NCBI RefSeq assembly: GCF_014203735.1
Contig: NZ_JACHJQ010000001.1
Span: forward strand, 124,001 to 188,000
Source: Actinophytocola algeriensis
GTDB taxonomy: Bacteria > Actinomycetota > Actinomycetes > Mycobacteriales > Pseudonocardiaceae
DNA: 64,000 nt
Direction of reading: 5' to 3'
Position 1 is the first letter of the stretch. The number at the start of each line of letters is the position of its first letter. The notes beneath the pieces were generated by a model. That model did no database searches, was not told where the DNA came from, and worked only from the letters and a program-made list of their open reading frames with translations. The position numbers were made by a program, and so were the translations under genes. Positions 1 to 64,000 of this stretch are shown here, piece by piece.

Positions 1-1
1 G

Positions 2-499
2 CACGTCACCGAGGCGTGGACCGAGCTGTGCGACGCCGTGCTCGGCGCCGGGATCACCGACATCGGCCGCTACCGGGAGGTCGTCCGCACCCCCGCGCAG
101 CGGGCGGCGTGGGCGGTCCTGGCGCCGCTGCTCGACGAGCTGGTCGCCGCCGACACCGTGCTGATCGGCACGCCCATGTACAACTTCTCCGTGCCCGCCG
201 CGCTGAAGGCGTGGATCGACCAGGTGACGTTCCCGAGGATGTCCTTGCGGGGCAAGCGGTTCGTGGTCGCGGGTGCGCGCGGTGGGACGTACCTGCCCGG
301 TACGCCGCGGGCACCGTTCGACCACGAGGAGCGCTACCTGCGCGACTTCTTCGCGGGCCACTTCGACGTGCCGGACGTGGAGTTCGTGCACGCCGAACTG
401 ACCAACGCGCTCGTCGACCCACGGCTGGCCTCGCGGCGGGACGAGCAGGAGGCCTCCCTCGCGGCCGCGCTGGCCCGCATGGACGAGGTGGCGACGTGA
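2..499 (+). CDS. FMN-dependent NADH-azoreductase-like protein (5' partial)
   Basis: The frame is open from the first bases of the window, so the N-terminus with the FMN phosphate loop is missing; 165 codons plus a stop are visible. The segment PMYNFSVPAALKAWIDQV is the hallmark of the flavodoxin-fold NAD(P)H quinone reductase/AzoR family and contacts the flavin. A GARGGTY-type loop and an FDHEERYLRDFF stretch follow in family order. Such enzymes are cytosolic and reduce quinones or azo compounds with NADH; the substrate cannot be inferred. Its stop overlaps the GTG start of the next gene (GTGA), so the two are co-transcribed and probably translationally coupled. Confidence 0.85.
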   Translation, partial: HVTEAWTELCDAVLGAGITDIGRYREVVRTPAQRAAWAVLAPLLDELVAADTVLIGTPMYNFSVPAALKAWIDQVTFPRMSLRGKRFVVAGARGGTYLPGTPRAPFDHEERYLRDFFAGHFDVPDVEFVHAELTNALVDPRLASRRDEQEASLAAALARMDEVAT

Positions 500-810
500 A
501 CTGGCTGCTGCTCCTCAGCGCCGGGGTCGTGGAGGTCGCGTGGGCGCAGAGCATCAGGCCGACGGAGAACTTCACGCGGCCGCTGCCGACGCTCGTGTGC
601 TTCGTGCTGTGCGCGGCCGCGGTGTACCTGCTGTCGCTCGCGATGCGGACCGTGCCAGTGGGCACGGCGTACGCGGTGTTCACCGGCATCGGCGCCGTCG
701 GCGCGGTCGCGCTCGGGGTGGTGCTGTACCGCGATCCGCTGACGTGGAGCCGGCTCCTCGCGCTCGCGCTGATCGTGGGCGGAGTCGTGCTGACCCGCGC
801 GACGGGGTGA
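496..810 (+). CDS. SMR-family exporter, SugE/Gdx-like
   Basis: A 104-residue protein with four hydrophobic segments, the normal size for small multidrug resistance transporters, which work as dual-topology homodimers driven by protons. The conserved membrane-embedded Glu is in the first helix (VVEVAW) and the motif PVGTAYAVFTGIGAVG marks the third segment. The spacing and this motif resemble SugE/Gdx (guanidinium exporter) more than EmrE, but assignment to guanidinium is inference. No ykkC-type riboswitch can be looked for because the operon begins outside the window. The GTG start at 496 overlaps the upstream stop by 4 nt. Confidence 0.85.
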   Translation: MNWLLLLSAGVVEVAWAQSIRPTENFTRPLPTLVCFVLCAAAVYLLSLAMRTVPVGTAYAVFTGIGAVGAVALGVVLYRDPLTWSRLLALALIVGGVVLTRATG

Positions 811-840
811 GGGAGGCGAGGACCCGGCGGAGGGCGCGGC

Positions 841-1920
841 TCAGCCGATGGCTTGGCGGTACGCCGCGACCGTCAGTTCCGCGGTGCGCCGCCACGTGAA
901 GCCGGCGGCATGGGTGCGGCGTGCGGTGAGGGCAGTCGGGGACAGGGGCTCGGCCAGTGCCTCGGTGAGGGCCGAGCCCATCGCCTCCACGTTCCCGAAC
1001 GGCACGAGCGTCGCGTGCCCGCCCGCCACCTCACGCAGCGCGGGCACGTCCGAGCACACCACCGGCACGTCGCACGCCAGCGCCTCCAGCACCGGCAACC
1101 CGAAGCCTTCGTCCCGTGACGGCAGGACCAGCGCCGACGCGCCCGCCACGACGCTCCGCAGGTCCACATCGGACAGGTAGCCGATCGTCGTCACCGTGCT
1201 GTCGGCCCGGTTGTGACCCGGTCCGGCGAGCACGAGCGGCGGCAGGTCCGGGGTGTTCTCGTGTGCCTTCTGCAGCCAGTCCAGCGCCTTGCGCGGCCCG
1301 GCGGCCCCGACGAACAGCAGGTACTCCTTCGGCAGCCCGACCCGGCGCCGCAGCGCCTCGCTCGGCGGCCGGGCGGTGAACCACGCCAGGTCGATGCCCA
1401 GCGGGGTCACCACCACCTTGTCCGTCGCCAGCCCGAACCGGTCGATCACCACGTCGGCGACGGCCCTCGTCGGCGTGCACACGACGTCCGCGCGGGCGGC
1501 CGACTTCGCCACCAGCAGCGGCAGCTGCTCGTCCGACGGCGGCAGGTCGCCGGGGGAGTCCAGGAAGTCGAGGTCGTGGATCGTCAGCACCCCGGCGGCC
1601 CGCAACGCGGGCGGGAGCACGAAGTTGGTGCCGTGCACGACATCCGTCAGTCCGGCGAACAGCTCGATCGGCGGGAACGGGGCCCGCAGCCAGCAGCGCC
1701 GCAGCAGCCGCGCCGACACCGGCATGCCCCGCGACCGGGCGCCGTGCGGGAGGACCTTGCGCAGCTTCCGCCAGCCCCGCAACGTGAACGCCACCGCCCG
1801 CATGTCCACTTCGGACATCGACGCCAGCTCCTCCGCCAGCGCGGCCGTGTACCGGCCGATGCCGGTCCGGGAACCGAGAAGCGGGGTGCCGTCCAGCAGC
1901 ACCTTGACGGGCCTAGTCAT
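841..1920 (-). CDS. GT4-type glycosyltransferase
   Basis: A 359-residue GT-B fold glycosyltransferase. The N-terminal half has the LLDGTPLLGSRTGIGRYTAAL acceptor-domain start typical of the family. The C-terminal half has the nucleotide-sugar site with the E-x7-E motif in PSRDEGFGLPVLEAL. There are no signal peptide or membrane helices, so it acts at the cytoplasmic face. Its ATG overlaps the end of the upstream GT2-GT4 gene by 8 nt. It is the last gene of a three-gene minus-strand operon (5464 to 841). The donor sugar and product cannot be told from sequence; the WbbL/ManC neighbourhood suggests cell-envelope polysaccharide or glycolipid. Confidence 0.85.
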   Translation of the reverse strand: MTRPVKVLLDGTPLLGSRTGIGRYTAALAEELASMSEVDMRAVAFTLRGWRKLRKVLPHGARSRGMPVSARLLRRCWLRAPFPPIELFAGLTDVVHGTNFVLPPALRAAGVLTIHDLDFLDSPGDLPPSDEQLPLLVAKSAARADVVCTPTRAVADVVIDRFGLATDKVVVTPLGIDLAWFTARPPSEALRRRVGLPKEYLLFVGAAGPRKALDWLQKAHENTPDLPPLVLAGPGHNRADSTVTTIGYLSDVDLRSVVAGASALVLPSRDEGFGLPVLEALACDVPVVCSDVPALREVAGGHATLVPFGNVEAMGSALTEALAEPLSPTALTARRTHAAGFTWRRTAELTVAAYRQAIG

Positions 1921-4435
1921 CGCCGCGGCCCTTCCGCAGGCGTTCCGCCGCGAGGCGTTTCACCCGGCCCGCCGCGCGGCGGGTCAGCTCCGCCGGGCCG
2001 CCGTTGTCCAGGTAGGACCGCACCAGGTCCAGGTCCCGGCGGAACGTGCCGCCCACGCCCAGCGGCTTGTTGCGCACCAGCGGGGCCGTGCCCGGCAGCC
2101 GGTCCGCCGACGGGGACGGGTTGCGGCAGAACGACACCAGCGGCGCCAGTGCCGTCTCCCACGTGAAGCGCTCCCGCACGACGGCGATCCGCATCCGGGC
2201 GGCGTCCGCGAACTCCTTGTCGTACAACACCTTCTCCAGCGCGTCCGCCAGTGCGTCCGGGTCCTCGGCGGGCACCACCACACCGAGCTGCTCGGTGCGG
2301 ACCAGGTCGGCGAACGCGTCGCCGTCGGTCGTCACGATCGGCAGGCCGGTCCACAGGTAGTCGAGGACCCTGGTGCGGAACGCGAACGTCGTCTCGACGT
2401 GCTCGTAGTGCGTGGTGACCCCGCAGTCCGAGTCCAGCAGCCAGTTCTGCCGTTCCGCGTAGGGGACCCACGTCTCGTTGAAGAACACGTGCTTGCCGGT
2501 CAGGTCGAGCCGCCCGGCCAGCGCCCTGGTCCGGGCGCCGATGTCCATGTCCGGCACCTCGGGGTTCGGGTGTTTCATGCCGAGGAACAGCAGCCGCACG
2601 TCCGGTTGCCGCCGCGACAGCCGGTCCACGGCGTGCAGCAGCGTCAGCGGGTCGAACCAGCTGTACACCCCGCCCGCCCAGATGATCACCTTGTCGGCGT
2701 CGCCGACGAGCCTGCCGCGGATCGGGGACGCCGTGCGCTGCGGTGGCTTGCCCGGCAGCCCGAACGGCGCCACCGCCAGCAGCGACCGGACCGTCGGGTC
2801 GCTGTCGTACAGCGACGGGGTCAGCCTGCCCAGCGCGGTCAGGTGGCCGAGCCAGAAGTGCCGCTGCCGCTCCGACGCGCACAGGAAGAAGTCGCCGCGC
2901 TCCAGCTGCGCGTTGAGGACGTTCGTGACACCGATGAGGTCCAGCTCGCGCTGCTCGTCGGTGTCGTCCTTGCCCTGTTCGAGCAGCTCGAGGTGCATCG
3001 GGTCGTACATGTCGCAGACCACGATCTTGGTGTTGGCGGCCTTCTTCAGCTCCGGCACCATCTCCAGCGCGTGGCCCTGGAGCACCACGACGTCGGCCCA
3101 CGCGACGTGCGGGGACAGGTCGCGCTGCTTCGCCTGCGCCACCGCGAACGGCGCCTCGGGCGGCGCGAACAGCGGGTTGACCGTGACGAGCCGGACCTCG
3201 TGCTCCCCGGCGAGCACGTCGGCCATGTTCCACGCGCGGATCGCCGGGCCCGCCATGCGTTCGGTGAGCGCGTCACCGGTGACGACGAGGACCTTCCGCC
3301 GCGCGCCGAACGCCTCCTCCAGGCCGAACACCTCGACGAGCACGTCGTGCGCGGCGAGGTAGCGCGGCAGCGGGTAGGCGGGCTCCATCGCCCTGCGCAT
3401 CAACGGGATCAGGTCCGCGTCGGACCGCACGCGGGCGGCCTGCTCGGTCTGCCGCGACGCCGCCAGTGACGGCAGCAGCTCCACGAACTGATCGATGGCG
3501 AGGATCCCGGCGAGGGTGGTGCGGGGGATCTCGACGGTGGCCGACCCTGTGTCCGGCTTGCCGATCTCGAGCTGGGTCGGGTCGATGTCGCCGCGGGCGG
3601 TCGCGCGGCGGACCGCGAGCGCGAGGGCCGCGGGCAGGGCCTTCGCGAGCGTCGAGTCGGAGACGTTCTTGTACAGGGCCGCGAGCGCGTTGCGCTCCAG
3701 CAGGTACAGCTCCCGCGCGTTGTCCGGGGAGTCCACTTTGGACATCGAGGCGTGGTGGCGGTGGAAGGTGAGCGAACGGGGCTCGTAGCGCACCCGCCAG
3801 CCCCGCAGGTTCAGCCGCCAGCCGAGGTCGACGTCCTCGTAGAACATGAAGAACCGCTCGTCGAACCCGCCGAGCCGCCGGTACACCTCGGCCCGCACGA
3901 ACATCGCGGAGCCGGTCGCGAACAGGACGTCCTTCGCGACGTCGTGCGAGCCGGCCGGGAAATCGCTGACCGGCTGGCCCGCGTGCCGCTTGTAGCCCAT
4001 GCCGAACCAGGTCAGCCCGGCGTCGACGAAGTCGATGTGCTCGCCGTCCCAGTCGAGGACCTTGCTGGCGACGGCGGCGACGGTCGGCTCGGCCTTCAGC
4101 ACGTCGACGGCCGCGGTCACCCAGTCGCGGTGCGGGCGGGCGTCGTTGTTGAGGAACGCGAGGACGGTGCCGGTCGCGTGCCGCGCGCCGACGTTGCAGC
4201 CGCCCGCGAAGCCCAGGTTGGCGCCCGACTCGACGACCTCGACGCCGGGCACCTGTTGCCTGATCCGCTCCGCGCTGCCGTCGCCGGACGCGTTGTCCAC
4301 GCAGACGAGCTGCAGCCGCTCCGCGGGGTAGTCCAGTTCCTCGCGCAGGGCGCGCAGGCAGGTGATCGTGTCCTCGGCGCCGCGGTAGTTCACGACGATG
4401 ACCGAGACGACGGGTCGTAGCGCCGGATCGGGCAC
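1913..4435 (-). CDS. GT2-GT4 fusion glycosyltransferase
   Basis: An 840-residue two-domain protein. Residues about 8-280 form a GT-A family 2 domain: VSVIVVNYRG start, the LNNDARP metal/donor motif and the GGFDERFFMFYEDVDLGWR acceptor-side block, all typical of rhamnosyltransferase-like GT2 enzymes. After a linker, residues about 370-760 form a GT-B domain (VLVVTGDALTERMAGPAIR, then DFFLCASERQRHFWLG and WAGGVYSWFDPLTLLHA). The fusion suggests two successive sugar additions to one acceptor. GTG start, 63 nt after the upstream GT2 gene. The C-terminal 60 residues are basic and may contact membrane. Linkages and donors are unknown. Confidence 0.85.
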   Translation of the reverse strand: MPDPALRPVVSVIVVNYRGAEDTITCLRALREELDYPAERLQLVCVDNASGDGSAERIRQQVPGVEVVESGANLGFAGGCNVGARHATGTVLAFLNNDARPHRDWVTAAVDVLKAEPTVAAVASKVLDWDGEHIDFVDAGLTWFGMGYKRHAGQPVSDFPAGSHDVAKDVLFATGSAMFVRAEVYRRLGGFDERFFMFYEDVDLGWRLNLRGWRVRYEPRSLTFHRHHASMSKVDSPDNARELYLLERNALAALYKNVSDSTLAKALPAALALAVRRATARGDIDPTQLEIGKPDTGSATVEIPRTTLAGILAIDQFVELLPSLAASRQTEQAARVRSDADLIPLMRRAMEPAYPLPRYLAAHDVLVEVFGLEEAFGARRKVLVVTGDALTERMAGPAIRAWNMADVLAGEHEVRLVTVNPLFAPPEAPFAVAQAKQRDLSPHVAWADVVVLQGHALEMVPELKKAANTKIVVCDMYDPMHLELLEQGKDDTDEQRELDLIGVTNVLNAQLERGDFFLCASERQRHFWLGHLTALGRLTPSLYDSDPTVRSLLAVAPFGLPGKPPQRTASPIRGRLVGDADKVIIWAGGVYSWFDPLTLLHAVDRLSRRQPDVRLLFLGMKHPNPEVPDMDIGARTRALAGRLDLTGKHVFFNETWVPYAERQNWLLDSDCGVTTHYEHVETTFAFRTRVLDYLWTGLPIVTTDGDAFADLVRTEQLGVVVPAEDPDALADALEKVLYDKEFADAARMRIAVVRERFTWETALAPLVSFCRNPSPSADRLPGTAPLVRNKPLGVGGTFRRDLDLVRSYLDNGGPAELTRRAAGRVKRLAAERLRKGRGDD

Positions 4436-4498
4436 TCGTGCTCCTCGGGGTTTGTGCAGTGGGGTCCAGCCTGCCCCATCACACCATGTGACGAGCGG

Positions 4499-5464
4499 TC
4501 AACCGGGCGAGTTCAACGATCTTGCTACCCGCCACACCGCCGAACGGGGGATTTCGGCGAGGTCGGTGACGGCCTTGCGTTCGCGAAGAAGTTGCGGGAG
4601 CGAACCGGCGAGCTCCCCGAGCACCCGCAGCCGCAACCGGACCCGGAAGTTCCACGGCGTCCCCGGCCGTCTTTCCGGGCGTCGGGCCAGCCTGCGGAGC
4701 GGGAGCAGGGCGGTGATGGCCGCGAACCGCGCGACCTCGCGCACCGCGACGCCGCCGGGCGCGCAGCGGATGAGCATGGCGAGCCGGTTGCGTTCGTTCC
4801 ACAGGTGGAACAGCCGCGACCCCGGCTGTGTGCTCGCGCCGTGCCGGTGGGTCACCCGCGCGGTGGGTACCGACACGATCGTGTGATTCGCCAGCCGCAG
4901 TCGCCACGCGGTGTCGGTGTCCTCGTAGTAGCAGAAGAACCGGGCCGGTACGCCACCCGCGTGCCGCAGCGCCTCGGTCCGCAACAGCACCGCGCCACCG
5001 CAGAACCCGAACACCGGCCTGGGCCCGGCTGCCTCGTCGACCAGGTCCACGCCGTGCCCGTCCGCCGTGAGCCCGACGCCGATCGAGAGCACCGCGCCGT
5101 CGAGCCCGGCCATCCGCGACCCGGCCGCCGCGGCCTGTTCGTCCTGGTCGAGCGCGTCCTCGAGGGCCGCGAGCCAGTCCGGCGCGGGCTCGGCGTCGTC
5201 GTTGAGCCACGCCGTGAACTCGGTGCCGACCGCGGCGTGCCGGTCGACCGCGGCGAGCGCGCCCGCGTACCCGGTGTTGGTCGGCAGCCGCAGCACCTCG
5301 GGCCTGGCCGGGTGGGCCGCGAGGATCTCCTCGGTGCCGTCGTCGGAGGCGTTGTCGACCACCAGCAGCCGGTGCGGCCGGGTCTGTGCGGCCACGGCGT
5401 CCAGACAGGCGCTGACATGGCCCTTCCCCCGCCAGGTGACGACCACGATCGTGCTGCGTGTCAT
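4499..5464 (-). CDS. GT2-family glycosyltransferase
   Basis: About 321 residues with the GT-A family 2 layout: IVVVTWRGKGHVSACLDAV, LLVVDNASDDGT, NTGYAGALAA, the WLNDDAEP donor/metal motif, and FFCYYEDTDTAWRLRLA in the acceptor region. This is the rhamnosyl/galactofuranosyl-transferase-like branch also seen in WbbL. ATG at 5464 is chosen; an in-frame GTG at 5476 is an alternative. It is first in the minus-strand glycosyltransferase operon. Only 36 bp separate it from the divergent GT4 gene, so the two promoters overlap and both units may be controlled together. Confidence 0.85.
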   Translation of the reverse strand: MTRSTIVVVTWRGKGHVSACLDAVAAQTRPHRLLVVDNASDDGTEEILAAHPARPEVLRLPTNTGYAGALAAVDRHAAVGTEFTAWLNDDAEPAPDWLAALEDALDQDEQAAAAGSRMAGLDGAVLSIGVGLTADGHGVDLVDEAAGPRPVFGFCGGAVLLRTEALRHAGGVPARFFCYYEDTDTAWRLRLANHTIVSVPTARVTHRHGASTQPGSRLFHLWNERNRLAMLIRCAPGGVAVREVARFAAITALLPLRRLARRPERRPGTPWNFRVRLRLRVLGELAGSLPQLLRERKAVTDLAEIPRSAVWRVARSLNSPG

Positions 5465-5500
5465 CGGGCCGGTCACAGCGCGAAACCGTACCCTGAGCCG

Positions 5501-6631
5501 GTGCCAGAGCTCGTCGTGCTCACCGAGCAGCTCCTCGCGCCCGTCCCCGGCGGGACCGGGCGCTACACCCGCGAGCTGCTCACCGCGATGGCTGTCGCCG
5601 CGCCGTCCGACTGGACCGTGGCGACGGTGACCGCGACGCACCGCGACCTCGCGCCCGCGGTGGTGCCGAACATCGCGGGCCCGCGTGCGCTGCCGCTGCC
5701 GCGCCGCGGCCTCACCGCCCTGTGGGAACGCGGCGTGCACCTGTGGCCCGGCGGCGATGCCGTCCACGCGCCGACCCCGCTGGCCCCGCCTGCCGTCAAA
5801 CGCGGCCGCAGCCTCATCGTGACCGTCCACGACACCGTGCCGTTCACCCATCCGGAGACGCTGACCCGCCGCGGCGCGGCGTGGCACCAGGCCGCCATCC
5901 GTCGCGCCGCGGAACGCGCGAACGCGATCGTCGTGCCGACCGCCGCGGTCGCCGAGGAGCTGCACGAGTACGCGCCGGGCCCGGCGACGGTCGCGGTCGT
6001 CGGCCACGGCGTGCCGGAGGTGTTCCGCCAGCACATGGACCCGGGCCTGGCCGCGCTGAAGACCGGCAGGCTGCGGCTGCCGGAGAACTACGTGCTCGCG
6101 GTCGGCACGGTCGAGCCCCGCAAGGGCCTCGACGTGCTGGTCCGCGCGATGGCGCGGTCGCACGCGCCGGACCTGCCGCTCGTGGTGGTCGGCCCGCGCG
6201 GCTGGGGCGAGGTGAACCTGGTGGAGCTGGCCGCCGAACACGGCCTCCCCGCCAACCGCCTGTACGTGCTGGGCCGCGTCGACGACGAGGACCTGTCGGC
6301 GATCCTGCGGCGCGCGAGCGTGCTGGCGGTGCCGAGCCGCGCCGAGGGCTTCGGCCTGCCGGTGCTGGAGGCCATGGCGGTGGGGACGCCGGTGGTGCAC
6401 ACGGACGTGCCGGCGCTGGTCGAGGTGGCGGGTGGCACCGGCCTGACCGTGCCGAGGGGGAACGCGGACGCGCTCGCGAGTGCGCTGCGGGAGGTCGTGG
6501 ACTCGTCGGTGGCGACGTCCGAGCGGGTCACGCAGGGGTTGCTCCGGGCCGCCGCGTTCACGTGGGAGCACGCCGCGGCCGAGCTGTGGCGGTTGCACGT
6601 GCGATTTTTCGACATGGCCAACGCACGGTGA
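5501..6631 (+). CDS. GT4-type glycosyltransferase
   Basis: 376 residues, GT-B fold. An N-terminal PVPGGTGRYTRELL glycine-rich acceptor loop and a VTVHDTVPFTHPE block are followed by the donor domain (VGTVEPRKGLDVLV) and the E-x7-E motif in PSRAEGFGLPVLEAMAVG. The long open frame starts far upstream, but coding signal and family alignment begin at the GTG at 5501. A TACCCT hexamer at 5489-5494 lies 6 nt before this GTG and no Shine-Dalgarno is visible, so the mRNA is probably leaderless. First of three plus-strand glycosyltransferases leading to wbbL. Confidence 0.85.
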   Translation: MPELVVLTEQLLAPVPGGTGRYTRELLTAMAVAAPSDWTVATVTATHRDLAPAVVPNIAGPRALPLPRRGLTALWERGVHLWPGGDAVHAPTPLAPPAVKRGRSLIVTVHDTVPFTHPETLTRRGAAWHQAAIRRAAERANAIVVPTAAVAEELHEYAPGPATVAVVGHGVPEVFRQHMDPGLAALKTGRLRLPENYVLAVGTVEPRKGLDVLVRAMARSHAPDLPLVVVGPRGWGEVNLVELAAEHGLPANRLYVLGRVDDEDLSAILRRASVLAVPSRAEGFGLPVLEAMAVGTPVVHTDVPALVEVAGGTGLTVPRGNADALASALREVVDSSVATSERVTQGLLRAAAFTWEHAAAELWRLHVRFFDMANAR

Positions 6632-6700
6632 CCATGACGTCGGTGGGTTTTTCACCCAGTCGTGATAGCTGGCGGTGGCGGCAGTCGTAGTCTGCTACCC

Positions 6701-7849
6701 GTGGCTGATCCCCGCGTACTGATCGACGCGACCGCTGTGCCCGCGGATCGTGGTGGCGTCGGCAGGTACGTGGACTCGCTCGTGTACGCCCTCGACTCGG
6801 ACGGCGCGCCGATCACCGTCGTCTGCCAGCCGAGGGACGTCGAGCTGTACGGCAGGCTGGCGCCGCACTCGCGGATCGTGCCGACGTCGGAGTCCAACGC
6901 GACGCGTACCGCACGGCTGACGTGGGAGCAGACGACGCTGCCGAGGCTCGTGCGCAGGCTGGGTGTCGACGTGCTGCACTCCCCGCACTACACGACCGCC
7001 CTGGCCAACCCGGTGGCGTCGGTGGTCACCCTGCACGACGCGACGTTCTTCACCGACGCGGTGCTGCACCACTCGATCAAGGCCCGCTTCTTCCGCGCGT
7101 GGACCCGCACGGCGCTCGCGAGGGCGTCCCTGTGCGTGGTCCCGTCCGCCGCGACCGCCGCCGAGCTGGGCCGCGTCGCGAGCGCGAAGCCGGACCGACT
7201 GGAGATCATCCAGCACGGTGTCGACAACGACAGGTTCCACGTGCCGACGCTGGAGGAGGTGTCGGCGGCGCGGCGCCTGGTCGGGCTGGGTCCGGACACC
7301 CCGTACGTGGCCTTCCTCGGCGCGCTGGAGCCGCGCAAGAACGTCCCGTCCCTGATCCGCGGCTTCGCGGCCGCGTGCCGGGGCAGGTCTGAGCCGCCCG
7401 CGCTGGTCCTGGCAGGTCAGCCGGGCTGGGACCGCCAGGTGGAGCGCGCGCTGGACGACGTGCCGCACCGGTTGCGGGTCATCCGGGCCGGGTATCTGCC
7501 GTTCGACAACCTGGCGGGTTTCCTGGGCGGCGCGACCCTGGTGGCGTACCCGTCGCTCGGCGAGGGCTTCGGCCTGCCGGTCCTGGAAGCCATGGCGTGC
7601 GGCGCGTGCGTGCTGACCACCCGCAGGCTGGCGCTGCCGGAGGTGGGTGGCGACGCGGTGGCGTACTGCGGCGTCGGCGCGGGCGACATCGCGGCGGCCC
7701 TGACAGAACTGCTGGACGACGCCGCTCTCCGGGCCAGTCTCGCCACCGCGGCGCAGCGGCGGGCGAAGGAGTTCTCGTGGCTGACGAGCGCCGAGGGACA
7801 CCGGGTGGCGTACGAGAAGGCGTACCGGGCGCACCGCCGTTCGCGGTGA
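6701..7849 (+). CDS. GT4-type glycosyltransferase
   Basis: 382 residues, GT-B fold, paralogous to the gene just upstream. Visible blocks are VLIDATAVPADRGGVGRYV at the N-terminus, VVTLHDATFFTDAVLHHS, the donor-domain start FLGALEPRKNVPSLIRG and the E-x7-E motif in PSLGEGFGLPVLEAMACG. The GTG at 6701 is preceded at 7 nt by TAGTCT (6688-6693) with no Shine-Dalgarno, suggesting its own promoter and a leaderless transcript. wbbL follows 18 nt after the stop, so the two are probably one operon. Donor and acceptor are unknown. Confidence 0.85.
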   Translation: MADPRVLIDATAVPADRGGVGRYVDSLVYALDSDGAPITVVCQPRDVELYGRLAPHSRIVPTSESNATRTARLTWEQTTLPRLVRRLGVDVLHSPHYTTALANPVASVVTLHDATFFTDAVLHHSIKARFFRAWTRTALARASLCVVPSAATAAELGRVASAKPDRLEIIQHGVDNDRFHVPTLEEVSAARRLVGLGPDTPYVAFLGALEPRKNVPSLIRGFAAACRGRSEPPALVLAGQPGWDRQVERALDDVPHRLRVIRAGYLPFDNLAGFLGGATLVAYPSLGEGFGLPVLEAMACGACVLTTRRLALPEVGGDAVAYCGVGAGDIAAALTELLDDAALRASLATAAQRRAKEFSWLTSAEGHRVAYEKAYRAHRRSR

Positions 7850-7867
7850 CGGGCAGAATGTTCCGGC

Positions 7868-8728
7868 GTGTCTGAGGATTATGGCCAGGAGCTGGCAGTC
7901 GTCATCGTGACCTACTCGCCGGGCGAGACGCTCGAGCGGTGCCTCGACACGCTGGAGAAGGCCACGACCAGGCCGTATCAGGTCATCCTGGCGGACAACG
8001 GCTCGGTCGACGGCGCGCCGGAGAAGGCCGCGTCCCGGTCGAACGTGACGTTGCTCCACACCGGCGGCAACCTCGGGTACGGCACCGCGGCCAACCGCGG
8101 CGTCGAGACCCTGGGCCCGGAGTACGGGTGGATCGTGGTGGCGAACCCGGACCTGGAGTTCGGCGCCGGGTCGCTGGACGAGTTGTTCTCCGCCGCTTCC
8201 CGCTGGCCTCGCGGCGGGGCGTTCGGGCCGTTGATCCGGGAGCCGTCCGGGAAGGTCTACCCGTCGGCGCGGCTGGTGCCGTCCATCGGCAAGGGGATCG
8301 GGCACGCCGTGGTCGGCCGGGTGTGGGCCGCCAACCCGTGGACCAGGGCGTACAAGCAGTCGTCGGAGTCAGTGGTGGAGCGGGAAGCCGGGTGGCTGTC
8401 CGGGTCCTGCCTGCTGATGCGACGCGCGGCGTTCGATTCCGTCGACGGGTTCGACCCCCGGTACTTCATGTACTTCGAGGACGTGGACCTCGGGGACCGG
8501 CTGGGGCGGGCCGGGTGGCAGAACGTGTACGTGCCGTCGGCCGAGGTGGTGCACATTCAGGGGCACTCGACCGCGCGCGCTTCCGAGCGGATGTTGGCTG
8601 TGCACCACGAGAGTGCGTACCGGTTCATCGCCGACCGGCACCAGGGGGCGCGGTGGGCGCCGGTCCGGGCCGGGGTCAAGGCCGGTTTGGCGCTGCGGTT
8701 GAAGGCGGAGACCCGCAAGAAGGCCTGA
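7868..8728 (+). CDS. wbbL: WbbL-like rhamnosyltransferase (cell-wall linker)
   Basis: 286 residues, a GT2 family enzyme. In mycobacteria WbbL moves L-rhamnose from dTDP-rhamnose to decaprenyl-PP-GlcNAc, making the linker that joins arabinogalactan to peptidoglycan. Seen here: LAVVIVTYSPGETLERCLDT, LADNGSVDGAP, NLGYGTAANRG, the donor motif VVANPDLEF and the acceptor block FDPRYFMYFEDVDLGDRLG, followed by VVHIQGHST. Length and motif order fit WbbL, and the position next to manC matches the mycobacterial order (Rv3265c-Rv3264c). The function is inferred from family plus synteny; the other GT2 genes here belong to the same branch, so the exact acceptor is less certain. Confidence 0.8.
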   Translation: MSEDYGQELAVVIVTYSPGETLERCLDTLEKATTRPYQVILADNGSVDGAPEKAASRSNVTLLHTGGNLGYGTAANRGVETLGPEYGWIVVANPDLEFGAGSLDELFSAASRWPRGGAFGPLIREPSGKVYPSARLVPSIGKGIGHAVVGRVWAANPWTRAYKQSSESVVEREAGWLSGSCLLMRRAAFDSVDGFDPRYFMYFEDVDLGDRLGRAGWQNVYVPSAEVVHIQGHSTARASERMLAVHHESAYRFIADRHQGARWAPVRAGVKAGLALRLKAETRKKA

Positions 8729-8804
8729 CGCCCGCCACCTGACAATTGGCCTTACCAGACAACAAAAGGCACACCCGTCCCGGCCCAGCCCGGCCAGCCG
8801 GACC

Positions 8805-9200
8805 TCAGCCCTCGAGCCGCTGGGACAGGCTCCCAGTCGTCGGCGGCTCCTTGAGCGTGGGCACGAGCCCTTCAACCTCTTCGGGCTCTCTCGTGGCGGC
8901 CTCCCGGGCAGCCAGCATGTTCTGGTGCTGCTCCAGCCGCCGCTGCCGGGACCGAGGCCCGGGATGCGGCACGGCAACCACGTCGGTCAGTGCTTCTTGC
9001 GCGATCGCAGGCAGCTCAGCCGCGGGGACGACCATCGTCTGCTCGGGGTCCCGCTCGTCGGCCGCTGCTACCACGGCTCGCGGGATCTGCAGCGTGTTCG
9101 CGGCGTCCATCGGCGATACGGCGCTCTCCGGAGTCACCACGAAGGCGCCTCGCGCTCGGGCCCGCGCCAGGATGGCGTCGGCCCGCTCACGGGGGTCCAT
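8805..9200 (-). CDS. Hypothetical protein, 131 aa
   Basis: I do not recognise this family. The product is 131 residues, hydrophilic and probably cytosolic. It begins MDPRERADAILARARARG and has a charged, Gln/Arg/Glu-rich middle (residues about 83-100) that could be helical or a short coiled coil. There is no signal peptide, membrane helix or cysteine motif. It lies between wbbL (convergent) and manC (same strand, upstream, 85 bp away). G/C third positions match its neighbours, which supports it being a real gene rather than a shadow. A function cannot be given. Confidence 0.6.
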   Translation of the reverse strand: MDPRERADAILARARARGAFVVTPESAVSPMDAANTLQIPRAVVAAADERDPEQTMVVPAAELPAIAQEALTDVVAVPHPGPRSRQRRLEQHQNMLAAREAATREPEEVEGLVPTLKEPPTTGSLSQRLEG

Positions 9201-9285
9201 ACGTCGACCTCATCCCTGTCGCGTCGTCGATGTTGGGGTCCAGGGTATTCCTAATTCGGCTCCGCGTCAGCGAAGATCCGGGAAA

Positions 9286-10389
9286 TCACACGTGGGCGGC
9301 GTGACCCTTTTCCCTTAGCAACTCTGTGAGCTTCTTGATGTCCTGCGCCCGGTCGCGCCGGCAGACCAGCACGGCGTCGGCCGTGTCGACCACGATCAGG
9401 TCCCGTACGCCCAGCGTGGCGATCACCCTGGACGAGCACGGGACCGCGATGACCCCGTCGCCGTCGATGACCACGACCGGGGGCCGGTCGCCCTGGACGT
9501 CGACCACGCGGGCGCCGCCGTCGATGTCCCGGCCCAGCAGTTCACCGAGCGTCTCGAAGTCACCGATGTCGTTCCAGCCGAAGTCACCGGGAACCGTGGC
9601 GACCTTGCCCTCCGCCGCGGCCGGTTCCATCACCGCGTACTCGACCGCCACCTTCGGGATCGTGGGCCACAGCTCGCCCAGCACCGCCTCCTGCGCGTCG
9701 GTGTCCCACGCGCGGGCGATCTCGCGGACCGGGTCGTGCACGTCCGGGCGCCGCGCCGCCAGCTCGGCCAGGAAGACCTCGGTGCGCCACAGGAACATGC
9801 TCGCGTTCCACAGGTACTCGCCCGACGCGACGTACTCCGTGGCCACCTGGTGGGTCGGCTTCTCCTTGAACTCCAGCACCCGCTGCCGCTGCCCGGCCAC
9901 CGAGGGCGCCGACAGCTGCAGGTAGCCGTAGCCGGTCTCCGGCCTGGTCGGGGTGATGCCGATGGTCATCAGCTTGCCGTCGCGCGCACCGGCGATGGCG
10001 TCCCGCACGACGTCGGAGAACGCGGCGGTGTCGGCGATGAGGTGGTCCGCGGCGAACGACGCCATCACGCCACCCGGCGCGCGCTGTTCGATCACGGCCG
10101 CGGCCAGTGCGATCGCGGCGCAGGAGTCGCGGGCGAAGGGCTCGACGAGGATGTTGCGCTCCGGCAGCTCCGGCAGCTGTCGCGCCACCGAGGTCGCGTG
10201 CGCGACACCCGTCACCACCAGCAGGTTCTGCGCCGTGCACAGCGGGGCGAGCCGGTCGAAGGTCGCCTGCAGCAGTGAGCGGTCGGTGCCCGTCAGCGCG
10301 TGCAGGAACTTCGGGTTCGCGGCTCGGGACAGCGGCCACAGCCGGGTGCCGCTGCCGCCCGCGGGCACCACCATGTGCAGGTCGCTCAT
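9286..10389 (-). CDS. manC: Mannose-1-phosphate guanylyltransferase
   Basis: 367 residues. The enzyme makes GDP-mannose from mannose-1-phosphate and GTP, feeding mannosylation of lipoglycans, PIMs and proteins. Seen here: the nucleotidyltransferase signature VPAGGSGTRLWPLSR close to the N-terminus, FAADHLI (metal-binding Asp region), PETGYGYLQL, EFKEKP and WNASMFLWR, all in normal order. It is the short form without the C-terminal isomerase domain, as in mycobacteria (Rv3264c). ATG at 10389 is chosen because the signature starts ten residues in. Only 33 bp separate it from the divergent AlkA-type gene. It works with ManA and ManB encoded 10-14 kb away. Confidence 0.92.
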   Translation of the reverse strand: MSDLHMVVPAGGSGTRLWPLSRAANPKFLHALTGTDRSLLQATFDRLAPLCTAQNLLVVTGVAHATSVARQLPELPERNILVEPFARDSCAAIALAAAVIEQRAPGGVMASFAADHLIADTAAFSDVVRDAIAGARDGKLMTIGITPTRPETGYGYLQLSAPSVAGQRQRVLEFKEKPTHQVATEYVASGEYLWNASMFLWRTEVFLAELAARRPDVHDPVREIARAWDTDAQEAVLGELWPTIPKVAVEYAVMEPAAAEGKVATVPGDFGWNDIGDFETLGELLGRDIDGGARVVDVQGDRPPVVVIDGDGVIAVPCSSRVIATLGVRDLIVVDTADAVLVCRRDRAQDIKKLTELLREKGHAAHV

Positions 10390-10422
10390 CTGTCCAACAT
10401 AACGGGGGTACCGTGGCGGCTC

Positions 10423-11334
10423 GTGCAGGCATCTCGTGAGCGCACCTGGCGGCCGGACTTCCCGCTGGACCTGGGTGCCGTGCTGCGCCCGCTGCGCAGG
10501 GGCGTCTCCGACCCGGCGTTCTGCACCACACCGACGGGCGTGACCTGGATGGCCGCCAACACCCCGGCGGGCGTCGGCACGCTCGCGCTGCGCTGGGTGG
10601 GCGGCGCGGTCCGCGCGACCGCGTGGGGCGACGGTGCACAGGTCCTCCTCGACGGCGTGCCCGCGATGCTCGGCGCCGAGGACGACGACTCCGACTTCGA
10701 GGCCCACCACCCGCTGATCCGCGAACTGCGGCGGCGGATGCCCGCGCTGCGGCTCGGCGCGACCGGCCGGGTGTGGGACCTGGTGGTGCCGTCCGTGCTG
10801 GAACAGCGGGTCACCAGCACCGAGGCCCGCCGCTCGTGGCGCGACCTGTGCCGCCGCTACGGCACCCCGGCACCCGGCCCCGCCCCGAAGGGCATGTACG
10901 CGCCCCCGCTCCCGCGGACCATCGACGACATCCCGGACTGGGTGTGGCACCGGGCGGGCGTGGACCTGTCCCGCCGCAAGGCGATCGTGGCCGCGGCCCG
11001 CGTGGCGCACCGCCTGGAGAAGGCCGCCGAACTACGCGGCCGAGCGGGCCGCGACCTGCTGCGCACGGTGCCGGGCATCGGTTTCTGGACCGCCGCCGAG
11101 ATCGCACAACGCGCCTGGGGCGACGCGGACGCGGTCAGCGTCGGCGACTTCCACATCCCGGGGCTGGTCGGCCACGCACTGCTGGGCCGCAAGGTCGACG
11201 ACGAGGGCATGCTCGAGGTGCTGCGCCCGTACGCCCCGCACCGGCACCGCGTCGTCCGCTACATCGAGGCCGGCGGCCCCGGCAAACCCCGCTACGGCCC
11301 ACGCTTCGCGCCGACGGACTACCGCGATATCTGA
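10423..11334 (+). CDS. AlkA-type DNA-3-methyladenine glycosylase
   Basis: 303 residues, HhH-GPD base-excision glycosylase that removes alkylated purines. The C-terminal half shows the helix-hairpin-helix LLRTVPGIGFWTAAEIAQ followed by VSVGDFHIPGLVG, where the Asp is the expected catalytic residue. The upstream VWDLVVPSVLEQRVTSTEAR block matches the helix that places the active site. There is no Fe-S cysteine cluster, as expected for the AlkA branch. GTG at 10423 is chosen; it follows TACCGT (10409-10414) by 8 nt without a Shine-Dalgarno, so a leaderless mRNA is possible. Divergent from manC and monocistronic. Confidence 0.85.
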   Translation: MQASRERTWRPDFPLDLGAVLRPLRRGVSDPAFCTTPTGVTWMAANTPAGVGTLALRWVGGAVRATAWGDGAQVLLDGVPAMLGAEDDDSDFEAHHPLIRELRRRMPALRLGATGRVWDLVVPSVLEQRVTSTEARRSWRDLCRRYGTPAPGPAPKGMYAPPLPRTIDDIPDWVWHRAGVDLSRRKAIVAAARVAHRLEKAAELRGRAGRDLLRTVPGIGFWTAAEIAQRAWGDADAVSVGDFHIPGLVGHALLGRKVDDEGMLEVLRPYAPHRHRVVRYIEAGGPGKPRYGPRFAPTDYRDI

Positions 11335-11379
11335 TGAGCCTGGATCCATCTCTGGTCTCGGTTGCTTCGGCGGGTGGGT

Positions 11380-11411
11380 GTGCCCTCCGGGGGCTCCTCG
11401 CCGGAGGGGCA
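11380..11411. terminator. Hairpin downstream of the AlkA-type gene
   Basis: TGCCCTCCGG (11381-11390) pairs with CCGGAGGGGCA (11401-11411) with one bulged base and a 10-nt loop, 45 bp after the glycosylase stop. There is no clear T-run, so it is a likely but not proven terminator. Confidence 0.45.
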
Positions 11412-11512
11412 CGTCTCTGGGATCGCAGGGAGCCCCTTGGTGGCGGGCTTCCGCCGCGTGCTCGGTTGGCCTTCGTGCCGTGAAAGGCGCTTTCGGGACG
11501 TGGACCGTTGTG

Positions 11513-11682
11513 ATGAAGGGGTCCTTCATCGCGCCGGGCGTTACGAAGGGGCCCTTCATCGCAGTGAGCGCAATGAAGGGGTCCTTCGTCACACCGGGCG
11601 CAATGAAGGGGTCCTTCGTCACGGTGAGCGCAATGAAGGGGTCCTTCATCACGCCGGGCGTTACGAAGGGGTCCTTCGTGGC
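11513..11682. repeat. Six-copy 30-bp tandem repeat with GAAGG/CCTTC palindromes
   Basis: Copies start at 11513, 11543, 11573, 11603, 11633 and 11663, exactly 30 bp apart. Each begins with a near-perfect palindrome of the type TGAAGGGGTCCTTCA. The joining sequence alternates between a CCGGGCG type (copies 1, 3, 5) and a GTGAGCG type (copies 2, 4), so the real period is 60 bp. A related palindrome (TGAAAGGCGCTTTCGGGACG) lies just upstream at 11481-11500. The array fills the gap between two convergent genes. Because 30 is a multiple of three, several frames on both strands are open through it and give repetitive peptides; I do not regard these as genes. Confidence 0.9.
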
Positions 11683-11707
11683 ATCGCTGCTGTCTCGACA
11701 GCGGCTT

Positions 11708-12244
11708 TCAGGGTATTGCCGCCAGCATCGCGTCCAAGCCCGTCGTGCCCGTGGGGTCCGGCGGCAGCGCGTGCACCGGCCACCAGCGCAGGTCGAGTGA
11801 CTCGTCACTGCGGACCGTCACCGCGCCCTCGGGTGCGGTGACGACGAACCGTACGTCGAAGTGCCTGGTCGGCACGCCAAGCGAGCACGTGATCGGGTGG
11901 ACGTCCACGTGCAGCGGCGTCTTCTCGATCACCAGGCCCTCGATGCCCGACTCCTCCGAGGCCTCCCGCAGGGCGGCGCCCACCAGCGTCTCATCGGTCT
12001 CCTCGCAGTGGCCGCCCAGCTGCAGCCACGCGCCGACGCGCGGGTGCAACGTCAGCAGCACCTCGGATCCCGTCGAGTCGAGGACCAGCGCCGACGCGGT
12101 GATGTGCCCTGGTTCGCAGGAGCGCATGCAGGCGTCCGGTCGGGCCGCAAGGAAACCGAGGAACGCCTCCCGCAGCGACCGCTGACCGGGATTTCCCGGC
12201 CGCCAGTCGGTCAATGTGGTGAACGCGTCGTCGTGCAGGGTCAT
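11708..12244 (-). CDS. NUDIX hydrolase
   Basis: 178 residues. The NUDIX box reads [20 protein letters not shown] then EESG, the GGHCDGD-like variant with one extra residue before the second half. The Glu residues of REASEESG are the metal ligands. NUDIX enzymes cleave nucleoside diphosphates linked to another moiety; the substrate is unknown. The ATG at 12244 overlaps the fbiB stop (ATGA), so it is the third gene of a coupled fbiA-fbiB-NUDIX operon. The coupling makes a role tied to F420 or its GTP/PEP-derived intermediates worth considering, but that is inference. Confidence 0.85.
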
Positions 12245-13410
12245 CGCTGAATGAACCGTTCGTCGAGGTCGGCGGGTGGCTGGGGAACGAGCGGGTCGAC
12301 CGGGTGGCCCAGCGCGACCGCGCCGAGCGGCGCCCACGGCAGGTCCAGCATCGACCGCACCGGCTCCGGGTCCGGGATCGGCACCCAGTACGCGCCGAGG
12401 CCCGCCGCGGCGAGCGCCACCAGGAGGCCACGCACCGCGGCACCCGCCTCGAACGCGGCACCGGACACGAGCACGACCTCCGGCGCGTCGATCGCCAGCT
12501 CGTCCAGCAGCCGCTTGCGCTGCTCGGCGACGTGCGCGAACCGGACCGGCCCGGCTGTGGTGAGCGCCGCTGCCACCGCGTCCCGCAGCACGTCCTCTGC
12601 CACGGGCTCGTCGGAGAACGACCGCGTGCCCGCCAGCAGCACCGCCTCGCGCCTGCCCTGTGCGATGGCCTCCTCGGTGCCCAGGCGGAACAGGTCCTCG
12701 TCGACCGGGCGGATCAGGTCGCGGGCCGTGGACGTCTCCGAGCCGATCGTCAGCCCGCGCACGACCGCGACCGGCAGCGCACCGAGCTTGCCCTTCACCA
12801 GGTCCGCGGCCGCCGCGACCTCGTCCGCCACCGCGATCTCGGTGACCGCCAGCTCGTTGCCCTGCCGGTCGACCTGCCCCCGGTAGCCGTGCAGCACCCG
12901 CAGGCCCGACGACCCGATCGCGGCGTCGGTCTGCCCGACCCGCCACGCGCGGCCCATCGTGTCGGTGATCACGACCGCCACCTCGACCCCGAGCCGCTCG
13001 GCCAGCCCGCGCCGCAGCGCGAGCGCCGACGCGTCCGGGTCGGCGGGCAGCAGCGCCAGCTCGTCGGTCGCCACGTTGGACGCGTCGATGCCGGATGCGG
13101 CCTGGACGATGCCGAGGCGGTTCTCGGTGATGAGCGTCCGCGCCTTGCGCGCGATGATCCGCACCGACTCCTCGAACACCAGCCGGCGCCGGATCCGGTC
13201 CCGCTCATCGGGATCGGCGGGCACCCGCACCAGCCGTCCCTCCACTTTGGACACGACCTTGCTCGTCACGACGACGATGTCGCCGGACCGCAACCAGCGC
13301 GCCGCGTTCGCGATCGCACCGGAGAGGTCGTCCCCCGGCCGGAACTCCGGCAGTCCCGCGACCGGCAGGATCTCGACCTTGCCCTCGGCGGCGTGATCAC
13401 CCGCGATCAT
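12241..13410 (-). CDS. fbiB: Coenzyme F420:L-glutamate ligase FbiB (short C-terminal domain)
   Basis: 389 residues. FbiB adds glutamates to F420-0 and, through its C-terminal FMN-binding domain, reduces dehydro-F420-0. The N-terminal CofE domain (about 1-245) is complete: [26 protein letters not shown] and [17 protein letters not shown]. The C-terminal nitroreductase-like part begins near [12 protein letters not shown] and ends [19 protein letters not shown] and LGAVALGHP. It is only about 130 residues, against roughly 200 in M. tuberculosis FbiB (448 residues in total); the middle of that domain is missing. It overlaps fbiA by 4 nt and the NUDIX gene by 4 nt. Confidence 0.9.
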
Positions 13411-14393
13411 GGTTCGCTCCGCGAGCTCCGCTCACCGGAGACCCCGGCGAGGTCGAAGGCGGCACGCACCATCGCGGCCGTGGCGTCCACATCGGACATC
13501 AGGAGCGGCACCGCGCGCACCTCGACGTCCGGCACGGACGCGGTGTCACCGGTGTGCACGAGCCAGCCGTCGAGGATCCCGTCCGCGCCGGACCGGGCGC
13601 CGTAGTGCCGCCCGACCGCCTCGGCGGTGGTCGCCACGCCGATCGCGGTGAGGCACGCGTCGGCCATGCCGCGCACCGGCTTGTCGTTCACGATCGGCGA
13701 GATCCCGACGACCTTCGCGCCCGCCTTGACCAGCGCGGTCCGCACGCCCGGCACGGCGAGGATCGTGCCGACGCTCACCACCGGGTTCGACGGCGCGAGC
13801 AGGATCACGTCCGCCTGCGCGATGGCGTCCAGCACACCCGGCGCGGGCGTCGCCTCGTCGGCGCCGATCGGCGCGATCGAGTGCGCGGGCAGCGCGGCCC
13901 GGTGCCTGATCCACCACTCCTGGAAGTGCACGGCCGCGCGCTCACCGGTGTCCGGGTCGTCGATCACGACGTGCGTCTCGACCCGGTCGTCGGTCATCGG
14001 CAGCAGCCGCACCCCGGGCTGCCACCGGGCACACAGGGCCTCGGTGACCTGCGACAACGGGTAGCCCGCGCGCAGCATCCGCGAGCGGACCAGGTGGGTG
14101 GCGATGTCCTTGTCGCCCAGCCCGAACCACTCCGAGCCCGCGTCGTAGGCCGCCAGCTCGTCCTTGACGGTCCACGTCTCGCCGACCCGGCCCCAGCCGC
14201 GTTCGGTGTCGATCCCGCCGCCGAGGGTGTACATGCAGGTGTCCAGGTCCGGGCAGATCCGCAGGCCGTGCAGCCACACGTCGTCACCGGTGTTCACGAT
14301 CGCCGTGATCTCGTGCCCGGGTCCGAGCGCGTGCTTCACCCCCTGCAGGAATCGCGCCCCACCGACACCACCGACCAGCACCACAACATTCAC
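13407..14393 (-). CDS. fbiA: 2-phospho-L-lactate/PEP transferase FbiA (CofD)
   Basis: 328 residues. FbiA joins the activated phosphoenolpyruvate or phospholactate guanylyl intermediate to Fo, making (dehydro-)F420-0. Typical motifs are [16 protein letters not shown] at the N-terminus, [35 protein letters not shown] and the [12 protein letters not shown] loop. Length and motif order are normal. GTG start. It is first of the three overlapping minus-strand genes fbiA-fbiB-NUDIX. The site-2 protease gene lies directly upstream on the same strand with a 15-bp gap, so the four may share a transcript. Confidence 0.93.
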
Positions 14394-14408
14394 GGTGCCA
14401 ATCGTGCC

Positions 14409-15215
14409 TCACGACCAGAAACGGAACGCGTCCGATCCGAATGCCGGGAGGTTGAAGAGGTAGCCGAAGGCGGCGTACTGCTCGTTGATGGCGTCGCCGC
14501 CGATGGCCCCGTACAGGCTGTAGGCCACGTCGAAGAAGGCCCTGCCGACCGTGGGCAGCCCGATCAGCACGGCGAACAGGATCAGCGGCGCCCACGGCCG
14601 GGCCTTCGCGCCGAACCGCTGCGCCTGTGGCGAGAGCCACGGCTCGAGCGCGCCCCAGCCGTCCAGGCCCGGGATCGGGAGGATGTTCAGCACGAACGCG
14701 ATGATCTGCAGCATCGCCAGGTAGGACAGCGCGGCGGCGAGCCAGAACGTGGGCTGGAACACGGCCACGGCGATCATCAACAGGATCCCGAGCAGCAGGT
14801 TGAAGAACGGGCCCGCGAGCGACACGGCGGATTCGACGCGCTTGTTCCGCAACGAGTGGTGGTTGATGAACACCGCACCGCCCGGCAGCGGGATGCCGCC
14901 GATCGCGAGGATCAGCAACGGCAGCACGATGCTGAACACCGGGTCGGTGTACTTGCGGGGGTCCAGGGTCAGGTAGCCCTTGAAGTAGACCTCGCGGTCG
15001 CCGCCCCGGTACGCGACGTAGGCGTGGCCGAACTCGTGGAGGCACAGGGAGACACCCCAGCCCGCGAGCACCAGCAGGAAGGTGCCCGCGCTCACCGTCA
15101 CATCCGGTTGGCCGTACGGTTCCGCGTTGCTGAACGCGACGAGCACCCCGCCGCCGATGGTGAGGGCGAGGATGGCGAGGAACACGGGCGAAGGCCGGAC
15201 CGATGATCGCTGCAC
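14409..15215 (-). CDS. Site-2 protease family membrane metalloprotease (M50)
   Basis: 268 residues from the GTG at 15215; the frame stays open further upstream, but that part is Arg-rich and lacks family features. Several hydrophobic helices are visible. HEFGHAYVAY is the HExxH zinc motif in a membrane helix, and LNILPIPGLDGWGALEP supplies the third zinc ligand (Asp), as in the SpoIVFB/S2P family. There is no PDZ domain, as in the short branch of the family. Its substrate is unknown; such proteases often cut anti-sigma factors. It is transcribed away from whiB and sits 15 bp upstream of fbiA. Confidence 0.88.
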   Translation of the reverse strand: MQRSSVRPSPVFLAILALTIGGGVLVAFSNAEPYGQPDVTVSAGTFLLVLAGWGVSLCLHEFGHAYVAYRGGDREVYFKGYLTLDPRKYTDPVFSIVLPLLILAIGGIPLPGGAVFINHHSLRNKRVESAVSLAGPFFNLLLGILLMIAVAVFQPTFWLAAALSYLAMLQIIAFVLNILPIPGLDGWGALEPWLSPQAQRFGAKARPWAPLILFAVLIGLPTVGRAFFDVAYSLYGAIGGDAINEQYAAFGYLFNLPAFGSDAFRFWS

Positions 15216-15385
15216 ACCACGAGTCTGCCAGTACCCGTTTCGGCCCCTGCGCTCCTCCGCGTCGCTACGCTCCCCAAAGCGCGGTGTCCGGTCGCCGTGC
15301 GGGTGTTGGGTTTTCCTGATATTGCGACATCTTGTCGAGCGATTTCCGTTTGCCCCATAGGGCATCACCCGCCCGGGTGCTTCGC

Positions 15386-15415
15386 TTGACGCGCCGCGAT
15401 TACACGGGTGTAATC
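15386..15415 (+). promoter_or_regulatory. Probable whiB promoter with palindromic operator
   Basis: TTGACG (15386-15391) and TGTAAT (15409-15414) are 17 bp apart, a good housekeeping-type promoter. The perfect inverted repeat GATTACACGGGTGTAATC (15398-15415; 8-bp arms, 2-bp centre) covers the -10 box, the usual place for a repressor site. An untranslated leader of about 80 nt with AGGAGG (15487-15492) follows. The rest of the 15216-15501 gap holds no gene; a small TGCCC/GGGCA inverted repeat lies near 15353-15366. Confidence 0.6.
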
Positions 15416-15501
15416 ACATCGATGTCATTCGCCACGAGTGGAGTAGTGGTGGGTGGTGTCCGCCAACCCGGGGAGCGCGAAAGGCGAGGAGGCGGACGGG
15501 C

Positions 15502-15834
15502 ATGCAGGGAATCGAACTGAACGATCTGACCAGTGGGAGTGGTGGCGTCGTGGAGTGGGGGGAACGCCCGTCGGAGGAGTTGGGCGTGCTCGCCGAGTTG
15601 TTCGACGACGCGGACGAGCAGGAGTGGCAGGAGCGCGCACTGTGCGCGCAGACAGACCCGGAGGCGTTCTTCCCGGAGAAGGGTGGGTCAACCCGGGAAG
15701 CCAAGCGCATCTGCCAGGGATGTGACGTCCGCGCGGAGTGCCTCGAGTACGCACTCGGGCACGACGAGCGGTTCGGCATCTGGGGCGGACTGTCGGAGCG
15801 GGAGCGGCGCAAGCTGAAGAAACGCGCGGTGTAG
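15502..15834 (+). CDS. WhiB-family Fe-S transcription regulator (WhiB2/WhmD-like)
   Basis: 110 residues. Four cysteines (C48, C71, C74, C80) in the C-x22-C-x2-C-x5-C pattern bind a [4Fe-4S] cluster. GIWGG (92-96) and the basic tail SERERRKLKKRAV form the sigma-factor- and DNA-contacting end. Among Wbl proteins the acidic N-terminal extension and the position beside fbiA and the Rv3259-like gene match WhiB2 of mycobacteria and WhiB of Streptomyces, which control septation and sporulation. AGGAGG lies 9 nt before the ATG. The palindrome over its promoter suggests tight or autogenous control. Confidence 0.92.
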   Translation: MQGIELNDLTSGSGGVVEWGERPSEELGVLAELFDDADEQEWQERALCAQTDPEAFFPEKGGSTREAKRICQGCDVRAECLEYALGHDERFGIWGGLSERERRKLKKRAV

Positions 15835-15870
15835 CGGCAAAACCGAACCGGTTCATGGCATCTTGTGCGA

Positions 15871-18800
15871 ATGCCACGAATCGGCTCTCGGGGGACCACC
15901 CCGGTGCTGCGCACCGCACCAGTGCTCGCGGTACTCGTCTGCCATGACGGCGAGGAGTGGCTGCCGACGGCTCTGTCGGCGTTGCGTGCGTCGGCGCCGA
16001 GGCCACGGCATGTGCTTGCCGTGGACACGGGCTCGGTCGACGGCACGCCACGCCTGCTGAGCGACGCCGCGCGCGGTGAGGACCGCGTCCTCGACGGGGT
16101 GCTCACACGCGACCGCGAAACCGGTTTCGCGGCGGCCGTCCAGGACGCGGTGTCCGCCGCGATCGAACGCTGGGGCGACCCCGGCGGCTGGATCTGGGTG
16201 CTGCACGACGACTGCGCGCCGGACCCGGAGTGCCTCGCGACGTTGCTGACCGCGGCCGAGGCGTCGCCGTCGGCCGGCGTGCTCGGTCCGCTGGCGCTCG
16301 ACTGGGACGACCCCCGGCTGGTGGTGGAGGCGGGCCTGTCGACCGACGCGTCCGGGCACCGGCAGACCGGGCTCGGACCGTCCGAAGTGGACTGGGCGCG
16401 GCTGGGGCAGGAGATCAGGCAGAGCACCGAGGTGCTCGCCGTGCCGTCCGCGGGGATGCTGGTGCGGCGCGAGCTGTGGGAGCGGCTCGGCGGGTTCGAC
16501 GCGGAAATCACGTTGCTGCGTGAGGACATCGACTTCGGCTGGCGTGCCAACCGCGCCGACAGCGTGGTGCTGTGCGTGCCCGCCGCGCGGATGCGGCACG
16601 CGCGTGCGGTGACCACCGGGCTGCGGCGGGTCGACGCGCCACGCGCGTCCGTGGCGGCCGTCGAACGGGCACAGGCGGTGCGGACGTTCCTCGTGAACTG
16701 CTCGCTGCCGTCGTTCCTCATCGGCGTGCCGCGGCTGGTGCTGCTGTCGCTCGTGCGCGCGCTCGGGTTCGGCATGCAGCGGCGGCTCGTCGAGGCGCGT
16801 GCCGAACTCGGCGCGGCCGGGTTCCTGCTGAGCGGCGCCGCCGGGCTGCTCGAAGGCAGAACGCTGCGGCGCGCCACCGTGCGGATCCGCGGTGTGCACG
16901 GACTGTTCACCTCCCGGTTGACCCGACTGCGCAACGGGATGCGGGCGACGGTCGCGCACCTCGTGCGGCGGCGGCTGCAGGCGGACGCGGCGCTCGGGCG
17001 GCTGCCGGACGCGGTGGTGGTGCCCGCGGAAGCACCGGTGGCGCCCACGCACATCGAGTCGATCCGGTTACCGGTCGGGCCCGCCGCGCTGCCGGCGGGC
17101 GCGACCGGACGCATGCGCAGACCGGCCGGGCTGCGCCGACCGCCGACCGCGGTGGCCGTGGCGCTGACCGTGCCGGACGCGGAGACGCCGTACGGGTTGC
17201 GGCCCAGCCCGCACCGGCGGCCGTCGCCGGTCCCGCGCGACGGGTCCGGTGTGCGGAAGCCGGACCTGGTGCTCGTGGAGGTGGACCGGGCGCGGCTCGC
17301 GCGGCAGGTGTTCCTCGCGCCGCCGGTCCTGCTGTTCTTCGGGCTGCTCGCGGTGGCCCTGTACGTCAACTGGGGGCGGCTCGGGCTCGACCTCGCCGGC
17401 GGGCGGCTGCTCCCGGTGCCGGACCTCGCCGCGACCTGGTCGTCCTACCTCGCGACCTGGCACCCGGTGGCCGGCGGCACCGCGTCGCCAGCGCCGGCCG
17501 CGCTCGCGATCATCGGCGGTCTGGGCGCGCTGCTCGCGCCCGTTGGCGGCACACCGGCGGCCGTCGCGGTGCTCCTGCTCGGCAGCATGCCGCTGTCGGG
17601 TCTGCTCGCCTATGTCGCCACGCGGCGGCTGCCGGTGCACCGCTGGGTGCGGGCGCTGGTGGCGGCCGCGTACGCGTTGCTGCCGCCCGCGACCGCCGCG
17701 GTCGCGCAGGGCAGGCTCGACGTGGTCGTCGCGCACCTGCTGGTGCCGCCGGTGACGGCCGGGATCGTCGCGCTGCTCGGGCGGTCGCGGACGAACTCGT
17801 CCGCGTGGCTGTCGACGGCCGCGTCCTCGGCGTTCGGGCTCGCGGTCATCGGCGCGTTCTCCCCGCTCGTGCACCTGCTGCTGCTCGCGTACGCGCTGGC
17901 GGGGTTCGTGGTCGTGCCCGGCTACCGGGGGACCGGCAAGCGGCGCGTCGCCGCGTTGTTCGTGGTGGTGCTGATGCCGCTCGCGCTGCTGCTGCCGTGG
18001 CCGGCGGTGGTGATCCAGCACCCGGGTGTCGTAGTGCACGGGCTCGGCGCGCTCGTGCCGACCCCGGTCGCGTCGCTCGTGGACCTGATGGCGCTCAACC
18101 CCGGCGGGCCCGGCGCGTGGCCCGTGGTCGGGCTGGTCGTCGCGGTGTTCGCGGTGGTCGGGATCGTGGTGCGGCCGCGGCGGACGGCCATCCCCGGGAT
18201 GGCGCTGGCGGTGCTCGGCGGCTGCGCGGTGGCGCTGGTGCACTTCATGGGCGCGACCCCGATCACCGGCGGGACCGCCATGTTCGGGTGGACGGGCGCC
18301 GCGCTGGTGGTGGCCGGGTGGGGACTGCTGAGCGCGCTGCTCGGGGTGTGCCGGACCGGTGGGCCGGTGATCTCATGGGTGCGGCCCGCGGCGGTGCTGG
18401 GCGTGCTGGGCGTGCTCGGCCTCGCGGTCGGCGCGGTCGGCGCGGGCCCGGCAGGCCCGCTGACGGCGGACGCGCCGCGCCTGGCGAGCACGCTGCAGCG
18501 GGAGCTGGCGGACACCGGCCGGTGGGTGCTGGTGCTGGCCGACGGCGATCCCCTCGAACCGCGCATGACGGCCGGGCGCATGCCGTCGTTCGGCGACGAC
18601 GACCTCGCGCCGGTCGACGACGCGAGCGGGATCCGGGGCCTGTCGGAGGTGCTGCGCGCGGACCCGAAGGTGGGTGTCGCGCAGGCGGCGGCGTCGGGTG
18701 TGCTGTTCGTGGTGGTGCCGACCGAGGCCGAGGCGACCCAGCTGCGTGAGTCGGCGGGTGACCTGGTGGCGGAGGCGCCGCCGATGTCCGACGGCAGGCC

Positions 18801-19245
18801 GGTGCTGCGGCTGCAGCCCGCGGCAGGACAGGTGACGCTGCTGTCGCCGGAGCTGGCGCGGCGGGCGGTCACCGGCGGCGAGCCGCCGACGGACCTCGGC
18901 GCGGCGGGCATCGTGCCGGTGGAGGCGGCGCCGCCGTCGGTGGCGGTGCGGGTGTCGGACGGCCCGGCCGGGCGGCTGCTGGTGCTCGCCGCGGAGGAGG
19001 AACCGGGCTGGAAGGCGACGATCGACGGCGAGCCGGTGCCGATCGTCCGCGCGTGGAACCACCTGGTGGCGGTGTCACTGCCGACGAGGTCGGCGGAGGT
19101 GCGGCTGGAACAGCCGACGGCGCTGCGCAGCGTGCTGCTGCTGACCCAGGCGGCGATGGTCTTGTTCACGGTGCTGACGGCGATCCCGAGCCGCCAGGGC
19201 CGTCAGGGCCCGCCCTCGATGATGGTCGGGTCGACGCCGAGGTAG
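15871..19245 (+). CDS. Large GT2 glycosyltransferase with multi-span membrane domain
   Basis: 1124 residues from ATG 15871 (a GTG at 15865 is an alternative). Residues about 10-300 form a family 2 glycosyltransferase domain (VLAVLVCHDGEEWLPTAL, VDTGSVDGTP, the donor motif VLHDDCAPD, then LREDIDFGWRANRA). A Pro/Arg-rich linker leads to a long hydrophobic part (about 480-860) with roughly ten or more membrane helices. A final soluble, probably extracytoplasmic domain of about 230 residues is closed by one more hydrophobic segment. Similar fusions sit beside whiB in other actinomycetes; no defined product is known to me. The 3' end overlaps the convergent Rv3259-like gene by 43 bp. Confidence 0.82.
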   Translation: MPRIGSRGTTPVLRTAPVLAVLVCHDGEEWLPTALSALRASAPRPRHVLAVDTGSVDGTPRLLSDAARGEDRVLDGVLTRDRETGFAAAVQDAVSAAIERWGDPGGWIWVLHDDCAPDPECLATLLTAAEASPSAGVLGPLALDWDDPRLVVEAGLSTDASGHRQTGLGPSEVDWARLGQEIRQSTEVLAVPSAGMLVRRELWERLGGFDAEITLLREDIDFGWRANRADSVVLCVPAARMRHARAVTTGLRRVDAPRASVAAVERAQAVRTFLVNCSLPSFLIGVPRLVLLSLVRALGFGMQRRLVEARAELGAAGFLLSGAAGLLEGRTLRRATVRIRGVHGLFTSRLTRLRNGMRATVAHLVRRRLQADAALGRLPDAVVVPAEAPVAPTHIESIRLPVGPAALPAGATGRMRRPAGLRRPPTAVAVALTVPDAETPYGLRPSPHRRPSPVPRDGSGVRKPDLVLVEVDRARLARQVFLAPPVLLFFGLLAVALYVNWGRLGLDLAGGRLLPVPDLAATWSSYLATWHPVAGGTASPAPAALAIIGGLGALLAPVGGTPAAVAVLLLGSMPLSGLLAYVATRRLPVHRWVRALVAAAYALLPPATAAVAQGRLDVVVAHLLVPPVTAGIVALLGRSRTNSSAWLSTAASSAFGLAVIGAFSPLVHLLLLAYALAGFVVVPGYRGTGKRRVAALFVVVLMPLALLLPWPAVVIQHPGVVVHGLGALVPTPVASLVDLMALNPGGPGAWPVVGLVVAVFAVVGIVVRPRRTAIPGMALAVLGGCAVALVHFMGATPITGGTAMFGWTGAALVVAGWGLLSALLGVCRTGGPVISWVRPAAVLGVLGVLGLAVGAVGAGPAGPLTADAPRLASTLQRELADTGRWVLVLADGDPLEPRMTAGRMPSFGDDDLAPVDDASGIRGLSEVLRADPKVGVAQAAASGVLFVVVPTEAEATQLRESAGDLVAEAPPMSDGRPVLRLQPAAGQVTLLSPELARRAVTGGEPPTDLGAAGIVPVEAAPPSVAVRVSDGPAGRLLVLAAEEEPGWKATIDGEPVPIVRAWNHLVAVSLPTRSAEVRLEQPTALRSVLLLTQAAMVLFTVLTAIPSRQGRQGPPSMMVGSTPR

Positions 19246-19676
19246 TTCGCCACCTGGTCGACGAGGACGTGGTGGACGAGGTCGGCGAGGTCGCCGCCGT
19301 CGCGAGCCCTGGCCTCGAGCGGGCGGCGGAACAGCACGATCCGCGCCTTCGTCGGCATGCCGCGGCGGTCCATGCCGGCCGGGACCAGCCGGGCGAGCGG
19401 CACGCCGGCGTCGGTGAGCGTGCCGTCGGACTCGATGTCCGGGTCGTCACCGCGGACGTCCGGGACGTCGTCGACGGCGATGTCGAGCTTCGTCAGCTCG
19501 GTCCGCCAGCGGGCCTCGATCGGCTCCAGCGCGGCGAGCACGAGCGCGTCGAACCGCTCGGCCCGCGTGGACGCGGCGGGCAGCGTCGAGGGGTACAACG
19601 CCCCGCGCAGCCCGCGGCCGTGACGGTCCCGGTTGGGGCGCCGCCGCCGCTTCAGCCTGCCGCGAGTCGAGGTCAC
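19203..19676 (-). CDS. Rv3259-like zincin-fold protein with degenerate motif
   Basis: 157 residues from the GTG at 19676. It aligns by eye with M. tuberculosis Rv3259: RHGRGLRGALYPSTLP, RAERFDALVLAALEPIE, LDIAVDDVPDV, then ARLVPAGMDRRGMPTKARI and the end DLVHHVLVDQVANYLGVDP. Family members elsewhere have an HExxH zinc motif near the C-terminus; here the site reads HHVLVDQ, with no second His at the expected place, so peptidase activity is doubtful. It is encoded convergently with and overlapping the end of the large GT2 gene, and divergently from the DUF3499 gene. Confidence 0.8.
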   Translation of the reverse strand: MTSTRGRLKRRRRPNRDRHGRGLRGALYPSTLPAASTRAERFDALVLAALEPIEARWRTELTKLDIAVDDVPDVRGDDPDIESDGTLTDAGVPLARLVPAGMDRRGMPTKARIVLFRRPLEARARDGGDLADLVHHVLVDQVANYLGVDPTIIEGGP

Positions 19677-19824
19677 GGAGTCGAGCGTATCGAGAGCGTG
19701 AAGACACGCGGGAGCGGAGGGAGCGAAGCGACCCGTCCAACGCGAAGCGCAGGAGCGAAGCGACCCGATCAAACACGGTGTGGCGAGGGGCCTTTTCCAT
19801 CCGGACGCGCTATCGTCCACCTTC

Positions 19825-20190
19825 GTGCGGAGCGTGCGGAAGTGTTCGCGAACCGGGTGCGGCCACCCGGCAGTGGCGACGCTGACCTACGCGTACGCCG
19901 ACTCGACCGCCGTCGTCGGACCGCTCGCCACCTACTCCGAACCGCACAGCTACGACCTGTGCGAGGAGCACGCGCTGCGCCTCACCGTCCCCCGCGGCTG
20001 GGAGGTCGTCCGCCACGACGGCGAGTTCGCCGTCCCCGAGCCGTCGGTCGACGACCTGACCGCGCTCGCCGAGGCCGTCCGCGAGGCCGGCCGCCCGGAC
20101 CGGCCGATCGAGCCGCCCGAGCCGGAGCGCCAGAACACCGGCGGCCGCCGCGGCCACCTGCGCGTGCTGCCGAACCCGGTCACCGAGTAA
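19825..20190 (+). CDS. DUF3499 protein (Rv3258c-like)
   Basis: 121 residues from GTG 19825. It begins VRSVRKCSRTGCGHPAVATL with YAYADSTAVVGPLATY and PHSYDLCEEHALRLTVPRGW, the strongly conserved DUF3499 core of actinobacteria. Two N-terminal Cys plus the C-x2-H later suggest a small zinc-binding site. The C-terminal third is Pro/Arg/Glu-rich and probably disordered. Function unknown. TATCGT (19811-19816) lies 8 nt before the GTG and there is no Shine-Dalgarno, so the mRNA is probably leaderless. Conserved between the Rv3259-like gene and manB. Confidence 0.85.
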   Translation: MRSVRKCSRTGCGHPAVATLTYAYADSTAVVGPLATYSEPHSYDLCEEHALRLTVPRGWEVVRHDGEFAVPEPSVDDLTALAEAVREAGRPDRPIEPPEPERQNTGGRRGHLRVLPNPVTE

Positions 20191-20270
20191 CGCCGCCGGG
20201 TCCGCCACCCACGGGTGCTGCCCGGTCTTGGATCGACCAGCGGAGCGTGACGGCAGCCAGCTCTCCGCGA

Positions 20271-20293
20271 CTGGTCGCTCGGTACGCGACCAG
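20271..20293 (+). terminator. Hairpin after the DUF3499 gene
   Basis: CTGGTCGC (20271-20278) and GCGACCAG (20286-20293) form a perfect 8-bp stem with a 7-nt loop, followed by CACTTTTG. It lies in the 205-bp gap before manB and is the likely terminator of the DUF3499 transcript. Confidence 0.55.
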
Positions 20294-20395
20294 CACTTTT
20301 GAATTCGGGGAGGCGGGCTGGCAACACCTCACTCCCACATACGGCCGGACCAGTAGGCTCGCCTGAGGCAATCCGCAGACCTCTCGGGAGCACTG

Positions 20396-21751
20396 GTGCG
20401 TGACCTGTCCGGCGTCTTCAAGGCCTACGACATCCGTGGTGTTGTCGGCGAACAGCTCGACGCGGACCTGGTCCGTGACATCGGCGCGGCGTTCGCCCGC
20501 CAGGTGACCGATGCGGGCGGGATCGTGATCGGGCACGACATGCGTGCCTCCTCGCCCGGCCTCGCGAGCGCGTTCGCCGAAGGCGCGACCAGGGAGGGCG
20601 TCGACGTCGTGATGATCGGCCTCGCGTCCACCGACATGCTGTACTTCGCCTCCGGGCACCTGAACCTGCCGGGCGCGATGTTCACCGCGAGCCACAACCC
20701 GGCCAAGTACAACGGGATCAAGCTGTGCCGCGCCGGGGCCGCGCCCGTCGGCCAGGACACCGGGCTGACCGAGATCCAGCGCGAGGTGGAGGCGGAGACG
20801 CCGCCGACGGAGGGCGGGACCGCGGGCAGGCTCGAGACCCGCGACATGCTCACCGAGTACGTCGCGTACCTGCGGGGCCTGGTGGACCTGTCCGCCAGCC
20901 GTCCGCTGAAGGTCGTCGTCGACGCGGGCAACGGCATGGGCGGCCACACCGTGCCCGCCATGTTCGACGGCCTGCCGATCGACGTCGTGCCGATGTACTT
21001 CGAGCTCGACGGCAGCTTCCCCAACCACGAGGCCAACCCGCTGGACCCGAAGAACATCGTCGACCTGCAGGCGAAGGTCCGCGAGGTCGACGCCGACGCG
21101 GGGCTGGCGTTCGACGGGGACGCCGACCGCTGCTTCGTCGTCGACGAGCGGGGTGAGCCGGTGCCGCCGAGCGCGGTGACCGCGCTGGTCGCGGTGCGCG
21201 AGCTGAAGAAGGACCCTGGCGGGGCCGTGATCCACAACCTGATCACGTCCAAGGCGGTGCCGGAGATCGTCGCCGAGCACGGCGGCAAGCCGGTCCGCAC
21301 CCGCGTCGGCCACTCGTTCATCAAGGCCGAGATGGCGAAGACGGACGCGATCTTCGGCGGCGAGCACTCGGCCCACTACTACTTCCGCGACTTCTGGCGC
21401 GCCGACACCGGCATGCTCGCCGCGCTGCACGTGCTCGCCGCGCTCGGTGAGCAGGAGCGGCCGCTGTCCGAGCTGACCGCCGAGTACTCGCGCTACGCCG
21501 CGTCCGGCGAGATCAACTCGACGGTCGATGACCAGGCCGGCCGCATGGCCGCGGTCAAGGAGACGTTCGCGAGCCGTGACGGCGTCACCATCGACGAGCT
21601 GGACGGTCTCACCGTCGAGTTGCCGAGCGGCGGCTGGTTCAACATCCGGCCGTCCAACACCGAGCCGTTGCTGCGCCTGAACATCGAGGCCGTGGACGAG
21701 GCGGCCGTCGCGGCCATCCGCGACGAGGTCCTCGCGATCGTCCGCGCCTGA
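20396..21751 (+). CDS. manB: Phosphomannomutase/phosphoglucomutase
   Basis: 451 residues, four-domain alpha-D-phosphohexomutase. It interconverts mannose-6-P and mannose-1-P (often also glucose phosphates) for GDP-mannose synthesis. The phosphoserine loop is TASHNP (Ser99), the metal-binding loop is LAFDGDADRCFVVDE, the sugar-specificity loop is GGEHSAHYYF and the phosphate loop is RPSNTEPLLRLN. All four are intact. GTG start with GGGAG upstream. It heads the operon manB-Trm112-like-SIS-manA, with very short spacings, the same order as mycobacterial Rv3257c-Rv3255c. Confidence 0.93.
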   Translation: MRDLSGVFKAYDIRGVVGEQLDADLVRDIGAAFARQVTDAGGIVIGHDMRASSPGLASAFAEGATREGVDVVMIGLASTDMLYFASGHLNLPGAMFTASHNPAKYNGIKLCRAGAAPVGQDTGLTEIQREVEAETPPTEGGTAGRLETRDMLTEYVAYLRGLVDLSASRPLKVVVDAGNGMGGHTVPAMFDGLPIDVVPMYFELDGSFPNHEANPLDPKNIVDLQAKVREVDADAGLAFDGDADRCFVVDERGEPVPPSAVTALVAVRELKKDPGGAVIHNLITSKAVPEIVAEHGGKPVRTRVGHSFIKAEMAKTDAIFGGEHSAHYYFRDFWRADTGMLAALHVLAALGEQERPLSELTAEYSRYAASGEINSTVDDQAGRMAAVKETFASRDGVTIDELDGLTVELPSGGWFNIRPSNTEPLLRLNIEAVDEAAVAAIRDEVLAIVRA

Positions 21752-21763
21752 GGAGGGACCGAC

Positions 21764-21991
21764 ATGGCGGTAGAGCTGGACCCGAGGCTCCTGGAGATCC
21801 TCGCGTGCCCGTCCGACGACCACGCGCCGCTGCGCCCCGGCACGCCGACCGACCCGGAGGCCGACATGCTCACGTGCACGTCGTGCGGCCGCCAGTACCG
21901 GGTCGAGGACGGCATCCCGGTGCTGCTGCTGGACGAGGCGATCGAGCCGGGGGCGGAGGCACCGGACAAGGAAGAGGGCGCCGACACGTGA
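21764..21991 (+). CDS. Trm112-like/UPF0434 zinc-ribbon protein
   Basis: 75 residues. ILACPSDDHAPLRP, then LTCTSCGRQYRVEDGIPVLL gives the family pattern with three visible cysteines (one in LACP and two in the CTSC pair); a fourth ligand may be an Asp. Trm112-like proteins are small activating partners of methyltransferases in archaea and eukaryotes; the bacterial role is not settled. GAGGAGGG precedes the ATG. The stop overlaps the GTG of the SIS gene by 4 nt, so it belongs to the mannose operon. Confidence 0.85.
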   Translation: MAVELDPRLLEILACPSDDHAPLRPGTPTDPEADMLTCTSCGRQYRVEDGIPVLLLDEAIEPGAEAPDKEEGADT

Positions 21992-23088
21992 GTGCCGCTG
22001 TCGACGACACCCTGCTGGACGACACCGGCAGGCTGTCCGACGTCGACGTCGAAGGGCTCCTGCCCGCGGCCGCGCGGGCGGGCGCCCAGGTGCGTGCCAC
22101 GCTCGAGGCGGGTCGCGACGCGGGCATCGCGCGGCTCGCCGGGAACCGGCCGCGCGCGCTCGTGCTGCTCACCCGGCCCGGTCTCGGCCCGCACGCCGCC
22201 AAGCTGCTGATGCTGCTGCTGGGCCGCGCGTGCCCGGTGCCGGTGGTGCTGACCGACACCGCGCCGCCGTGGCTCGGCCCGCTCGACGTCGTGGTGGCGC
22301 ACACCGACGACGCGGGCGACACCGAGCTGGCCGAGTCGATCGCCCGCGCGGGCCGCTACGGCGCGGGGGTCGTGCTGACCGCGCCGGAGGACGGCCCGGT
22401 CGCCGCCGCGGCCGCGGGCAAGGCCGTGCTGATCACGCCGCGGGTGCCGGTGCCACCCGGTTTCGGGTTCCCGCGCGCGCTCGCCGCCGGGCTGCTGGCC
22501 GCCACCACCCTCGAACTGCTGCGCACGGACCTCGACATGGTCGCCGACGAGCTGGACCGCGAGGCCGAGCGCGACCACATGCAGCACGAGTCGTTCGTCA
22601 ACCCGGCCAAGGCGCTCGCGCTGCGGCTGGCCGAGCGCACGCCGTTGCTGTGGGGCCTGGACGACGTGGCGACCGGTGTCGCCTGGTACGCGGCGCAGGT
22701 GCTCGCCACGCACACCGACGTGGTGTGCGACGTGGCCGCCTACCAGCAGGCCGCGAGCCGCACCGCGCTGCACCGGGCCGCCGCGCAGGCCGCGTCGGGC
22801 ACCGACATCTTCGCCGACCCGGACGACCTCGACCCGTCGGCGGCGACGCCGCTGCGGGCGTTCCTGCTGGCCGTCAGCGCGCAGCAGACCGATCCGATGC
22901 GCAGGATGGCCGCCGACATGCTGCCGGACGCGGACCTGATCACCCCCGCCGAGGAGATCACCGCGGACGTGACCGCGTGCGCCGCCGTGCTCGCACTGCG
23001 GTTCGAGATGGCCGCCCTGTACCTGGGGTTCGCGGCGGGCACGATCGGCGGCGCCACCCGCTACGCACCCGCGCGGCCGAGGGAGTGA
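21988..23088 (+). CDS. SIS-domain protein (Rv3256c-like)
   Basis: 366 residues from GTG 21988, which overlaps the Trm112-like stop. The two alpha/beta halves resemble the bifunctional phosphoglucose/phosphomannose isomerase (SIS) fold: PRALVLLTRPGLGPHAAKLL, LDVVVAHTDDAGDTELAES, then ESFVNPAKALALRLAERTPL and LWGLDDVATGVAWYAAQ. The usual Ser/Thr sugar-phosphate motifs are not clear, so catalysis is uncertain. It is always found between manB and manA in actinobacteria, which points to mannose-phosphate metabolism or its control. The next gene starts within a few bases of the stop. Confidence 0.78.
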   Translation: MSAAVDDTLLDDTGRLSDVDVEGLLPAAARAGAQVRATLEAGRDAGIARLAGNRPRALVLLTRPGLGPHAAKLLMLLLGRACPVPVVLTDTAPPWLGPLDVVVAHTDDAGDTELAESIARAGRYGAGVVLTAPEDGPVAAAAAGKAVLITPRVPVPPGFGFPRALAAGLLAATTLELLRTDLDMVADELDREAERDHMQHESFVNPAKALALRLAERTPLLWGLDDVATGVAWYAAQVLATHTDVVCDVAAYQQAASRTALHRAAAQAASGTDIFADPDDLDPSAATPLRAFLLAVSAQQTDPMRRMAADMLPDADLITPAEEITADVTACAAVLALRFEMAALYLGFAAGTIGGATRYAPARPRE

Positions 23089-23090
23089 GC

Positions 23091-24293
23091 GTGGAACTGC
23101 TGGAAAACCCCATCCGGCCCTACGCGTGGGGCTCGCGGACCACCATCGCCGACCTCGTCGGCAGGCCGGTGCCCGCGCCGCACCCGGAGGCCGAGCTGTG
23201 GATGGGCGCCCACCCCGGCGACCCGTCGCGCATCGGGGCGACCCCGCTGGTGGACGTCCTGGCAAGGGACCCGGCCGGTCAGCTGGGCGCGGAGATCGCC
23301 GAGCGCTGGGCGGGCAGGCTGCCGTTCCTGATGAAGGTGCTGGCCGCCGAGGAGCCGCTCAGCCTGCAGGCGCACCCGTCGGCAGAGCAGGCCGCCGAGG
23401 GCTACGCGCGCGAGGAGAGGCAGGGCATCCCCCGCGACGCGGCCACCCGCAACTACCCGGACCCGACGCCCAAGCCCGAACTGCTCTGCGCGCTGACGGA
23501 GTTCCACGCGCTGGCCGGTTTCCGCGACCCGCACCGCACGGTCGAGCTGCTGCGCGCGGTCGAGACGCCGGGCTTGTCGCCGTACGTCGAGCTGCTGGCC
23601 GCGGACCCGAACCGCGAAGGCCTGCGCGCACTGTTCACGACGTGGATCACGCTGCCGCAGCCCGCGATCGACGCGCTGATGCCGGAGCTGCTCGACGAGT
23701 GCGTGCGGCACGTGAAGGACCACGGCCCGTTCGAGCTGGAGTGCCGGACGGCGCTGGAGCTGGGCGAGAGCTACCCGGGCGACGCGGGCGTGCTGGCGGG
23801 GCTGCTGCTGAACCGGCTGGTCCTCGGCCCCGGCGAAGCGATCTTCCTGCCTGCCGGCAACCTGCACGCATACCTGCGCGGCACCGCACTCGAGGTGCTG
23901 GCGAACTCGGACAACGTGCTGCGCGGCGGTCTCACCCCCAAGCACGTCGACGTCCCGGAACTGTTGCGCGTACTGGACTTCAGCTACGGCGACATGACCG
24001 TCACGACCGGCGAGCCGGCGGGCGCCCGCCACGTGTACCGGACGACCGCCGCGGAGTTCGAACTGTCCCGCCTGGAATGGCACGGCGACGCCACCCCGGC
24101 CCGCCTGCCGGGCGGCACCCCACGCATCCTCGCGACACTCGACGGCGAGCTGACCGTGGCGGCCGCGGAGGAGAAGGTCGTCCTGCCGAGGGGCCGCGCG
24201 ATGTGGATCCCGGCGAGCGACCCGGAGGTCACGCTCACCCCGGCGGACACGTGGACGCGTGCCTTCGCCGCCACTCCGGGCCACGCCCGCTGA
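23091..24293 (+). CDS. manA: Mannose-6-phosphate isomerase, class I
   Basis: 400 residues. It interconverts fructose-6-P and mannose-6-P, the entry to GDP-mannose. Cupin zinc site: PLSLQAHPSAEQA and PKPELLCALTEFHALAGFR provide the Gln/His/Glu ligands, and FLPAGNLHAYLRGTALEVL supplies the last His and the active-site Arg neighbourhood. ENPIRPYAWGS is the usual N-terminus. GTG 23091 is chosen because GGGAG lies 5 nt before it; an earlier GTG at 23085 overlaps the SIS stop. Last gene of the manB operon. Confidence 0.92.
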   Translation: MELLENPIRPYAWGSRTTIADLVGRPVPAPHPEAELWMGAHPGDPSRIGATPLVDVLARDPAGQLGAEIAERWAGRLPFLMKVLAAEEPLSLQAHPSAEQAAEGYAREERQGIPRDAATRNYPDPTPKPELLCALTEFHALAGFRDPHRTVELLRAVETPGLSPYVELLAADPNREGLRALFTTWITLPQPAIDALMPELLDECVRHVKDHGPFELECRTALELGESYPGDAGVLAGLLLNRLVLGPGEAIFLPAGNLHAYLRGTALEVLANSDNVLRGGLTPKHVDVPELLRVLDFSYGDMTVTTGEPAGARHVYRTTAAEFELSRLEWHGDATPARLPGGTPRILATLDGELTVAAAEEKVVLPRGRAMWIPASDPEVTLTPADTWTRAFAATPGHAR

Positions 24294-24449
24294 CATCTCA
24301 TTGAGGCGGATTGTCCGTTTCGCGTTGTTTAATCCTATTTGCGCGAAATGACATGCCCGCAATTGTGGGCGGGTGAGACAACACCGCCCATGATTCTCTA
24401 GGCTGCTCTCGGATTTCCGGCAATACCGACATGGCATGAGGAGCGAGCG

Positions 24450-25370
24450 GTGAGCGCAGGGGGCGGTACCAAGGCGATTCTCGCGGCGTTGGTGGCGAAC
24501 GCGGGTATCGCGGTGGCCAAGTTCGTCGGGTTCGCGATCACCGGCGCGTCGTCGATGCTCGCCGAGGCGGTGCACTCGGTCGCGGACACCTCGAACCAGG
24601 GTCTGCTGCTGCTCGGTCAGAAGACGTCGAAGCGCAAGGCCACCAAGGAGCACCCGTTCGGCTTCGGCCGCGACCGGTACTTCTACTCGTTCATCGTCGC
24701 GCTGATGCTGTTCACGCTCGGGGCGGCCTTCGCGTTCTACGAGGGCATCCACAAGCTGCAGCACCCCGAGCCGCTGACCTCGCCGATGGTCGCGGTGGTC
24801 ATCCTGGTGGTCGCGATCGGGCTGGAGATCTACAGCTTCCGCACGGCCATCGTCGAGTCGCGCAAGATCAAGGGCGACGCCAGCTGGTGGGGCTTCATCC
24901 GCCAGTCGCGCACCCCCGAGCTGCCGGTCGTCCTGCTGGAGGACGCGGGCGCGCTGTTCGGCCTGGTGTTCGCGTTGTTCGGCGTCGGCCTCGCGGTCAT
25001 CACCGGCGACCCGGTGTTCGACGCCATCGGCACGCTGATGATCGGTGCGCTGCTCGGTGTGATCGCCATCATCCTGATCATCGAGATGAAGAGCCTGCTG
25101 ATCGGTGAGGGCGCCACGAGCCCCGAGCTGGACCGCATCGAGAAGGCCGTCGTCGCGGGCCGGGTGCAGCGCCTGATCCACATCCGCACCCAGTACATCG
25201 GACCGGACGAGCTGCTGGTCGCGGCGAAGATCGCGCTCGAGCCGGGGCTGTCGCTCGCGGACGTGGCGGCCGAGATCGACGCGGTGGAGAAGCGCATCCG
25301 CGAGGACGTGCCCGCAGCCCGCCTGATCTACCTCGAGCCGGATCTGGACCGCACGCCCGCCAACACCTGA
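24450..25370 (+). CDS. Cation diffusion facilitator family transporter
   Basis: 306 residues. CDF proton/metal antiporters export zinc, iron or manganese. About six membrane helices are visible. SSMLAEAVHSVADTSNQ is helix 2 with a metal-site motif of the HSVAD type, and the helix-5 LLEDAGALFGLVFALFGVG block carries the second pair (E, D). The RKATKEHPFGFGRDRYFY loop is typical. The C-terminal cytosolic domain (IRTQYIGPDELLVAAKI) is ferredoxin-like. GTG start. The 156-bp gap before it is AT-richer than its surroundings, with a TAGGCT that could be a -10 element. The metal cannot be told. Confidence 0.88.
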   Translation: MSAGGGTKAILAALVANAGIAVAKFVGFAITGASSMLAEAVHSVADTSNQGLLLLGQKTSKRKATKEHPFGFGRDRYFYSFIVALMLFTLGAAFAFYEGIHKLQHPEPLTSPMVAVVILVVAIGLEIYSFRTAIVESRKIKGDASWWGFIRQSRTPELPVVLLEDAGALFGLVFALFGVGLAVITGDPVFDAIGTLMIGALLGVIAIILIIEMKSLLIGEGATSPELDRIEKAVVAGRVQRLIHIRTQYIGPDELLVAAKIALEPGLSLADVAAEIDAVEKRIREDVPAARLIYLEPDLDRTPANT

Positions 25371-25427
25371 GCCCGTTCCGGCGTTATCGTCAGCTGGCAT
25401 TGTTGACGTGACGGGGAGGGGTGTGGC

Positions 25428-26912
25428 GTGCCGGGGTCGGGGTTGGCGCGAACCAAGTCGGTCGAGCAATCCATCAAGGACACCGATGAGCCGGGCGCAC
25501 GGCTGAGGAAGAACCTCAGCGCGTGGGACCTGACGGTGTTCGGGGTCGCGGTCGTCATCGGCGCGGGCATCTTCACGCTCACCGCGCGCACCGCGGGTGA
25601 CCTCACAGGTCCGTCGGTGTCGCTCGCGTTCGTGCTGGCGGCGATCGCCTGCGGCCTCGCGGGGTTGTGCTACGCGGAGTTCGCGTCGACGGTGCCGGTC
25701 GCGGGCAGCGCGTACACGTTCTCCTACGCCACGTTCGGCGAGTTCGTCGCGTGGATCATCGGCTGGGACCTGGTGCTGGAGTTCGCGGTCGGCTCGGCCG
25801 CGGTCGCCACCGGCTGGTCGGAGTACCTCAAGACGGTGCTCGCGTACATGTATGGCGACGGGGTGTCGACGTCGTTCGACATCGGCGGCGTGACGGTCAA
25901 CTGGGGCGCGCTGCTGCTGGTGGCCGTGCTGACGGTGCTGCTGGCGGTGGGCACGAAGCTGTCGTCGCGGGTCAGCATGGTGATCACCGGCATCAAGGTC
26001 GCGATCGTGCTGTTCGTGATCATCTTCGGCTTCTTCTTCATCAAGGCGGCGAACTACAGCCCGTACGTGCCACCGGGTGAGACCGGTGGCGACGCCGCGT
26101 CGACCGGCGTCGACCAGACGGTCTTCTCGTGGCTCGCAGGCGGCACCAGCTCGGCGTTCGGCGTGTTCGGGCTCCTGGCCGGCGCGTCGCTGGTGTTCTT
26201 CGCGTTCATCGGCTTCGACGTGGTCGCGACGACGGCCGAGGAGACGAGGAACCCGAAGCGCGCCATCCCGCGCGGCATCCTCGGCTCGCTCGCGATCGTC
26301 ACCGTGCTGTACGTGCTGGTGTCGCTGGTGCTGACGGGCATGGTCAACTACACGGAGCTGGCGAGCGAGGACGGCGAGCACAAGACTCTCGCGACGGCGT
26401 TCGCGCTGAACGACGTGGACTGGGCCGCGAACGTCATCTCGATCGGCGCGCTCGCCGGTCTGACGACGGTCGTGATGGTGCTGATGCTGGGCCAGATCCG
26501 CGTCCTGTTCGCGATGTCCCGCGACGGCCTCCTGCCTCGGGCGCTGTCCCGCACCGGTGAGCGCGGCACCCCGGTCCGCGCGACGATCCTGGTCGGTGGC
26601 CTGGTCGCGGCGGCCGCGACGTTCTTCCCGGCGGGCAAGCTGGAGGAGATGGTGAACGTGGGCACGCTGTTCGCGTTCATCCTGGTGTCGGCGGGGGTGA
26701 TGGTGCTGCGCCGCACGCGTCCTGACCTGGAGCGTTCGTTCAAGGTGCCCGCACTGCCGGTGATCGGTGTGCTGGCGATCCTCGCGTGCCTGTGGCTGAT
26801 GCTGAACCTGACCATCCTGACGTGGGTGCGGTTCTTCGCGTGGATGGCGATCGGGGTCATCGTGTACTTCGTGTACGGCAGGAGGCACTCGTTGCTGGGC
26901 AAGGAGAAGTGA
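25428..26912 (+). CDS. APC-family cationic amino acid permease-like
   Basis: 494 residues with about 12 membrane helices. NLSAWDLTVFGVAVVIGAGI and FTLTARTAGDLTGP are the helix-1 substrate/ion site of the APC superfamily, followed by CYAEFASTVPVAGSAYTFSY (helix 3) and FFAFIGFDVVATTAEETRNP (helix 6). It matches the cationic amino acid transporter branch, and M. tuberculosis has such a permease (Rv3253c) at the same place. GTG start with GGGGAGGGG upstream. The stop overlaps the GTG of the GlmL-like gene by 4 nt, so they are translationally coupled. Substrate not determined. Confidence 0.87.
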   Translation: MPGSGLARTKSVEQSIKDTDEPGARLRKNLSAWDLTVFGVAVVIGAGIFTLTARTAGDLTGPSVSLAFVLAAIACGLAGLCYAEFASTVPVAGSAYTFSYATFGEFVAWIIGWDLVLEFAVGSAAVATGWSEYLKTVLAYMYGDGVSTSFDIGGVTVNWGALLLVAVLTVLLAVGTKLSSRVSMVITGIKVAIVLFVIIFGFFFIKAANYSPYVPPGETGGDAASTGVDQTVFSWLAGGTSSAFGVFGLLAGASLVFFAFIGFDVVATTAEETRNPKRAIPRGILGSLAIVTVLYVLVSLVLTGMVNYTELASEDGEHKTLATAFALNDVDWAANVISIGALAGLTTVVMVLMLGQIRVLFAMSRDGLLPRALSRTGERGTPVRATILVGGLVAAAATFFPAGKLEEMVNVGTLFAFILVSAGVMVLRRTRPDLERSFKVPALPVIGVLAILACLWLMLNLTILTWVRFFAWMAIGVIVYFVYGRRHSLLGKEK

Positions 26913-28162
26913 CGTTCCTCTGCCTGGACGTCGGTTCCACGTGGACGAAGGGCGCGCTGGTGGCCGCCGACGGTTCGCTGGTGGGCACCGCCCAGCACGA
27001 GACGACGCCGCCGGAGGTCCTGGACGGGGTGGCGGCGGTGACCGCCGCCCTGTCCGCCTCTTCCGCCGAGGTCCTGGCGTGCTCGTCGGCGGGCGGCGGA
27101 CTGCGGCTCGCGGTGGTGGGCCAGGAACGCCTGGTCAGCACGGAAGCCGGGCACCGGGTGGCCCTGTCGGCGGGCGCCAAGGTGGTACACGTGTCGGCAG
27201 GCGAGATACCGAACGTGCACGCGGTCCGCGCCGCCCGCCCGGACGTGGTGCTGCTGGTGGGCGGCACGGACGGCGGCGACGAGAAAGTGTTGCTGCACAA
27301 CGCGACGAAGCTGGCCCTGGCCCGGGTTAAGGTGCCGATAGTGCTGGCGGGCAACACCTCCGCCCGTTCGGCCGCGCTGTCCATACTGGACGGCAGAACG
27401 GTGGTGCCGACGGACAACGTGCTGCCGGACGTGGGTGAGCTGGCGCCGGGCCCGGCGCGAGCGGCGATCCGCGAGGTGTTCCTGTCCCACGTGATCGGCG
27501 GCAAGGGGCTGTCGAGAGGCCCACGGTTCCGGGAGCTGGTACGCACGGTCACGCCGGACGCGGTGCTGTCCGGGGTGGCGGTACTGGCGGCGCAAGAGGA
27601 GGACGGCGCGGTCCTGGTGGTGGACGTGGGCGGCGCCACGACGGATGTCTACTCTGCGGTGTCCATATTGGACGACACGCCGGCGGCCACGGTGGCCCTG
27701 CCACCCGACCGCAGGACGGTCGAGGGCGACATCGGCATGCGGGTGAGCGCCCCGGGCGTGATCGCGGAGGCGATCACCGAACGCCTGCTGCCGGCGGACA
27801 CGAACCTGACGGAGAAGGCACGCGACCGCAACGAGAACGTCGACTTCATCCCGACGACGGACGAGGAGCGGGAAACGGACCTGCGCATCGCGGAACTGGC
27901 GGCGACCATCGCGATCCGCCGCCACCTCCGCATGATCGGCGGCCGCCTCGGCCCGAAGGGCGCGGCCACCCTGGTCCTGTCAGGAGGCGTGTTCCGCCAC
28001 GCACCCTCGACGGCCCGAACGGAAAAGTCGCTGCGCGAAACCCTGGGCCCCATCCTCCGCGACGCCCGAGTGGTGGTGGACCACGAAGGTCGCCTTGGCC
28101 CGGCAGGGCTGCTGGCACAGGCAGGCCACCAAGCCACGGCGGCGGCCTTGCTGAGACTCTGA
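26909..28162 (+). CDS. GlmL/MutL-family ASKHA ATPase (mutase-reactivase-like)
   Basis: 417 residues from GTG 26909 with AAGGAGAA just upstream. FLCLDVGSTWTKGALV is the phosphate-1 motif of the actin/sugar-kinase/Hsp70 ATPase fold and VLVVDVGGATTDVYS is phosphate-2. LLVGGTDGGDEKVLLHN is typical of the GlmL (glutamate mutase L) family, thought to repair or protect B12-dependent carbon-skeleton mutases. No B12 mutase gene is in the window. It is coupled to an amino acid permease instead, so either the partner lies elsewhere or the protein has another client. Last gene before a convergent gap with the dispersed element. Confidence 0.82.
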   Translation: MTFLCLDVGSTWTKGALVAADGSLVGTAQHETTPPEVLDGVAAVTAALSASSAEVLACSSAGGGLRLAVVGQERLVSTEAGHRVALSAGAKVVHVSAGEIPNVHAVRAARPDVVLLVGGTDGGDEKVLLHNATKLALARVKVPIVLAGNTSARSAALSILDGRTVVPTDNVLPDVGELAPGPARAAIREVFLSHVIGGKGLSRGPRFRELVRTVTPDAVLSGVAVLAAQEEDGAVLVVDVGGATTDVYSAVSILDDTPAATVALPPDRRTVEGDIGMRVSAPGVIAEAITERLLPADTNLTEKARDRNENVDFIPTTDEERETDLRIAELAATIAIRRHLRMIGGRLGPKGAATLVLSGGVFRHAPSTARTEKSLRETLGPILRDARVVVDHEGRLGPAGLLAQAGHQATAAALLRL

Positions 28163-28246
28163 ACCGAGCGCACCAGGCCCCCGGCGAGGCACCTCCGGAA
28201 CGGCAAACCCGGGAGCAGCCGAGTGCGGTGTCCACCAACGTCGCCG

Positions 28247-28459
28247 ATGCCCTGGAAGACGCTTTCGGGGCGTTGAGCGTCCTGAAAGCGCCTTTCGAGA
28301 CGCCAACCGCCGCCCCACGGCCAGCTCAGAACCGAAACCGGCCGGAACGCAACCCCCACCCTGTCCCGGGGGCGTCCCGCCTTGCCAGTCTACCAGGTGG
28401 GGTGGATAAAGCAAAGGCGCGGGTGCCCAGCTGTGGATAACTCACCCTGCTGTGGACAA
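28247..28459 (-). repeat. Dispersed DnaA-box/hairpin element, copy 1
   Basis: Read on the minus strand: TTGTCCACA (28451-28459), TTATCCACA (28432-28440, 19 bp further), a degenerate third box (28401-28409), a hairpin core (about 28321-28400) identical to copies 2 and 3 apart from a base or two, then two GAAAG..CTTTC palindromes (28251-28302). The boxes start 2 bp after the stop of the minus-strand membrane-hydrolase gene. The whole convergent gap 28163-28461 holds little else and no gene. Confidence 0.88.
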
Positions 28460-28461
28460 CT

Positions 28462-30795
28462 TCACCGATCGCCCAGCGTGAAGAGCGCCTGCGGCTCCGC
28501 CGGATCCAGGCCCGCCGCCATGGCGACGGCGCGATCCCACTCCGGGTCGGCCGAATAGTTCCCATGCCGCTGCAAACCGGGCGTCCACCGCCGCCCCGGC
28601 AGCGGCCCGGGCTGCGGATCCGGCAGCCAGTGGTCGAGCCCCAGTACCAGCGCGCCATGCGGGCTCCGCGTCGCCGCCGCCAGTGGCCCCGGCGTCCCGT
28701 CGGCGCGGAAACCCATGCCCAGCAACGAATCCTCGAACACCTGCCGCCGCCACGTGGTCACCGCGCCGCCCAGCGCGTCCGTGCCCCGGCACAGCGACCG
28801 CCACCGGGTGCCCAGCTCACCGGCGAACGCGCCCATCGCCGAGAACGGCAGCACCGCCGGGAACGCCCGCGTGTACGCCCACTGCAGCTGCGACCCGACC
28901 GTCACGATCCCGATCCGCCGCCGCTCCGGCTCGTTCAGCGAGTTCAGCAGCCGCGCCACCGCGACCGTCGCCAGCAGGCTCCCGTGGCTCTCGCCGATCA
29001 CCACCACCCGCGTCCCCGGCTCCGCCAGGTGCGTCATCGCGCGCGCCGCCACCTCGGGCGCCACCTTCACCGCGTAGCACGGCGGCACGATCGGGTGCGC
29101 CTCCCTCGGCCAGAAACATGCCAGGTCCGCCAGCACGCCCAGCTGCCGCCCCGACTCCGGCGCCCGCGCCGCGTTGTACACCGCCCGCAGCAGCCCGCCC
29201 GCCAGCGCGCCCAGCGCGAGCACCCCGACGGCCGACAGCGGCATCAGCCAGTCCGGCGTGCCGACGAACCGCAGGTAGATCGCCACCGCCGCACCCGCCG
29301 ACAGCGCGCCGGAGCAGGTCAGCACGACGTGGTGCAGGTGCTGCCGGAACCATCCGGCTACTCGCCACTCCCGCGCCGGCGACCCCAGCAGCCGCGCCTC
29401 CGCCGAGTCGATCGACCGCAGCCTGACCAGCGCGAACGGGCCGGCCACGACCGCGACGACCGCACCGAGCACCGCGCCTGCGCCCCACAGCAACGTCACC
29501 GGCAGGTACCCGGGCGGCACCTGCATGCCCTCGGTCCCGAGCGGCTTGCGCACCGCGATGCCCAGCCCGGCGCCGAACCCGCCGCCGAGCAGCGCCGCCA
29601 CCGCGAGCACGGGCGCCGCCATCCAGCCACCCGCCCACGGCCGCAGCTCCCTGGGTCGCGACCGCCACTCCCGCCGCGCGATCCGCGCCGCGGGCACCAG
29701 CAGCACCGCGAACACCGCGACGACCACGATCAACGCGGCCGCGATCGCCTCCACCGTCTGCTCGGTGCCGGTCAGCCGCAGCGGGTCCAGGCTCACCCCG
29801 GCCGCGGCCACCAGCGCCACACCCACCAGGTACAGCGCCCGGCGGGTCCACGGCCCGAGCGCCCTGCGCAGCCACGCACCCGCGCGCCCTGGCACCGCAC
29901 CCCGCGGGTCGTCCAGCGCCAGGACCCCCGTGATCGCCACCGCCAGCAGGATCAACGCGAGCGTCCACAGCGCGGCGGGCAGCGGCTCGCCGGGCATGGC
30001 GAACGGGCCGCCGAGGGGGAGCAGGGCGACCGTCGCGAGCGCCGCCACCAGGTGCAGTGCACGCAGCGTCGGCGTGTCGGGGTCGGCGACCAGGTTCGTG
30101 CCCGGCAGGTGGACCCGTGCGTTCGGTGGCGTCGGCGGCGGGTTGCCCGGCGTGGCGCCCGCGTCCACCTCCCACGCGACGCACGAGATGCGGTGCAGCA
30201 CGTAGATCGTCAGGAGAACCGGTAGAAGACCGATGGTGGGCCGCACCAGGTATGTCTCCCGCAGCCAGTCCGGCACCGTGTCCGCGAGACACGGCGAACC
30301 GGGCGCGAGGCACTGTGCCGCGACCAGGTCGAGACTCACGACCGCGGCCTGCGTGACGAGCAGCACGGTGAGGAGTACCGCCGCGAGCCGCAGCAGCGTC
30401 CGGCACGCGACGCTCAGCCTGCGTGCCAGGCCGTGCCCGGCGGGGACCGGCGGCAGCATCCAGTGCGCGACGTTCGCGAGTGCGAACGGGAAAAGCACAG
30501 CCCAGGCGGCCTTTGCCCAGCCGCCGGAGGTCATCCCGCCCCACGAGTAACCCTCGACGACTCTCGGTATCGACTGCCCCTCGGCCCGCAACATCGGTCC
30601 CGGCGCGGGGCGCAGCAGCCGGTCGGCGGGCTGGACGATCCGCCCGAGACCGTCCCCGGCGACGTCGACGGCGGCGACCGCCGAGACCAGCGTCTCCGGC
30701 CTGGTGCCCATCACGCCGTGGACACGTAGTTCGACCACGCGGGTGTCCGGCCCAGGCGGGAACAACCGACCCCTCCTTCTCTGCTCGACGACCAC
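28462..30795 (-). CDS. Large membrane protein with lipase-like GxSxG site
   Basis: 777 residues, GTG start. An N-terminal soluble part (VVELRVHGVMGTRPETLV, like the first strand and oxyanion loop of an alpha/beta hydrolase) is followed by about ten membrane segments between residues 90 and 560. The C-terminal part has VVVIGESHGSLLATVAVARL, where GESHGS gives a GxSxG nucleophile elbow, and later DHWLPDPQPG. The hydrolase fold therefore seems to be split around an inserted membrane region. I know no characterised relative; a membrane-anchored lipase or esterase is the best guess. It is divergent from ahcY with a 65-bp gap. Confidence 0.7.
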   Translation of the reverse strand: MVVEQRRRGRLFPPGPDTRVVELRVHGVMGTRPETLVSAVAAVDVAGDGLGRIVQPADRLLRPAPGPMLRAEGQSIPRVVEGYSWGGMTSGGWAKAAWAVLFPFALANVAHWMLPPVPAGHGLARRLSVACRTLLRLAAVLLTVLLVTQAAVVSLDLVAAQCLAPGSPCLADTVPDWLRETYLVRPTIGLLPVLLTIYVLHRISCVAWEVDAGATPGNPPPTPPNARVHLPGTNLVADPDTPTLRALHLVAALATVALLPLGGPFAMPGEPLPAALWTLALILLAVAITGVLALDDPRGAVPGRAGAWLRRALGPWTRRALYLVGVALVAAAGVSLDPLRLTGTEQTVEAIAAALIVVVAVFAVLLVPAARIARREWRSRPRELRPWAGGWMAAPVLAVAALLGGGFGAGLGIAVRKPLGTEGMQVPPGYLPVTLLWGAGAVLGAVVAVVAGPFALVRLRSIDSAEARLLGSPAREWRVAGWFRQHLHHVVLTCSGALSAGAAVAIYLRFVGTPDWLMPLSAVGVLALGALAGGLLRAVYNAARAPESGRQLGVLADLACFWPREAHPIVPPCYAVKVAPEVAARAMTHLAEPGTRVVVIGESHGSLLATVAVARLLNSLNEPERRRIGIVTVGSQLQWAYTRAFPAVLPFSAMGAFAGELGTRWRSLCRGTDALGGAVTTWRRQVFEDSLLGMGFRADGTPGPLAAATRSPHGALVLGLDHWLPDPQPGPLPGRRWTPGLQRHGNYSADPEWDRAVAMAAGLDPAEPQALFTLGDR

Positions 30796-30860
30796 TCCAG
30801 TCGATCAACTGGTGGCAACGGTAGTGTTCTGGAGGCAATTGAGTCTGGAGGATGTACGGG

Positions 30861-32351
30861 ATGACCGCAGTAAACAGCCAGGACGAGACCGTTAGCCGAT
30901 ACCTGCGCACGGTTGGCAACCTGGACTTCGCGGTGGCAGATCTGTCGCTGGCCGAGTTCGGGCGCAAGGAGATTCGCCTCGCGGAGCACGAGATGCCGGG
31001 TCTGATGGCCTTCCGGCGTGAGTACGCCGAGGTCTACCCGCTTCGTGGTGCGCGGGTCTCCGGCTCATTGCACATGACCGTGCAGACCGCGGTGCTGATC
31101 GAGACGTTGGTCGAGTTGGGCGCCGAGGTGCGTTGGGCGTCCTGCAACATCTTCTCGACCCAGGACCACGCGGCGGCCGCGGTCGTCGTCGGTCCGCACG
31201 GAACGCCGGAGGAGCCCAAGGGCGTCCCGGTGTTCGCGTGGAAGGGCGAGACGCTCGACGAGTACTGGTGGTGCACCGAGAAGATGCTCACCTGGGCCGC
31301 CGGTGCGGCGCCGAACATGCTGCTGGACGACGGCGGCGACGCGACCCTGCTGGTGCACAAGGGCACCCAGTACGAGGCCGCGGGTGTCGTGCCTCAGCCG
31401 GACGACAACGACTCCGAGGAATGGAAGATCATCCTCGAGACGCTGCGTAACTCGCTCGCTGCCGACAAGCAGAAGTGGACGCGCACCGGCAAGGAGATCA
31501 TGGGCGTCACCGAGGAGACCACCACCGGTGTCCTGCGCCTGTACCAGCTGGCCGCCGCGGGTGAGCTCCTCTTCCCGGCGATCAACGTCAACGACTCGGT
31601 CACCAAGTCGAAGTTCGACAACCGCTACGGCATCCGCCACTCCCTGGTGGACGGCATCAACCGCGGCACCGATGTCCTCATCGGTGGCAAGGTCGCGGTC
31701 GTCTGCGGCTACGGCGACGTCGGCAAGGGTTCCGCGGAGTCGCTGCGTGGTCAGGGTGCCCGCGTCATCGTCACCGAGATCGACCCGATCTGCGCCCTGC
31801 AGGCCGCGATGGACGGGTACGACGTCCAGCGCCTCGAGGACGTGCTCAACAGGGCCGACATCATCATCACCACGACGGGTAACAAGGACGTCGTGATGGC
31901 CGAGCACATGGCGAAGATGAAGCACCAGGCGATCCTGGGCAACGTCGGCCACTTCGACAACGAGCTCGACATGGCGGGCCTCGCGCGCTACCCGGGTATC
32001 CGGCGGATCAACATCAAGCCGCAGGTCGACGAGTGGGTCTTCCCGGACGGGCACTCGATCATCGTGCTCTCCGAGGGCAGGCTCATGAACCTCGGCAACG
32101 CGACCGGCCACCCGTCGTTCGTGATGTCGAACTCGTTCTCCAACCAGGTGATCGCACAGATCGAGCTGTTCACCAAGAACGAGGAGTACGACAAGGAGGT
32201 GTACCGGCTGCCGAAGAAGCTCGACGAGAAGGTCGCCCGGATCCACCTCGAGGCTCTCGGCGGTCAGCTGACGAAGCTGTCCAAGGAGCAGGCCGAGTAC
32301 ATCGACGTCGACGTCGACGGCCCGTACAAGTCGGACCACTACCGGTACTGA
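30861..32351 (+). CDS. ahcY: S-adenosylhomocysteine hydrolase
   Basis: 496 residues. It splits S-adenosylhomocysteine to adenosine and homocysteine with tightly bound NAD. Seen here: [51 protein letters not shown] and the Rossmann loop [20 protein letters not shown], with LKYxHYRY-type end [11 protein letters not shown]. The long form with the extra segment of about 40 residues near residue 150 is usual for actinobacteria. ATG 30861 is chosen because GGAGG (30847-30851) is 9 nt upstream; the ATG at 30852 abuts the GGAGG. A strong terminator follows. Confidence 0.95.
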
Positions 32352-32360
32352 TCGTTCGCC

Positions 32361-32396
32361 AAAGGCCGGCTCCCGCTTCGGCGGGGGCCGGCCTTT
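32361..32396 (+). terminator. ahcY terminator
   Basis: AAAGGCCGGC (32361-32370) with CCCGC pairs with GCGGG and GCCGGCCTTT (to 32396) around a TTCG tetraloop. It is a very stable stem with an A-run before and a T-run after, so it can work on both strands. Confidence 0.85.
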
Positions 32397-32464
32397 GTGG
32401 CCTCCGGCCCCCGGATTCCAGCGTACGGGGTGGGGGCGACGGTTCTCGGCTCGTTATGGCGTGC

Positions 32465-32582
32465 TGTGGACAACCGGCGGTGCTGTGGACAAGTCGTGGT
32501 CCGCGCCGCGTTGTCGTCGGTGGCCCGGACTACGCTGGATTCCGGGGGGCCGACGGCCACCGTTGATCTTGCCTGTGGACAA
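32465..32582 (-). promoter_or_regulatory. Three DnaA-box-like 9-mers in a convergent gap
   Basis: TGTGGACAA (TTGTCCACA on the minus strand) occurs at 32465-32473, 32484-32492 and 32574-32582. The first two are 19 bp apart, the same spacing as in the three dispersed elements, but the hairpin core is absent. A direct repeat of the type GCTGGAT..GGGGGCCGACGGCC is present near 32534-32561 and 32614-32637. The gap 32352-32711 holds no gene. The first 30 bp after the terminator resemble 48166-48195. Confidence 0.6.
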
Positions 32583-32711
32583 CCGCGGCTGGTTGTCGGT
32601 GCCGGCGGCCAGGCTGGATGTCGGGGGCCGACGGCCTTCGAGGGGTCTCACCGCGTTCGCGCGGAGCGCGGGGCGTCTGTGCGTGCGCTTCGGTCCGCCA
32701 TCGTCGCGGGG

Positions 32712-33281
32712 CTAGTGCAGTGTCTCGCCGCGTTCCAGCATGCCCACGAACTTCTCGATTCTCCGCGCGCGGGTTTCCGGGCGTTTCGCCTCCTCCACCC
32801 GGTAGAGAATGGCGTAGCGGTTCTGGCTCGTCAGCGTCGTGAAGAACTCCGCCGCCTTCGGGGACGCCGCCAGCGCCGCCGCCAGGTCCGCGGGCACCGT
32901 CGAGCTTGCCGGGCCCGCGTACGCGGCCTCCCAGCGGCCGTCCGCCTCCGCCGCCTCCACTTCGCGCAGGCCGCGGGGGAACATGCGGCCCTCCGCGATC
33001 AGGCGTTCCGCCGACGCCCGGTTGATCTTCGACCAGCGGGAGCGGCGGGTGCGTGGCGTGAACTTCTGCGCGAACCACTGGTCGTCGACGCGGCGGGCGG
33101 TGCCGTCGATCCAGCCGTGGCGCAGGGCCTCCTCCAGTGCCTGGTCGTGGTCGACCGACTCGAGGCCGGTGCCCTTCTTCGCTATGCGCAGCCACACGCC
33201 CTGGGTCTCCGCGTGGTCCGCCAGCCACGCCGCGAACTCCGCCTGACCGGCGAAGGTCAGCTCGGGCAACTCACTGGGCAT
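32712..33281 (-). CDS. YdeI/OmpD-associated family protein
   Basis: 189 residues, cytosolic. LTFAGQAEFAAWLADHAETQ, GVWLRIAKKGTG, DQALEEALRHGWIDGTARRV and FTPRTRRSRWSKINRASAERL are the conserved blocks of the YdeI-like family, followed by the C-terminal FFTTLTSQNRYAILYRVEEA helical part. The family is widespread and loosely linked to tolerance of peptides and stress; no biochemical activity is established. The ATG overlaps the end of the upstream META lipoprotein gene by 11 nt, so the two form a minus-strand operon that ends in the box-rich convergent gap. Confidence 0.85.
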   Translation of the reverse strand: MPSELPELTFAGQAEFAAWLADHAETQGVWLRIAKKGTGLESVDHDQALEEALRHGWIDGTARRVDDQWFAQKFTPRTRRSRWSKINRASAERLIAEGRMFPRGLREVEAAEADGRWEAAYAGPASSTVPADLAAALAASPKAAEFFTTLTSQNRYAILYRVEEAKRPETRARRIEKFVGMLERGETLH

Positions 33282-34056
33282 GCAATCCGATCCCCTTGCC
33301 GGACGGGTGCGTGAACGTCAGCCGGTCGGCGGTCAGCTCGTACGTCACCTCGTCCCGCAGTGCGTCCGCTACCGCCTTCTCGCCCTGCATGATCTCAGGT
33401 GCGCACGCCATCAGCGTGGACATGCCCGGCGTGAAAGTGACTGTGTCGCCCGCGATCACGTACTCGGCCGTGTAGCCGTTGCAGTGGGTCTCCGCCACGA
33501 CCTTCGTGCCGTCGAACACCAGCGTCACCTCCGGGGCACCAGCGGGCATGCTCGACGCGGTCTGGCCGTCGACCAGCGTGTCCAGCACCCACGTGGTGCC
33601 CTTCAGGTCGCGTGTGGTCTCGGCCTCGGCCGCCATGTCGAACACCGTAGTTCCCGTGCGGATCGTCAGGCGGCCGTCGGTCAGCTCCCACTTCGGGTTC
33701 GCCGACAGCACGCCCGCGACGAACTCGTCCTGGTCGTGGCGAGCTGTGTCGCAGCCCATCTCCGTCATCGACAGGCCGCCGTCGACGGTCAGCGTGCCGT
33801 CCGCCGTGTCGACCTGGCCCTGCATGATGTTGCAGCCCGCCCGCGCGATCAGCCTGCCGTCGTCGGTGAACTCGACCGACAGTTCGGTCTCCGGCGCCAG
33901 CTGCCTCGGCTCGCCGGACTCGGTCACCGCCATGGCGAGAAACGTCTTGCCGCGCAACGGATCCGGCTGCTGCTGCCCAGCCGGTTCTTCCTGGGCGGCG
34001 CCTCGCGCGCCGCACCCCGCGAGGACCAGCAACATCAGCACCGCGACGATTCTCAT
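33271..34056 (-). CDS. Secreted lipoprotein with two META (HslJ-like) domains
   Basis: 261 residues. MRIVAVLMLLVLAGC is a lipoprotein signal peptide with lipobox LAGC, so the protein is anchored on the outside of the membrane. Two META domains follow: residues about 35-145 (KTFLAMAV..AGCNIMQGQV..MTEMGCD) and about 150-255 (GTTWVLDTLVDG..HCNGYTAEY..STLMACAPEIMQGE). Each has the typical C-N and M-x-C pattern. META domains occur in heat- and antibiotic-stress proteins such as HslJ; the role here is unknown. Operon with the YdeI-like gene downstream; divergent from the DUF1266 gene. Confidence 0.88.
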   Translation of the reverse strand: MRIVAVLMLLVLAGCGARGAAQEEPAGQQQPDPLRGKTFLAMAVTESGEPRQLAPETELSVEFTDDGRLIARAGCNIMQGQVDTADGTLTVDGGLSMTEMGCDTARHDQDEFVAGVLSANPKWELTDGRLTIRTGTTVFDMAAEAETTRDLKGTTWVLDTLVDGQTASSMPAGAPEVTLVFDGTKVVAETHCNGYTAEYVIAGDTVTFTPGMSTLMACAPEIMQGEKAVADALRDEVTYELTADRLTFTHPSGKGIGLHAQ

Positions 34057-34112
34057 ACCTCCAGGACGGAGTCGGCCACCTGTCGCGTTGCACGTCGCTA
34101 CACTCCGGCCGC

Positions 34113-34865
34113 GTGGTGGTCTGTGATCACGTGGAGGGGATGGTCAGCGCCCCACAGGGACCGTTCTACGGACCGCTGGCCCACGGCTACGCCTGCGGCG
34201 CCCACATTCCCGTGCACGTCTCGAGCCCGTGGAACGCGCTGGACGACCCCGTCCGCGACTACGCCGCGAACCGCGAGTCGCTCGCCGACAACTGGGGCGT
34301 GACGACGGCGGAGGACTGGTCCCGCCAGGTCGACTACCTGCTCGGCGGCATGAACATCGGACCTGAGGTGGACGCCGTGCTGAACGTGCGGCGCACGCTG
34401 CTGCGCCAGCAGGGCCACTACGACCTGTTCACCTGGCAGAACGCCGTCGGCGAGTGGGCCAGGCGACAGCGGAAGGAACCCGCCGAGGTCGAGGAGATGG
34501 TCCACCTCGCAGGCGTGGTCACCCGCTACGAGTCGCGGTTCCGCACCGACGGTCTTCTGCCGCACCACGGCCTCGTCACCAGCCTCTTCGGCTACGACTT
34601 CGGTCGCGCCGTCAACATGGCCCGGTGGGGTTTCGGCGGCCGTTTCTGCGACTACCGGACCGCTGAGCGGATCGTGCTGCGTGCCGGGGAGCTGTGCCGC
34701 CAGCACTACACGTCGTGGGCCGATTTCAGCGCGGGCTACGCGCTCGGCCGGGTGATCCGGTTCGACAAGGAGGAGTACGGACACATGTACGTCTCCGTGC
34801 TCGGCCCGCACCGGCTGCTGATGACCGACCGGACCAGCCCGTGGTGGCACGTGCCGTTCGCATAG
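34113..34865 (+). CDS. DUF1266 domain protein
   Basis: 250 residues. ESLADNWGVTTAEDWSRQVD then YLL is the hallmark start of the DUF1266 domain, and FGYDFGRAVNMARWGFGGRF and YTSWADFSAGYALGRVIRF continue it. No signal peptide or membrane segment. Function unknown; some family members sit next to contact-dependent or phage-related systems, but nothing of that kind adjoins here. GTG 34113 is preceded at 8 nt by TACACT (34099-34104), consistent with a leaderless mRNA; an internal ATG at 34140 is possible. It is followed 10 nt later by tmk. Confidence 0.8.
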   Translation: MVVCDHVEGMVSAPQGPFYGPLAHGYACGAHIPVHVSSPWNALDDPVRDYAANRESLADNWGVTTAEDWSRQVDYLLGGMNIGPEVDAVLNVRRTLLRQQGHYDLFTWQNAVGEWARRQRKEPAEVEEMVHLAGVVTRYESRFRTDGLLPHHGLVTSLFGYDFGRAVNMARWGFGGRFCDYRTAERIVLRAGELCRQHYTSWADFSAGYALGRVIRFDKEEYGHMYVSVLGPHRLLMTDRTSPWWHVPFA

Positions 34866-34875
34866 GGTGCCCCGC

Positions 34876-35508
34876 GTGGGACGACTGATCGTGATCGAGG
34901 GCATCGACGGCGCGGGCAAGCGCACCCTCGCCGACGCCCTGGACCGTGCGCTCGCCGGGAAGGTCGCGCGGCTCGCGTTCCCGCGCTACGGCGTGGACGT
35001 GCACGCGGACCTGATCCGCGACGGCCTGCACGGGCGGCTGGGCCCGTTCGGTGACGAGGTGTACGGCATGGCGATGCTGTACGCGCTCGACCGCAGGGCC
35101 GCCGCCGCCGACCTGCGCGCCGCGCTCGACGCGCACGAGTACGTCCTGCTGGACCGGTACGTGGCGTCCAACGCGGCGTTCGGCTCGGCCCGCCTGCACC
35201 AGGACGCCCGAGGTGAGTTCGTGCGCTGGGTCCACGCGATCGAGATCGAACGGTTCGGGCTGCCGCTGCCGCACGCCCACCTGCTGCTGCGGGTCGCCCC
35301 GTCGGTGGCGGCGGAACGTTCGACGCGCCGCGCGCTGACCGACGCCGAGCGCGGCCGCGACACCTGGGAGTCCGACGACGCACTGCAGGCCCGGGTGGCA
35401 GCGGTGTACGACGGGCTGGCCACCGACAGCTGGCTGGCCCCCTGGCACGTCGTGGACGGCACGACAACCCCCGACGCGGACGAGCTGGCCAAGAGACTCG
35501 CCGAGTAG
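34876..35508 (+). CDS. tmk: dTMP kinase
   Basis: 210 residues. It phosphorylates dTMP to dTDP for DNA synthesis. LIVIEGIDGAGKRTLADAL carries the P-loop (8-17 from this start), LAFPRYG binds the nucleotide and YVLLDRYVASNAAFGSARL is the DRY motif with the substrate loop. It fits the mycobacterial Tmk type. GTG 34876 is chosen because TAGGGT (34863-34868) precedes it by 7 nt without a Shine-Dalgarno (leaderless); GTG 34867 would add three residues. The stop codon touches the first DnaA-box-like 9-mer of element copy 2. Confidence 0.92.
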   Translation: MGRLIVIEGIDGAGKRTLADALDRALAGKVARLAFPRYGVDVHADLIRDGLHGRLGPFGDEVYGMAMLYALDRRAAAADLRAALDAHEYVLLDRYVASNAAFGSARLHQDARGEFVRWVHAIEIERFGLPLPHAHLLLRVAPSVAAERSTRRALTDAERGRDTWESDDALQARVAAVYDGLATDSWLAPWHVVDGTTTPDADELAKRLAE

Positions 35509-35709
35509 TTGTCCACAGCAGGGTGAGTTATCCACAGCTGGACCAACGTGCCTTTGCTTTGTCCACCCCACCTGATAGACTGGCAAGGCGGGACGCCCCC
35601 GGGACAGGGTGGGGGTTGCGTTCCGGCCGGTTTCGGTTCTGAGCTGGTGGCGGTTGGCGTCTCGAAAGGCGCTTTCAGGACACTCAACGCCCGGAAGCGT
35701 CTTTCAGGG
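35509..35709 (+). repeat. Dispersed DnaA-box/hairpin element, copy 2
   Basis: TTGTCCACA (35509-35517) and TTATCCACA (35528-35536) are 19 bp apart, followed by a third box TTGTCCACC (35559-35567). The core is 35561-35646. Its hairpin pairs GGGACGC (35590-35596) and CCCC with GGGG and GCGTTCC (35618-35624). A promoter-like TTGCTT-16-TAGACT precedes it. Then come two GAAAG..CTTTC palindromes (about 35660-35709). It begins directly after the tmk stop, between convergent genes. The rest of the gap to 35830 holds one more weak palindrome and no gene. Confidence 0.9.
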
Positions 35710-35830
35710 CGTCGCGGCGGCGCGAAGGCACCTTTGAGGCCTCGCCGTTCGGGGGCCGCGACCGGCTCCGGTCAGGAACCATCGGCTTTACCGATTGCGG
35801 TCCGGCCGGGTTTGCCGGGGTGGTCGTTGC

Positions 35831-36310
35831 TTACGGTGCGCCGACCAGGTCCGCGCCCCAGTGGGCTATCTCCGCGTTGATGTCCAGGCGGGCGATGGTC
35901 GGGTTCGCCGCCATTTCCGCTGTCACCCGGTCGCGGGGGACGAACCACGAGATCTCGAACTCGATGCCGTCGGGGTCCTTGGCGTACAGGGACTTCGAGA
36001 CCGCGTGGTCCGACGAGCCGACCAGGGCGCCCACCTTCGTGAGCTTCTCTTCGAAGGCCGCCAGTTCCGGCAACGTGTTGACCGACCACGCCAGGTGGTA
36101 CAGGCCGACGCCGCTGCCCGGTTTGGTCCCGTTGCCGCGGACGCCGAAAAGGCCGAGGTCGTGGTCGTTGTCGGAGTCGGCGGCGCGCAGGAAGGCCGCG
36201 GCCGGCCTGCGGTGGACCACCGTGAAACCGAGGATGTCCGTGTAGAACGTGACGCTGCGGTCCACGTCGCGCACGTACAGCACGGCGTGGTTCAGCCTGC
36301 GGATGCCCAT
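35831..36310 (-). CDS. VOC-family (glyoxalase/dioxygenase-fold) protein
   Basis: 159 residues from ATG 36310, with GGAGG 12 nt upstream (an earlier in-frame start at 36343 exists). Two beta-alpha-beta-beta-beta modules are visible: RRLNHAVLYVRDVDRSVTFY with DILGFTVV, and GLYHLAWSVNTLPELAAFE with YAKDPDGIEFEISWFV. The metal positions H (LNHAVL), H (YHLAW) and E (GIEFEI) are present, so it should bind a divalent metal, as in glyoxalase I and extradiol dioxygenases. Substrate unknown. It converges on tmk and is divergent from mtrA. Confidence 0.85.
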   Translation of the reverse strand: MGIRRLNHAVLYVRDVDRSVTFYTDILGFTVVHRRPAAAFLRAADSDNDHDLGLFGVRGNGTKPGSGVGLYHLAWSVNTLPELAAFEEKLTKVGALVGSSDHAVSKSLYAKDPDGIEFEISWFVPRDRVTAEMAANPTIARLDINAEIAHWGADLVGAP

Positions 36311-36465
36311 AGCGGCCGCGCACCTCCGTGCGTCCCTGTTCAACCTTCAACAGATAGATTGCCGGTACACCCTGAAGCGTTACAACCGATCACCCGGAGT
36401 GCGGAAACCGGATGAACCGACCGGGTCTCGCGCGAATGAGCTTCACGAAGTGCGACGATGTAACC

Positions 36466-37143
36466 ATGAAGGCACGTGTGCTGGTAGTGGACGACGACCC
36501 GGCCCTGGCCGAGATGCTGACCATCGTGCTGCGGGGCGAGGGCTTCGACACCGCGGTGGTCGCTGAAGGCAACCGGGCGTTGCCCGCGCTGCGCGAGCTC
36601 AGGCCGGACCTGGTCCTGCTCGACCTGATGTTGCCCGGGATCAACGGGATCGACGTGTGCAAGGCGATCCGCGCCGAGTCCGGCGTGCCGATCGTCATGC
36701 TGACGGCGAAGAGCGACACCGTCGACATAGTGCTGGGCCTCGAGTCCGGCGCCGACGACTACGTCGTGAAACCGTTCAAGCCGAAGGAGCTGGTCGCCAG
36801 AGTGCGCGCGCGGTTGCGCCGCACCGACTCCGAGCCTGCCGAGATGCTGTCCATCGGCGACCTCACGATCGACGTGCCCGGCCATGAGGTCACCCGTGAC
36901 GGTGTCGCCATCCAGCTCACGCCGCTCGAGTTCGACCTGCTCGTGGCGCTGGCCCGCAAGCCGCGCCAGGTGTTCACGCGCGAGGTGCTGCTCGAGCAGG
37001 TCTGGGGCTACCGGCACGCGGCGGACACCCGGCTGGTGAACGTCCACGTGCAGCGGCTGCGTTCCAAGGTCGAGACCGACCCGGAACACCCCGAGGTGGT
37101 GTTGACGGTGCGTGGGGTGGGCTACAAGGCTGGTCCACCGTGA
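36466..37143 (+). CDS. mtrA: Response regulator MtrA
   Basis: 225 residues. An OmpR/PhoB-type regulator; in actinobacteria MtrA controls cell division, wall metabolism and dnaA. The receiver domain has DDD (9-11), the phosphorylation site Asp53 in VLLDLMLPGINGID, and MLTAKSD and KPFKPKEL with the conserved Thr and Lys. The winged-helix domain ends LVNVHVQRLRSKVETDPEHP with VLTVRGVGYKAG. ATG 36466 is the family start; GACGAT lies 6 nt before it and no Shine-Dalgarno is seen. First gene of mtrA-mtrB-lpqB. Confidence 0.96.
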   Translation: MKARVLVVDDDPALAEMLTIVLRGEGFDTAVVAEGNRALPALRELRPDLVLLDLMLPGINGIDVCKAIRAESGVPIVMLTAKSDTVDIVLGLESGADDYVVKPFKPKELVARVRARLRRTDSEPAEMLSIGDLTIDVPGHEVTRDGVAIQLTPLEFDLLVALARKPRQVFTREVLLEQVWGYRHAADTRLVNVHVQRLRSKVETDPEHPEVVLTVRGVGYKAGPP

Positions 37144-37156
37144 TCGGACGGTCTCG

Positions 37157-38899
37157 GTGAAGCGGTCCTTCCGCGCGGTCGCCCGCCACGGCGCCCGCGC
37201 GGTCGCGTTCGGCCAGCAGCGCGCGGTGTACTTCGGAGAGCTGTGGCGCCGCTCCCTCCAGGTGCGGGTTGTGGTGTCCACGCTCGCGCTGTCCTCCGCC
37301 GTGGTGTTCGTGCTGGGCATGGTTCTGCAGAACCAGATCACCGACCGCCTGCTGGAGACCAAGGAGGAAGCGGCGATCGCCGCCACCCGCGACGCGGTCG
37401 TGGTGGCGCAGCGCGAGCTGACCGGCGTGAACTCCGCCGTCGACGACGTGCGGCCGCGCCTCACCCAGGCCCTGAACAAGCTCACCAGCTCGACGCCGAA
37501 CACCGACACCGCCAGCTCGTCGGCGGGCACGTTCGAGCCGGTGCTCGCGAGCGCCCCGCCGATCGCGGCCGACGACGCCAGCATGATCAGCGCGGGCCCG
37601 TACAGCGACGTGCCCGACAGCCTCCGGCACTTCGTGGAGAACCGCAGGCTCGCGGTGCAGATCCACACGGTCGACCGGTCGTCGGGGCGCACCACGTTCC
37701 TGATCGTCGGCGCGCCGTTCGGGTCCGGCCAGGAGCCGATGCAGCTGTACATGCTGTACCCGCTGACCGCGGAGCAGTCCACGATCGGCGTCGTGCAGAG
37801 CACGCTGCTCGTCGGCGGCCTCGTGCTGCTGTTGCTGCTCGCGGGCATCGCGAACCTCGTGACGCGCCAGGTCGTCCGCCCGGTCCGCAGCGCCGCGCAG
37901 GCCGCGGAACGGTTCGCGGGCGGTGAGCTGGACGAACGGATGGTCGTCGTCGGCGAGGACGACGTCGCGCGGCTCGCCCAGTCGTACAACGAGATGGCCG
38001 AGAGCATCGAGAGACAGATCCGCCAGCTCGAGGAGTTCGGCACCCTGCAGCGCCGCTTCACCTCCGACGTGTCCCACGAGCTGCGCACGCCGCTGACCAC
38101 CGTGCGGATGGCCGCGGACGTGCTGCACGCGTCGCGCGAGCAGTTCCCACCCGGCCTCGCCCGCTCCACCGAGCTGCTGGTCGACGAGCTGGACCGGTTC
38201 GAGTCGCTGCTCGGCGACCTGCTCGAGATCAGCCGCCTGGACGCCGGTGTCGAGGAGCTCGTCGCCGAGTACATCGACGTGCGGCCCATCGCCGTGCGCG
38301 CCGCGCAGGCCGTCGCCACGATCGCGCGCAACGCGGGCACCGAGATCATCCTCGACCTGCCGGACGAGGAGGCCTCCGCCGAGGTCGACTCGCGCCGCAT
38401 CGAGCGGGTCATGCGCAACCTGCTCGCGAACGCGGTCGACCACGGCGACGGGCACCCCGTGCGGCTGCGCATGGCCGTCGACGACAAGGCGCTGGCCGTG
38501 ACCGTCCGCGACTACGGCGTCGGCCTGCGCACCGGCGAGGCCGACCTCGTGTTCAACCGCTTCTGGCGCGCCGACCCGTCCCGCAACCGCCACACCGGCG
38601 GCACCGGGCTGGGGCTCGCCATCAGCCTCGAGGACGCCCGCCTGCACGGCGGTGGCCTCGACGCGTGGGGCGGGCCGGGCAAGGGCGCGTGCTTCCGGCT
38701 CACGTTGCCGCGCCGACAGGGCGTCCCCTACACCGACAACCCGCTGCCGCTCCCGCCGCCGGACGCCGACGTGCCGTCCGCGGACGTCGAGCCCCGGGAA
38801 GGCGACGCCGTCCGGGTCACCGTCGCGAGCGCCACCGAGCCCGAGAGCCCCGAGCCGGAACTCGAGCCGCCCACCCCGGTATGGGAGGAGGCCAGATGA
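37157..38899 (+). CDS. mtrB: Sensor histidine kinase MtrB
   Basis: 580 residues, GTG start 13 bp after mtrA. Two membrane helices (about 37-57 and 213-233) enclose an extracytoplasmic sensor domain of about 155 residues. A HAMP linker (about 234-290) leads to the dimerisation helix with phospho-acceptor His307 in FTSDVSHELRTPLTTVRM. The ATPase domain has NLLANAVDHG (N box), DYGVGL (G1) and GGTGLGLAIS (G2). The C-terminal 60 residues are Pro/Glu-rich. It phosphorylates MtrA. The stop overlaps the lpqB ATG by 4 nt. Confidence 0.95.
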   Translation: MKRSFRAVARHGARAVAFGQQRAVYFGELWRRSLQVRVVVSTLALSSAVVFVLGMVLQNQITDRLLETKEEAAIAATRDAVVVAQRELTGVNSAVDDVRPRLTQALNKLTSSTPNTDTASSSAGTFEPVLASAPPIAADDASMISAGPYSDVPDSLRHFVENRRLAVQIHTVDRSSGRTTFLIVGAPFGSGQEPMQLYMLYPLTAEQSTIGVVQSTLLVGGLVLLLLLAGIANLVTRQVVRPVRSAAQAAERFAGGELDERMVVVGEDDVARLAQSYNEMAESIERQIRQLEEFGTLQRRFTSDVSHELRTPLTTVRMAADVLHASREQFPPGLARSTELLVDELDRFESLLGDLLEISRLDAGVEELVAEYIDVRPIAVRAAQAVATIARNAGTEIILDLPDEEASAEVDSRRIERVMRNLLANAVDHGDGHPVRLRMAVDDKALAVTVRDYGVGLRTGEADLVFNRFWRADPSRNRHTGGTGLGLAISLEDARLHGGGLDAWGGPGKGACFRLTLPRRQGVPYTDNPLPLPPPDADVPSADVEPREGDAVRVTVASATEPESPEPELEPPTPVWEEAR

Positions 38900-40647
38900 G
38901 ACGGCGCCTCTCGGTCACGCTGCTCGCGATCGCGGTGCTGGTGCTCGCCGGCTGCGCCAACATCCCGGAGGAGTCGACACCGCACGCGGTCCGCGACGAG
39001 CAGCAGATCGTGCCGGAGGCCGCCGAACGGCCACCGACGCCGAACCTCAACGCGTTCGACCTCGTGCGCGAGTTCGTCAAGCGCTCGGGCAACCCCGAGG
39101 CCGCCTCGATGTACCTGACGGACAAGGCCAAGGAGCAGTGGCCGGCCGACAGCAAGCCGTACGTCATCCACGACACGTTCAGCACCGTGCCCATGTCCAA
39201 CGACGACCAGAAGCAGTCCGGTGAGGACCAGGGCGGCGTCGAGTCGGGACGTGTCGTCGTGGTGCTGCGCGTGACGCAGATCGGCACGCTCGGCCAGGAC
39301 AACGCGTTCATCCCGCGGATCGGCAACCCCGAGTTCCGGGTCGGTGTGGTGCGCGAGAACGGCCAGTGGCGCATCGACGCGCCGCCAGAGCACGTGTACG
39401 TGCCGTACTCGTACTTCAAGACCAGCTACCGCGCCGTCACCGTGTACTACTTCGACCCGGACCTGCGCATCACCGTCCCCGACCAGCGCTACGTGCCCGC
39501 GGCGCCCGCCGCAGGGCTGCCTGCCCGCGTGATCAAGGTCCTGCTGTCCGGCCCGTCCGACTCGATCCGCCGGTCGGTGGTGTCCCCGCTCGAGGGCGTC
39601 GGTGCCCGCACCAACGTGGTGCCCGACGCCGACGGCACGCTCGTCGTCGACCTCAATCCGCTCGGCGACAAGAGCGAGGAGCAACGCGAGAAGATCGCTG
39701 CCCAGATCGTCCTGTCGCTGCAGACCGTCACGTCCAGCCGCCTCCGCATCAAGGGCGACAACGTGGACCTGATCCAGGGCCACGGCGACTGGCGCCTGTC
39801 CGACATCAAGCAGTACGACACCGCCACCAAGCCCGGCCCCGACCAGCAGGGCCTGCTCGTGTCCGGTGGCAGGCTCCGCATGCTCCAGGACGGCAAGGCG
39901 GCCCCCGGCCCCGCCGGTGAGGGTGCGTACGACGTCGTCAGCGCCGCCCAGTCCATCGACGGTGAGCAGCTCGCGGTCGTCACCCAGGTCGACGGCAGGC
40001 TGCGCCTGCGCGTCGGCCGCTACGGCGAGGCACTGCAGGAGGTCGCGCTGGACGCCACGACCATGTCGAGACCGACCTGGCGGGTGTCCACCGGCGACGA
40101 CCAGGACGCCGGCGAGGTGTGGACCGTCGAGGACGGCAACGTCGTCCGCGTCGTCCGGGCGGGCGACGAGACGTGGCGGTCGGTCGAGGTCAACGCGTCG
40201 GCGCTGAACGAGAACTTCGGCTCGATCACCGAGCTTCGCCTGTCCCGCGACGGCACGAGGGCCGCGATCGTCACCAGCAGGGGCTGGGTCGTCCTCGCCG
40301 CCGTGGTGCGCGACAAGGACTCGGTCAGCCTCGCACTGCCCCGCACGCTGTCCCCGACCATGATCGTCAACGCCGTCGGCGTCGACTGGCTGAACCAGCA
40401 CACCCTCGTGGTCGCCACCCGGCAACCGCAGATGCCGGTGATCAACCTGTCGCTGGACGGCCTCACGATCGACCACTACGACCCGAACAACCTCCAGTTA
40501 CCGGTCCGCGCGATCACCGCCGCTCCCGACCGCGAGGTCGTCGTCACGGACAGCGCCGCTGTCTCGGTCGTGTCCGGCCTCGGCCAGGTGTGGCACCGTC
40601 TGCAGAACGGCCAGGGCCCGAGCTCGATCCCGTTCTACCCGGGCTGA
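38896..40647 (+). CDS. lpqB: Lipoprotein LpqB (MtrB-interacting)
   Basis: 583 residues. LLAIAVLVLAGCANIPEES is a lipoprotein signal with lipobox LAGC. A GerMN domain (about 180-330, with AGLPARVIKVLLSGPSDSI) is followed by a beta-propeller-like C-terminal half (SRDGTRAAIVTSRGWVVLAA and similar repeats). In mycobacteria LpqB binds the extracellular part of MtrB and changes its signalling. The ATG overlaps the mtrB stop, the usual coupled arrangement. The following 150 bp (40648-40797) hold no gene or clear hairpin. Confidence 0.93.
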   Translation: MRRRLSVTLLAIAVLVLAGCANIPEESTPHAVRDEQQIVPEAAERPPTPNLNAFDLVREFVKRSGNPEAASMYLTDKAKEQWPADSKPYVIHDTFSTVPMSNDDQKQSGEDQGGVESGRVVVVLRVTQIGTLGQDNAFIPRIGNPEFRVGVVRENGQWRIDAPPEHVYVPYSYFKTSYRAVTVYYFDPDLRITVPDQRYVPAAPAAGLPARVIKVLLSGPSDSIRRSVVSPLEGVGARTNVVPDADGTLVVDLNPLGDKSEEQREKIAAQIVLSLQTVTSSRLRIKGDNVDLIQGHGDWRLSDIKQYDTATKPGPDQQGLLVSGGRLRMLQDGKAAPGPAGEGAYDVVSAAQSIDGEQLAVVTQVDGRLRLRVGRYGEALQEVALDATTMSRPTWRVSTGDDQDAGEVWTVEDGNVVRVVRAGDETWRSVEVNASALNENFGSITELRLSRDGTRAAIVTSRGWVVLAAVVRDKDSVSLALPRTLSPTMIVNAVGVDWLNQHTLVVATRQPQMPVINLSLDGLTIDHYDPNNLQLPVRAITAAPDREVVVTDSAAVSVVSGLGQVWHRLQNGQGPSSIPFYPG

Positions 40648-40797
40648 CGGCTGTCCATCGGCTCCCTCCTTTCGTGGATGGGCAAGGGTTCTGGTGGTGT
40701 CGGGTTGGTCGAGGGACGTGTCAGGTGGCGCCTGGGGCGACCGGCCGGTTGCCCACGTAGTCGGCGCTGGCTTCGCCTCGACAGGCTCAGCGAGCCC

Positions 40798-41415
40798 TCA
40801 CGTGGCCGTGAACGCCAGTACCGTCACCTCCTCCGTTCCGCCGTGGCGCAGCGCCGCCACGCAGGCGGCGGCTGTCGCGCCGGTTGTGATCACGTCGTCG
40901 ATCAGGACAGCGGACCGGGGCGCCCGCCCCGCGCACCGCAGCCGGCCGCTCAGGTTCGCCACCCGGGCGTCCTGGTCGAGGCCCACCGAGTCCCGTGCCC
41001 GGCCGGACAGGCGCAGCACCGGCGACACCGATGCCCGGTGTCCCGCGTGGACCAACGCGGTGGCACAGGCGCGGGCCACCGCCGTCATGTGCTGGCCGTA
41101 CCGGGCGCGGGCCGCGGACGGCCGGGACGGTGCGGGCACCACGACATATGGCCCTGCCCGGATCGTCGGCAGTGCGTGTGCGAACGCCCGTCCCAACGGC
41201 ACGGACAGCTCGTGCCGCCCCTTCTCCTTGTACGCCAGCACAAGCCTGCGCGGGGCGCCCTCGTAGCCCGCGAGGGCGTACGCGGCCGCGCCGAGGTCGG
41301 GCCGGGGCACCGGGCGCACCTTCAGCGCGCCCGCGCACTCGGCGCACCAGGCGGTCGCGGGGGCGTCGCAGCCCGCGCAGCGGTTGGGCAGGACCAGATC
41401 CAGAATCGAACGCAT
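40798..41415 (-). CDS. ComF-family phosphoribosyltransferase-like protein
   Basis: 205 residues from ATG 41415; an ATG at 41424 would add MST. The N-terminal zinc ribbon is CAGC (with CAEC 14 residues later). The phosphoribosyltransferase domain has VVVPAPSRPSAARARYGQ, LSGRARDSVGLDQDARVANL and the PRPP loop AVLIDDVITTGATAAACVAA. In naturally competent bacteria ComF helps DNA uptake; in actinobacteria the conserved copy beside hpf (Rv3242c) has no proven role. It is encoded against the flanking lpqB and hpf genes. Confidence 0.87.
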   Translation of the reverse strand: MRSILDLVLPNRCAGCDAPATAWCAECAGALKVRPVPRPDLGAAAYALAGYEGAPRRLVLAYKEKGRHELSVPLGRAFAHALPTIRAGPYVVVPAPSRPSAARARYGQHMTAVARACATALVHAGHRASVSPVLRLSGRARDSVGLDQDARVANLSGRLRCAGRAPRSAVLIDDVITTGATAAACVAALRHGGTEEVTVLAFTAT

Positions 41416-41733
41416 GGTCGACATGATGCACCACGACACCGACAAAAGCCCAAGTCCCGGAAGGAGGAACCTTCGTCGCTGGGAGTTGCGTCAGAACGTG
41501 TGTTTCAAGGACTGGGAGACGGCGCATACCTCCTTCTGAGTGAACTTGTTCGGGGAACCTTGATCACTCGAAGACCGTTGAAGGGTTATGGAAGGCGCGA
41601 TCAGTCGATCATCGCGGAAGGCAGCCGTGCCTGGTCCGGCTGGCCGAGCGCCACGCGCGCGGCCGGCGGGCGGGCCCTCGTGCGCGAAGGGGGGCCACGT
41701 TGCGCTCAGTCACCCGGGCGGGACGTACAAGTT

Positions 41734-41752
41734 CCCCCGCCGAGGGGGCTTT
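41734..41752 (+). terminator. Hairpin plus T-run in the hpf leader (terminator or attenuator)
   Basis: CCCCC (41734-41738) pairs with GGGGG (41744-41748) around GCCGA and is followed by CTTTTG, an intrinsic-terminator form. It sits in the middle of the 499-bp gap 41446-41944, about 190 bp before hpf. It may end an upstream transcript or act as an attenuator. The rest of the gap holds only the short frame at 41825. Confidence 0.5.
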
Positions 41753-41824
41753 TGCAAAGGCACAACGCGAGATAACGTCTCGGCATCAGCTTTCCCGGTT
41801 TTCGCAGGGAGGAGGCGAGTAGCC

Positions 41825-41851
41825 ATGACCCTGGCGCCGGTGGGGCCCTGA
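41825..41851 (+). CDS. Possible 8-residue leader peptide upstream of hpf
   Basis: ATG at 41825 reads MTLAPVGP and then TGA. It has one of the best ribosome-binding sites in the window, AGGGAGGAGG (41806-41815), 9 nt before the start. A terminator-like hairpin lies upstream and a GAGG..CCTC inverted repeat (about 41850-41869) right after the stop. The Pro-stop ending is a context known to slow translation termination. The frame is too short for statistics; it could be a regulatory uORF for hpf or chance. Confidence 0.35.
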   Translation: MTLAPVGP

Positions 41852-41944
41852 GGTAGGGGAGCCCCTCAAGCCCCCTGGAGAGTCCAGATTTTCCCGGCGC
41901 CGCCGTTAGTTCACTATCTCGCTGACAGGCGAGGGAGGTTGTGT

Positions 41945-42610
41945 ATGGACATCGTCGTTAAAGGCCGCAACGTCGAGGTGCCCGATCACTACCGAGTGCA
42001 CGTCGAGGAAAAGCTCACCAGGCTCGAACGCTATGACCGCAAGGTAATCCGGTTCGACGTGGAGCTGTTCCACGAGCCCAACCGCAGGCAGTCGAAGAAC
42101 TGCCAGCGCGTCGAGATCACCGGCAAGGGCAGGGGCCCCGCCGTACGCGCTGAAGCGTGTGCAGGCGACTTCTACGCCGCGCTCGACGCCGCCGTCACAA
42201 AACTCGAGAACCGCCTCCGCAGGCTGCACGACCGCAGGCGCGTGCACTACGGACGCAGGGGCCAGACCTCCGTCGCGGAGGCCACCGCGCACGCCTCCAC
42301 CGAGCTTTCCGCGCTGCCCGCCACGAACGGTCGCGCGCAGACCGCGGTGCTGCCCGCGAGAACCGAGCAGGCCGTAGGCCTTCCCGAGGTGCCGTCCCAG
42401 CGCTGGGAAAGCGCTGAGGAGGACAACCTTCCTGGCAAGATCGTCCGGGAGAAGGAGCACCCGGCCAAGCCGATGACCGTCGACCAGGCTCTCTACCAGA
42501 TGGAGCTGGTCGGACACGACTTCTTCCTCTTCCATGACGCCGATGCCGACAAGCCGAGCGTCGTCTACCGCAGGAGGGGCTTCGACTACGGCGTGATCAG
42601 GCTGGTCTGA
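41945..42610 (+). CDS. hpf: Long ribosome hibernation promoting factor
   Basis: 221 residues. The N-terminal S30AE domain (about 1-100: DIVVKGRNVEVPDHYRVHVE, AGDFYAALDAAVTKLENRLR) sits in the mRNA/tRNA channel of the 30S subunit. The C-terminal domain (about 165-221: REKEHPAKPMTVDQALYQME and LVGHDFFLFHDADADKPSVV) dimerises to form 100S ribosomes. A flexible linker joins them. This is the long form expected in actinobacteria. ATG 41945 is 6 nt after GGGAGG. The leader is unusually long and structured. Confidence 0.94.
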   Translation: MDIVVKGRNVEVPDHYRVHVEEKLTRLERYDRKVIRFDVELFHEPNRRQSKNCQRVEITGKGRGPAVRAEACAGDFYAALDAAVTKLENRLRRLHDRRRVHYGRRGQTSVAEATAHASTELSALPATNGRAQTAVLPARTEQAVGLPEVPSQRWESAEEDNLPGKIVREKEHPAKPMTVDQALYQMELVGHDFFLFHDADADKPSVVYRRRGFDYGVIRLV

Positions 42611-42623
42611 CACGAAACGCGAC

Positions 42624-42652
42624 AAGCCCCTGGGAGACAGCCCGGGGGCTTT
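42624..42652 (+). terminator. hpf terminator
   Basis: AAGCCCC (from 42624) and GGGGCTT (ending 42651) form the stem, with inner GG/CC pairs and a short loop, followed by TCG. It lies 14 bp after the hpf stop. Confidence 0.8.
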
Positions 42653-42707
42653 CGCATGTGCGCGGCCGGTGCACGCGTTGTGCCCGGTGCCGGTACGGTG
42701 CGGGCCC

Positions 42708-43172
42708 ATGCGCACTGCCAAGATCATCGCTGTTCTGTTCGCCGCCACCGCCGCGCTGGGGGTCAGTGCCTGTGGCAGCGACGAGCCGCAGGACTCCGGA
42801 CAAGCACAGCAGGAGACCGCGGCACAGGACGCCGAGGAGAAGGACACCGCGGAGAAGGACGCCGAGACCAAGGCGAAGTCAGCCGACGAGCTGGCCAAGG
42901 ACGTCGAGATCGTGACGTGCGAGAGCGGCACCGGTGCCGGCGTGAGCGCGACCGTCGAGGTCACGAACTCGCTGGACGAGCCCATGGAGTACATCGGCAC
43001 CATCAACTTCCTGGACGCCGCGGGAACCCTGCTCACCGAGGGCTACTTCAACACCGGCACCCTCGAGCCCGGCGCCAAGTCGACCGAGGAGGTACCCGGG
43101 GCCAACGTCTACGAAGTGGTCCAGGGTGCGACCTGTGAGCTGGTCGAGGTGAAGATCGACGAACCGGTCTAG
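42708..43172 (+). CDS. Small secreted lipoprotein
   Basis: 154 residues. MRTAKIIAVLFAATAALGVS followed by ACGSDEP is a lipoprotein signal with the lipobox Cys. A low-complexity Ala/Glu/Lys/Asp-rich linker (about 25-65) leads to a small beta-rich domain (EIVTCESGTGAGVSATVEVT, DEPMEYIGTINFLDAAG) with two Cys that could form a disulfide. It resembles FxLYD-like extracytoplasmic domains. Role unknown. ATG 42708 is 8 nt after TACGGT (42694-42699) without a Shine-Dalgarno, suggesting a leaderless mRNA. It lies between hpf and secA. Confidence 0.82.
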   Translation: MRTAKIIAVLFAATAALGVSACGSDEPQDSGQAQQETAAQDAEEKDTAEKDAETKAKSADELAKDVEIVTCESGTGAGVSATVEVTNSLDEPMEYIGTINFLDAAGTLLTEGYFNTGTLEPGAKSTEEVPGANVYEVVQGATCELVEVKIDEPV

Positions 43173-43270
43173 GCAGCCCGGTTCGAGGACGGCCTACGAT
43201 GGGGGCAGGGTGAGGCAGCTCTCTCCCTGTCATAGGCGCGCACACGATCCAGCTAGCGAGGTTGAACCTG

Positions 43271-46174
<2,904 letters not shown>

Positions 46175-46190
46175 TTTGCCCGGGCTGGCC

Positions 46191-46248
46191 ATGCCCTGAA
46201 AGACGCTTTTCGGGACGTTGAGTGTCCTGAAAGCGTCTTTCGAGGCAT
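46191..46248. terminator. Bidirectional hairpin between secA and DUF6912
   Basis: A long inverted repeat: the left arm 46191-46216 pairs with the right arm 46224-46248 around a 7-nt loop GTTGAGT, with only a few mismatches. Each arm also carries its own small GAAAG..CTTTC palindrome. It is the stand-alone form of the tail of the dispersed elements at 28.2 and 35.5 kb. The position just after secA and between convergent genes suggests termination on both strands. Confidence 0.75.
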
Positions 46249-46270
46249 CAGCCTTCGGTCGGGGGCTGGG

Positions 46271-46777
46271 TCAGAGCAGTTCCAGCAGGAACGGCAGCTC
46301 TTCCGGGGAGTACCACGCCAGTTCGTGGTCCTCGGCCTCGCCGAGGGTGAACTCCGCGTCGCCGTCGCCCAGGTCTGCCTGGTCGATCACCGCGGCCGCG
46401 GCACGGACGGCTGGTTCGGCGTCCGAGGTGTCCAGGTGTACCGCCGCGACCTGCTTCAGCTGCACCGGCCCGGACAGGCGCACCACCGAGTAGTCCAGGT
46501 CGGGTCGGAGGGTGGCGCCGTCGACGTCCGCCGAGACCACGGCGCGCCTCGGCAACACCAGTTCCGGATCCTCTTCGAGCTCGGCCGCCAGCAGGCGCAG
46601 GGACGCGCGGGACGCCTCCAGCATGGCCGCGTACTCCAGCTCCTCGGACGACCCCGATGCGTAGGACTCCCGCAGCATCGGGGTCAGCGCGAACGCCGTG
46701 CCGCTCACCGCGGACAGCTCGCCTGCGGCGTTCAGCGTCCGCAGCATCAACACCGTTGCCGGTATGTAGACCCTCAC
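46271..46777 (-). CDS. DUF6912 family protein
   Basis: 168 residues from GTG 46777. VRVYIPATVLMLRTLNAAGE at the start, AFALTPMLRESYASGSSEEL and ADVDGATLRPDLDYSVVRLS are the conserved actinobacterial blocks. No signal peptide or membrane helix, rich in Leu/Ala/Glu, probably cytosolic. Function unknown. It is divergent from the TrmH gene by about 70 bp and converges on secA, whose end is shielded by the hairpin at 46191-46248. Confidence 0.75.
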   Translation of the reverse strand: MRVYIPATVLMLRTLNAAGELSAVSGTAFALTPMLRESYASGSSEELEYAAMLEASRASLRLLAAELEEDPELVLPRRAVVSADVDGATLRPDLDYSVVRLSGPVQLKQVAAVHLDTSDAEPAVRAAAAVIDQADLGDGDAEFTLGEAEDHELAWYSPEELPFLLELL

Positions 46778-46848
46778 CGTGCTCCCGTTCCCTCTGCGGC
46801 GGGCAAGGCCTAGATCCTGGCACACCGGCGACGTGCGATGCTCTCGCC

Positions 46849-47598
46849 GTGGACGGCCAATCACCCAAGGACCGGTTCGTGACCGTGTTCGGTCGCAAGC
46901 CCGTACTGGAGGCGCTCGCCGATCGGCGGCTCGACGTGGACAAGGTCATTCTCGCCGACAACGCCCGCGGCGGCGCCGCCAAGGAGATCATCGACGCCGC
47001 TGGCGCGCGTTCCGTGCGGGTCGAGCGGGCCAGTGCGCACCGCGTGAAGGTGCTGGCGGGTAACGGGAAGCAGGACCAGGGGGTGCTCGCCGACGTCGTC
47101 GCGCCGCGGATGCGGCGGCTGGTCGACGGGCTCGCCGCGCGGCCCGCGACCGTGCTCGTGCTCGACGGGATCACCACCCCGGCCAACGTCGGGATGATCC
47201 TGCGGACCGCCACCGCCGCCGGGATCGAAGGGATCGTCGTGCCCCGGCGTGGCGTGGCGGGCATCGACCCGCTGGTCGTGAAGGCCTCCGCCGGAGTCGC
47301 GTTCCACGCGCCGGTGCTGCGCTGCTACACGGCCGAGGAGGCGTGCGCCGCGCTCCGCGACGCCGGTTACCCGCTGTACGCGCTGGACGGTGCCGCCCGC
47401 CAGTCGTTGTTCGACGCCACGCTGCCGCGCCGGGCCGCCTATGTGCTCGGCGGGGAGACGGCCGGGGTGAGTCCCGAGGTCCGCAAGCACGTCACGGGCC
47501 TGGCCTCGATCCCGATGGCGGGCGGGGTCGAGTCGCTGAACGTCGCCAGTGCGGCTGCCGTGCTGTGCTTCGAGCTGGTTCGTCGGCACGGTCAGTAA
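46849..47598 (+). CDS. TrmH/SpoU-family RNA 2'-O-methyltransferase
   Basis: 249 residues from GTG 46849. The SPOUT trefoil-knot domain shows LVLDGITTPANVGMILRTAT and AAGIEGIVVP (motif 1), YVLGGETAGVSPEV (motif 2) and IPMAGGVESLNVASAAAVLC (motif 3, AdoMet binding). An N-terminal RNA-recognition part (FGRKPVLEALADRRLDVDKV) is present. It should 2'-O-methylate a ribose in rRNA or tRNA; similar enzymes in actinomycetes give thiostrepton-type resistance, but that is not implied here. Monocistronic. Confidence 0.88.
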   Translation: MDGQSPKDRFVTVFGRKPVLEALADRRLDVDKVILADNARGGAAKEIIDAAGARSVRVERASAHRVKVLAGNGKQDQGVLADVVAPRMRRLVDGLAARPATVLVLDGITTPANVGMILRTATAAGIEGIVVPRRGVAGIDPLVVKASAGVAFHAPVLRCYTAEEACAALRDAGYPLYALDGAARQSLFDATLPRRAAYVLGGETAGVSPEVRKHVTGLASIPMAGGVESLNVASAAAVLCFELVRRHGQ

Positions 47599-47658
47599 CC
47601 GGACCATCCCATGGGGTGGTCTTTGTCCGGAATGGACGGTCCCTCAGCTCAGTAGGGC

Positions 47659-48156
47659 ATGACCGTTCCAGCTCTACCTGACGAGCCGTGCCATCTCCAG
47701 TTCCGGCGGCTGCCGGACTACGAACCGGACTGCGATCCGGACGGGATCGGGCCACCCATGCGGTGGTCGAGCCTGCGTCCCGCGACCGGCCCGCAGCTGC
47801 GCCTGGTGCCGCCCGCGCCGGAGCCTGACGGACCGCCCGTGGCTCCTGCCGCGTTGGCGCAGGTGCTGCGGCGGGTGCTGGAGGTGCTGGACGGGCGGCG
47901 GCCGGTGAACCAACTGCGGACGTTGTTGCCGGATGTGGCGTTCGAGGCGCTGCTCACGAGGTTGCGGACCGTGCGGCCGGGGGGTCGGCACGTGCTGCGG
48001 AAGCTGCGGACGTGTTACCCGACGAGGTCCGCGGTCGAGGTGAGCGCGGTGATCGGGATCAGCTCGCCCGCCGGGCGGGAGCGGGTGGTGGCGGCCGCGG
48101 CACGGTTCGAGCGCCACGGCGACCGGTGGCTGTGCGCGGTGCTGCGCATTCTGTGA
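47659..48156 (+). CDS. Rv3235-family protein
   Basis: 165 residues. The N-terminal half is Pro-rich and low-complexity. The C-terminal part (about 70-165: LRRVLEVLDGRRPVNQLRTL, GGRHVLRKLRTCYPTRSAVE, then ARFERHGDRWLCAVLRIL) is the conserved Rv3235-like domain of actinobacteria, which keeps its place near secA. Function unknown; cytosolic. A strong terminator and the third dispersed element follow. Confidence 0.82.
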   Translation: MTVPALPDEPCHLQFRRLPDYEPDCDPDGIGPPMRWSSLRPATGPQLRLVPPAPEPDGPPVAPAALAQVLRRVLEVLDGRRPVNQLRTLLPDVAFEALLTRLRTVRPGGRHVLRKLRTCYPTRSAVEVSAVIGISSPAGRERVVAAAARFERHGDRWLCAVLRIL

Positions 48157-48206
48157 CGGGTTTGGCCTCCGGCCCCCGGTTTCCACGCTACGGCGCACCA
48201 CCGACC

Positions 48207-48241
48207 AAACCGCCCGCCGCGCACCTGCCGGCGGGCGGTTT
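48207..48241 (+). terminator. Terminator after the Rv3235-like gene
   Basis: AAACCGCCCGCCG (48207-48219) and CGGCGGGCGGTTT (48229-48241) form a perfect 13-bp stem with a 9-nt loop, an A-run before and a T-run after. The last T bases are also the first bases of a DnaA-box-like 9-mer. Confidence 0.85.
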
Positions 48242-48416
48242 GTCCACAGGTCGATGAGTTGTCCACAGTTGGGCCGGCGCGCCTTGCTTTATCCACCCCA
48301 CCTGGTAGACTGGCAAGGCGGGACGCCCCCGGGACAGGGTGGGGGTTGCGTTCCGGCCGGTTTCGGTTCTGAGCTGGCCGTGGGGTGGCGGTCGGCGTCT
48401 CGGAAGGCGCTTTCGG
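48240..48416 (+). repeat. Dispersed DnaA-box/hairpin element, copy 3
   Basis: TTGTCCACA occurs at 48240-48248 and 48259-48267 (19 bp apart), with a third box TTATCCACC at 48289-48297. The core with the hairpin (48320-48354) is identical to copies 1 and 2. Promoter-like TTGCTT (48284-48289) and TAGACT (48306-48311) precede it. Only the first GAAGG..CTTTC palindrome remains (to about 48416); the second is missing where the convergent oxidoreductase gene ends. The gap 48157-48427 holds no gene. Confidence 0.9.
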
Positions 48417-48427
48417 GGCATCGGGCT

Positions 48428-49429
48428 TCACGCCTCCAGGACGATCTTGCCCGTCGCCTTGCCGTTCATCAGCAGGCGCAGGCCTTCCGCCGCTTCCTTC
48501 ATCGGCAGGCGCTGGTCGATCGGGGGGACCAGTTTTCCCTCGGCGACCAGTTGGTAGACCTCCACCAGCGCGCGGTTGAACGACGCTCCCGGCTTCACGT
48601 AGTAGAACGACGCCCGGCGGCCCCGCGCCCTGCCCAGTGGCTTGCCCAGCCACCACGACGCGAACCTCCGGATGGTCCGCAGGTACGGCACGACCCAGTG
48701 GTTGTTGTCGTTCAGCGTGCTGGCACTGCCGTAGTTCACCAGGATCCCGCCGTCGGCCAGCAGGTCGTACGACACCCGCAGGCTGTCGCCGCCGAGGTGG
48801 TCGAACACCGCGTCCACGCCGCCCGGCGCCAGTTCGCGCACCCGCGCCGCCACGTCCTCCGTGCGGTAGTCGATCGGGGTCGCGCCCAGGGTCCGGACCG
48901 CGTCGTGCTTCGACTGCGACGCCGTGCCCAGGACTTTCGCGCCCGCCGCCACCGTCAACTGCACCAGCAGCGTGCCCACGCCGCCCGACGCGCCGTGCAC
49001 GAGCACCGTCTGGCCGGGCCGGACCGCCGCGGTCTGGTGGACCATCTGCCACGCCGTGACGCCGTTCATCGTCGCCGCCGCGGCCACGCCCGCGTCCAGG
49101 CCGTCCGGGACCGGCACCAGGCGGTCGGCCTTCACGGCCACGTGGGTGCGCCACGCGCCGGTCACCATCAGCGCCGCCACCCGGTCGCCGACGGCCACGC
49201 CCGTCACGTCCTCCCCGAGTGACGTGACCTCGCCGACCAGGTCGTAGCCCGGCACGAACGGGTACTTCGGCTGCATCGGGTAGCGGTGGCTCAGCATCTG
49301 CACCTCCGCGAAGCTCACGCCGCTCGCCAGCACCCGCACCAGTGCCTCGCCGCGACCGGGCGCGGGCGAGTCGGTGTCGGCGACCCGCAGCTTCTCCGGG
49401 CCGCCGCGGTCGGTCAGGACGATCTCCAT
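48428..49429 (-). CDS. Zinc-type alcohol dehydrogenase-like quinone oxidoreductase (MDR)
   Basis: 333 residues, medium-chain reductase fold. YPFVPGYDLVGEVTSLGEDV is the N-terminal catalytic-domain signature, and the Rossmann loop VLVHGASGGVGTLLVQL binds NADPH, followed by FDHLGGDSLRVSYDLL. No structural zinc cysteines are present, so it belongs to the quinone oxidoreductase/enoyl-reductase branch. Substrate unknown. GGAG lies upstream of the ATG. A consensus promoter and a palindromic operator lie 13-60 bp upstream, so it is probably induced by a small molecule through a MarR/TetR-type repressor. Confidence 0.87.
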   Translation of the reverse strand: MEIVLTDRGGPEKLRVADTDSPAPGRGEALVRVLASGVSFAEVQMLSHRYPMQPKYPFVPGYDLVGEVTSLGEDVTGVAVGDRVAALMVTGAWRTHVAVKADRLVPVPDGLDAGVAAAATMNGVTAWQMVHQTAAVRPGQTVLVHGASGGVGTLLVQLTVAAGAKVLGTASQSKHDAVRTLGATPIDYRTEDVAARVRELAPGGVDAVFDHLGGDSLRVSYDLLADGGILVNYGSASTLNDNNHWVVPYLRTIRRFASWWLGKPLGRARGRRASFYYVKPGASFNRALVEVYQLVAEGKLVPPIDQRLPMKEAAEGLRLLMNGKATGKIVLEA

Positions 49430-49441
49430 GTCAGCTCCTTG

Positions 49442-49489
49442 GTTAGATGTTCTAACACAAATTAGAGCCTCTCAAAGTCACGCTGTCAA
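49442..49489 (-). promoter_or_regulatory. Consensus promoter and operator of the oxidoreductase gene
   Basis: On the minus strand TTGACA (49489-49484) and TCTAAT (49466-49461) are exactly 17 bp apart. The palindrome GTTAGATGTTCTAAC (49442-49456; 6-bp arms, 3-bp centre) lies over the expected start of transcription, 13 bp before the ATG. This is where a repressor would block initiation. No regulator gene is adjacent. Confidence 0.7.
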
Positions 49490-49587
49490 GCGGACGGCGC
49501 GCACCCCGGGGAAGGCGTGACACTATGGCGGTACATCAGCCGAGAACGGTCACAAACCGTCCGACTTCCGAGGAGGCGAGCCAACCC

Positions 49588-51216
49588 ATGGACGCCGTTT
49601 CGTCTGTGCCCGAGCCGGTCAACGAGCCGGTGCGCGGCTATGCGCCGGGCAGTGCCGAGCGCGAGTCACTGCAGCGCAGGATCGCCGAGCTGGAGGGTGA
49701 GCGGCACGAGCTCACGATGACGATCGGCGGGGAGCGGCGGATGGCGGGCGGCGACCCCATCGACGTCGTCCAGCCGCACGACCACCGGCACGTCCTCGGT
49801 GTGTCCGGGCAGGCCACCGGCAAGGACGTCGCGGACGCCGTCGCCGCCGCGAAGCAGGCCGCCCCGGCCTGGCGCGACCTGCCGTTCGACGAGCGGGCCG
49901 CCGTGCTGCTGCGCGCCGCCGACCTGCTGTCCGGCCCCTGGCGCGACACGATCAACGCCGCGACGGTCCTCGGCCAGTCCAAGTCCGCCCAGCAGGCCGA
50001 GATCGACAGCGCGTGCGAGCTGATCGACTTCTGGCGGTTCAACGTCTCCTACGCGCGCCGCGTGCTCGCCGAGCAGCCCGCGTCCAGCCCCGGTGTGTGG
50101 AACCGGTTCGACCACCGGCCGCTCGACGGGTTCGTCACCGCGATCACCCCGTTCAACTTCACCGCCATCGCGGGCAACCTGCCGACCGCGCCCGCGCTCA
50201 TGGGCAACACGGTCGTCTGGAAGCCGTCGCCCACCCAGCAGCTCGCCGCGCACTACACGATGCGCCTGCTCGAGGCCGCGGGCCTGCCACCCGGTGTGAT
50301 CAACATGGTGACCGGCGACGGCGCCGCGGTCAGCGAGGTCGCGATGACCGACCCGGACTTCGCCGGCCTGCACTTCACCGGCTCCACCAAGACGTTCCGG
50401 CACCTGTGGCGCCTGATGGGCGAGCAGCTGGACACCTACCGCTCGTACCCGAGGATCGTCGGCGAGACCGGCGGCAAGGACTTCGTCGTCGCGCACCGCT
50501 CCGCGGACCCGGCCGCGGTCGCGATCGGCCTCGTGCGCGGTGCTTTCGAGTACCAGGGCCAGAAGTGCTCGGCCGCGTCCCGCGCGTACATCTCGCGGTC
50601 GCTGTGGGAGGGCGGCCTGCGGGAGCAGCTGGTCGACCTGACGACGTCGCTGTCCTACGGCGATGTCACCGACTTCAGCCACTTCGGTGGCGCGGTGATC
50701 GACTCGCGGGCCTTCGCCAAGCACAAGGACGTCCTCGCCCGCGCGGCGAACACGGCCACGCTCGAGGTCCTGGCCGGCGGCACCTGCGACGACTCGGTCG
50801 GCTACTTCGTGCAGCCCACCGTCCTGCTCGGCTCCGACCCGACCGACGAGGTGTTCACCACCGAGTGGTTCGGCCCGATCCTCGCGGTCACGGTGTTCGA
50901 CGACAGCGACTACGGCAAGGTCCTCGAGCTGGTCGACACGTCCACGCCGTACGCGCTCACCGGGGCGGTGTTCGCCACCGACCGCGCCGCCATCGAGGAG
51001 GCGCACCGGACGCTGCGCTTCGCGGCGGGCAACTTCTACGTCAACGACAAGCCGACCGGCGCGGTCGTCGGCCAGCAGCCGTTCGGCGGCAGCCGTGGCT
51101 CCGGCACCAACGACAAGGCGGGCTCGATCTACAACCTGCAGCGGTGGGTGAGCCCGCGCTCGGTCAAGGAGACGTTCGTCCCCGCGACCGAGCACGGCTA
51201 CCCGCACATGGGCTGA
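49588..51216 (+). CDS. pruA: L-glutamate gamma-semialdehyde (P5C) dehydrogenase
   Basis: 542 residues. It oxidises glutamate semialdehyde to glutamate with NAD, the last step of proline breakdown. TAITPFNFTAIAGNLPTAPA is the family block, VGETGGKDFVVAH has the catalytic Glu, and FEYQGQKCSAASRAYI has the catalytic Cys. FFGPILAVTV-type WFGPILAVTVFDDSDY and the end QPFGGSRGSGTNDKAGSI match PruA/RocA. ATG 49588 is preceded by AGGAGG (11 nt). No proline dehydrogenase is adjacent. The stop abuts the stop of the convergent LCP gene with no gap. Confidence 0.92.
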   Translation: MDAVSSVPEPVNEPVRGYAPGSAERESLQRRIAELEGERHELTMTIGGERRMAGGDPIDVVQPHDHRHVLGVSGQATGKDVADAVAAAKQAAPAWRDLPFDERAAVLLRAADLLSGPWRDTINAATVLGQSKSAQQAEIDSACELIDFWRFNVSYARRVLAEQPASSPGVWNRFDHRPLDGFVTAITPFNFTAIAGNLPTAPALMGNTVVWKPSPTQQLAAHYTMRLLEAAGLPPGVINMVTGDGAAVSEVAMTDPDFAGLHFTGSTKTFRHLWRLMGEQLDTYRSYPRIVGETGGKDFVVAHRSADPAAVAIGLVRGAFEYQGQKCSAASRAYISRSLWEGGLREQLVDLTTSLSYGDVTDFSHFGGAVIDSRAFAKHKDVLARAANTATLEVLAGGTCDDSVGYFVQPTVLLGSDPTDEVFTTEWFGPILAVTVFDDSDYGKVLELVDTSTPYALTGAVFATDRAAIEEAHRTLRFAAGNFYVNDKPTGAVVGQQPFGGSRGSGTNDKAGSIYNLQRWVSPRSVKETFVPATEHGYPHMG

Positions 51217-52185
51217 TCAGTTCACGCAGGGCACGCCGTCCACGGGCGGCGTGCCCTTGATCCCGCCCACGTACTCCGTGACCTGGGCGGGGTCGACGGC
51301 GACGACCGAGCCGGCGCCGGGGACCTCGTGTGCACCGTCGGTGATCGGGATCGTGCCGACGTGCAGCGACGGTGCCGCGGCCAGCTGCCCGGCGAGGCCG
51401 AGGAGGTCGAGCCCGGGGTCGGTCTGGAGCCTGCCCGCCACGGCGTCGACGAGCTCGGTGAGGTCGGCGTCGCCGAGCTTGGCCACCACACCCTGCAGGA
51501 ACACCTGCGCGCGCTTGACCCGGTCGAAGTCGCCGTTCGGCAGGCCGTGGCGCTGGCGGACGAACCCGAGCGCCGCGTCGCCGGTGACCACCTGCTCACC
51601 GGCGGGCAGGTCGACGCCCGCGTAGGGGTCCTCGGCGGGTGCGTTCAGGCACACCCGCACCCCGCCGACCGCGTCGGCGAGGTCGGCGAACGCGGCCATG
51701 TCGACGAACGCGTAGTGCTCGGGCTGCACCCCGGTCAGGTCGCGGACCACGTCGAGCAGCTTGTCGGTGTCGAAGAACTTCCTGACCTGGCTGATCCTGA
51801 GCGGCGGGCCCTCCGGCAGGTGGACCCAGGAGTCGCGTGGCAGTGACACCAGGCTCACGGCGCCGTCCTCGTGGACCTGCGCGAGCGCGAGCGTGTCGGT
51901 GCGGCCCTCGGCGTCGAGCCCGCCCACCAGGACGCTCGTCGGCTGGACCGTGTTCTGCTGCGGCTGGTCGGCGGCGGGCGGGGCGCTGCGGCGGAACACC
52001 TCGGGGATCACGAACGTGGCCACCGCGGCGATGACCACCACCACGGCCGCGGTGGCGAGCACCAGCCCGTACCGGCGCCGCGGCTTGCCGCGCAGGGTGT
52101 CGAGGACCTCGCGGCCGTCGACGGCGCGGGCCGCCTGGTCGGCGAACACGTCCCGGATGAGCTGTTCTGTGCGGTCCTCGGTCAT
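51217..52185 (-). CDS. LCP-domain membrane protein partnered with an ECF sigma factor
   Basis: 322 residues. A cytoplasmic N-terminus of about 37 residues (MTEDRTEQLIRDVFADQAAR) is followed by one membrane helix (about 40-62) and an extracytoplasmic LytR-CpsA-Psr domain. GRTDTLALAQV, VSLVSLPRDSWVHLP, HYAFVDMAAFADLADAVGGV and FVRQRHGLPNGDFDRVKRAQ are the conserved LCP blocks with the Asp and Arg residues that bind the prenyl-pyrophosphate. LCP enzymes attach polymers to peptidoglycan. The ATG overlaps the sigma-factor stop (ATGA), the place where an anti-sigma gene usually lies; the short N-terminal part could serve that role. Confidence 0.83.
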   Translation of the reverse strand: MTEDRTEQLIRDVFADQAARAVDGREVLDTLRGKPRRRYGLVLATAAVVVVIAAVATFVIPEVFRRSAPPAADQPQQNTVQPTSVLVGGLDAEGRTDTLALAQVHEDGAVSLVSLPRDSWVHLPEGPPLRISQVRKFFDTDKLLDVVRDLTGVQPEHYAFVDMAAFADLADAVGGVRVCLNAPAEDPYAGVDLPAGEQVVTGDAALGFVRQRHGLPNGDFDRVKRAQVFLQGVVAKLGDADLTELVDAVAGRLQTDPGLDLLGLAGQLAAAPSLHVGTIPITDGAHEVPGAGSVVAVDPAQVTEYVGGIKGTPPVDGVPCVN

Positions 52186-52685
52186 GAGTAGGCCTCGCTC
52201 ACGTGGTGCTGGTGTGCGGCGCGCAGGGTCGACAGGGCGCGCGAGATGTGGCTGCGGACCGTGCCAGCCGAGCAGCCGAGCAGGTCGGCGATCTCGGCGT
52301 CGGTGCGGTCCTCGTAGTAGCGGAGCACGAGTGCGGCGCGTTGTTTGCGGGGCAGGGTCGCGATCCTGCCCCGCATGGCGTCGCGTTCCGCGTAGCCCGT
52401 GGCGTGGTCGGCGGTCGGGGTCCCGAGCGCGTCCAGCGTGCTGTGCGAAACGGCGCGAGCCGCCCTGCGCCGCCGCCACGACAGGTACTCGTTGATGATC
52501 ATGCGGCGCACGTAGGAGTCCCGCGCCTGCAACTGGCCGATGTGCGACCACTTCCGCTGCGCCCGCAGGAGCACCTCCTGGACCACGTCCTGCGCGAGGT
52601 GGGGATCGCAGGTCATGGCGGTCGCGAACCGCAGGAGGCGGTCGAGCCGGTCGACCACGTACTGGTCGAAGCTGTCCAGCACCAC
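52182..52685 (-). CDS. SigE-family ECF RNA polymerase sigma factor
   Basis: 167 residues, GTG start. Region 2 is FDQYVVDRLDRLLRFATAMT with DPHLAQDVVQEVLLRAQRKW, which contacts the core enzyme and the -10 element. Region 4 is TLPRKQRAALVLRYYEDRTD and AEIADLLGCSAGTVRSHISR, the -35-binding helix-turn-helix. No extra C-terminal SnoaL domain, so it is not the ECF41 type. It is translationally coupled to the LCP membrane protein. The target regulon is unknown; cell-wall stress is a reasonable guess from the partner. Confidence 0.88.
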   Translation of the reverse strand: MVLDSFDQYVVDRLDRLLRFATAMTCDPHLAQDVVQEVLLRAQRKWSHIGQLQARDSYVRRMIINEYLSWRRRRAARAVSHSTLDALGTPTADHATGYAERDAMRGRIATLPRKQRAALVLRYYEDRTDAEIADLLGCSAGTVRSHISRALSTLRAAHQHHVSEAYS

Positions 52686-52766
52686 GACTCCGTTCTGTGT
52701 CGGTGAGGGTCGCCCGTAGAACGTGGCCGGGTGGTCGTTTTGTTGAGTCCGTTCGCAGACTCCTGG

Positions 52767-55700
52767 TCAGGCGGTCATCCAGGCGCGCAGCGCGCGCAGG
52801 CTGTTCTTCGCCGGCCGGGCGAGCCGGTCGTCGGCGAGGGCGGTGTCGAGGGTGGCGATCGCGGTGTCCCGGTTGCCGCACCCGATCAGACGAGACGCGG
52901 CCTCGACACCGTGTGCGATCTCGTCGCCGTGGTGGCGGACCACGTCCAGCCACACCGCGACCGCCGCGTCGAGCAGCCCTTCCTTCGCGAACGCCTCGGC
53001 GACCTCGAGCCGGTACTTCGCGAGGACGTCGCGGGTGAGGACTTCGGTGAGGATCTCGTCGGCAGCCGCCGCGCCGCCGATGGCGAGCCACGCTTCGACG
53101 GCGGTGTCCAGCCAGGTCCGGTCGATGTTGGTGCGGACCGCCCTGCGTGCGGCGGCGATCGCTTCCTCGGTCCGCCCGATCCTGCTCAGGCCCTCGATGA
53201 GGTGCACGTGTTGGTAGCCGGCCACGTCGGGCAGCACGTCGGCGATGGCGGCCAGCAGCTCGTCCGTCAGCCCGATCTTCTCGTTGCCGAGGATCTCCTC
53301 GACGAGGAGATCGGAGAACACCTCCATCCGCACGCCCTTGACCAGCATGTCCACGATCAGGCCGCGCCCCAGGTCCACGTGGCCTGCCCGGCACAGGATC
53401 TCCGCGGCTTCCGTCTGGTGGCGTGGGTCGAGCCCCGCCGCGAGGCGGTGCACCTCCTCGGCCGTGCCGTGATCGCCGGACGCCAGCAGCACCTCGGCGA
53501 TGAGGGCGAAGTCGTACGGGCCGATCAACGGCTCCGCGAGCGCGGCGCGGAGGCGCTCGGCGATCGCCGGCACTTCGCCGAGCCCGGTCAACAGCCGCGC
53601 GAGCTGCGCGAGATGTTCTGCCCTGAGGTGGTTCGCTTCCTCGACGGTCCGGAGCAGCTCGGCTTTGGCGCCGCATTCGGTCAGCACGTACGCGGCGCTG
53701 TGGAACTCGCTCCCGTCGATCGTCGAGCGGGCCAGGGCGCGTCGTGCCAGGTCGACCGCGAAGGTCTGGTGTCCGCGCTCGTGGAGCCGCTTGGCCGCCC
53801 ACGTCAGGTGCGATGTCGAGAAGACCTCCGCCGAGGACAGGATGTCGGCCGCGCGTCCGCGGTCCGCCGCGGCCGCGACAGCGAGGACGAAGTCCTCCTC
53901 CGGCACGTTGGGCACGGCCAGGACCAGCGTGATCGCCCAGTCAGCGTCGTCAGCACGGCCGGAGCGCACGGCGAGGTCGGCGAGTACACCCCAGCCCACC
54001 GCGCTGTCGCCGACGGTGTCGGCGATCCGGGCGGCACCGGGCGGCAGGGGCAGGTCCGCGCCGGGCCGCACTGCCGGGTCGGCACGCAACGTCGTGCACA
54101 ACGCGCCGACGAGCCGGGCCGCCGCGTCGGTCATCTCGTGCTCGAGCATGAGCTGGGCGACGGCCATGACCGTCAGATGGTCGTTTCGGTGTTCTGCCGT
54201 GCGCACGAGCACCCGTTCCGCACGTGCCAGGCCGTCGGGCACCAGCTCACCCAGCGCCGACACGGATCGCCGGATCGCCGTGAGCCCGGCGTCCTCGGCG
54301 AACCGGGTCAGCCACTCGGCAGCCTCCTCCGGCGCCACCAGCTTCCCCAGCGCGACCGCGCACTCGATCCGGACGGTCTCGGCCAGGTGCGGGTCGTCGC
54401 GCATGGTCCGCAAGCGGTTCAGCACGGGATCGCCGAGGGACGCGGAGGAAAGCCCGCCGAGCACCTCGCCGACCTCCTCGGCGTCGTCCCAGGCGTCGGC
54501 GAGCGCGCCAGTGCACAGCAGCAGGTCCACCAAGCGGTCCACGACCGACGCGGCCAGCTCGGGATCCGCTTCGATGTCCTCGGCGAGCAGCCGCCCGGCG
54601 AGCAGCACCTTCTCCTTCGTCCCGGCGAGCAGTGTGCGCAGCACCCGGCCGATGTCGTGGTTGTTCCTGCCCCACAACACGAACGTGAACAAGGCGTACG
54701 CGCGGCCCGCGTCCGAGAGGCCACGCTCGATCCACTCGTCGAGATCCGGGAAGTCCGAGGGGATCGCGCCCGCGCTGTACCGCGCCGCCAGGAACTCCGC
54801 GAACGAGTGGTGCCGGAACTCGAGGTCCTTCTCCGTGCGGGTGAAGACACCGGTGCCCGCGAGCACCTCCGCCAGGTCGGACTGCCACGCGGCGGGCAAC
54901 GCGTCCCGGCGGGTCCGCACCCAGTCGTACGCGGCGTCCAGCAGCGACTCCGCGTGCATCCGGCCGGCCGCCATGTGCTCGATGATCTCGACGCGGTGCT
55001 GGTGCGCCCACTCCACCAGCGCGAGCCGGTCCGGTGTCGTGTGCAGCGACCGGCGCAGGTCGGCCAACGTGTCGCGCCTGCGCGGGTGGTCGTCCAGCAG
55101 GTAGGTCATGAACCGCTCGTACAGGCGCATGCGGCTGTTCGGCAGCGGGCGGCCGGGTTCCAGCGTCTTGGCGATGGCCGCGATCGTCGCGAGCAGCGGG
55201 TTGCGGAGGAGATCGCGCAGCCTGCTGTCGTGGGCCTGGCTGAGGAAGTCCTCTGCGCGGCCGGTGTAGTCGATGGGGCTCTGCGCCCGGAACCAGTGGT
55301 TGGCGAACTCCGCCAGCCCGGACCTGCCGAACGGCTGGATCACCACGGTCGCCACGCCCGCCTTGTCCAGCGGATCCATCTCGGCCTTCGGCAGCTGCCG
55401 GGTGGTGATCACCAGCCGCTGGTCGGTGTTCCTCCGGATCTGGTGGACGAGCGTGGTGATGAGCCGCGCACGGGCTTCGGGCTCGGTGATCTCGTCGAGG
55501 CCGTCGATGAAGACCAGCCAGCGTGCGCCGAGGGAGCGGCGGGCCAGCACCTCCGGTTTCGGCCGTTGCGAGAGCAACCCGCCGAGGGTTTCTTCCGTAC
55601 CGGCCGCGAGGAGTTCGGCCCACGCCTTGTTCTCCACCAGCGCCCGCGCGGGAATCCGCAGCGGCAGGACCGGCTCGGCGAGCGGCGGCGGCCCCGGATG

Positions 55701-56153
55701 CCCGTCGGTGAGCCACAGTTCGGCGATCTGGCGGACGTACATGTAGCCGACCGTCGACTTGCCGCTGCCGGGGTCACCCGTGATCAGCAGGTGCCCGCTG
55801 CCGTTCAGCGCGTCGGTGACGTTCAGGATGCGTTCTTCGTGCTGCGGCTTGTGGTCGGACTCCTGCGAACGCTCGGTCTGGGTGGTGCGTACGTACTGCC
55901 GGACGTACACCTCGGTGAGCGTGGGCTGCTTCACCCCCAACAGCCGGTACGGCAACGGTTCTGTGGCTTGGAGCTGGGCTTCCAGCAGGTCACGCAGTGC
56001 GGGTGTCAGCGGCGGCCGGTCCGCCCACGACGTCAGTGGCGGCACGTTTTGTTCTTCGGCGGTACCCATGTGCAGGGTCACCTGGTCGATGCTGCCCGCC
56101 TGGACGACCGGGCCTGTGACGTGCCCGCTGATCTCGTTGCGCCAATCGACCAT
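52767..56153 (-). CDS. NACHT-domain STAND NTPase with RHIM-like N-terminal motif
   Basis: 1128 residues. Residues 6-30 carry the short repeated motif NEISGHVTGPVVQAG then SIDQV, whose core V17-Q18-A19-G20 resembles RHIM/bacterial amyloid signalling motifs. After a linker the NACHT NTPase has Walker A ITGDPGSGKST (about 124-134), Walker B RWLVFIDGLDEI (211-222) and a sensor ITTRQLP. The rest (about 480-1128) is an Ala/Leu-rich helical repeat region (TPR- or HEAT-like), the usual ligand-sensing part. It has no effector domain of its own, so any effector must be recruited. Monocistronic and divergent from the subtilase genes. Such NLR-like proteins can act in phage defence or programmed death. 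Confidence 0.85.
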   Translation of the reverse strand: MVDWRNEISGHVTGPVVQAGSIDQVTLHMGTAEEQNVPPLTSWADRPPLTPALRDLLEAQLQATEPLPYRLLGVKQPTLTEVYVRQYVRTTQTERSQESDHKPQHEERILNVTDALNGSGHLLITGDPGSGKSTVGYMYVRQIAELWLTDGHPGPPPLAEPVLPLRIPARALVENKAWAELLAAGTEETLGGLLSQRPKPEVLARRSLGARWLVFIDGLDEITEPEARARLITTLVHQIRRNTDQRLVITTRQLPKAEMDPLDKAGVATVVIQPFGRSGLAEFANHWFRAQSPIDYTGRAEDFLSQAHDSRLRDLLRNPLLATIAAIAKTLEPGRPLPNSRMRLYERFMTYLLDDHPRRRDTLADLRRSLHTTPDRLALVEWAHQHRVEIIEHMAAGRMHAESLLDAAYDWVRTRRDALPAAWQSDLAEVLAGTGVFTRTEKDLEFRHHSFAEFLAARYSAGAIPSDFPDLDEWIERGLSDAGRAYALFTFVLWGRNNHDIGRVLRTLLAGTKEKVLLAGRLLAEDIEADPELAASVVDRLVDLLLCTGALADAWDDAEEVGEVLGGLSSASLGDPVLNRLRTMRDDPHLAETVRIECAVALGKLVAPEEAAEWLTRFAEDAGLTAIRRSVSALGELVPDGLARAERVLVRTAEHRNDHLTVMAVAQLMLEHEMTDAAARLVGALCTTLRADPAVRPGADLPLPPGAARIADTVGDSAVGWGVLADLAVRSGRADDADWAITLVLAVPNVPEEDFVLAVAAAADRGRAADILSSAEVFSTSHLTWAAKRLHERGHQTFAVDLARRALARSTIDGSEFHSAAYVLTECGAKAELLRTVEEANHLRAEHLAQLARLLTGLGEVPAIAERLRAALAEPLIGPYDFALIAEVLLASGDHGTAEEVHRLAAGLDPRHQTEAAEILCRAGHVDLGRGLIVDMLVKGVRMEVFSDLLVEEILGNEKIGLTDELLAAIADVLPDVAGYQHVHLIEGLSRIGRTEEAIAAARRAVRTNIDRTWLDTAVEAWLAIGGAAAADEILTEVLTRDVLAKYRLEVAEAFAKEGLLDAAVAVWLDVVRHHGDEIAHGVEAASRLIGCGNRDTAIATLDTALADDRLARPAKNSLRALRAWMTA

Positions 56154-56284
56154 GTGACAGTTCTACGCGGGTCCAGCGGATCCCGTGAACGCGGACGAGG
56201 CAACCGGGCAACAGTAGGTGGCGTACTGATCACTAGCTGGAGCGGCAACCGGTGAGGTGTTGCCGTGTTCATCCTGGAGGGCTG

Positions 56285-59200
56285 ATGATCCACAAACGGG
56301 CTCGGGTGGGCCTGCTCGCCGCGGCGGTCGCCGCGGGCGTGGCGGTACCCGCTCTGGGGGCGCCCGGTGCCACCGCGGCACCCGGCACAGCGGCACCTGG
56401 CGCGGCACCGGGCGGACCGACGGTCACGCTGCTGACCGGCGACAAGGTGACCATCGGCGGGACGCACGGGGTGCGGGTGCGTGCCGCGGAGGGGCGCGAG
56501 CACATCTCCTTCTACACGCGCAAGGACGAGCGGGGCGACACGCACGTCATCCCGGAGGACGCGGTTTCCCTGCTGTCGCAGGGGAAGCTGGACCCTCGGC
56601 TGTTCGACGTGACCGAGCTGGCCCGCATCGGCTACGACGACGCGTCCCGGAAGTCCCTGCCGCTGATCGTGGACTACGCGGGTGCCACCCCGCGGGCGGC
56701 GGGGGCGCAGGCGAGCCGGGAGCTTCCGACGATGAGCGCGGCGGCGGTGTCCGTCGACCGGTCCGCCGCCTACTGGCCGACCGCGCGGCAGGCCAACAAG
56801 GTCTGGCTCGACGGTCCGGTCACGGCGAGCCTCGACCACTCCGTGCCGCAGATCGGCGCGCCGGACGCGTGGGCCGCGGGCCACACAGGTGCGGGCGCGA
56901 CCGTCGCCGTGCTGGACACCGGCATCGACACCACGCACGCGGACCTGAGCGACGCGGTGACGGGAGGCAAGAACTTCACCGACAGCGACACCGATGACGA
57001 TCGCTTCGGGCACGGCACGCACGTCGCCTCGATCATCACCGGCAACGGCGCCGCGAGCGGCGGCAAGTACCAGGGTGTCGCGCCGGATGCCAAGCTGCTC
57101 AACGGGAAGGTGCTCGGCGACTTCGGCGGCGGTCAGGAGTCGTGGATCATCGCCGGCATGGAGTGGGCGGCCCAGAGCGGCGCCGACGTCATCAACATGA
57201 GCCTCGGCAGCTCGATGCCCAGCGACGGGACCGACCCGATGTCGCAGGCCGTCAACCGGATCACCGCCGACACCGGCGCGTTGTTCGTGATCTCCTCGGG
57301 CAACTCCGGGCCCGGTGACGAGTCCATCGGCAGCCCGGCCGCGGCCGACGCGGCGCTGACCGTCGGTGCCGTGGACCGCGAGGACCGGCTGGCCGAGTTC
57401 TCCAGCCGGGGCCCCCGCTGGGAGGACGGCGCGATCAAGCCGGACATCACCGCACCGGGCGTGGACATCGTGGCCGCCAAGGCCGCGAACGGTGTGATCG
57501 GTGACCCCGCGCCCGAGGGCTACGTGTCGCTCTCGGGCACGTCCATGGCCGCGCCGCACGTCGCCGGTGCCGCCGCGATCGTCGCCGCGCAGCACCCCGA
57601 CTGGGCCGCTGACCAGCTCAAGGCGACCCTCATGGGCAGCGCGGCGCCGAACGCCGAACTGAGTGTGTTCGAGCAGGGCGCGGGGCGCGTCGACGTCGCG
57701 GCCGCCACCACGGCCACGGTCTTCGCGAGTCCCGCGAGCGTGAACAACGGCACCGCACAGTGGCCGCACGACGACGACCAGCCGATCGCCAAGACCCTGA
57801 CCTACACCAACACCGGCACCGAGCCGGTCACGCTGGACCTCGCCGCCGACATCACCGGACCGGCCGGATCGCCCGCGCCGCAAGGGATGTTCACGCTCGG
57901 GGCCACCCAGCTGACCGTCCCGGCCGGCGGGCAGGCGAGCACGACCGTCACCACCGACACGAAGGTCGACACCGCGGACAGCCTGTACAGCGGCGTGATC
58001 ACCGCGACCGGTGGCGGAGCCGAGGTGCGCACGCCGGTGGCCGTGAACCGCGAGGTCGAGAGCTACGACGTCACGGTGAACTTCCTCGACCACGACGGCA
58101 AGCCGACCGACCAGTACTTCTACCGGTTCGTGGACGTCAACAACCCCAAGGCGTACCTGCCCTTCGACCCGTCCGGCACGGTCGTCGTGCGGCTGCCCAA
58201 GGGCGAGTTCTACTTCGAGGCCTCGGTCCAGAAGGAGATCGGCGAGTACGACTACCTCAACGCCCAGTTCGCCGAGCCCGCGTTCACCGTCACCGGCGAC
58301 GCCGAGCTGACCGTCGACGCGCGCGAGGCGAAGCCGTTCGGGTTCACCATCGACAAGCCGAACGCGGGTCAGGGCGCCGGGATCTTCCAGTTCGCGCTGG
58401 AGACCGCGTGGGGCCACACGGGCACGACCGCGTTCGTCGGCAGCTTCGACGACTTCACCATCAAACCCGCCACGACCACGAAGGAGGACAAGTTCTCCTT
58501 CATGGCCGAAGCCCGCATGGCGGAGGAGAACGGCGAGTCGTTCGAGGGCAGCCCGTACCTGTACAACCTGCGGCACACCGAGAACGGCACCGTGCCGGAG
58601 GTCCTGGAGTGGCGCGTCCGCGACCGGCAGCTGGCGAAGGTCAAGGGTGAGTACGCGGTGGCCACGCCGGGCATGATCGGCGTGCGGGAACAGTTCCTGC
58701 CCGTCCCGCTGCCGTCCACGCTCACCGAGTACTACACGCCGGGCGTGCCGTGGGACGCCACGTTCTTCGAGACGCCCGACATGGAGACCTTCCCGCCGAT
58801 GGCGATGGCGTTCCAGATCGAGCCGAAGACCTACCGGCCCGGCCGCACCACGACCGAGCAGTGGAACCTCGGCGTGTTCTCACCCGCGTTCCCGACGAGC
58901 CCGTACGCGGGTGACTTCGCGGGCAGGCTCGGCGACGACACCCGGTTCGACCTGCCGTTGTTCAGCGACCAGGACGGCGCGCGGGCCGGGTACTCGCCCA
59001 GCGACGGCAGCACCACGCTCCTGCGGGACGGCGAGGAGGTCGCCGAGGAGCCGTACCCGGGTTCCCTGCGGACGATCCTGCCGCCGGAGCGGGCCGAGTA
59101 CACGCTGCACACCACCGCGACACGGCCCGCGCCCGCTCGTCTGTCCACTCAGGTCAGTGCGGAGTGGACGTTCGCGTCGGAGCACAACGGCGGTGTGGAC

Positions 59201-59530
59201 CCGGTGTTCCTGCCGCTGCTGGCGCTGCGGTTCGCGCCGGAGCTGGACGACCACAACGCGGCACCGGCCGGGAAGCGGTTCACCATCCCGGTGTCCGTGC
59301 AGCGCAACGGCACGCACGAGGTCGGCCGCGTGGACACGCCGGTCGTCGAGGTCTCCTACGACGACGGCAAGACGTGGCAGAAGGCCAAGGTCAGCCGTGA
59401 CCACGGCCAGTGGAAGGCGAAGGTCGAGCACCCGGACGACGCGCGGTTCGTGTCGCTGCGCGCGAGCGTCGCGGACGGGGACGGCAACAGCCACAGCCAG
59501 ACCGTCATCCGCGCGTATGCGCTGAAGTAA
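56285..59530 (+). CDS. Secreted S8 subtilisin-like protease
   Basis: 1081 residues from ATG 56285 (GGAGG 4 nt upstream). MIHKRARVGLLAAAVAAGVA plus an Ala/Pro-rich stretch is a signal peptide. A pro-region reaches to about residue 185. The S8 domain has Asp211 (AVAVLDTGID), His243 (FGHGTHVASI), oxyanion Asn340 (SSGNSGPG) and Ser420 (SLSGTSMAAPHVAG), all intact. The C-terminal 600 residues are beta-rich: a domain near YTNTGTEPVTLDLAAD, then modules that probably bind substrate or wall. No LPxTG or membrane anchor, so it should be released. The next gene is a tandem paralogue. Confidence 0.9.
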   Translation: MIHKRARVGLLAAAVAAGVAVPALGAPGATAAPGTAAPGAAPGGPTVTLLTGDKVTIGGTHGVRVRAAEGREHISFYTRKDERGDTHVIPEDAVSLLSQGKLDPRLFDVTELARIGYDDASRKSLPLIVDYAGATPRAAGAQASRELPTMSAAAVSVDRSAAYWPTARQANKVWLDGPVTASLDHSVPQIGAPDAWAAGHTGAGATVAVLDTGIDTTHADLSDAVTGGKNFTDSDTDDDRFGHGTHVASIITGNGAASGGKYQGVAPDAKLLNGKVLGDFGGGQESWIIAGMEWAAQSGADVINMSLGSSMPSDGTDPMSQAVNRITADTGALFVISSGNSGPGDESIGSPAAADAALTVGAVDREDRLAEFSSRGPRWEDGAIKPDITAPGVDIVAAKAANGVIGDPAPEGYVSLSGTSMAAPHVAGAAAIVAAQHPDWAADQLKATLMGSAAPNAELSVFEQGAGRVDVAAATTATVFASPASVNNGTAQWPHDDDQPIAKTLTYTNTGTEPVTLDLAADITGPAGSPAPQGMFTLGATQLTVPAGGQASTTVTTDTKVDTADSLYSGVITATGGGAEVRTPVAVNREVESYDVTVNFLDHDGKPTDQYFYRFVDVNNPKAYLPFDPSGTVVVRLPKGEFYFEASVQKEIGEYDYLNAQFAEPAFTVTGDAELTVDAREAKPFGFTIDKPNAGQGAGIFQFALETAWGHTGTTAFVGSFDDFTIKPATTTKEDKFSFMAEARMAEENGESFEGSPYLYNLRHTENGTVPEVLEWRVRDRQLAKVKGEYAVATPGMIGVREQFLPVPLPSTLTEYYTPGVPWDATFFETPDMETFPPMAMAFQIEPKTYRPGRTTTEQWNLGVFSPAFPTSPYAGDFAGRLGDDTRFDLPLFSDQDGARAGYSPSDGSTTLLRDGEEVAEEPYPGSLRTILPPERAEYTLHTTATRPAPARLSTQVSAEWTFASEHNGGVDPVFLPLLALRFAPELDDHNAAPAGKRFTIPVSVQRNGTHEVGRVDTPVVEVSYDDGKTWQKAKVSRDHGQWKAKVEHPDDARFVSLRASVADGDGNSHSQTVIRAYALK

Positions 59531-59591
59531 GCAACCTGACGCCCGTCAGCCGGCGTTTTGATCACGGTCGAAACGTCCATCTGGAGGGCAG

Positions 59592-62500
59592 ATGATCCAC
59601 AAACGGGCTCCGTTGAGCCTGCTCGCCGCGGCGGTCGCCGCGAGCGTGGTCGTACCGGCGGCGGCAGCCGCCCCGGGTGCCGTGGCGGCACCCGCCGCCG
59701 GTACGACCGTCACGTTGCTGACCGGGGACAAGGTCGTCGTCGGCGGGATGTACGGGGCGCGGGTGCTCCCGGCCAAGGGCCGGGAGCACATCGCGTTCCA
59801 GGTCCGCCGGGACACCGACGGCGACACGCACGTCGTCCCGTCCGACGCGGTTCCCCTGCTGGCACGGGGGAAGCTCGATCCCCGGCTGTTCGACGTCACC
59901 GAGCTGGTCCGTGCCGGCTACGACGACGCGTCCAGGAAGATGTTGCCGCTGATCGTGGACTACGCGGGCGCGACGCCACGCGCCGCGGGCGCGCGGGTCA
60001 GCCGGGAACTCCACACCATGGGCGCGTCAGCGGTGTCCGTCGACCGCTCCGCCGCCTACTGGCCGACCGCGCGGCGGGCCGACAAGGTCTGGCTGGACGG
60101 TCCGGTGAAGGCGAACCTCGACCACTCCGTGCCGCGGATCGGCGCGCCGGACGCGTGGGCCGCCGGGCACGCGGGCGATGGCGCGACCGTCGCCGTGCTG
60201 GACACCGGCATCGACGTCACGCACCCCGACCTGTCCGACGCCGTGGTCGGCGCGCGGAACTTCACCGACAGCGACACTGAAGACGACCGCCTTGGCCACG
60301 GCACGCACGTCGCGTCGATCATCACCGGTGCGGGCGACCCGCACCGCGGCGTCGCGCCGGATGCCAAGCTGCTCAACGGGAAGGTGCTCGGCGACTTCGG
60401 CGGCGGTCAGGAGTCCTGGATCATCGCCGGCATGGAGTGGGCCGCGGGAAGCGGTGCCGACGTGGTGAACATGAGCCTCGGCTCGTTCTTCGGCAGCGAC
60501 GGCACCGACCCGATGTCCCAGGCCGTCAACCGGATCACCGCCGAGACCGGCACGCTGTTCGTGATCTCCTCCGGCAACAGCGGTCCCGGCGAGGGCAGCG
60601 TCGGCAGTCCTGGCGCCGCGGACGCCGCGCTGACCGTCGGCGCGGTCGACCGCGAGGACCAGCTGGCCGACTTCTCCAGCCGCGGCCCGCGCCTCGGGGA
60701 CAACGGCCTGAAGCCGGACATCACCGCGCCCGGCGTGGACATCGTCGCCGCGAAGGCGAAGAACGGCGTGATCGGCGACCCCGCGGCCGACGGGTACGTG
60801 TCGATGTCGGGTACCTCGATGGCCGCGCCGCACGTCGCGGGTGCGGCGGCGATCCTCGCCGCGCAGCACCCGGACTGGGCCGCGGACCAGCTCAAGGGCA
60901 CCCTCATGGGCTCCGCGGCGCCGAACGACGCGCTGACCGTGTTCGAGCAGGGCGCGGGCCGCGTCGATGTCGCGGCCGCCACGACGGCCACGGTCTTCGC
61001 GCACCCCGCGAGCATCGACAACGGGATCGCGCAGTGGCCGCACGACGACGACCAGCCGATCACGAAGACGGTGACCTACACCAACTCCGGCACCGAGCCG
61101 CGCACGCTCGACCTCGCGGCCGACGTCGACGGGCCCGGATCCGCCGCCCCGCAAGGGATGTTCACGATCGAACCCGCGCGGCTGACCGTCCCGGCCGGTG
61201 GGCAGGCCAGCGCGACCGTCACCACCGACACCCGCGTGGCGGCGGCCGACGGCCGGTACACCGGCGTGGTCACCGCGACCGGCGACGGCCAGGAGGTCCG
61301 CACCCCGATCGCGGTCGAACGCGAGGTCGAGAGCTACTCGGTGACCGTGGACGTGTTCGGCTTCGACGGCGCGCCCACCGACACGTACCTCCTGTCGTTC
61401 GTGGGACTCGACCAGCAGGTCGCGGTCGCGCCGTGGGAGGAGGACGGCACGGTCGCGGCCCGCCTGCCGAAGGGCCGGTACAGCCTGTCGGCCAGCGTCT
61501 ACACGCCGAGGGACGCCCAGGACTTCCGCTTCGCCGACATCCTCGAACCCGCGTTCGTCGTCGACGGCGACACGTCGTTCACCGTCGACGCGCGGGAGGC
61601 GAAACCCGTCGGGTTCACCGTCGACGAGCCGACCGCCACGTCCGCGCTGTCGGTGATCGCGGCGTCCAACCGCACCGCCTGGGGCGAGAGCACGTCGTCG
61701 TTGCACCTGTCGTCGCTCGACGACTACTTCGTCCGCCCGTCCACCACCTCCGACGACGGGTTCGGCATCTCCTTCGACACCCACCTCGCCAAGCCGAACG
61801 GGCCGTACTACAACGACAGCCCGTACCTGTACCACCTGCGGCACAGCGAGACCGGCCGGGTTCCGGAGAACCTGCGGTGGCGTGTCAAGGACCATGCCCT
61901 CGCGACCGTGCGGACGTCGTACGCGCAGGGCACACCCGGCCTGCTGGGGCTGCGCGAAGGCATGTTCGCCATGGCACTGCCCGCGACGGTCACCGAGTAC
62001 TACACGCCCGGTGTGCCGTGGGAGAACGTCTTCTACGAGGTCGTCGACCTGGAAATACTGCAGATCGCGTCGGACAGCTTCCAGCTGGACCCGAAGGTCT
62101 ACCGGGCGGGCCGCACGACGGAACGCTGGAACGTCGGCGTCCGCGGCCCCGCCATGCCTCGGAACCCGTACGGCGCCCACCACACCGCGGGTCGCACGGG
62201 TGACGAACTGGCGGTCGAGCTGCCGCTGCTGGCCGACCAGGACCCCGGCCGGATCGGGTACCCGGCGGGCGGGGGCAGCCTGACGTTGCTGCGGGACGGC
62301 GAGGTCGTCGACGAGCAGCCGTCCGCGTCGTACGGGGTGTTCGACGTCGGACCCGGGCAGGCGGTGTACACGTTGCGCGCCAACCACGAGCGGACCGGCG
62401 CCCGACTGTCCACACAGGTCAGTGCCGAGTGGACGTTCACCTCCGGGCACACGGCGGAGCCGACCGCGCTGCCACTGCTCGCGGTGCGGTTCGCGCCGGA

Positions 62501-62786
62501 CCTGGACGACCGCAACGCGGCACCGGCCGGGAAGCGGTTCGCCATCCCGGTGTACGTGCAGCGCAACGGATCCGGTGTGGCCGGCGTCGGCGCCCCGGCG
62601 GTCGAGGTGTCCTACGACGACGGCAGGACGTGGCGGAAGGCCAAGGTCAGCCGTGACCACGGCCGGTGGCGGGCGACCGTCGACCACCCGGCGGGAGCCG
62701 AGTTCGTGTCGCTGCGGTCGAGTGTGTCCGACCGGGACGGCAACGCGCAGCGCCAGACCGTGATCAGGGCGTACGCGCTGAAGTGA
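59592..62786 (+). CDS. Secreted S8 subtilisin-like protease (tandem paralogue)
   Basis: 1064 residues. The signal peptide MIHKRAPLSLLAAAVAAS matches that of the upstream protease. The catalytic residues are Asp204, His236, Asn329 and Ser409, all intact. The domain order is the same, and both proteins end in RAYALK. Similarity is highest in the pro-region and catalytic domain and much lower in the middle of the C-terminal region (about residues 580-800), where loops and charge differ. The 5' flank, including the GGAGGGC ribosome-binding site, is copied too. This is a gene duplication followed by divergence of the likely substrate-binding part. The gap to the first gene is 61 bp. Confidence 0.9.
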   Translation: MIHKRAPLSLLAAAVAASVVVPAAAAAPGAVAAPAAGTTVTLLTGDKVVVGGMYGARVLPAKGREHIAFQVRRDTDGDTHVVPSDAVPLLARGKLDPRLFDVTELVRAGYDDASRKMLPLIVDYAGATPRAAGARVSRELHTMGASAVSVDRSAAYWPTARRADKVWLDGPVKANLDHSVPRIGAPDAWAAGHAGDGATVAVLDTGIDVTHPDLSDAVVGARNFTDSDTEDDRLGHGTHVASIITGAGDPHRGVAPDAKLLNGKVLGDFGGGQESWIIAGMEWAAGSGADVVNMSLGSFFGSDGTDPMSQAVNRITAETGTLFVISSGNSGPGEGSVGSPGAADAALTVGAVDREDQLADFSSRGPRLGDNGLKPDITAPGVDIVAAKAKNGVIGDPAADGYVSMSGTSMAAPHVAGAAAILAAQHPDWAADQLKGTLMGSAAPNDALTVFEQGAGRVDVAAATTATVFAHPASIDNGIAQWPHDDDQPITKTVTYTNSGTEPRTLDLAADVDGPGSAAPQGMFTIEPARLTVPAGGQASATVTTDTRVAAADGRYTGVVTATGDGQEVRTPIAVEREVESYSVTVDVFGFDGAPTDTYLLSFVGLDQQVAVAPWEEDGTVAARLPKGRYSLSASVYTPRDAQDFRFADILEPAFVVDGDTSFTVDAREAKPVGFTVDEPTATSALSVIAASNRTAWGESTSSLHLSSLDDYFVRPSTTSDDGFGISFDTHLAKPNGPYYNDSPYLYHLRHSETGRVPENLRWRVKDHALATVRTSYAQGTPGLLGLREGMFAMALPATVTEYYTPGVPWENVFYEVVDLEILQIASDSFQLDPKVYRAGRTTERWNVGVRGPAMPRNPYGAHHTAGRTGDELAVELPLLADQDPGRIGYPAGGGSLTLLRDGEVVDEQPSASYGVFDVGPGQAVYTLRANHERTGARLSTQVSAEWTFTSGHTAEPTALPLLAVRFAPDLDDRNAAPAGKRFAIPVYVQRNGSGVAGVGAPAVEVSYDDGRTWRKAKVSRDHGRWRATVDHPAGAEFVSLRSSVSDRDGNAQRQTVIRAYALK

Positions 62787-62845
62787 GACGAGTGGCGCCG
62801 CCGCCCGCCATACTGGGAAGGTCACCGACCAGGAGGAGGGCGGCG

Positions 62846-63628
62846 TTGCCCACCATCGACGTCAACGGCACAATGCTCGGCTACGACGACACCGGCGGCC
62901 CCGGCCCCGCGGTCCTGCTGAGCCACTCGCTGTTCTTCGACCGCACGATGTTCGCCGCGCAGGTGGCCGAGTTCGGGCGCCGCTACCGCGTCGTCACCTA
63001 CGACCACCGAGGGCAGGGCGAGAGCGCCCGGTCCCCGTATGTCGACATGGACACCCTCGCGGACGACGCCGCCTCGCTGGTCACCGCACTGGACCTCGGG
63101 CCCGCGCACGTCGTCGGCCACTCGATGGGCGGGTTCGTCGCACTGCGGATCGCCGCACGGCACCCGGAGCTGCTGCGGTCCGCCGTGGTCCTGTCCTCGT
63201 CCGCCGACGAGGAGGGGCAGGTCGAGAACTTCCAGGCACTGCTGGAGTACGCGCGCACCGCCGGTATCCCGGAGGCCGTGGATGCCCTGGCGCACACCAT
63301 GTTCGGCGACACCACGATCGCGGCACGGGTCGCGCTGCTGCAACGCTGGCGGCGCCACTTCGCCGCACTGGACGAGTCGATCCTCACCGCCGCCGAGGGC
63401 GTGGTGCACCGCAAGGCGGTCGTCGGTGAGCTGGTCGGCTGCACCGTGCCCATGCTGGTGTTGTCCGGCGCCGAGGACCACGCCTACCCACCGGAACTGT
63501 CCCGCCGGATCGCCGACACCGCCGCGAACGCCCAGCACCTCACGGTCCGCGGCGCAGGGCACTCGCTGGCGGTCGAGCGACCGGACGTGGTCAACGACCT
63601 CATGGCCGCACACTTCGCGGCCACATAG
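62846..63628 (+). CDS. Alpha/beta hydrolase (3-oxoadipate enol-lactonase-like)
   Basis: 260 residues from a TTG start with AGGAGGAGGG 5 nt upstream, one of the strongest ribosome-binding sites here. LLSHSLFFDRTMFAAQ is the oxyanion region, YDHRGQGESA the family motif, HVVGHSMGGFVALRIAARHP holds the nucleophile Ser, SGAEDHAYP the acid Asp and GAGHSLAVERP the His. The pattern fits the 3-oxoadipate enol-lactonase/esterase group; the true substrate is unknown because no catechol-pathway genes are nearby. It is 59 bp after the second protease and may be transcribed with it. Confidence 0.87.
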   Translation: MPTIDVNGTMLGYDDTGGPGPAVLLSHSLFFDRTMFAAQVAEFGRRYRVVTYDHRGQGESARSPYVDMDTLADDAASLVTALDLGPAHVVGHSMGGFVALRIAARHPELLRSAVVLSSSADEEGQVENFQALLEYARTAGIPEAVDALAHTMFGDTTIAARVALLQRWRRHFAALDESILTAAEGVVHRKAVVGELVGCTVPMLVLSGAEDHAYPPELSRRIADTAANAQHLTVRGAGHSLAVERPDVVNDLMAAHFAAT

Positions 63629-63650
63629 CCGGGACACCGCAAGCCGGGAC

Positions 63651-63688
63651 ACAGAAACGCCCCCGCGTCGTCGCGGGGGCGCTTCTGT
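63651..63688. terminator. Bidirectional terminator between the hydrolase and lipoprotein genes
   Basis: ACAGAAACGCCCCCGCG pairs with CGCGGGGGCGCTTCTGT around TCGT. The stem is very stable and ends in T-rich sequence in both directions. It serves the two convergent genes. Confidence 0.85.
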
Positions 63689-63700
63689 GTTCGTGCTGCG

Positions 63701-64000
63701 TCAGCTGCCCGGGAACTCGGCGATCTCGTCCGCGGCGGGCGCGGTGATGTCCACCGGCTTGCCCCAGTCCGTGTAGTCGATCTGCATCTTGACCGACTCG
63801 GTCTTGCCGGAGGCCGGGTTCGGCGTCGGCATGTCCATCGTGAAGCGGACCGGCAGGTCGTCCTCGTCGATCCACACGTCGACCGGGAAGTCCTTCAGAC
63901 CGGACTGGATCGCCTGGTCCATGGCGGACTTCATCGTCGGGTCTTCCTGGTTCGCGGCCAGTTTCTCGACGTCGACGGTGATCGTGTAGTGCGTGGTCTG
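63701..64000 (-). CDS. LppX/LprG-like lipoprotein (partial, C-terminal end only)
   Basis: The frame runs off the right edge of the window; the last 99 residues are seen. TTHYTITVDVEKLAANQ, then PVDVWIDEDDLPVRFTMDMP and MQIDYTDWGKPVDITAPAAD are typical of the actinobacterial LolA/LppX-LprAFG-like fold, whose members bind lipids or carry them across the envelope. The signal peptide and lipobox would lie outside the window, so the lipoprotein assignment is inferred. Convergent with the alpha/beta hydrolase gene. Confidence 0.7.
   Translation of the reverse strand, partial: QTTHYTITVDVEKLAANQEDPTMKSAMDQAIQSGLKDFPVDVWIDEDDLPVRFTMDMPTPNPASGKTESVKMQIDYTDWGKPVDITAPAADEIAEFPGS

Follow-up and report, generated by a model that had tools for sequence, protein, structure and literature searches.

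In Bacillus and in Streptococcus a common promoter element, the ComK box in the one and the ComE/Cin box in the other, marks competence genes that are not linked to each other and, of quite another kind, REP- and MITE-type repeats are short non-coding copies dispersed between genes. Non-coding sites with DnaA boxes are familiar from E. coli, whose datA, DARS1 and DARS2 have, in the portion of the source available, conserved positions relative to oriC; datA and DARS2 both carry IHF sites, and DARS2 a Fis site as well (PMC4585315). In Actinomycetota, where competence control is described in an excerpt of one report as little known (PMC12849477), transformation of Micrococcus luteus requires Tad and comEC (PMC4322843), and the upstream signal or cascade is, according to a 2026 abstract, still to be identified (PMC12849477). 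Its com genes (comEA-comEC and the tad clusters) specify, in a high-GC Gram-positive, the same uptake machinery as is met below, but no cis element is named for them in the available parts of those reports (PMC4322843, PMC8467076, PMC12849477), and neither PMC8467076 nor PMC12849477 uses the word DnaA even once in its main text.

How does a dispersed two-box element of Actinophytocola algeriensis compare with these? A preliminary description of the window, i.e., the whole stretch of 64,000 nucleotides analysed, had reported three copies, and they are present at 28247-28459 (minus), 35509-35709 (plus) and 48240-48416 (plus), each with two TT(G/A)TCCACA boxes 19 bp apart and with a common core, a 30-letter pattern of which has three matches in the window with zero mismatches and 0 in shuffles. 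All three lie in convergent gaps and begin 2, 0 and 83 bp past the stop codon of a same-direction gene, according to codon-usage gene calls, though the 98-codon gene ahead of the third copy has a weak score. The count of three was real but incomplete, as the window also has a fourth pair at 32465-32492 (minus) and a lone box at 32574-32582, likewise in a convergent gap but with other leaders than the three copies, and a putative divergent promoter at 48185-48205 (minus), which had been overlooked, uses the boxes of the third copy. In all, the 9-mer TTRTCCACA occurs nine times in the window against 0.14 expected. The features, with modules numbered along the window so that the fourth pair is module 2, are:

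28432..28459, minus: module 1, tandem box pair TTGTCCACA / TTATCCACA, 19 bp apart
28387..28392, minus: module 1, -10-like TAGACT, 39 nt past box 2
28353..28373, minus: module 1, class A leader core GCCCCC-GGGACA-GGGTGGGGG
32465..32492, minus: module 2, tandem pair TTGTCCACA / TTGTCCACA, common to two putative divergent class B promoters
32420..32425, minus: module 2, -10-like TACGCT, then TGGAATCCGGGGGCCGGAGGCC (class B leader)
32516..32536, plus: module 2, putative divergent class B promoter GTCGGTG-N8-TACGCT (RecA-NDp-like), 38 nt off the boxes
32574..32582, minus: lone box TTGTCCACA
35509..35536, plus: module 3, tandem box pair TTGTCCACA / TTATCCACA
35559..35567, plus: module 3, degenerate third box TTGTCCACC, at the -35 position
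35576..35581, plus: module 3, -10-like TAGACT, 39 nt past box 2
35595..35615, plus: module 3, class A leader core
48240..48267, plus: module 4, tandem box pair TTGTCCACA / TTGTCCACA
48306..48311, plus: module 4, -10-like TAGACT, 38 nt past box 2
48325..48345, plus: module 4, class A leader core
48185..48205, minus: module 4, putative divergent class B promoter GTCGGTG-N8-TAGCGT, 49 nt off the boxes, using the module 4 pair

Across the A. algeriensis genome there are 102 pairs of TTRTCCACA in tandem with a period of 19 bp, whereas a reversed control pattern gives 0, which bears out the earlier suggestion that the element has spread in copies. On contig C3 the direct 19-bp spacing of boxes is found 29 times, and no other spacing of 120 bp or less more than twice. 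Nearly all listed modules have two boxes, one array having four. Among the 98 unique modules (100 listed of the 102 pair matches, with three overlapping matches on contig C14 merged to one), 82 have on the right side a -10-like TANNNT and a conserved leader, and 43 have on the left side a divergent -10-like TANNNT and leader; the patterns by which class A or B is assigned allow mismatches. The distances from box to -10 in these modules are quantised, at 38-40 and 50 on the right and at 27, 38 and 48/49, with one of 35, on the left, and the distance classes differ by about one helical turn. With such an arrangement the modules look like promoters rather than passive boxes. A simple sigma-70 scan of 35450-35850 found no promoter. 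The bases flanking the boxes are conserved, at about 1 bit each. The degenerate third box, though present in the window copies, is not kept in the family (0.04-0.49 bits for the columns from box 2 to the -10 in the 98 modules), and the GAAAG..CTTTC tail, taken at first for a general part, is in just 5 of 30 copies, one of the five being poor. The short leader is able to fold as a G/C hairpin whose G and C runs hardly vary; a long RNA fold of the leader is no better than shuffles (z -0.98). Rfam at gathering score has 0 matches in the window, and the sole extra match, mir-769 at E = 1, is at chance level, so that a known RNA family was set aside.

Are these then sites for titrating or resetting DnaA, as was at first proposed? 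Like datA and the DARS sites, the modules are non-coding clusters of DnaA boxes, but the former are, in the available portion of text, single loci of three to six boxes (PMC4585315), whereas the modules are two-box sites, about 100 in number, that go with promoter-like sites and with coding operons. The pairs would keep DnaA from oriC, or alter its nucleotide state, and the promoters would be incidental. The exact DnaA-box consensus and the ~200 boxes in pairs suit this, as does an ori-proximal bias in two complete genomes, with 14 of 14 pairs within 1.40 of 2.42 Mb of dnaA in the one (G018) and seven of seven within 1.58 of 4.11 Mb in the other (G017); in A. algeriensis the dnaA-bearing contig, C3, has 29 pairs and contig C2 (1.32 Mb) none among the 100 listed. 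As the main function it is nevertheless improbable, because the distances from the boxes to promoter-like sites are fixed and in phase with the helix, and because the same arrangement precedes coding operons, many for DNA uptake and recombination, with orthologous operons across genera having pairs upstream. The other five genomes of the genus, moreover, have only 9-25 pairs. Titration may be a side effect of the modules.

Leader-less pairs in A. algeriensis precede comEA-comEC, the Tad-pilus locus, yraN, recA, a SAF/CpaB-like gene and others, five of the 12 such loci read being ahead of genes without a clear competence link, and in relatives pairs precede ssb and yraN-comM-dprA too. Six of the seven pairs in G017 mark tad, SAF, ssb, comEA-comEC, M23 (beside rpsB) and yraN-comM-dprA. 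Among 30 comEA loci, that of A. algeriensis included, drawn from the best 30 of 59 matching genomes, a -10 is recognisable in 24, and 23 of those 24 have boxes; the other six gave no -10 and were excluded from the 24, L314, which has a pair with one mismatch, being one of them. All 43 comEA boxes are 38-41 or 56-59 nt before the -10, against 134 of 6000 random 120-bp stretches. In 26 pairs that were hand-selected, from 24 loci picked by gene type, NANNNT is at 38-41 in 24 and the start codon is 50-54 nt past box 2 in 18. For six other genera, with 40 of the 48 pairs in those genomes sampled and none chosen by function, YANNNT is at 37-41 in 25, against 4.4% at random. Against this, nine of the 14 pairs in G018 precede no competence-type gene, eight of the nine also have no start codon where one would be expected, YANNNT is at 37-41 in none of the nine, and the G018 comEA (1366356) has no 19-bp pair in the genome-wide pair search. 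One cis element ahead of several unlinked uptake and recombination operons, conserved between species at orthologous genes, is what marks a competence regulon, and the pairs probably are a DnaA-box-controlled competence and recombination regulon, with tens of non-coding modules carrying the same switch in addition. As with the ComK and ComE/Cin boxes, unlinked competence genes are marked by one promoter element, but the box is another, as is the phylum, and the box of the pair is a DnaA box. A literature search found nothing joining 'natural competence' and Pseudonocardiaceae, and searches on the box TTRTCCACA gave no account of the element, the matches listed being unrelated by title.

What binds the pair? 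DnaA is most likely. As the preliminary description held, the boxes are of DnaA type, agreeing with the consensus exactly over nine bases, including the choice of G or A at base 3. The comEA boxes with a single mismatch have C at base 1 in five of seven, which fits the Streptomyces DnaA-box consensus. The DNA-binding domain (domain IV) of A. algeriensis DnaA closely matches PDB 3pvp (E 1.7e-41), and the oriC gap of that species has five boxes with at most one mismatch against 0.15 expected. A competence regulator other than DnaA, to whose pairs the DnaA-box likeness would be convergent, is consistent with DNA uptake being the function of the regulon; tandem direct repeats of fixed period suit a dimeric activator, and, as DnaA is placed at these boxes by sequence, another protein could share its specificity. 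The nine-base identity and the C at base 1 count against such a regulator, which we think rather unlikely and rate lower because the flanks of the modules are present at the oriC boxes, with (A/G)G before in five of five and G or A after in four of five.

Many modules have TGTCGGTG-N8-TANNNT, which we take to be the RecA-NDp damage-promoter motif. The pattern TGTCGGTGN8TANNNTGG occurs 99 times in the genome against once with a control, and a looser GTC(A/G)GNN-N8-TANNNT is in 28 of 36 class B right sides, 37 of 43 left sides and nine of 46 class A modules, the other 37 of the 46 being without the motif. Class B promoters and recA are alike in matching the mycobacterial RecA-NDp / PafBC promoters, but the available part of that source mentions no tandem DnaA-type boxes upstream, no divergent pairing and no set of ~100 copies (PMC6789036). 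pafA is above cut-off in 11 of 12 genomes, and by eye no pafBC was recognised within 1.5 kb of it at the 11 loci viewed. Genes of DUF222/HNH (13E12-type) elements use RecA-NDp promoters, and the region upstream of a single DUF222 gene in A. algeriensis contains two RecA-NDp motifs with leaders like those of class B. That the modules are relics of such elements is nonetheless highly improbable, and the idea was dropped because that gene is the only one found in 9.7 Mb, and a DUF222 gene downstream is not a feature of the modules. Of the class B leaders that lie in convergent gaps of C3, 22 in all, eight stop no more than 10 bases from the opposing gene, which leaves no room for a lost gene, and class A is unlike such elements.

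The placement of modules between convergent genes, supposed at first to be invariable, is not obligatory, but the bias is strong. On C3 (1.14 Mb) the convergent share is seven of 16 for gaps with class A and 12 of 17 for gaps with class B, compared with a background of 67 of 409 for all gaps of at least 100 bp, each gap being entered once, and a class A match without boxes (845804), one duplicate-gap match and five class B matches in called CDS being left out; the gene calls are from a non-standard codon-usage script that does not call every gene (SAF in L281, for one, was recovered by reading frame). Scatter without preference for convergent gaps was not what was found.

Could the class A and B modules be selfish MITE-like DNA, with a promoter that fires in competent cells and has no host function? 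This is quite possible, if not what we would favour. Identity between copies is high, pairs per genome in the genus range from 9-25 in five genomes to the 102 of A. algeriensis, tandem doublets occur in G006, and two sites occupied in A. gossypii are empty in A. algeriensis. On viewing those two empty sites, however, neither terminal inverted repeats nor a clear target duplication was noticed (one has, by eye, an 8-bp repeat with unclear boundaries), several class A/B sites are common to more than one species, and the architecture is kept between genera. The modules share with REP/MITE repeats their dispersed, intergenic and non-coding nature, but differ in having a phased regulatory switch that coding operons also use. 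Conservation of sites also speaks for the regulon: of 27 pairs in A. oryzae, 16 have both flanks in the A. algeriensis sequence examined and all 16 have a pair there, a count biased by most A. algeriensis loci having been chosen for carrying pairs, with only C3 complete; ten of the 16 are leader-less in A. oryzae.

Beyond the observed architecture, spacing, gene association and conservation, we infer transcription, DnaA binding, activation rather than repression, and a response to replication or DNA damage. The element would be a transcription switch in which two tandem TTRTCCACA boxes, with a period of 19 bp, serve as the binding site of a regulator, most likely DnaA. From its place upstream, where box 2 ends ~39 nt before the -10 TANNNT, this regulator would act on a single promoter or on a divergent pair of promoters that lie on one helix face. 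The ancestral role of the switch, in several genera of the family, would be control of a competence and recombination regulon of comEA-comEC, the Tad pilus, yraN-comM-dprA, ssb, recA, the SAF/CpaB-like gene, an M23 peptidase and DUF4192, with mRNAs that are probably often leaderless. In A. algeriensis the switch would have been copied into tens of intergenic sites, there to drive short non-coding leaders, those of class A being a G/C-run hairpin and those of class B having a promoter of RecA-NDp type that would in many cases fire outward against convergent genes. More speculatively, and we would not expect it to hold in full, DnaA itself may be the competence activator in Pseudonocardiaceae, with replication state read on tandem boxes and DNA damage read via RecA-NDp promoters together switching on DNA uptake, and with the dispersed, G-run-containing class A modules being sites opened by transcription, or else RNAs, that have a part in the recombination of competent cells or are carried along by it.

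A short exact cis element at comEA-comEC, the Tad pilus, yraN-comM-dprA, ssb and recA in several genera provides bait for the regulator and a testable list of members. Should DnaA prove to be the binder, competence would have a direct tie to the initiator of replication, one that to our knowledge is not described and of which a literature search on DnaA with competence gave no report among the matches listed. The non-coding modules, promoters seemingly of the same type planted between genes, are a second puzzle. The switch may be the means by which these bacteria control DNA uptake, i.e., natural transformation.

Paired DnaA-box-like 9-mers (TTRTCCACA) had been described in the window as a three-copy dispersed element, and the observation of a repeated paired-box element was right, the three copies being where they were claimed to be on re-inspection. 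In the strain's own genome (9.73 Mb in 23 contigs, with the window at C1:124001-188000) a single copy gives at least 41 BLAST matches (191 candidates, 40 scored). Aligned copies start in common with GTTRTCCACA(G/A)-N7-(A/G)GTTRTCCACA, and about 38 variable bases after the second box come to TG(G/A)TAGACTGGCAAGGCGGGACGCCCCCGGGACAGGGTGGGGG, with minor variation. The pattern TTRTCCACA-N10-TTRTCCACA occurs 102 times in that genome and, read backwards, not once; contig C3 has 95 boxes, with direct 19-bp spacing 29 times and any other spacing at most twice. The GAAAG..CTTTC palindrome reported as the element's tail does follow some copies (window about 28270-28310 and 35660-35710), though it looks like a separate repeat.

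Judged by its flanks, the element looks like a promoter module. With 98 unique modules aligned on their boxes, information is present on both sides, in the form of two leader types, each with a -10-like TANNNT. Right of the boxes there is a class A leader in 46, class B (TANNNTGG-N5-GGGGGCCGGAGGCC and near forms) in 36, a bare RecA-NDp motif in 1 and none in 15, while on the left, running the other way, class B is found in 43 and the bare motif in 3. Box to -10 distance on the right is 38/39 for class A and 39/40 or 50 for class B, and on the left it is 27, 38 or 48/49 in 42 of 43, the remaining one being 35; the alternatives differ by about one helical turn. What we take to be the RecA-NDp motif, TGTCGGTG-N8-TANNNT, is followed by GG 99 times in the own genome versus 1 for the control. 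The only DUF222 gene found there (L031, C2:540923-541783) has upstream of it two such motifs with class B-like leaders. No pafBC adjoining pafA was recognised in the pafA neighbourhoods inspected by eye; PafBC is reported to work via RecA-NDp (PMC6789036).

Where do genes start in relation to these boxes? Among 26 pairs at gene-type loci of our choosing, NANNNT lies at 38-41 in 24, and in 18 the start codon is 50-54 nt past box 2, about 7 nt past the -10, which matches expectation for leaderless mRNA. For 40 pairs from six other genera, taken with no functional selection, YANNNT is at 37-41 in 25 (random, 4.4%) and a start codon at 49-55 in 13. Nine pairs of genome G018 have no YANNNT at the usual place (5572, 296745, 551562, 551750, 1224329, 1301506, 3512082, 4169162 and 4450530), and several of them sit right behind stop codons in convergent gaps. 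Class A modules may yield very short RNAs that stop at a terminator: the class A-like leader at locus L179 (genome G011, from about 1567) closes with a hairpin and then seven T, resembling an intrinsic terminator.

The own ComEA protein has a match in 59 of 60 genomes of the family, Pseudonocardiaceae, and the upstream regions of the 30 best of these 59 loci, own included, were examined. Six have no recognisable -10; boxes are upstream in 23 of the 24 that do. For each of the 43 boxes the distance from its end to the -10 is 38-41 or 56-59 nt, the background being a box in 134 of 6000 random 120-bp stretches from the same loci. As the period there is 17-19 bp, a strict 19-bp scan undercounts pairs.

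Thirteen own pairs are without either leader on either side, and 7 of the 12 examined are at comEA-comEC, the first gene of a Tad locus, yraN, recA, SAF (CpaB-like), DUF4192 and an M23 peptidase gene that adjoins rpsB; the other 5 have no clear link (AAA ATPase, a DUF218 gene beside an unnamed gene, others). Pfam supports ComEA-type HHH/SLBB, Competence (ComEC), RecA, SAF, DUF4192, M23 and UPF0102 (YraN), and T2SSE for the second called Tad gene, the first having a sub-threshold BcsQ match only. Also with Pfam support, 6 of 7 pairs in the complete genome G017 mark tad, SAF, ssb, comEA-comEC, M23 and yraN-comM-dprA, and 5 of 14 in G018 mark tad, SAF, M23, yraN-comM-dprA and a small unnamed gene, the other 9 not doing so. 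Further pairs are at recA (G015), SAF (G016), M23 (G014) and DUF4192 (G011). Transformation of Micrococcus luteus requires both tad clusters and comEC, according to PMC4322843. The own comM, intact in A. oryzae, G017 and G018, lies in two pieces separated by about 73 kb (C7:428543-429160 and C7:502257-503183), as if split by integration of a large element; the matches to the two pieces have 14 residues in common.

The preliminary description had the element always between convergent genes. On C3 there is such a preference, 7 of 16 gaps for class A (p 0.009) and 12 of 17 for class B (p 1e-6) against 67 of 409 gaps of at least 100 bp, though not exclusivity; 8 of 22 class B matches in convergent gaps reach to within 10 bases of the gene facing them. 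All pairs are within 1.40 Mb (of 2.42 Mb) of the origin in G018 and 1.58 Mb (of 4.11 Mb) in G017, where dnaA is at 1310 and 751, respectively; among 100 own pairs listed, 29 are on C3, which holds dnaA, and none on C2. For 16 of the 27 A. oryzae pairs the genes on both sides are present in the own sequence compared, and in each of these 16 cases an own pair lies there too, though the count is biased. Two class A sites filled in A. gossypii are empty in the own genome. At A. gossypii L107 (2230-2400) a class A module is at a gene start with the reading frame open through it; the own homologue overlaps its preceding gene by 4 bp. An exact scan of named genomes for the leader core gave 12 stretches, all of them in Actinophytocola oryzae, gossypii and xanthii, which makes this the probable genus of the own genome too. 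G006, of another genus, has 101 pairs, with class A-like leaders, often tandem doublets, in 28 of 30 loci examined. Outside the family the strict 19-bp pair is nearly absent: among 295 further genomes from the class, 5 hold 1-2 matches. These five share one order, and one of them belongs to the family itself.

What binds the pairs? DnaA is the leading but unproven candidate, because the 9-mer is identical to the DnaA box of actinobacteria, the gap at the own oriC contains 5 boxes at no more than 1 mismatch (0.15 expected) with the same flanking bases as module boxes, and the DNA-binding domain of the own DnaA closely resembles PDB 3pvp (E = 1.7e-41). Another regulator with the same site specificity may bind them instead. 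DnaA titration or reset (datA/DARS-like) had been offered as one function that would fit, and a regulatory switch is preferred to it. No published account of a box-pair switch was found in those parts of the literature that were accessible to searching. The sequence evidence favours, over titration, a reading in which the element switches a regulon of competence and recombination genes and is also used at many non-coding sites.
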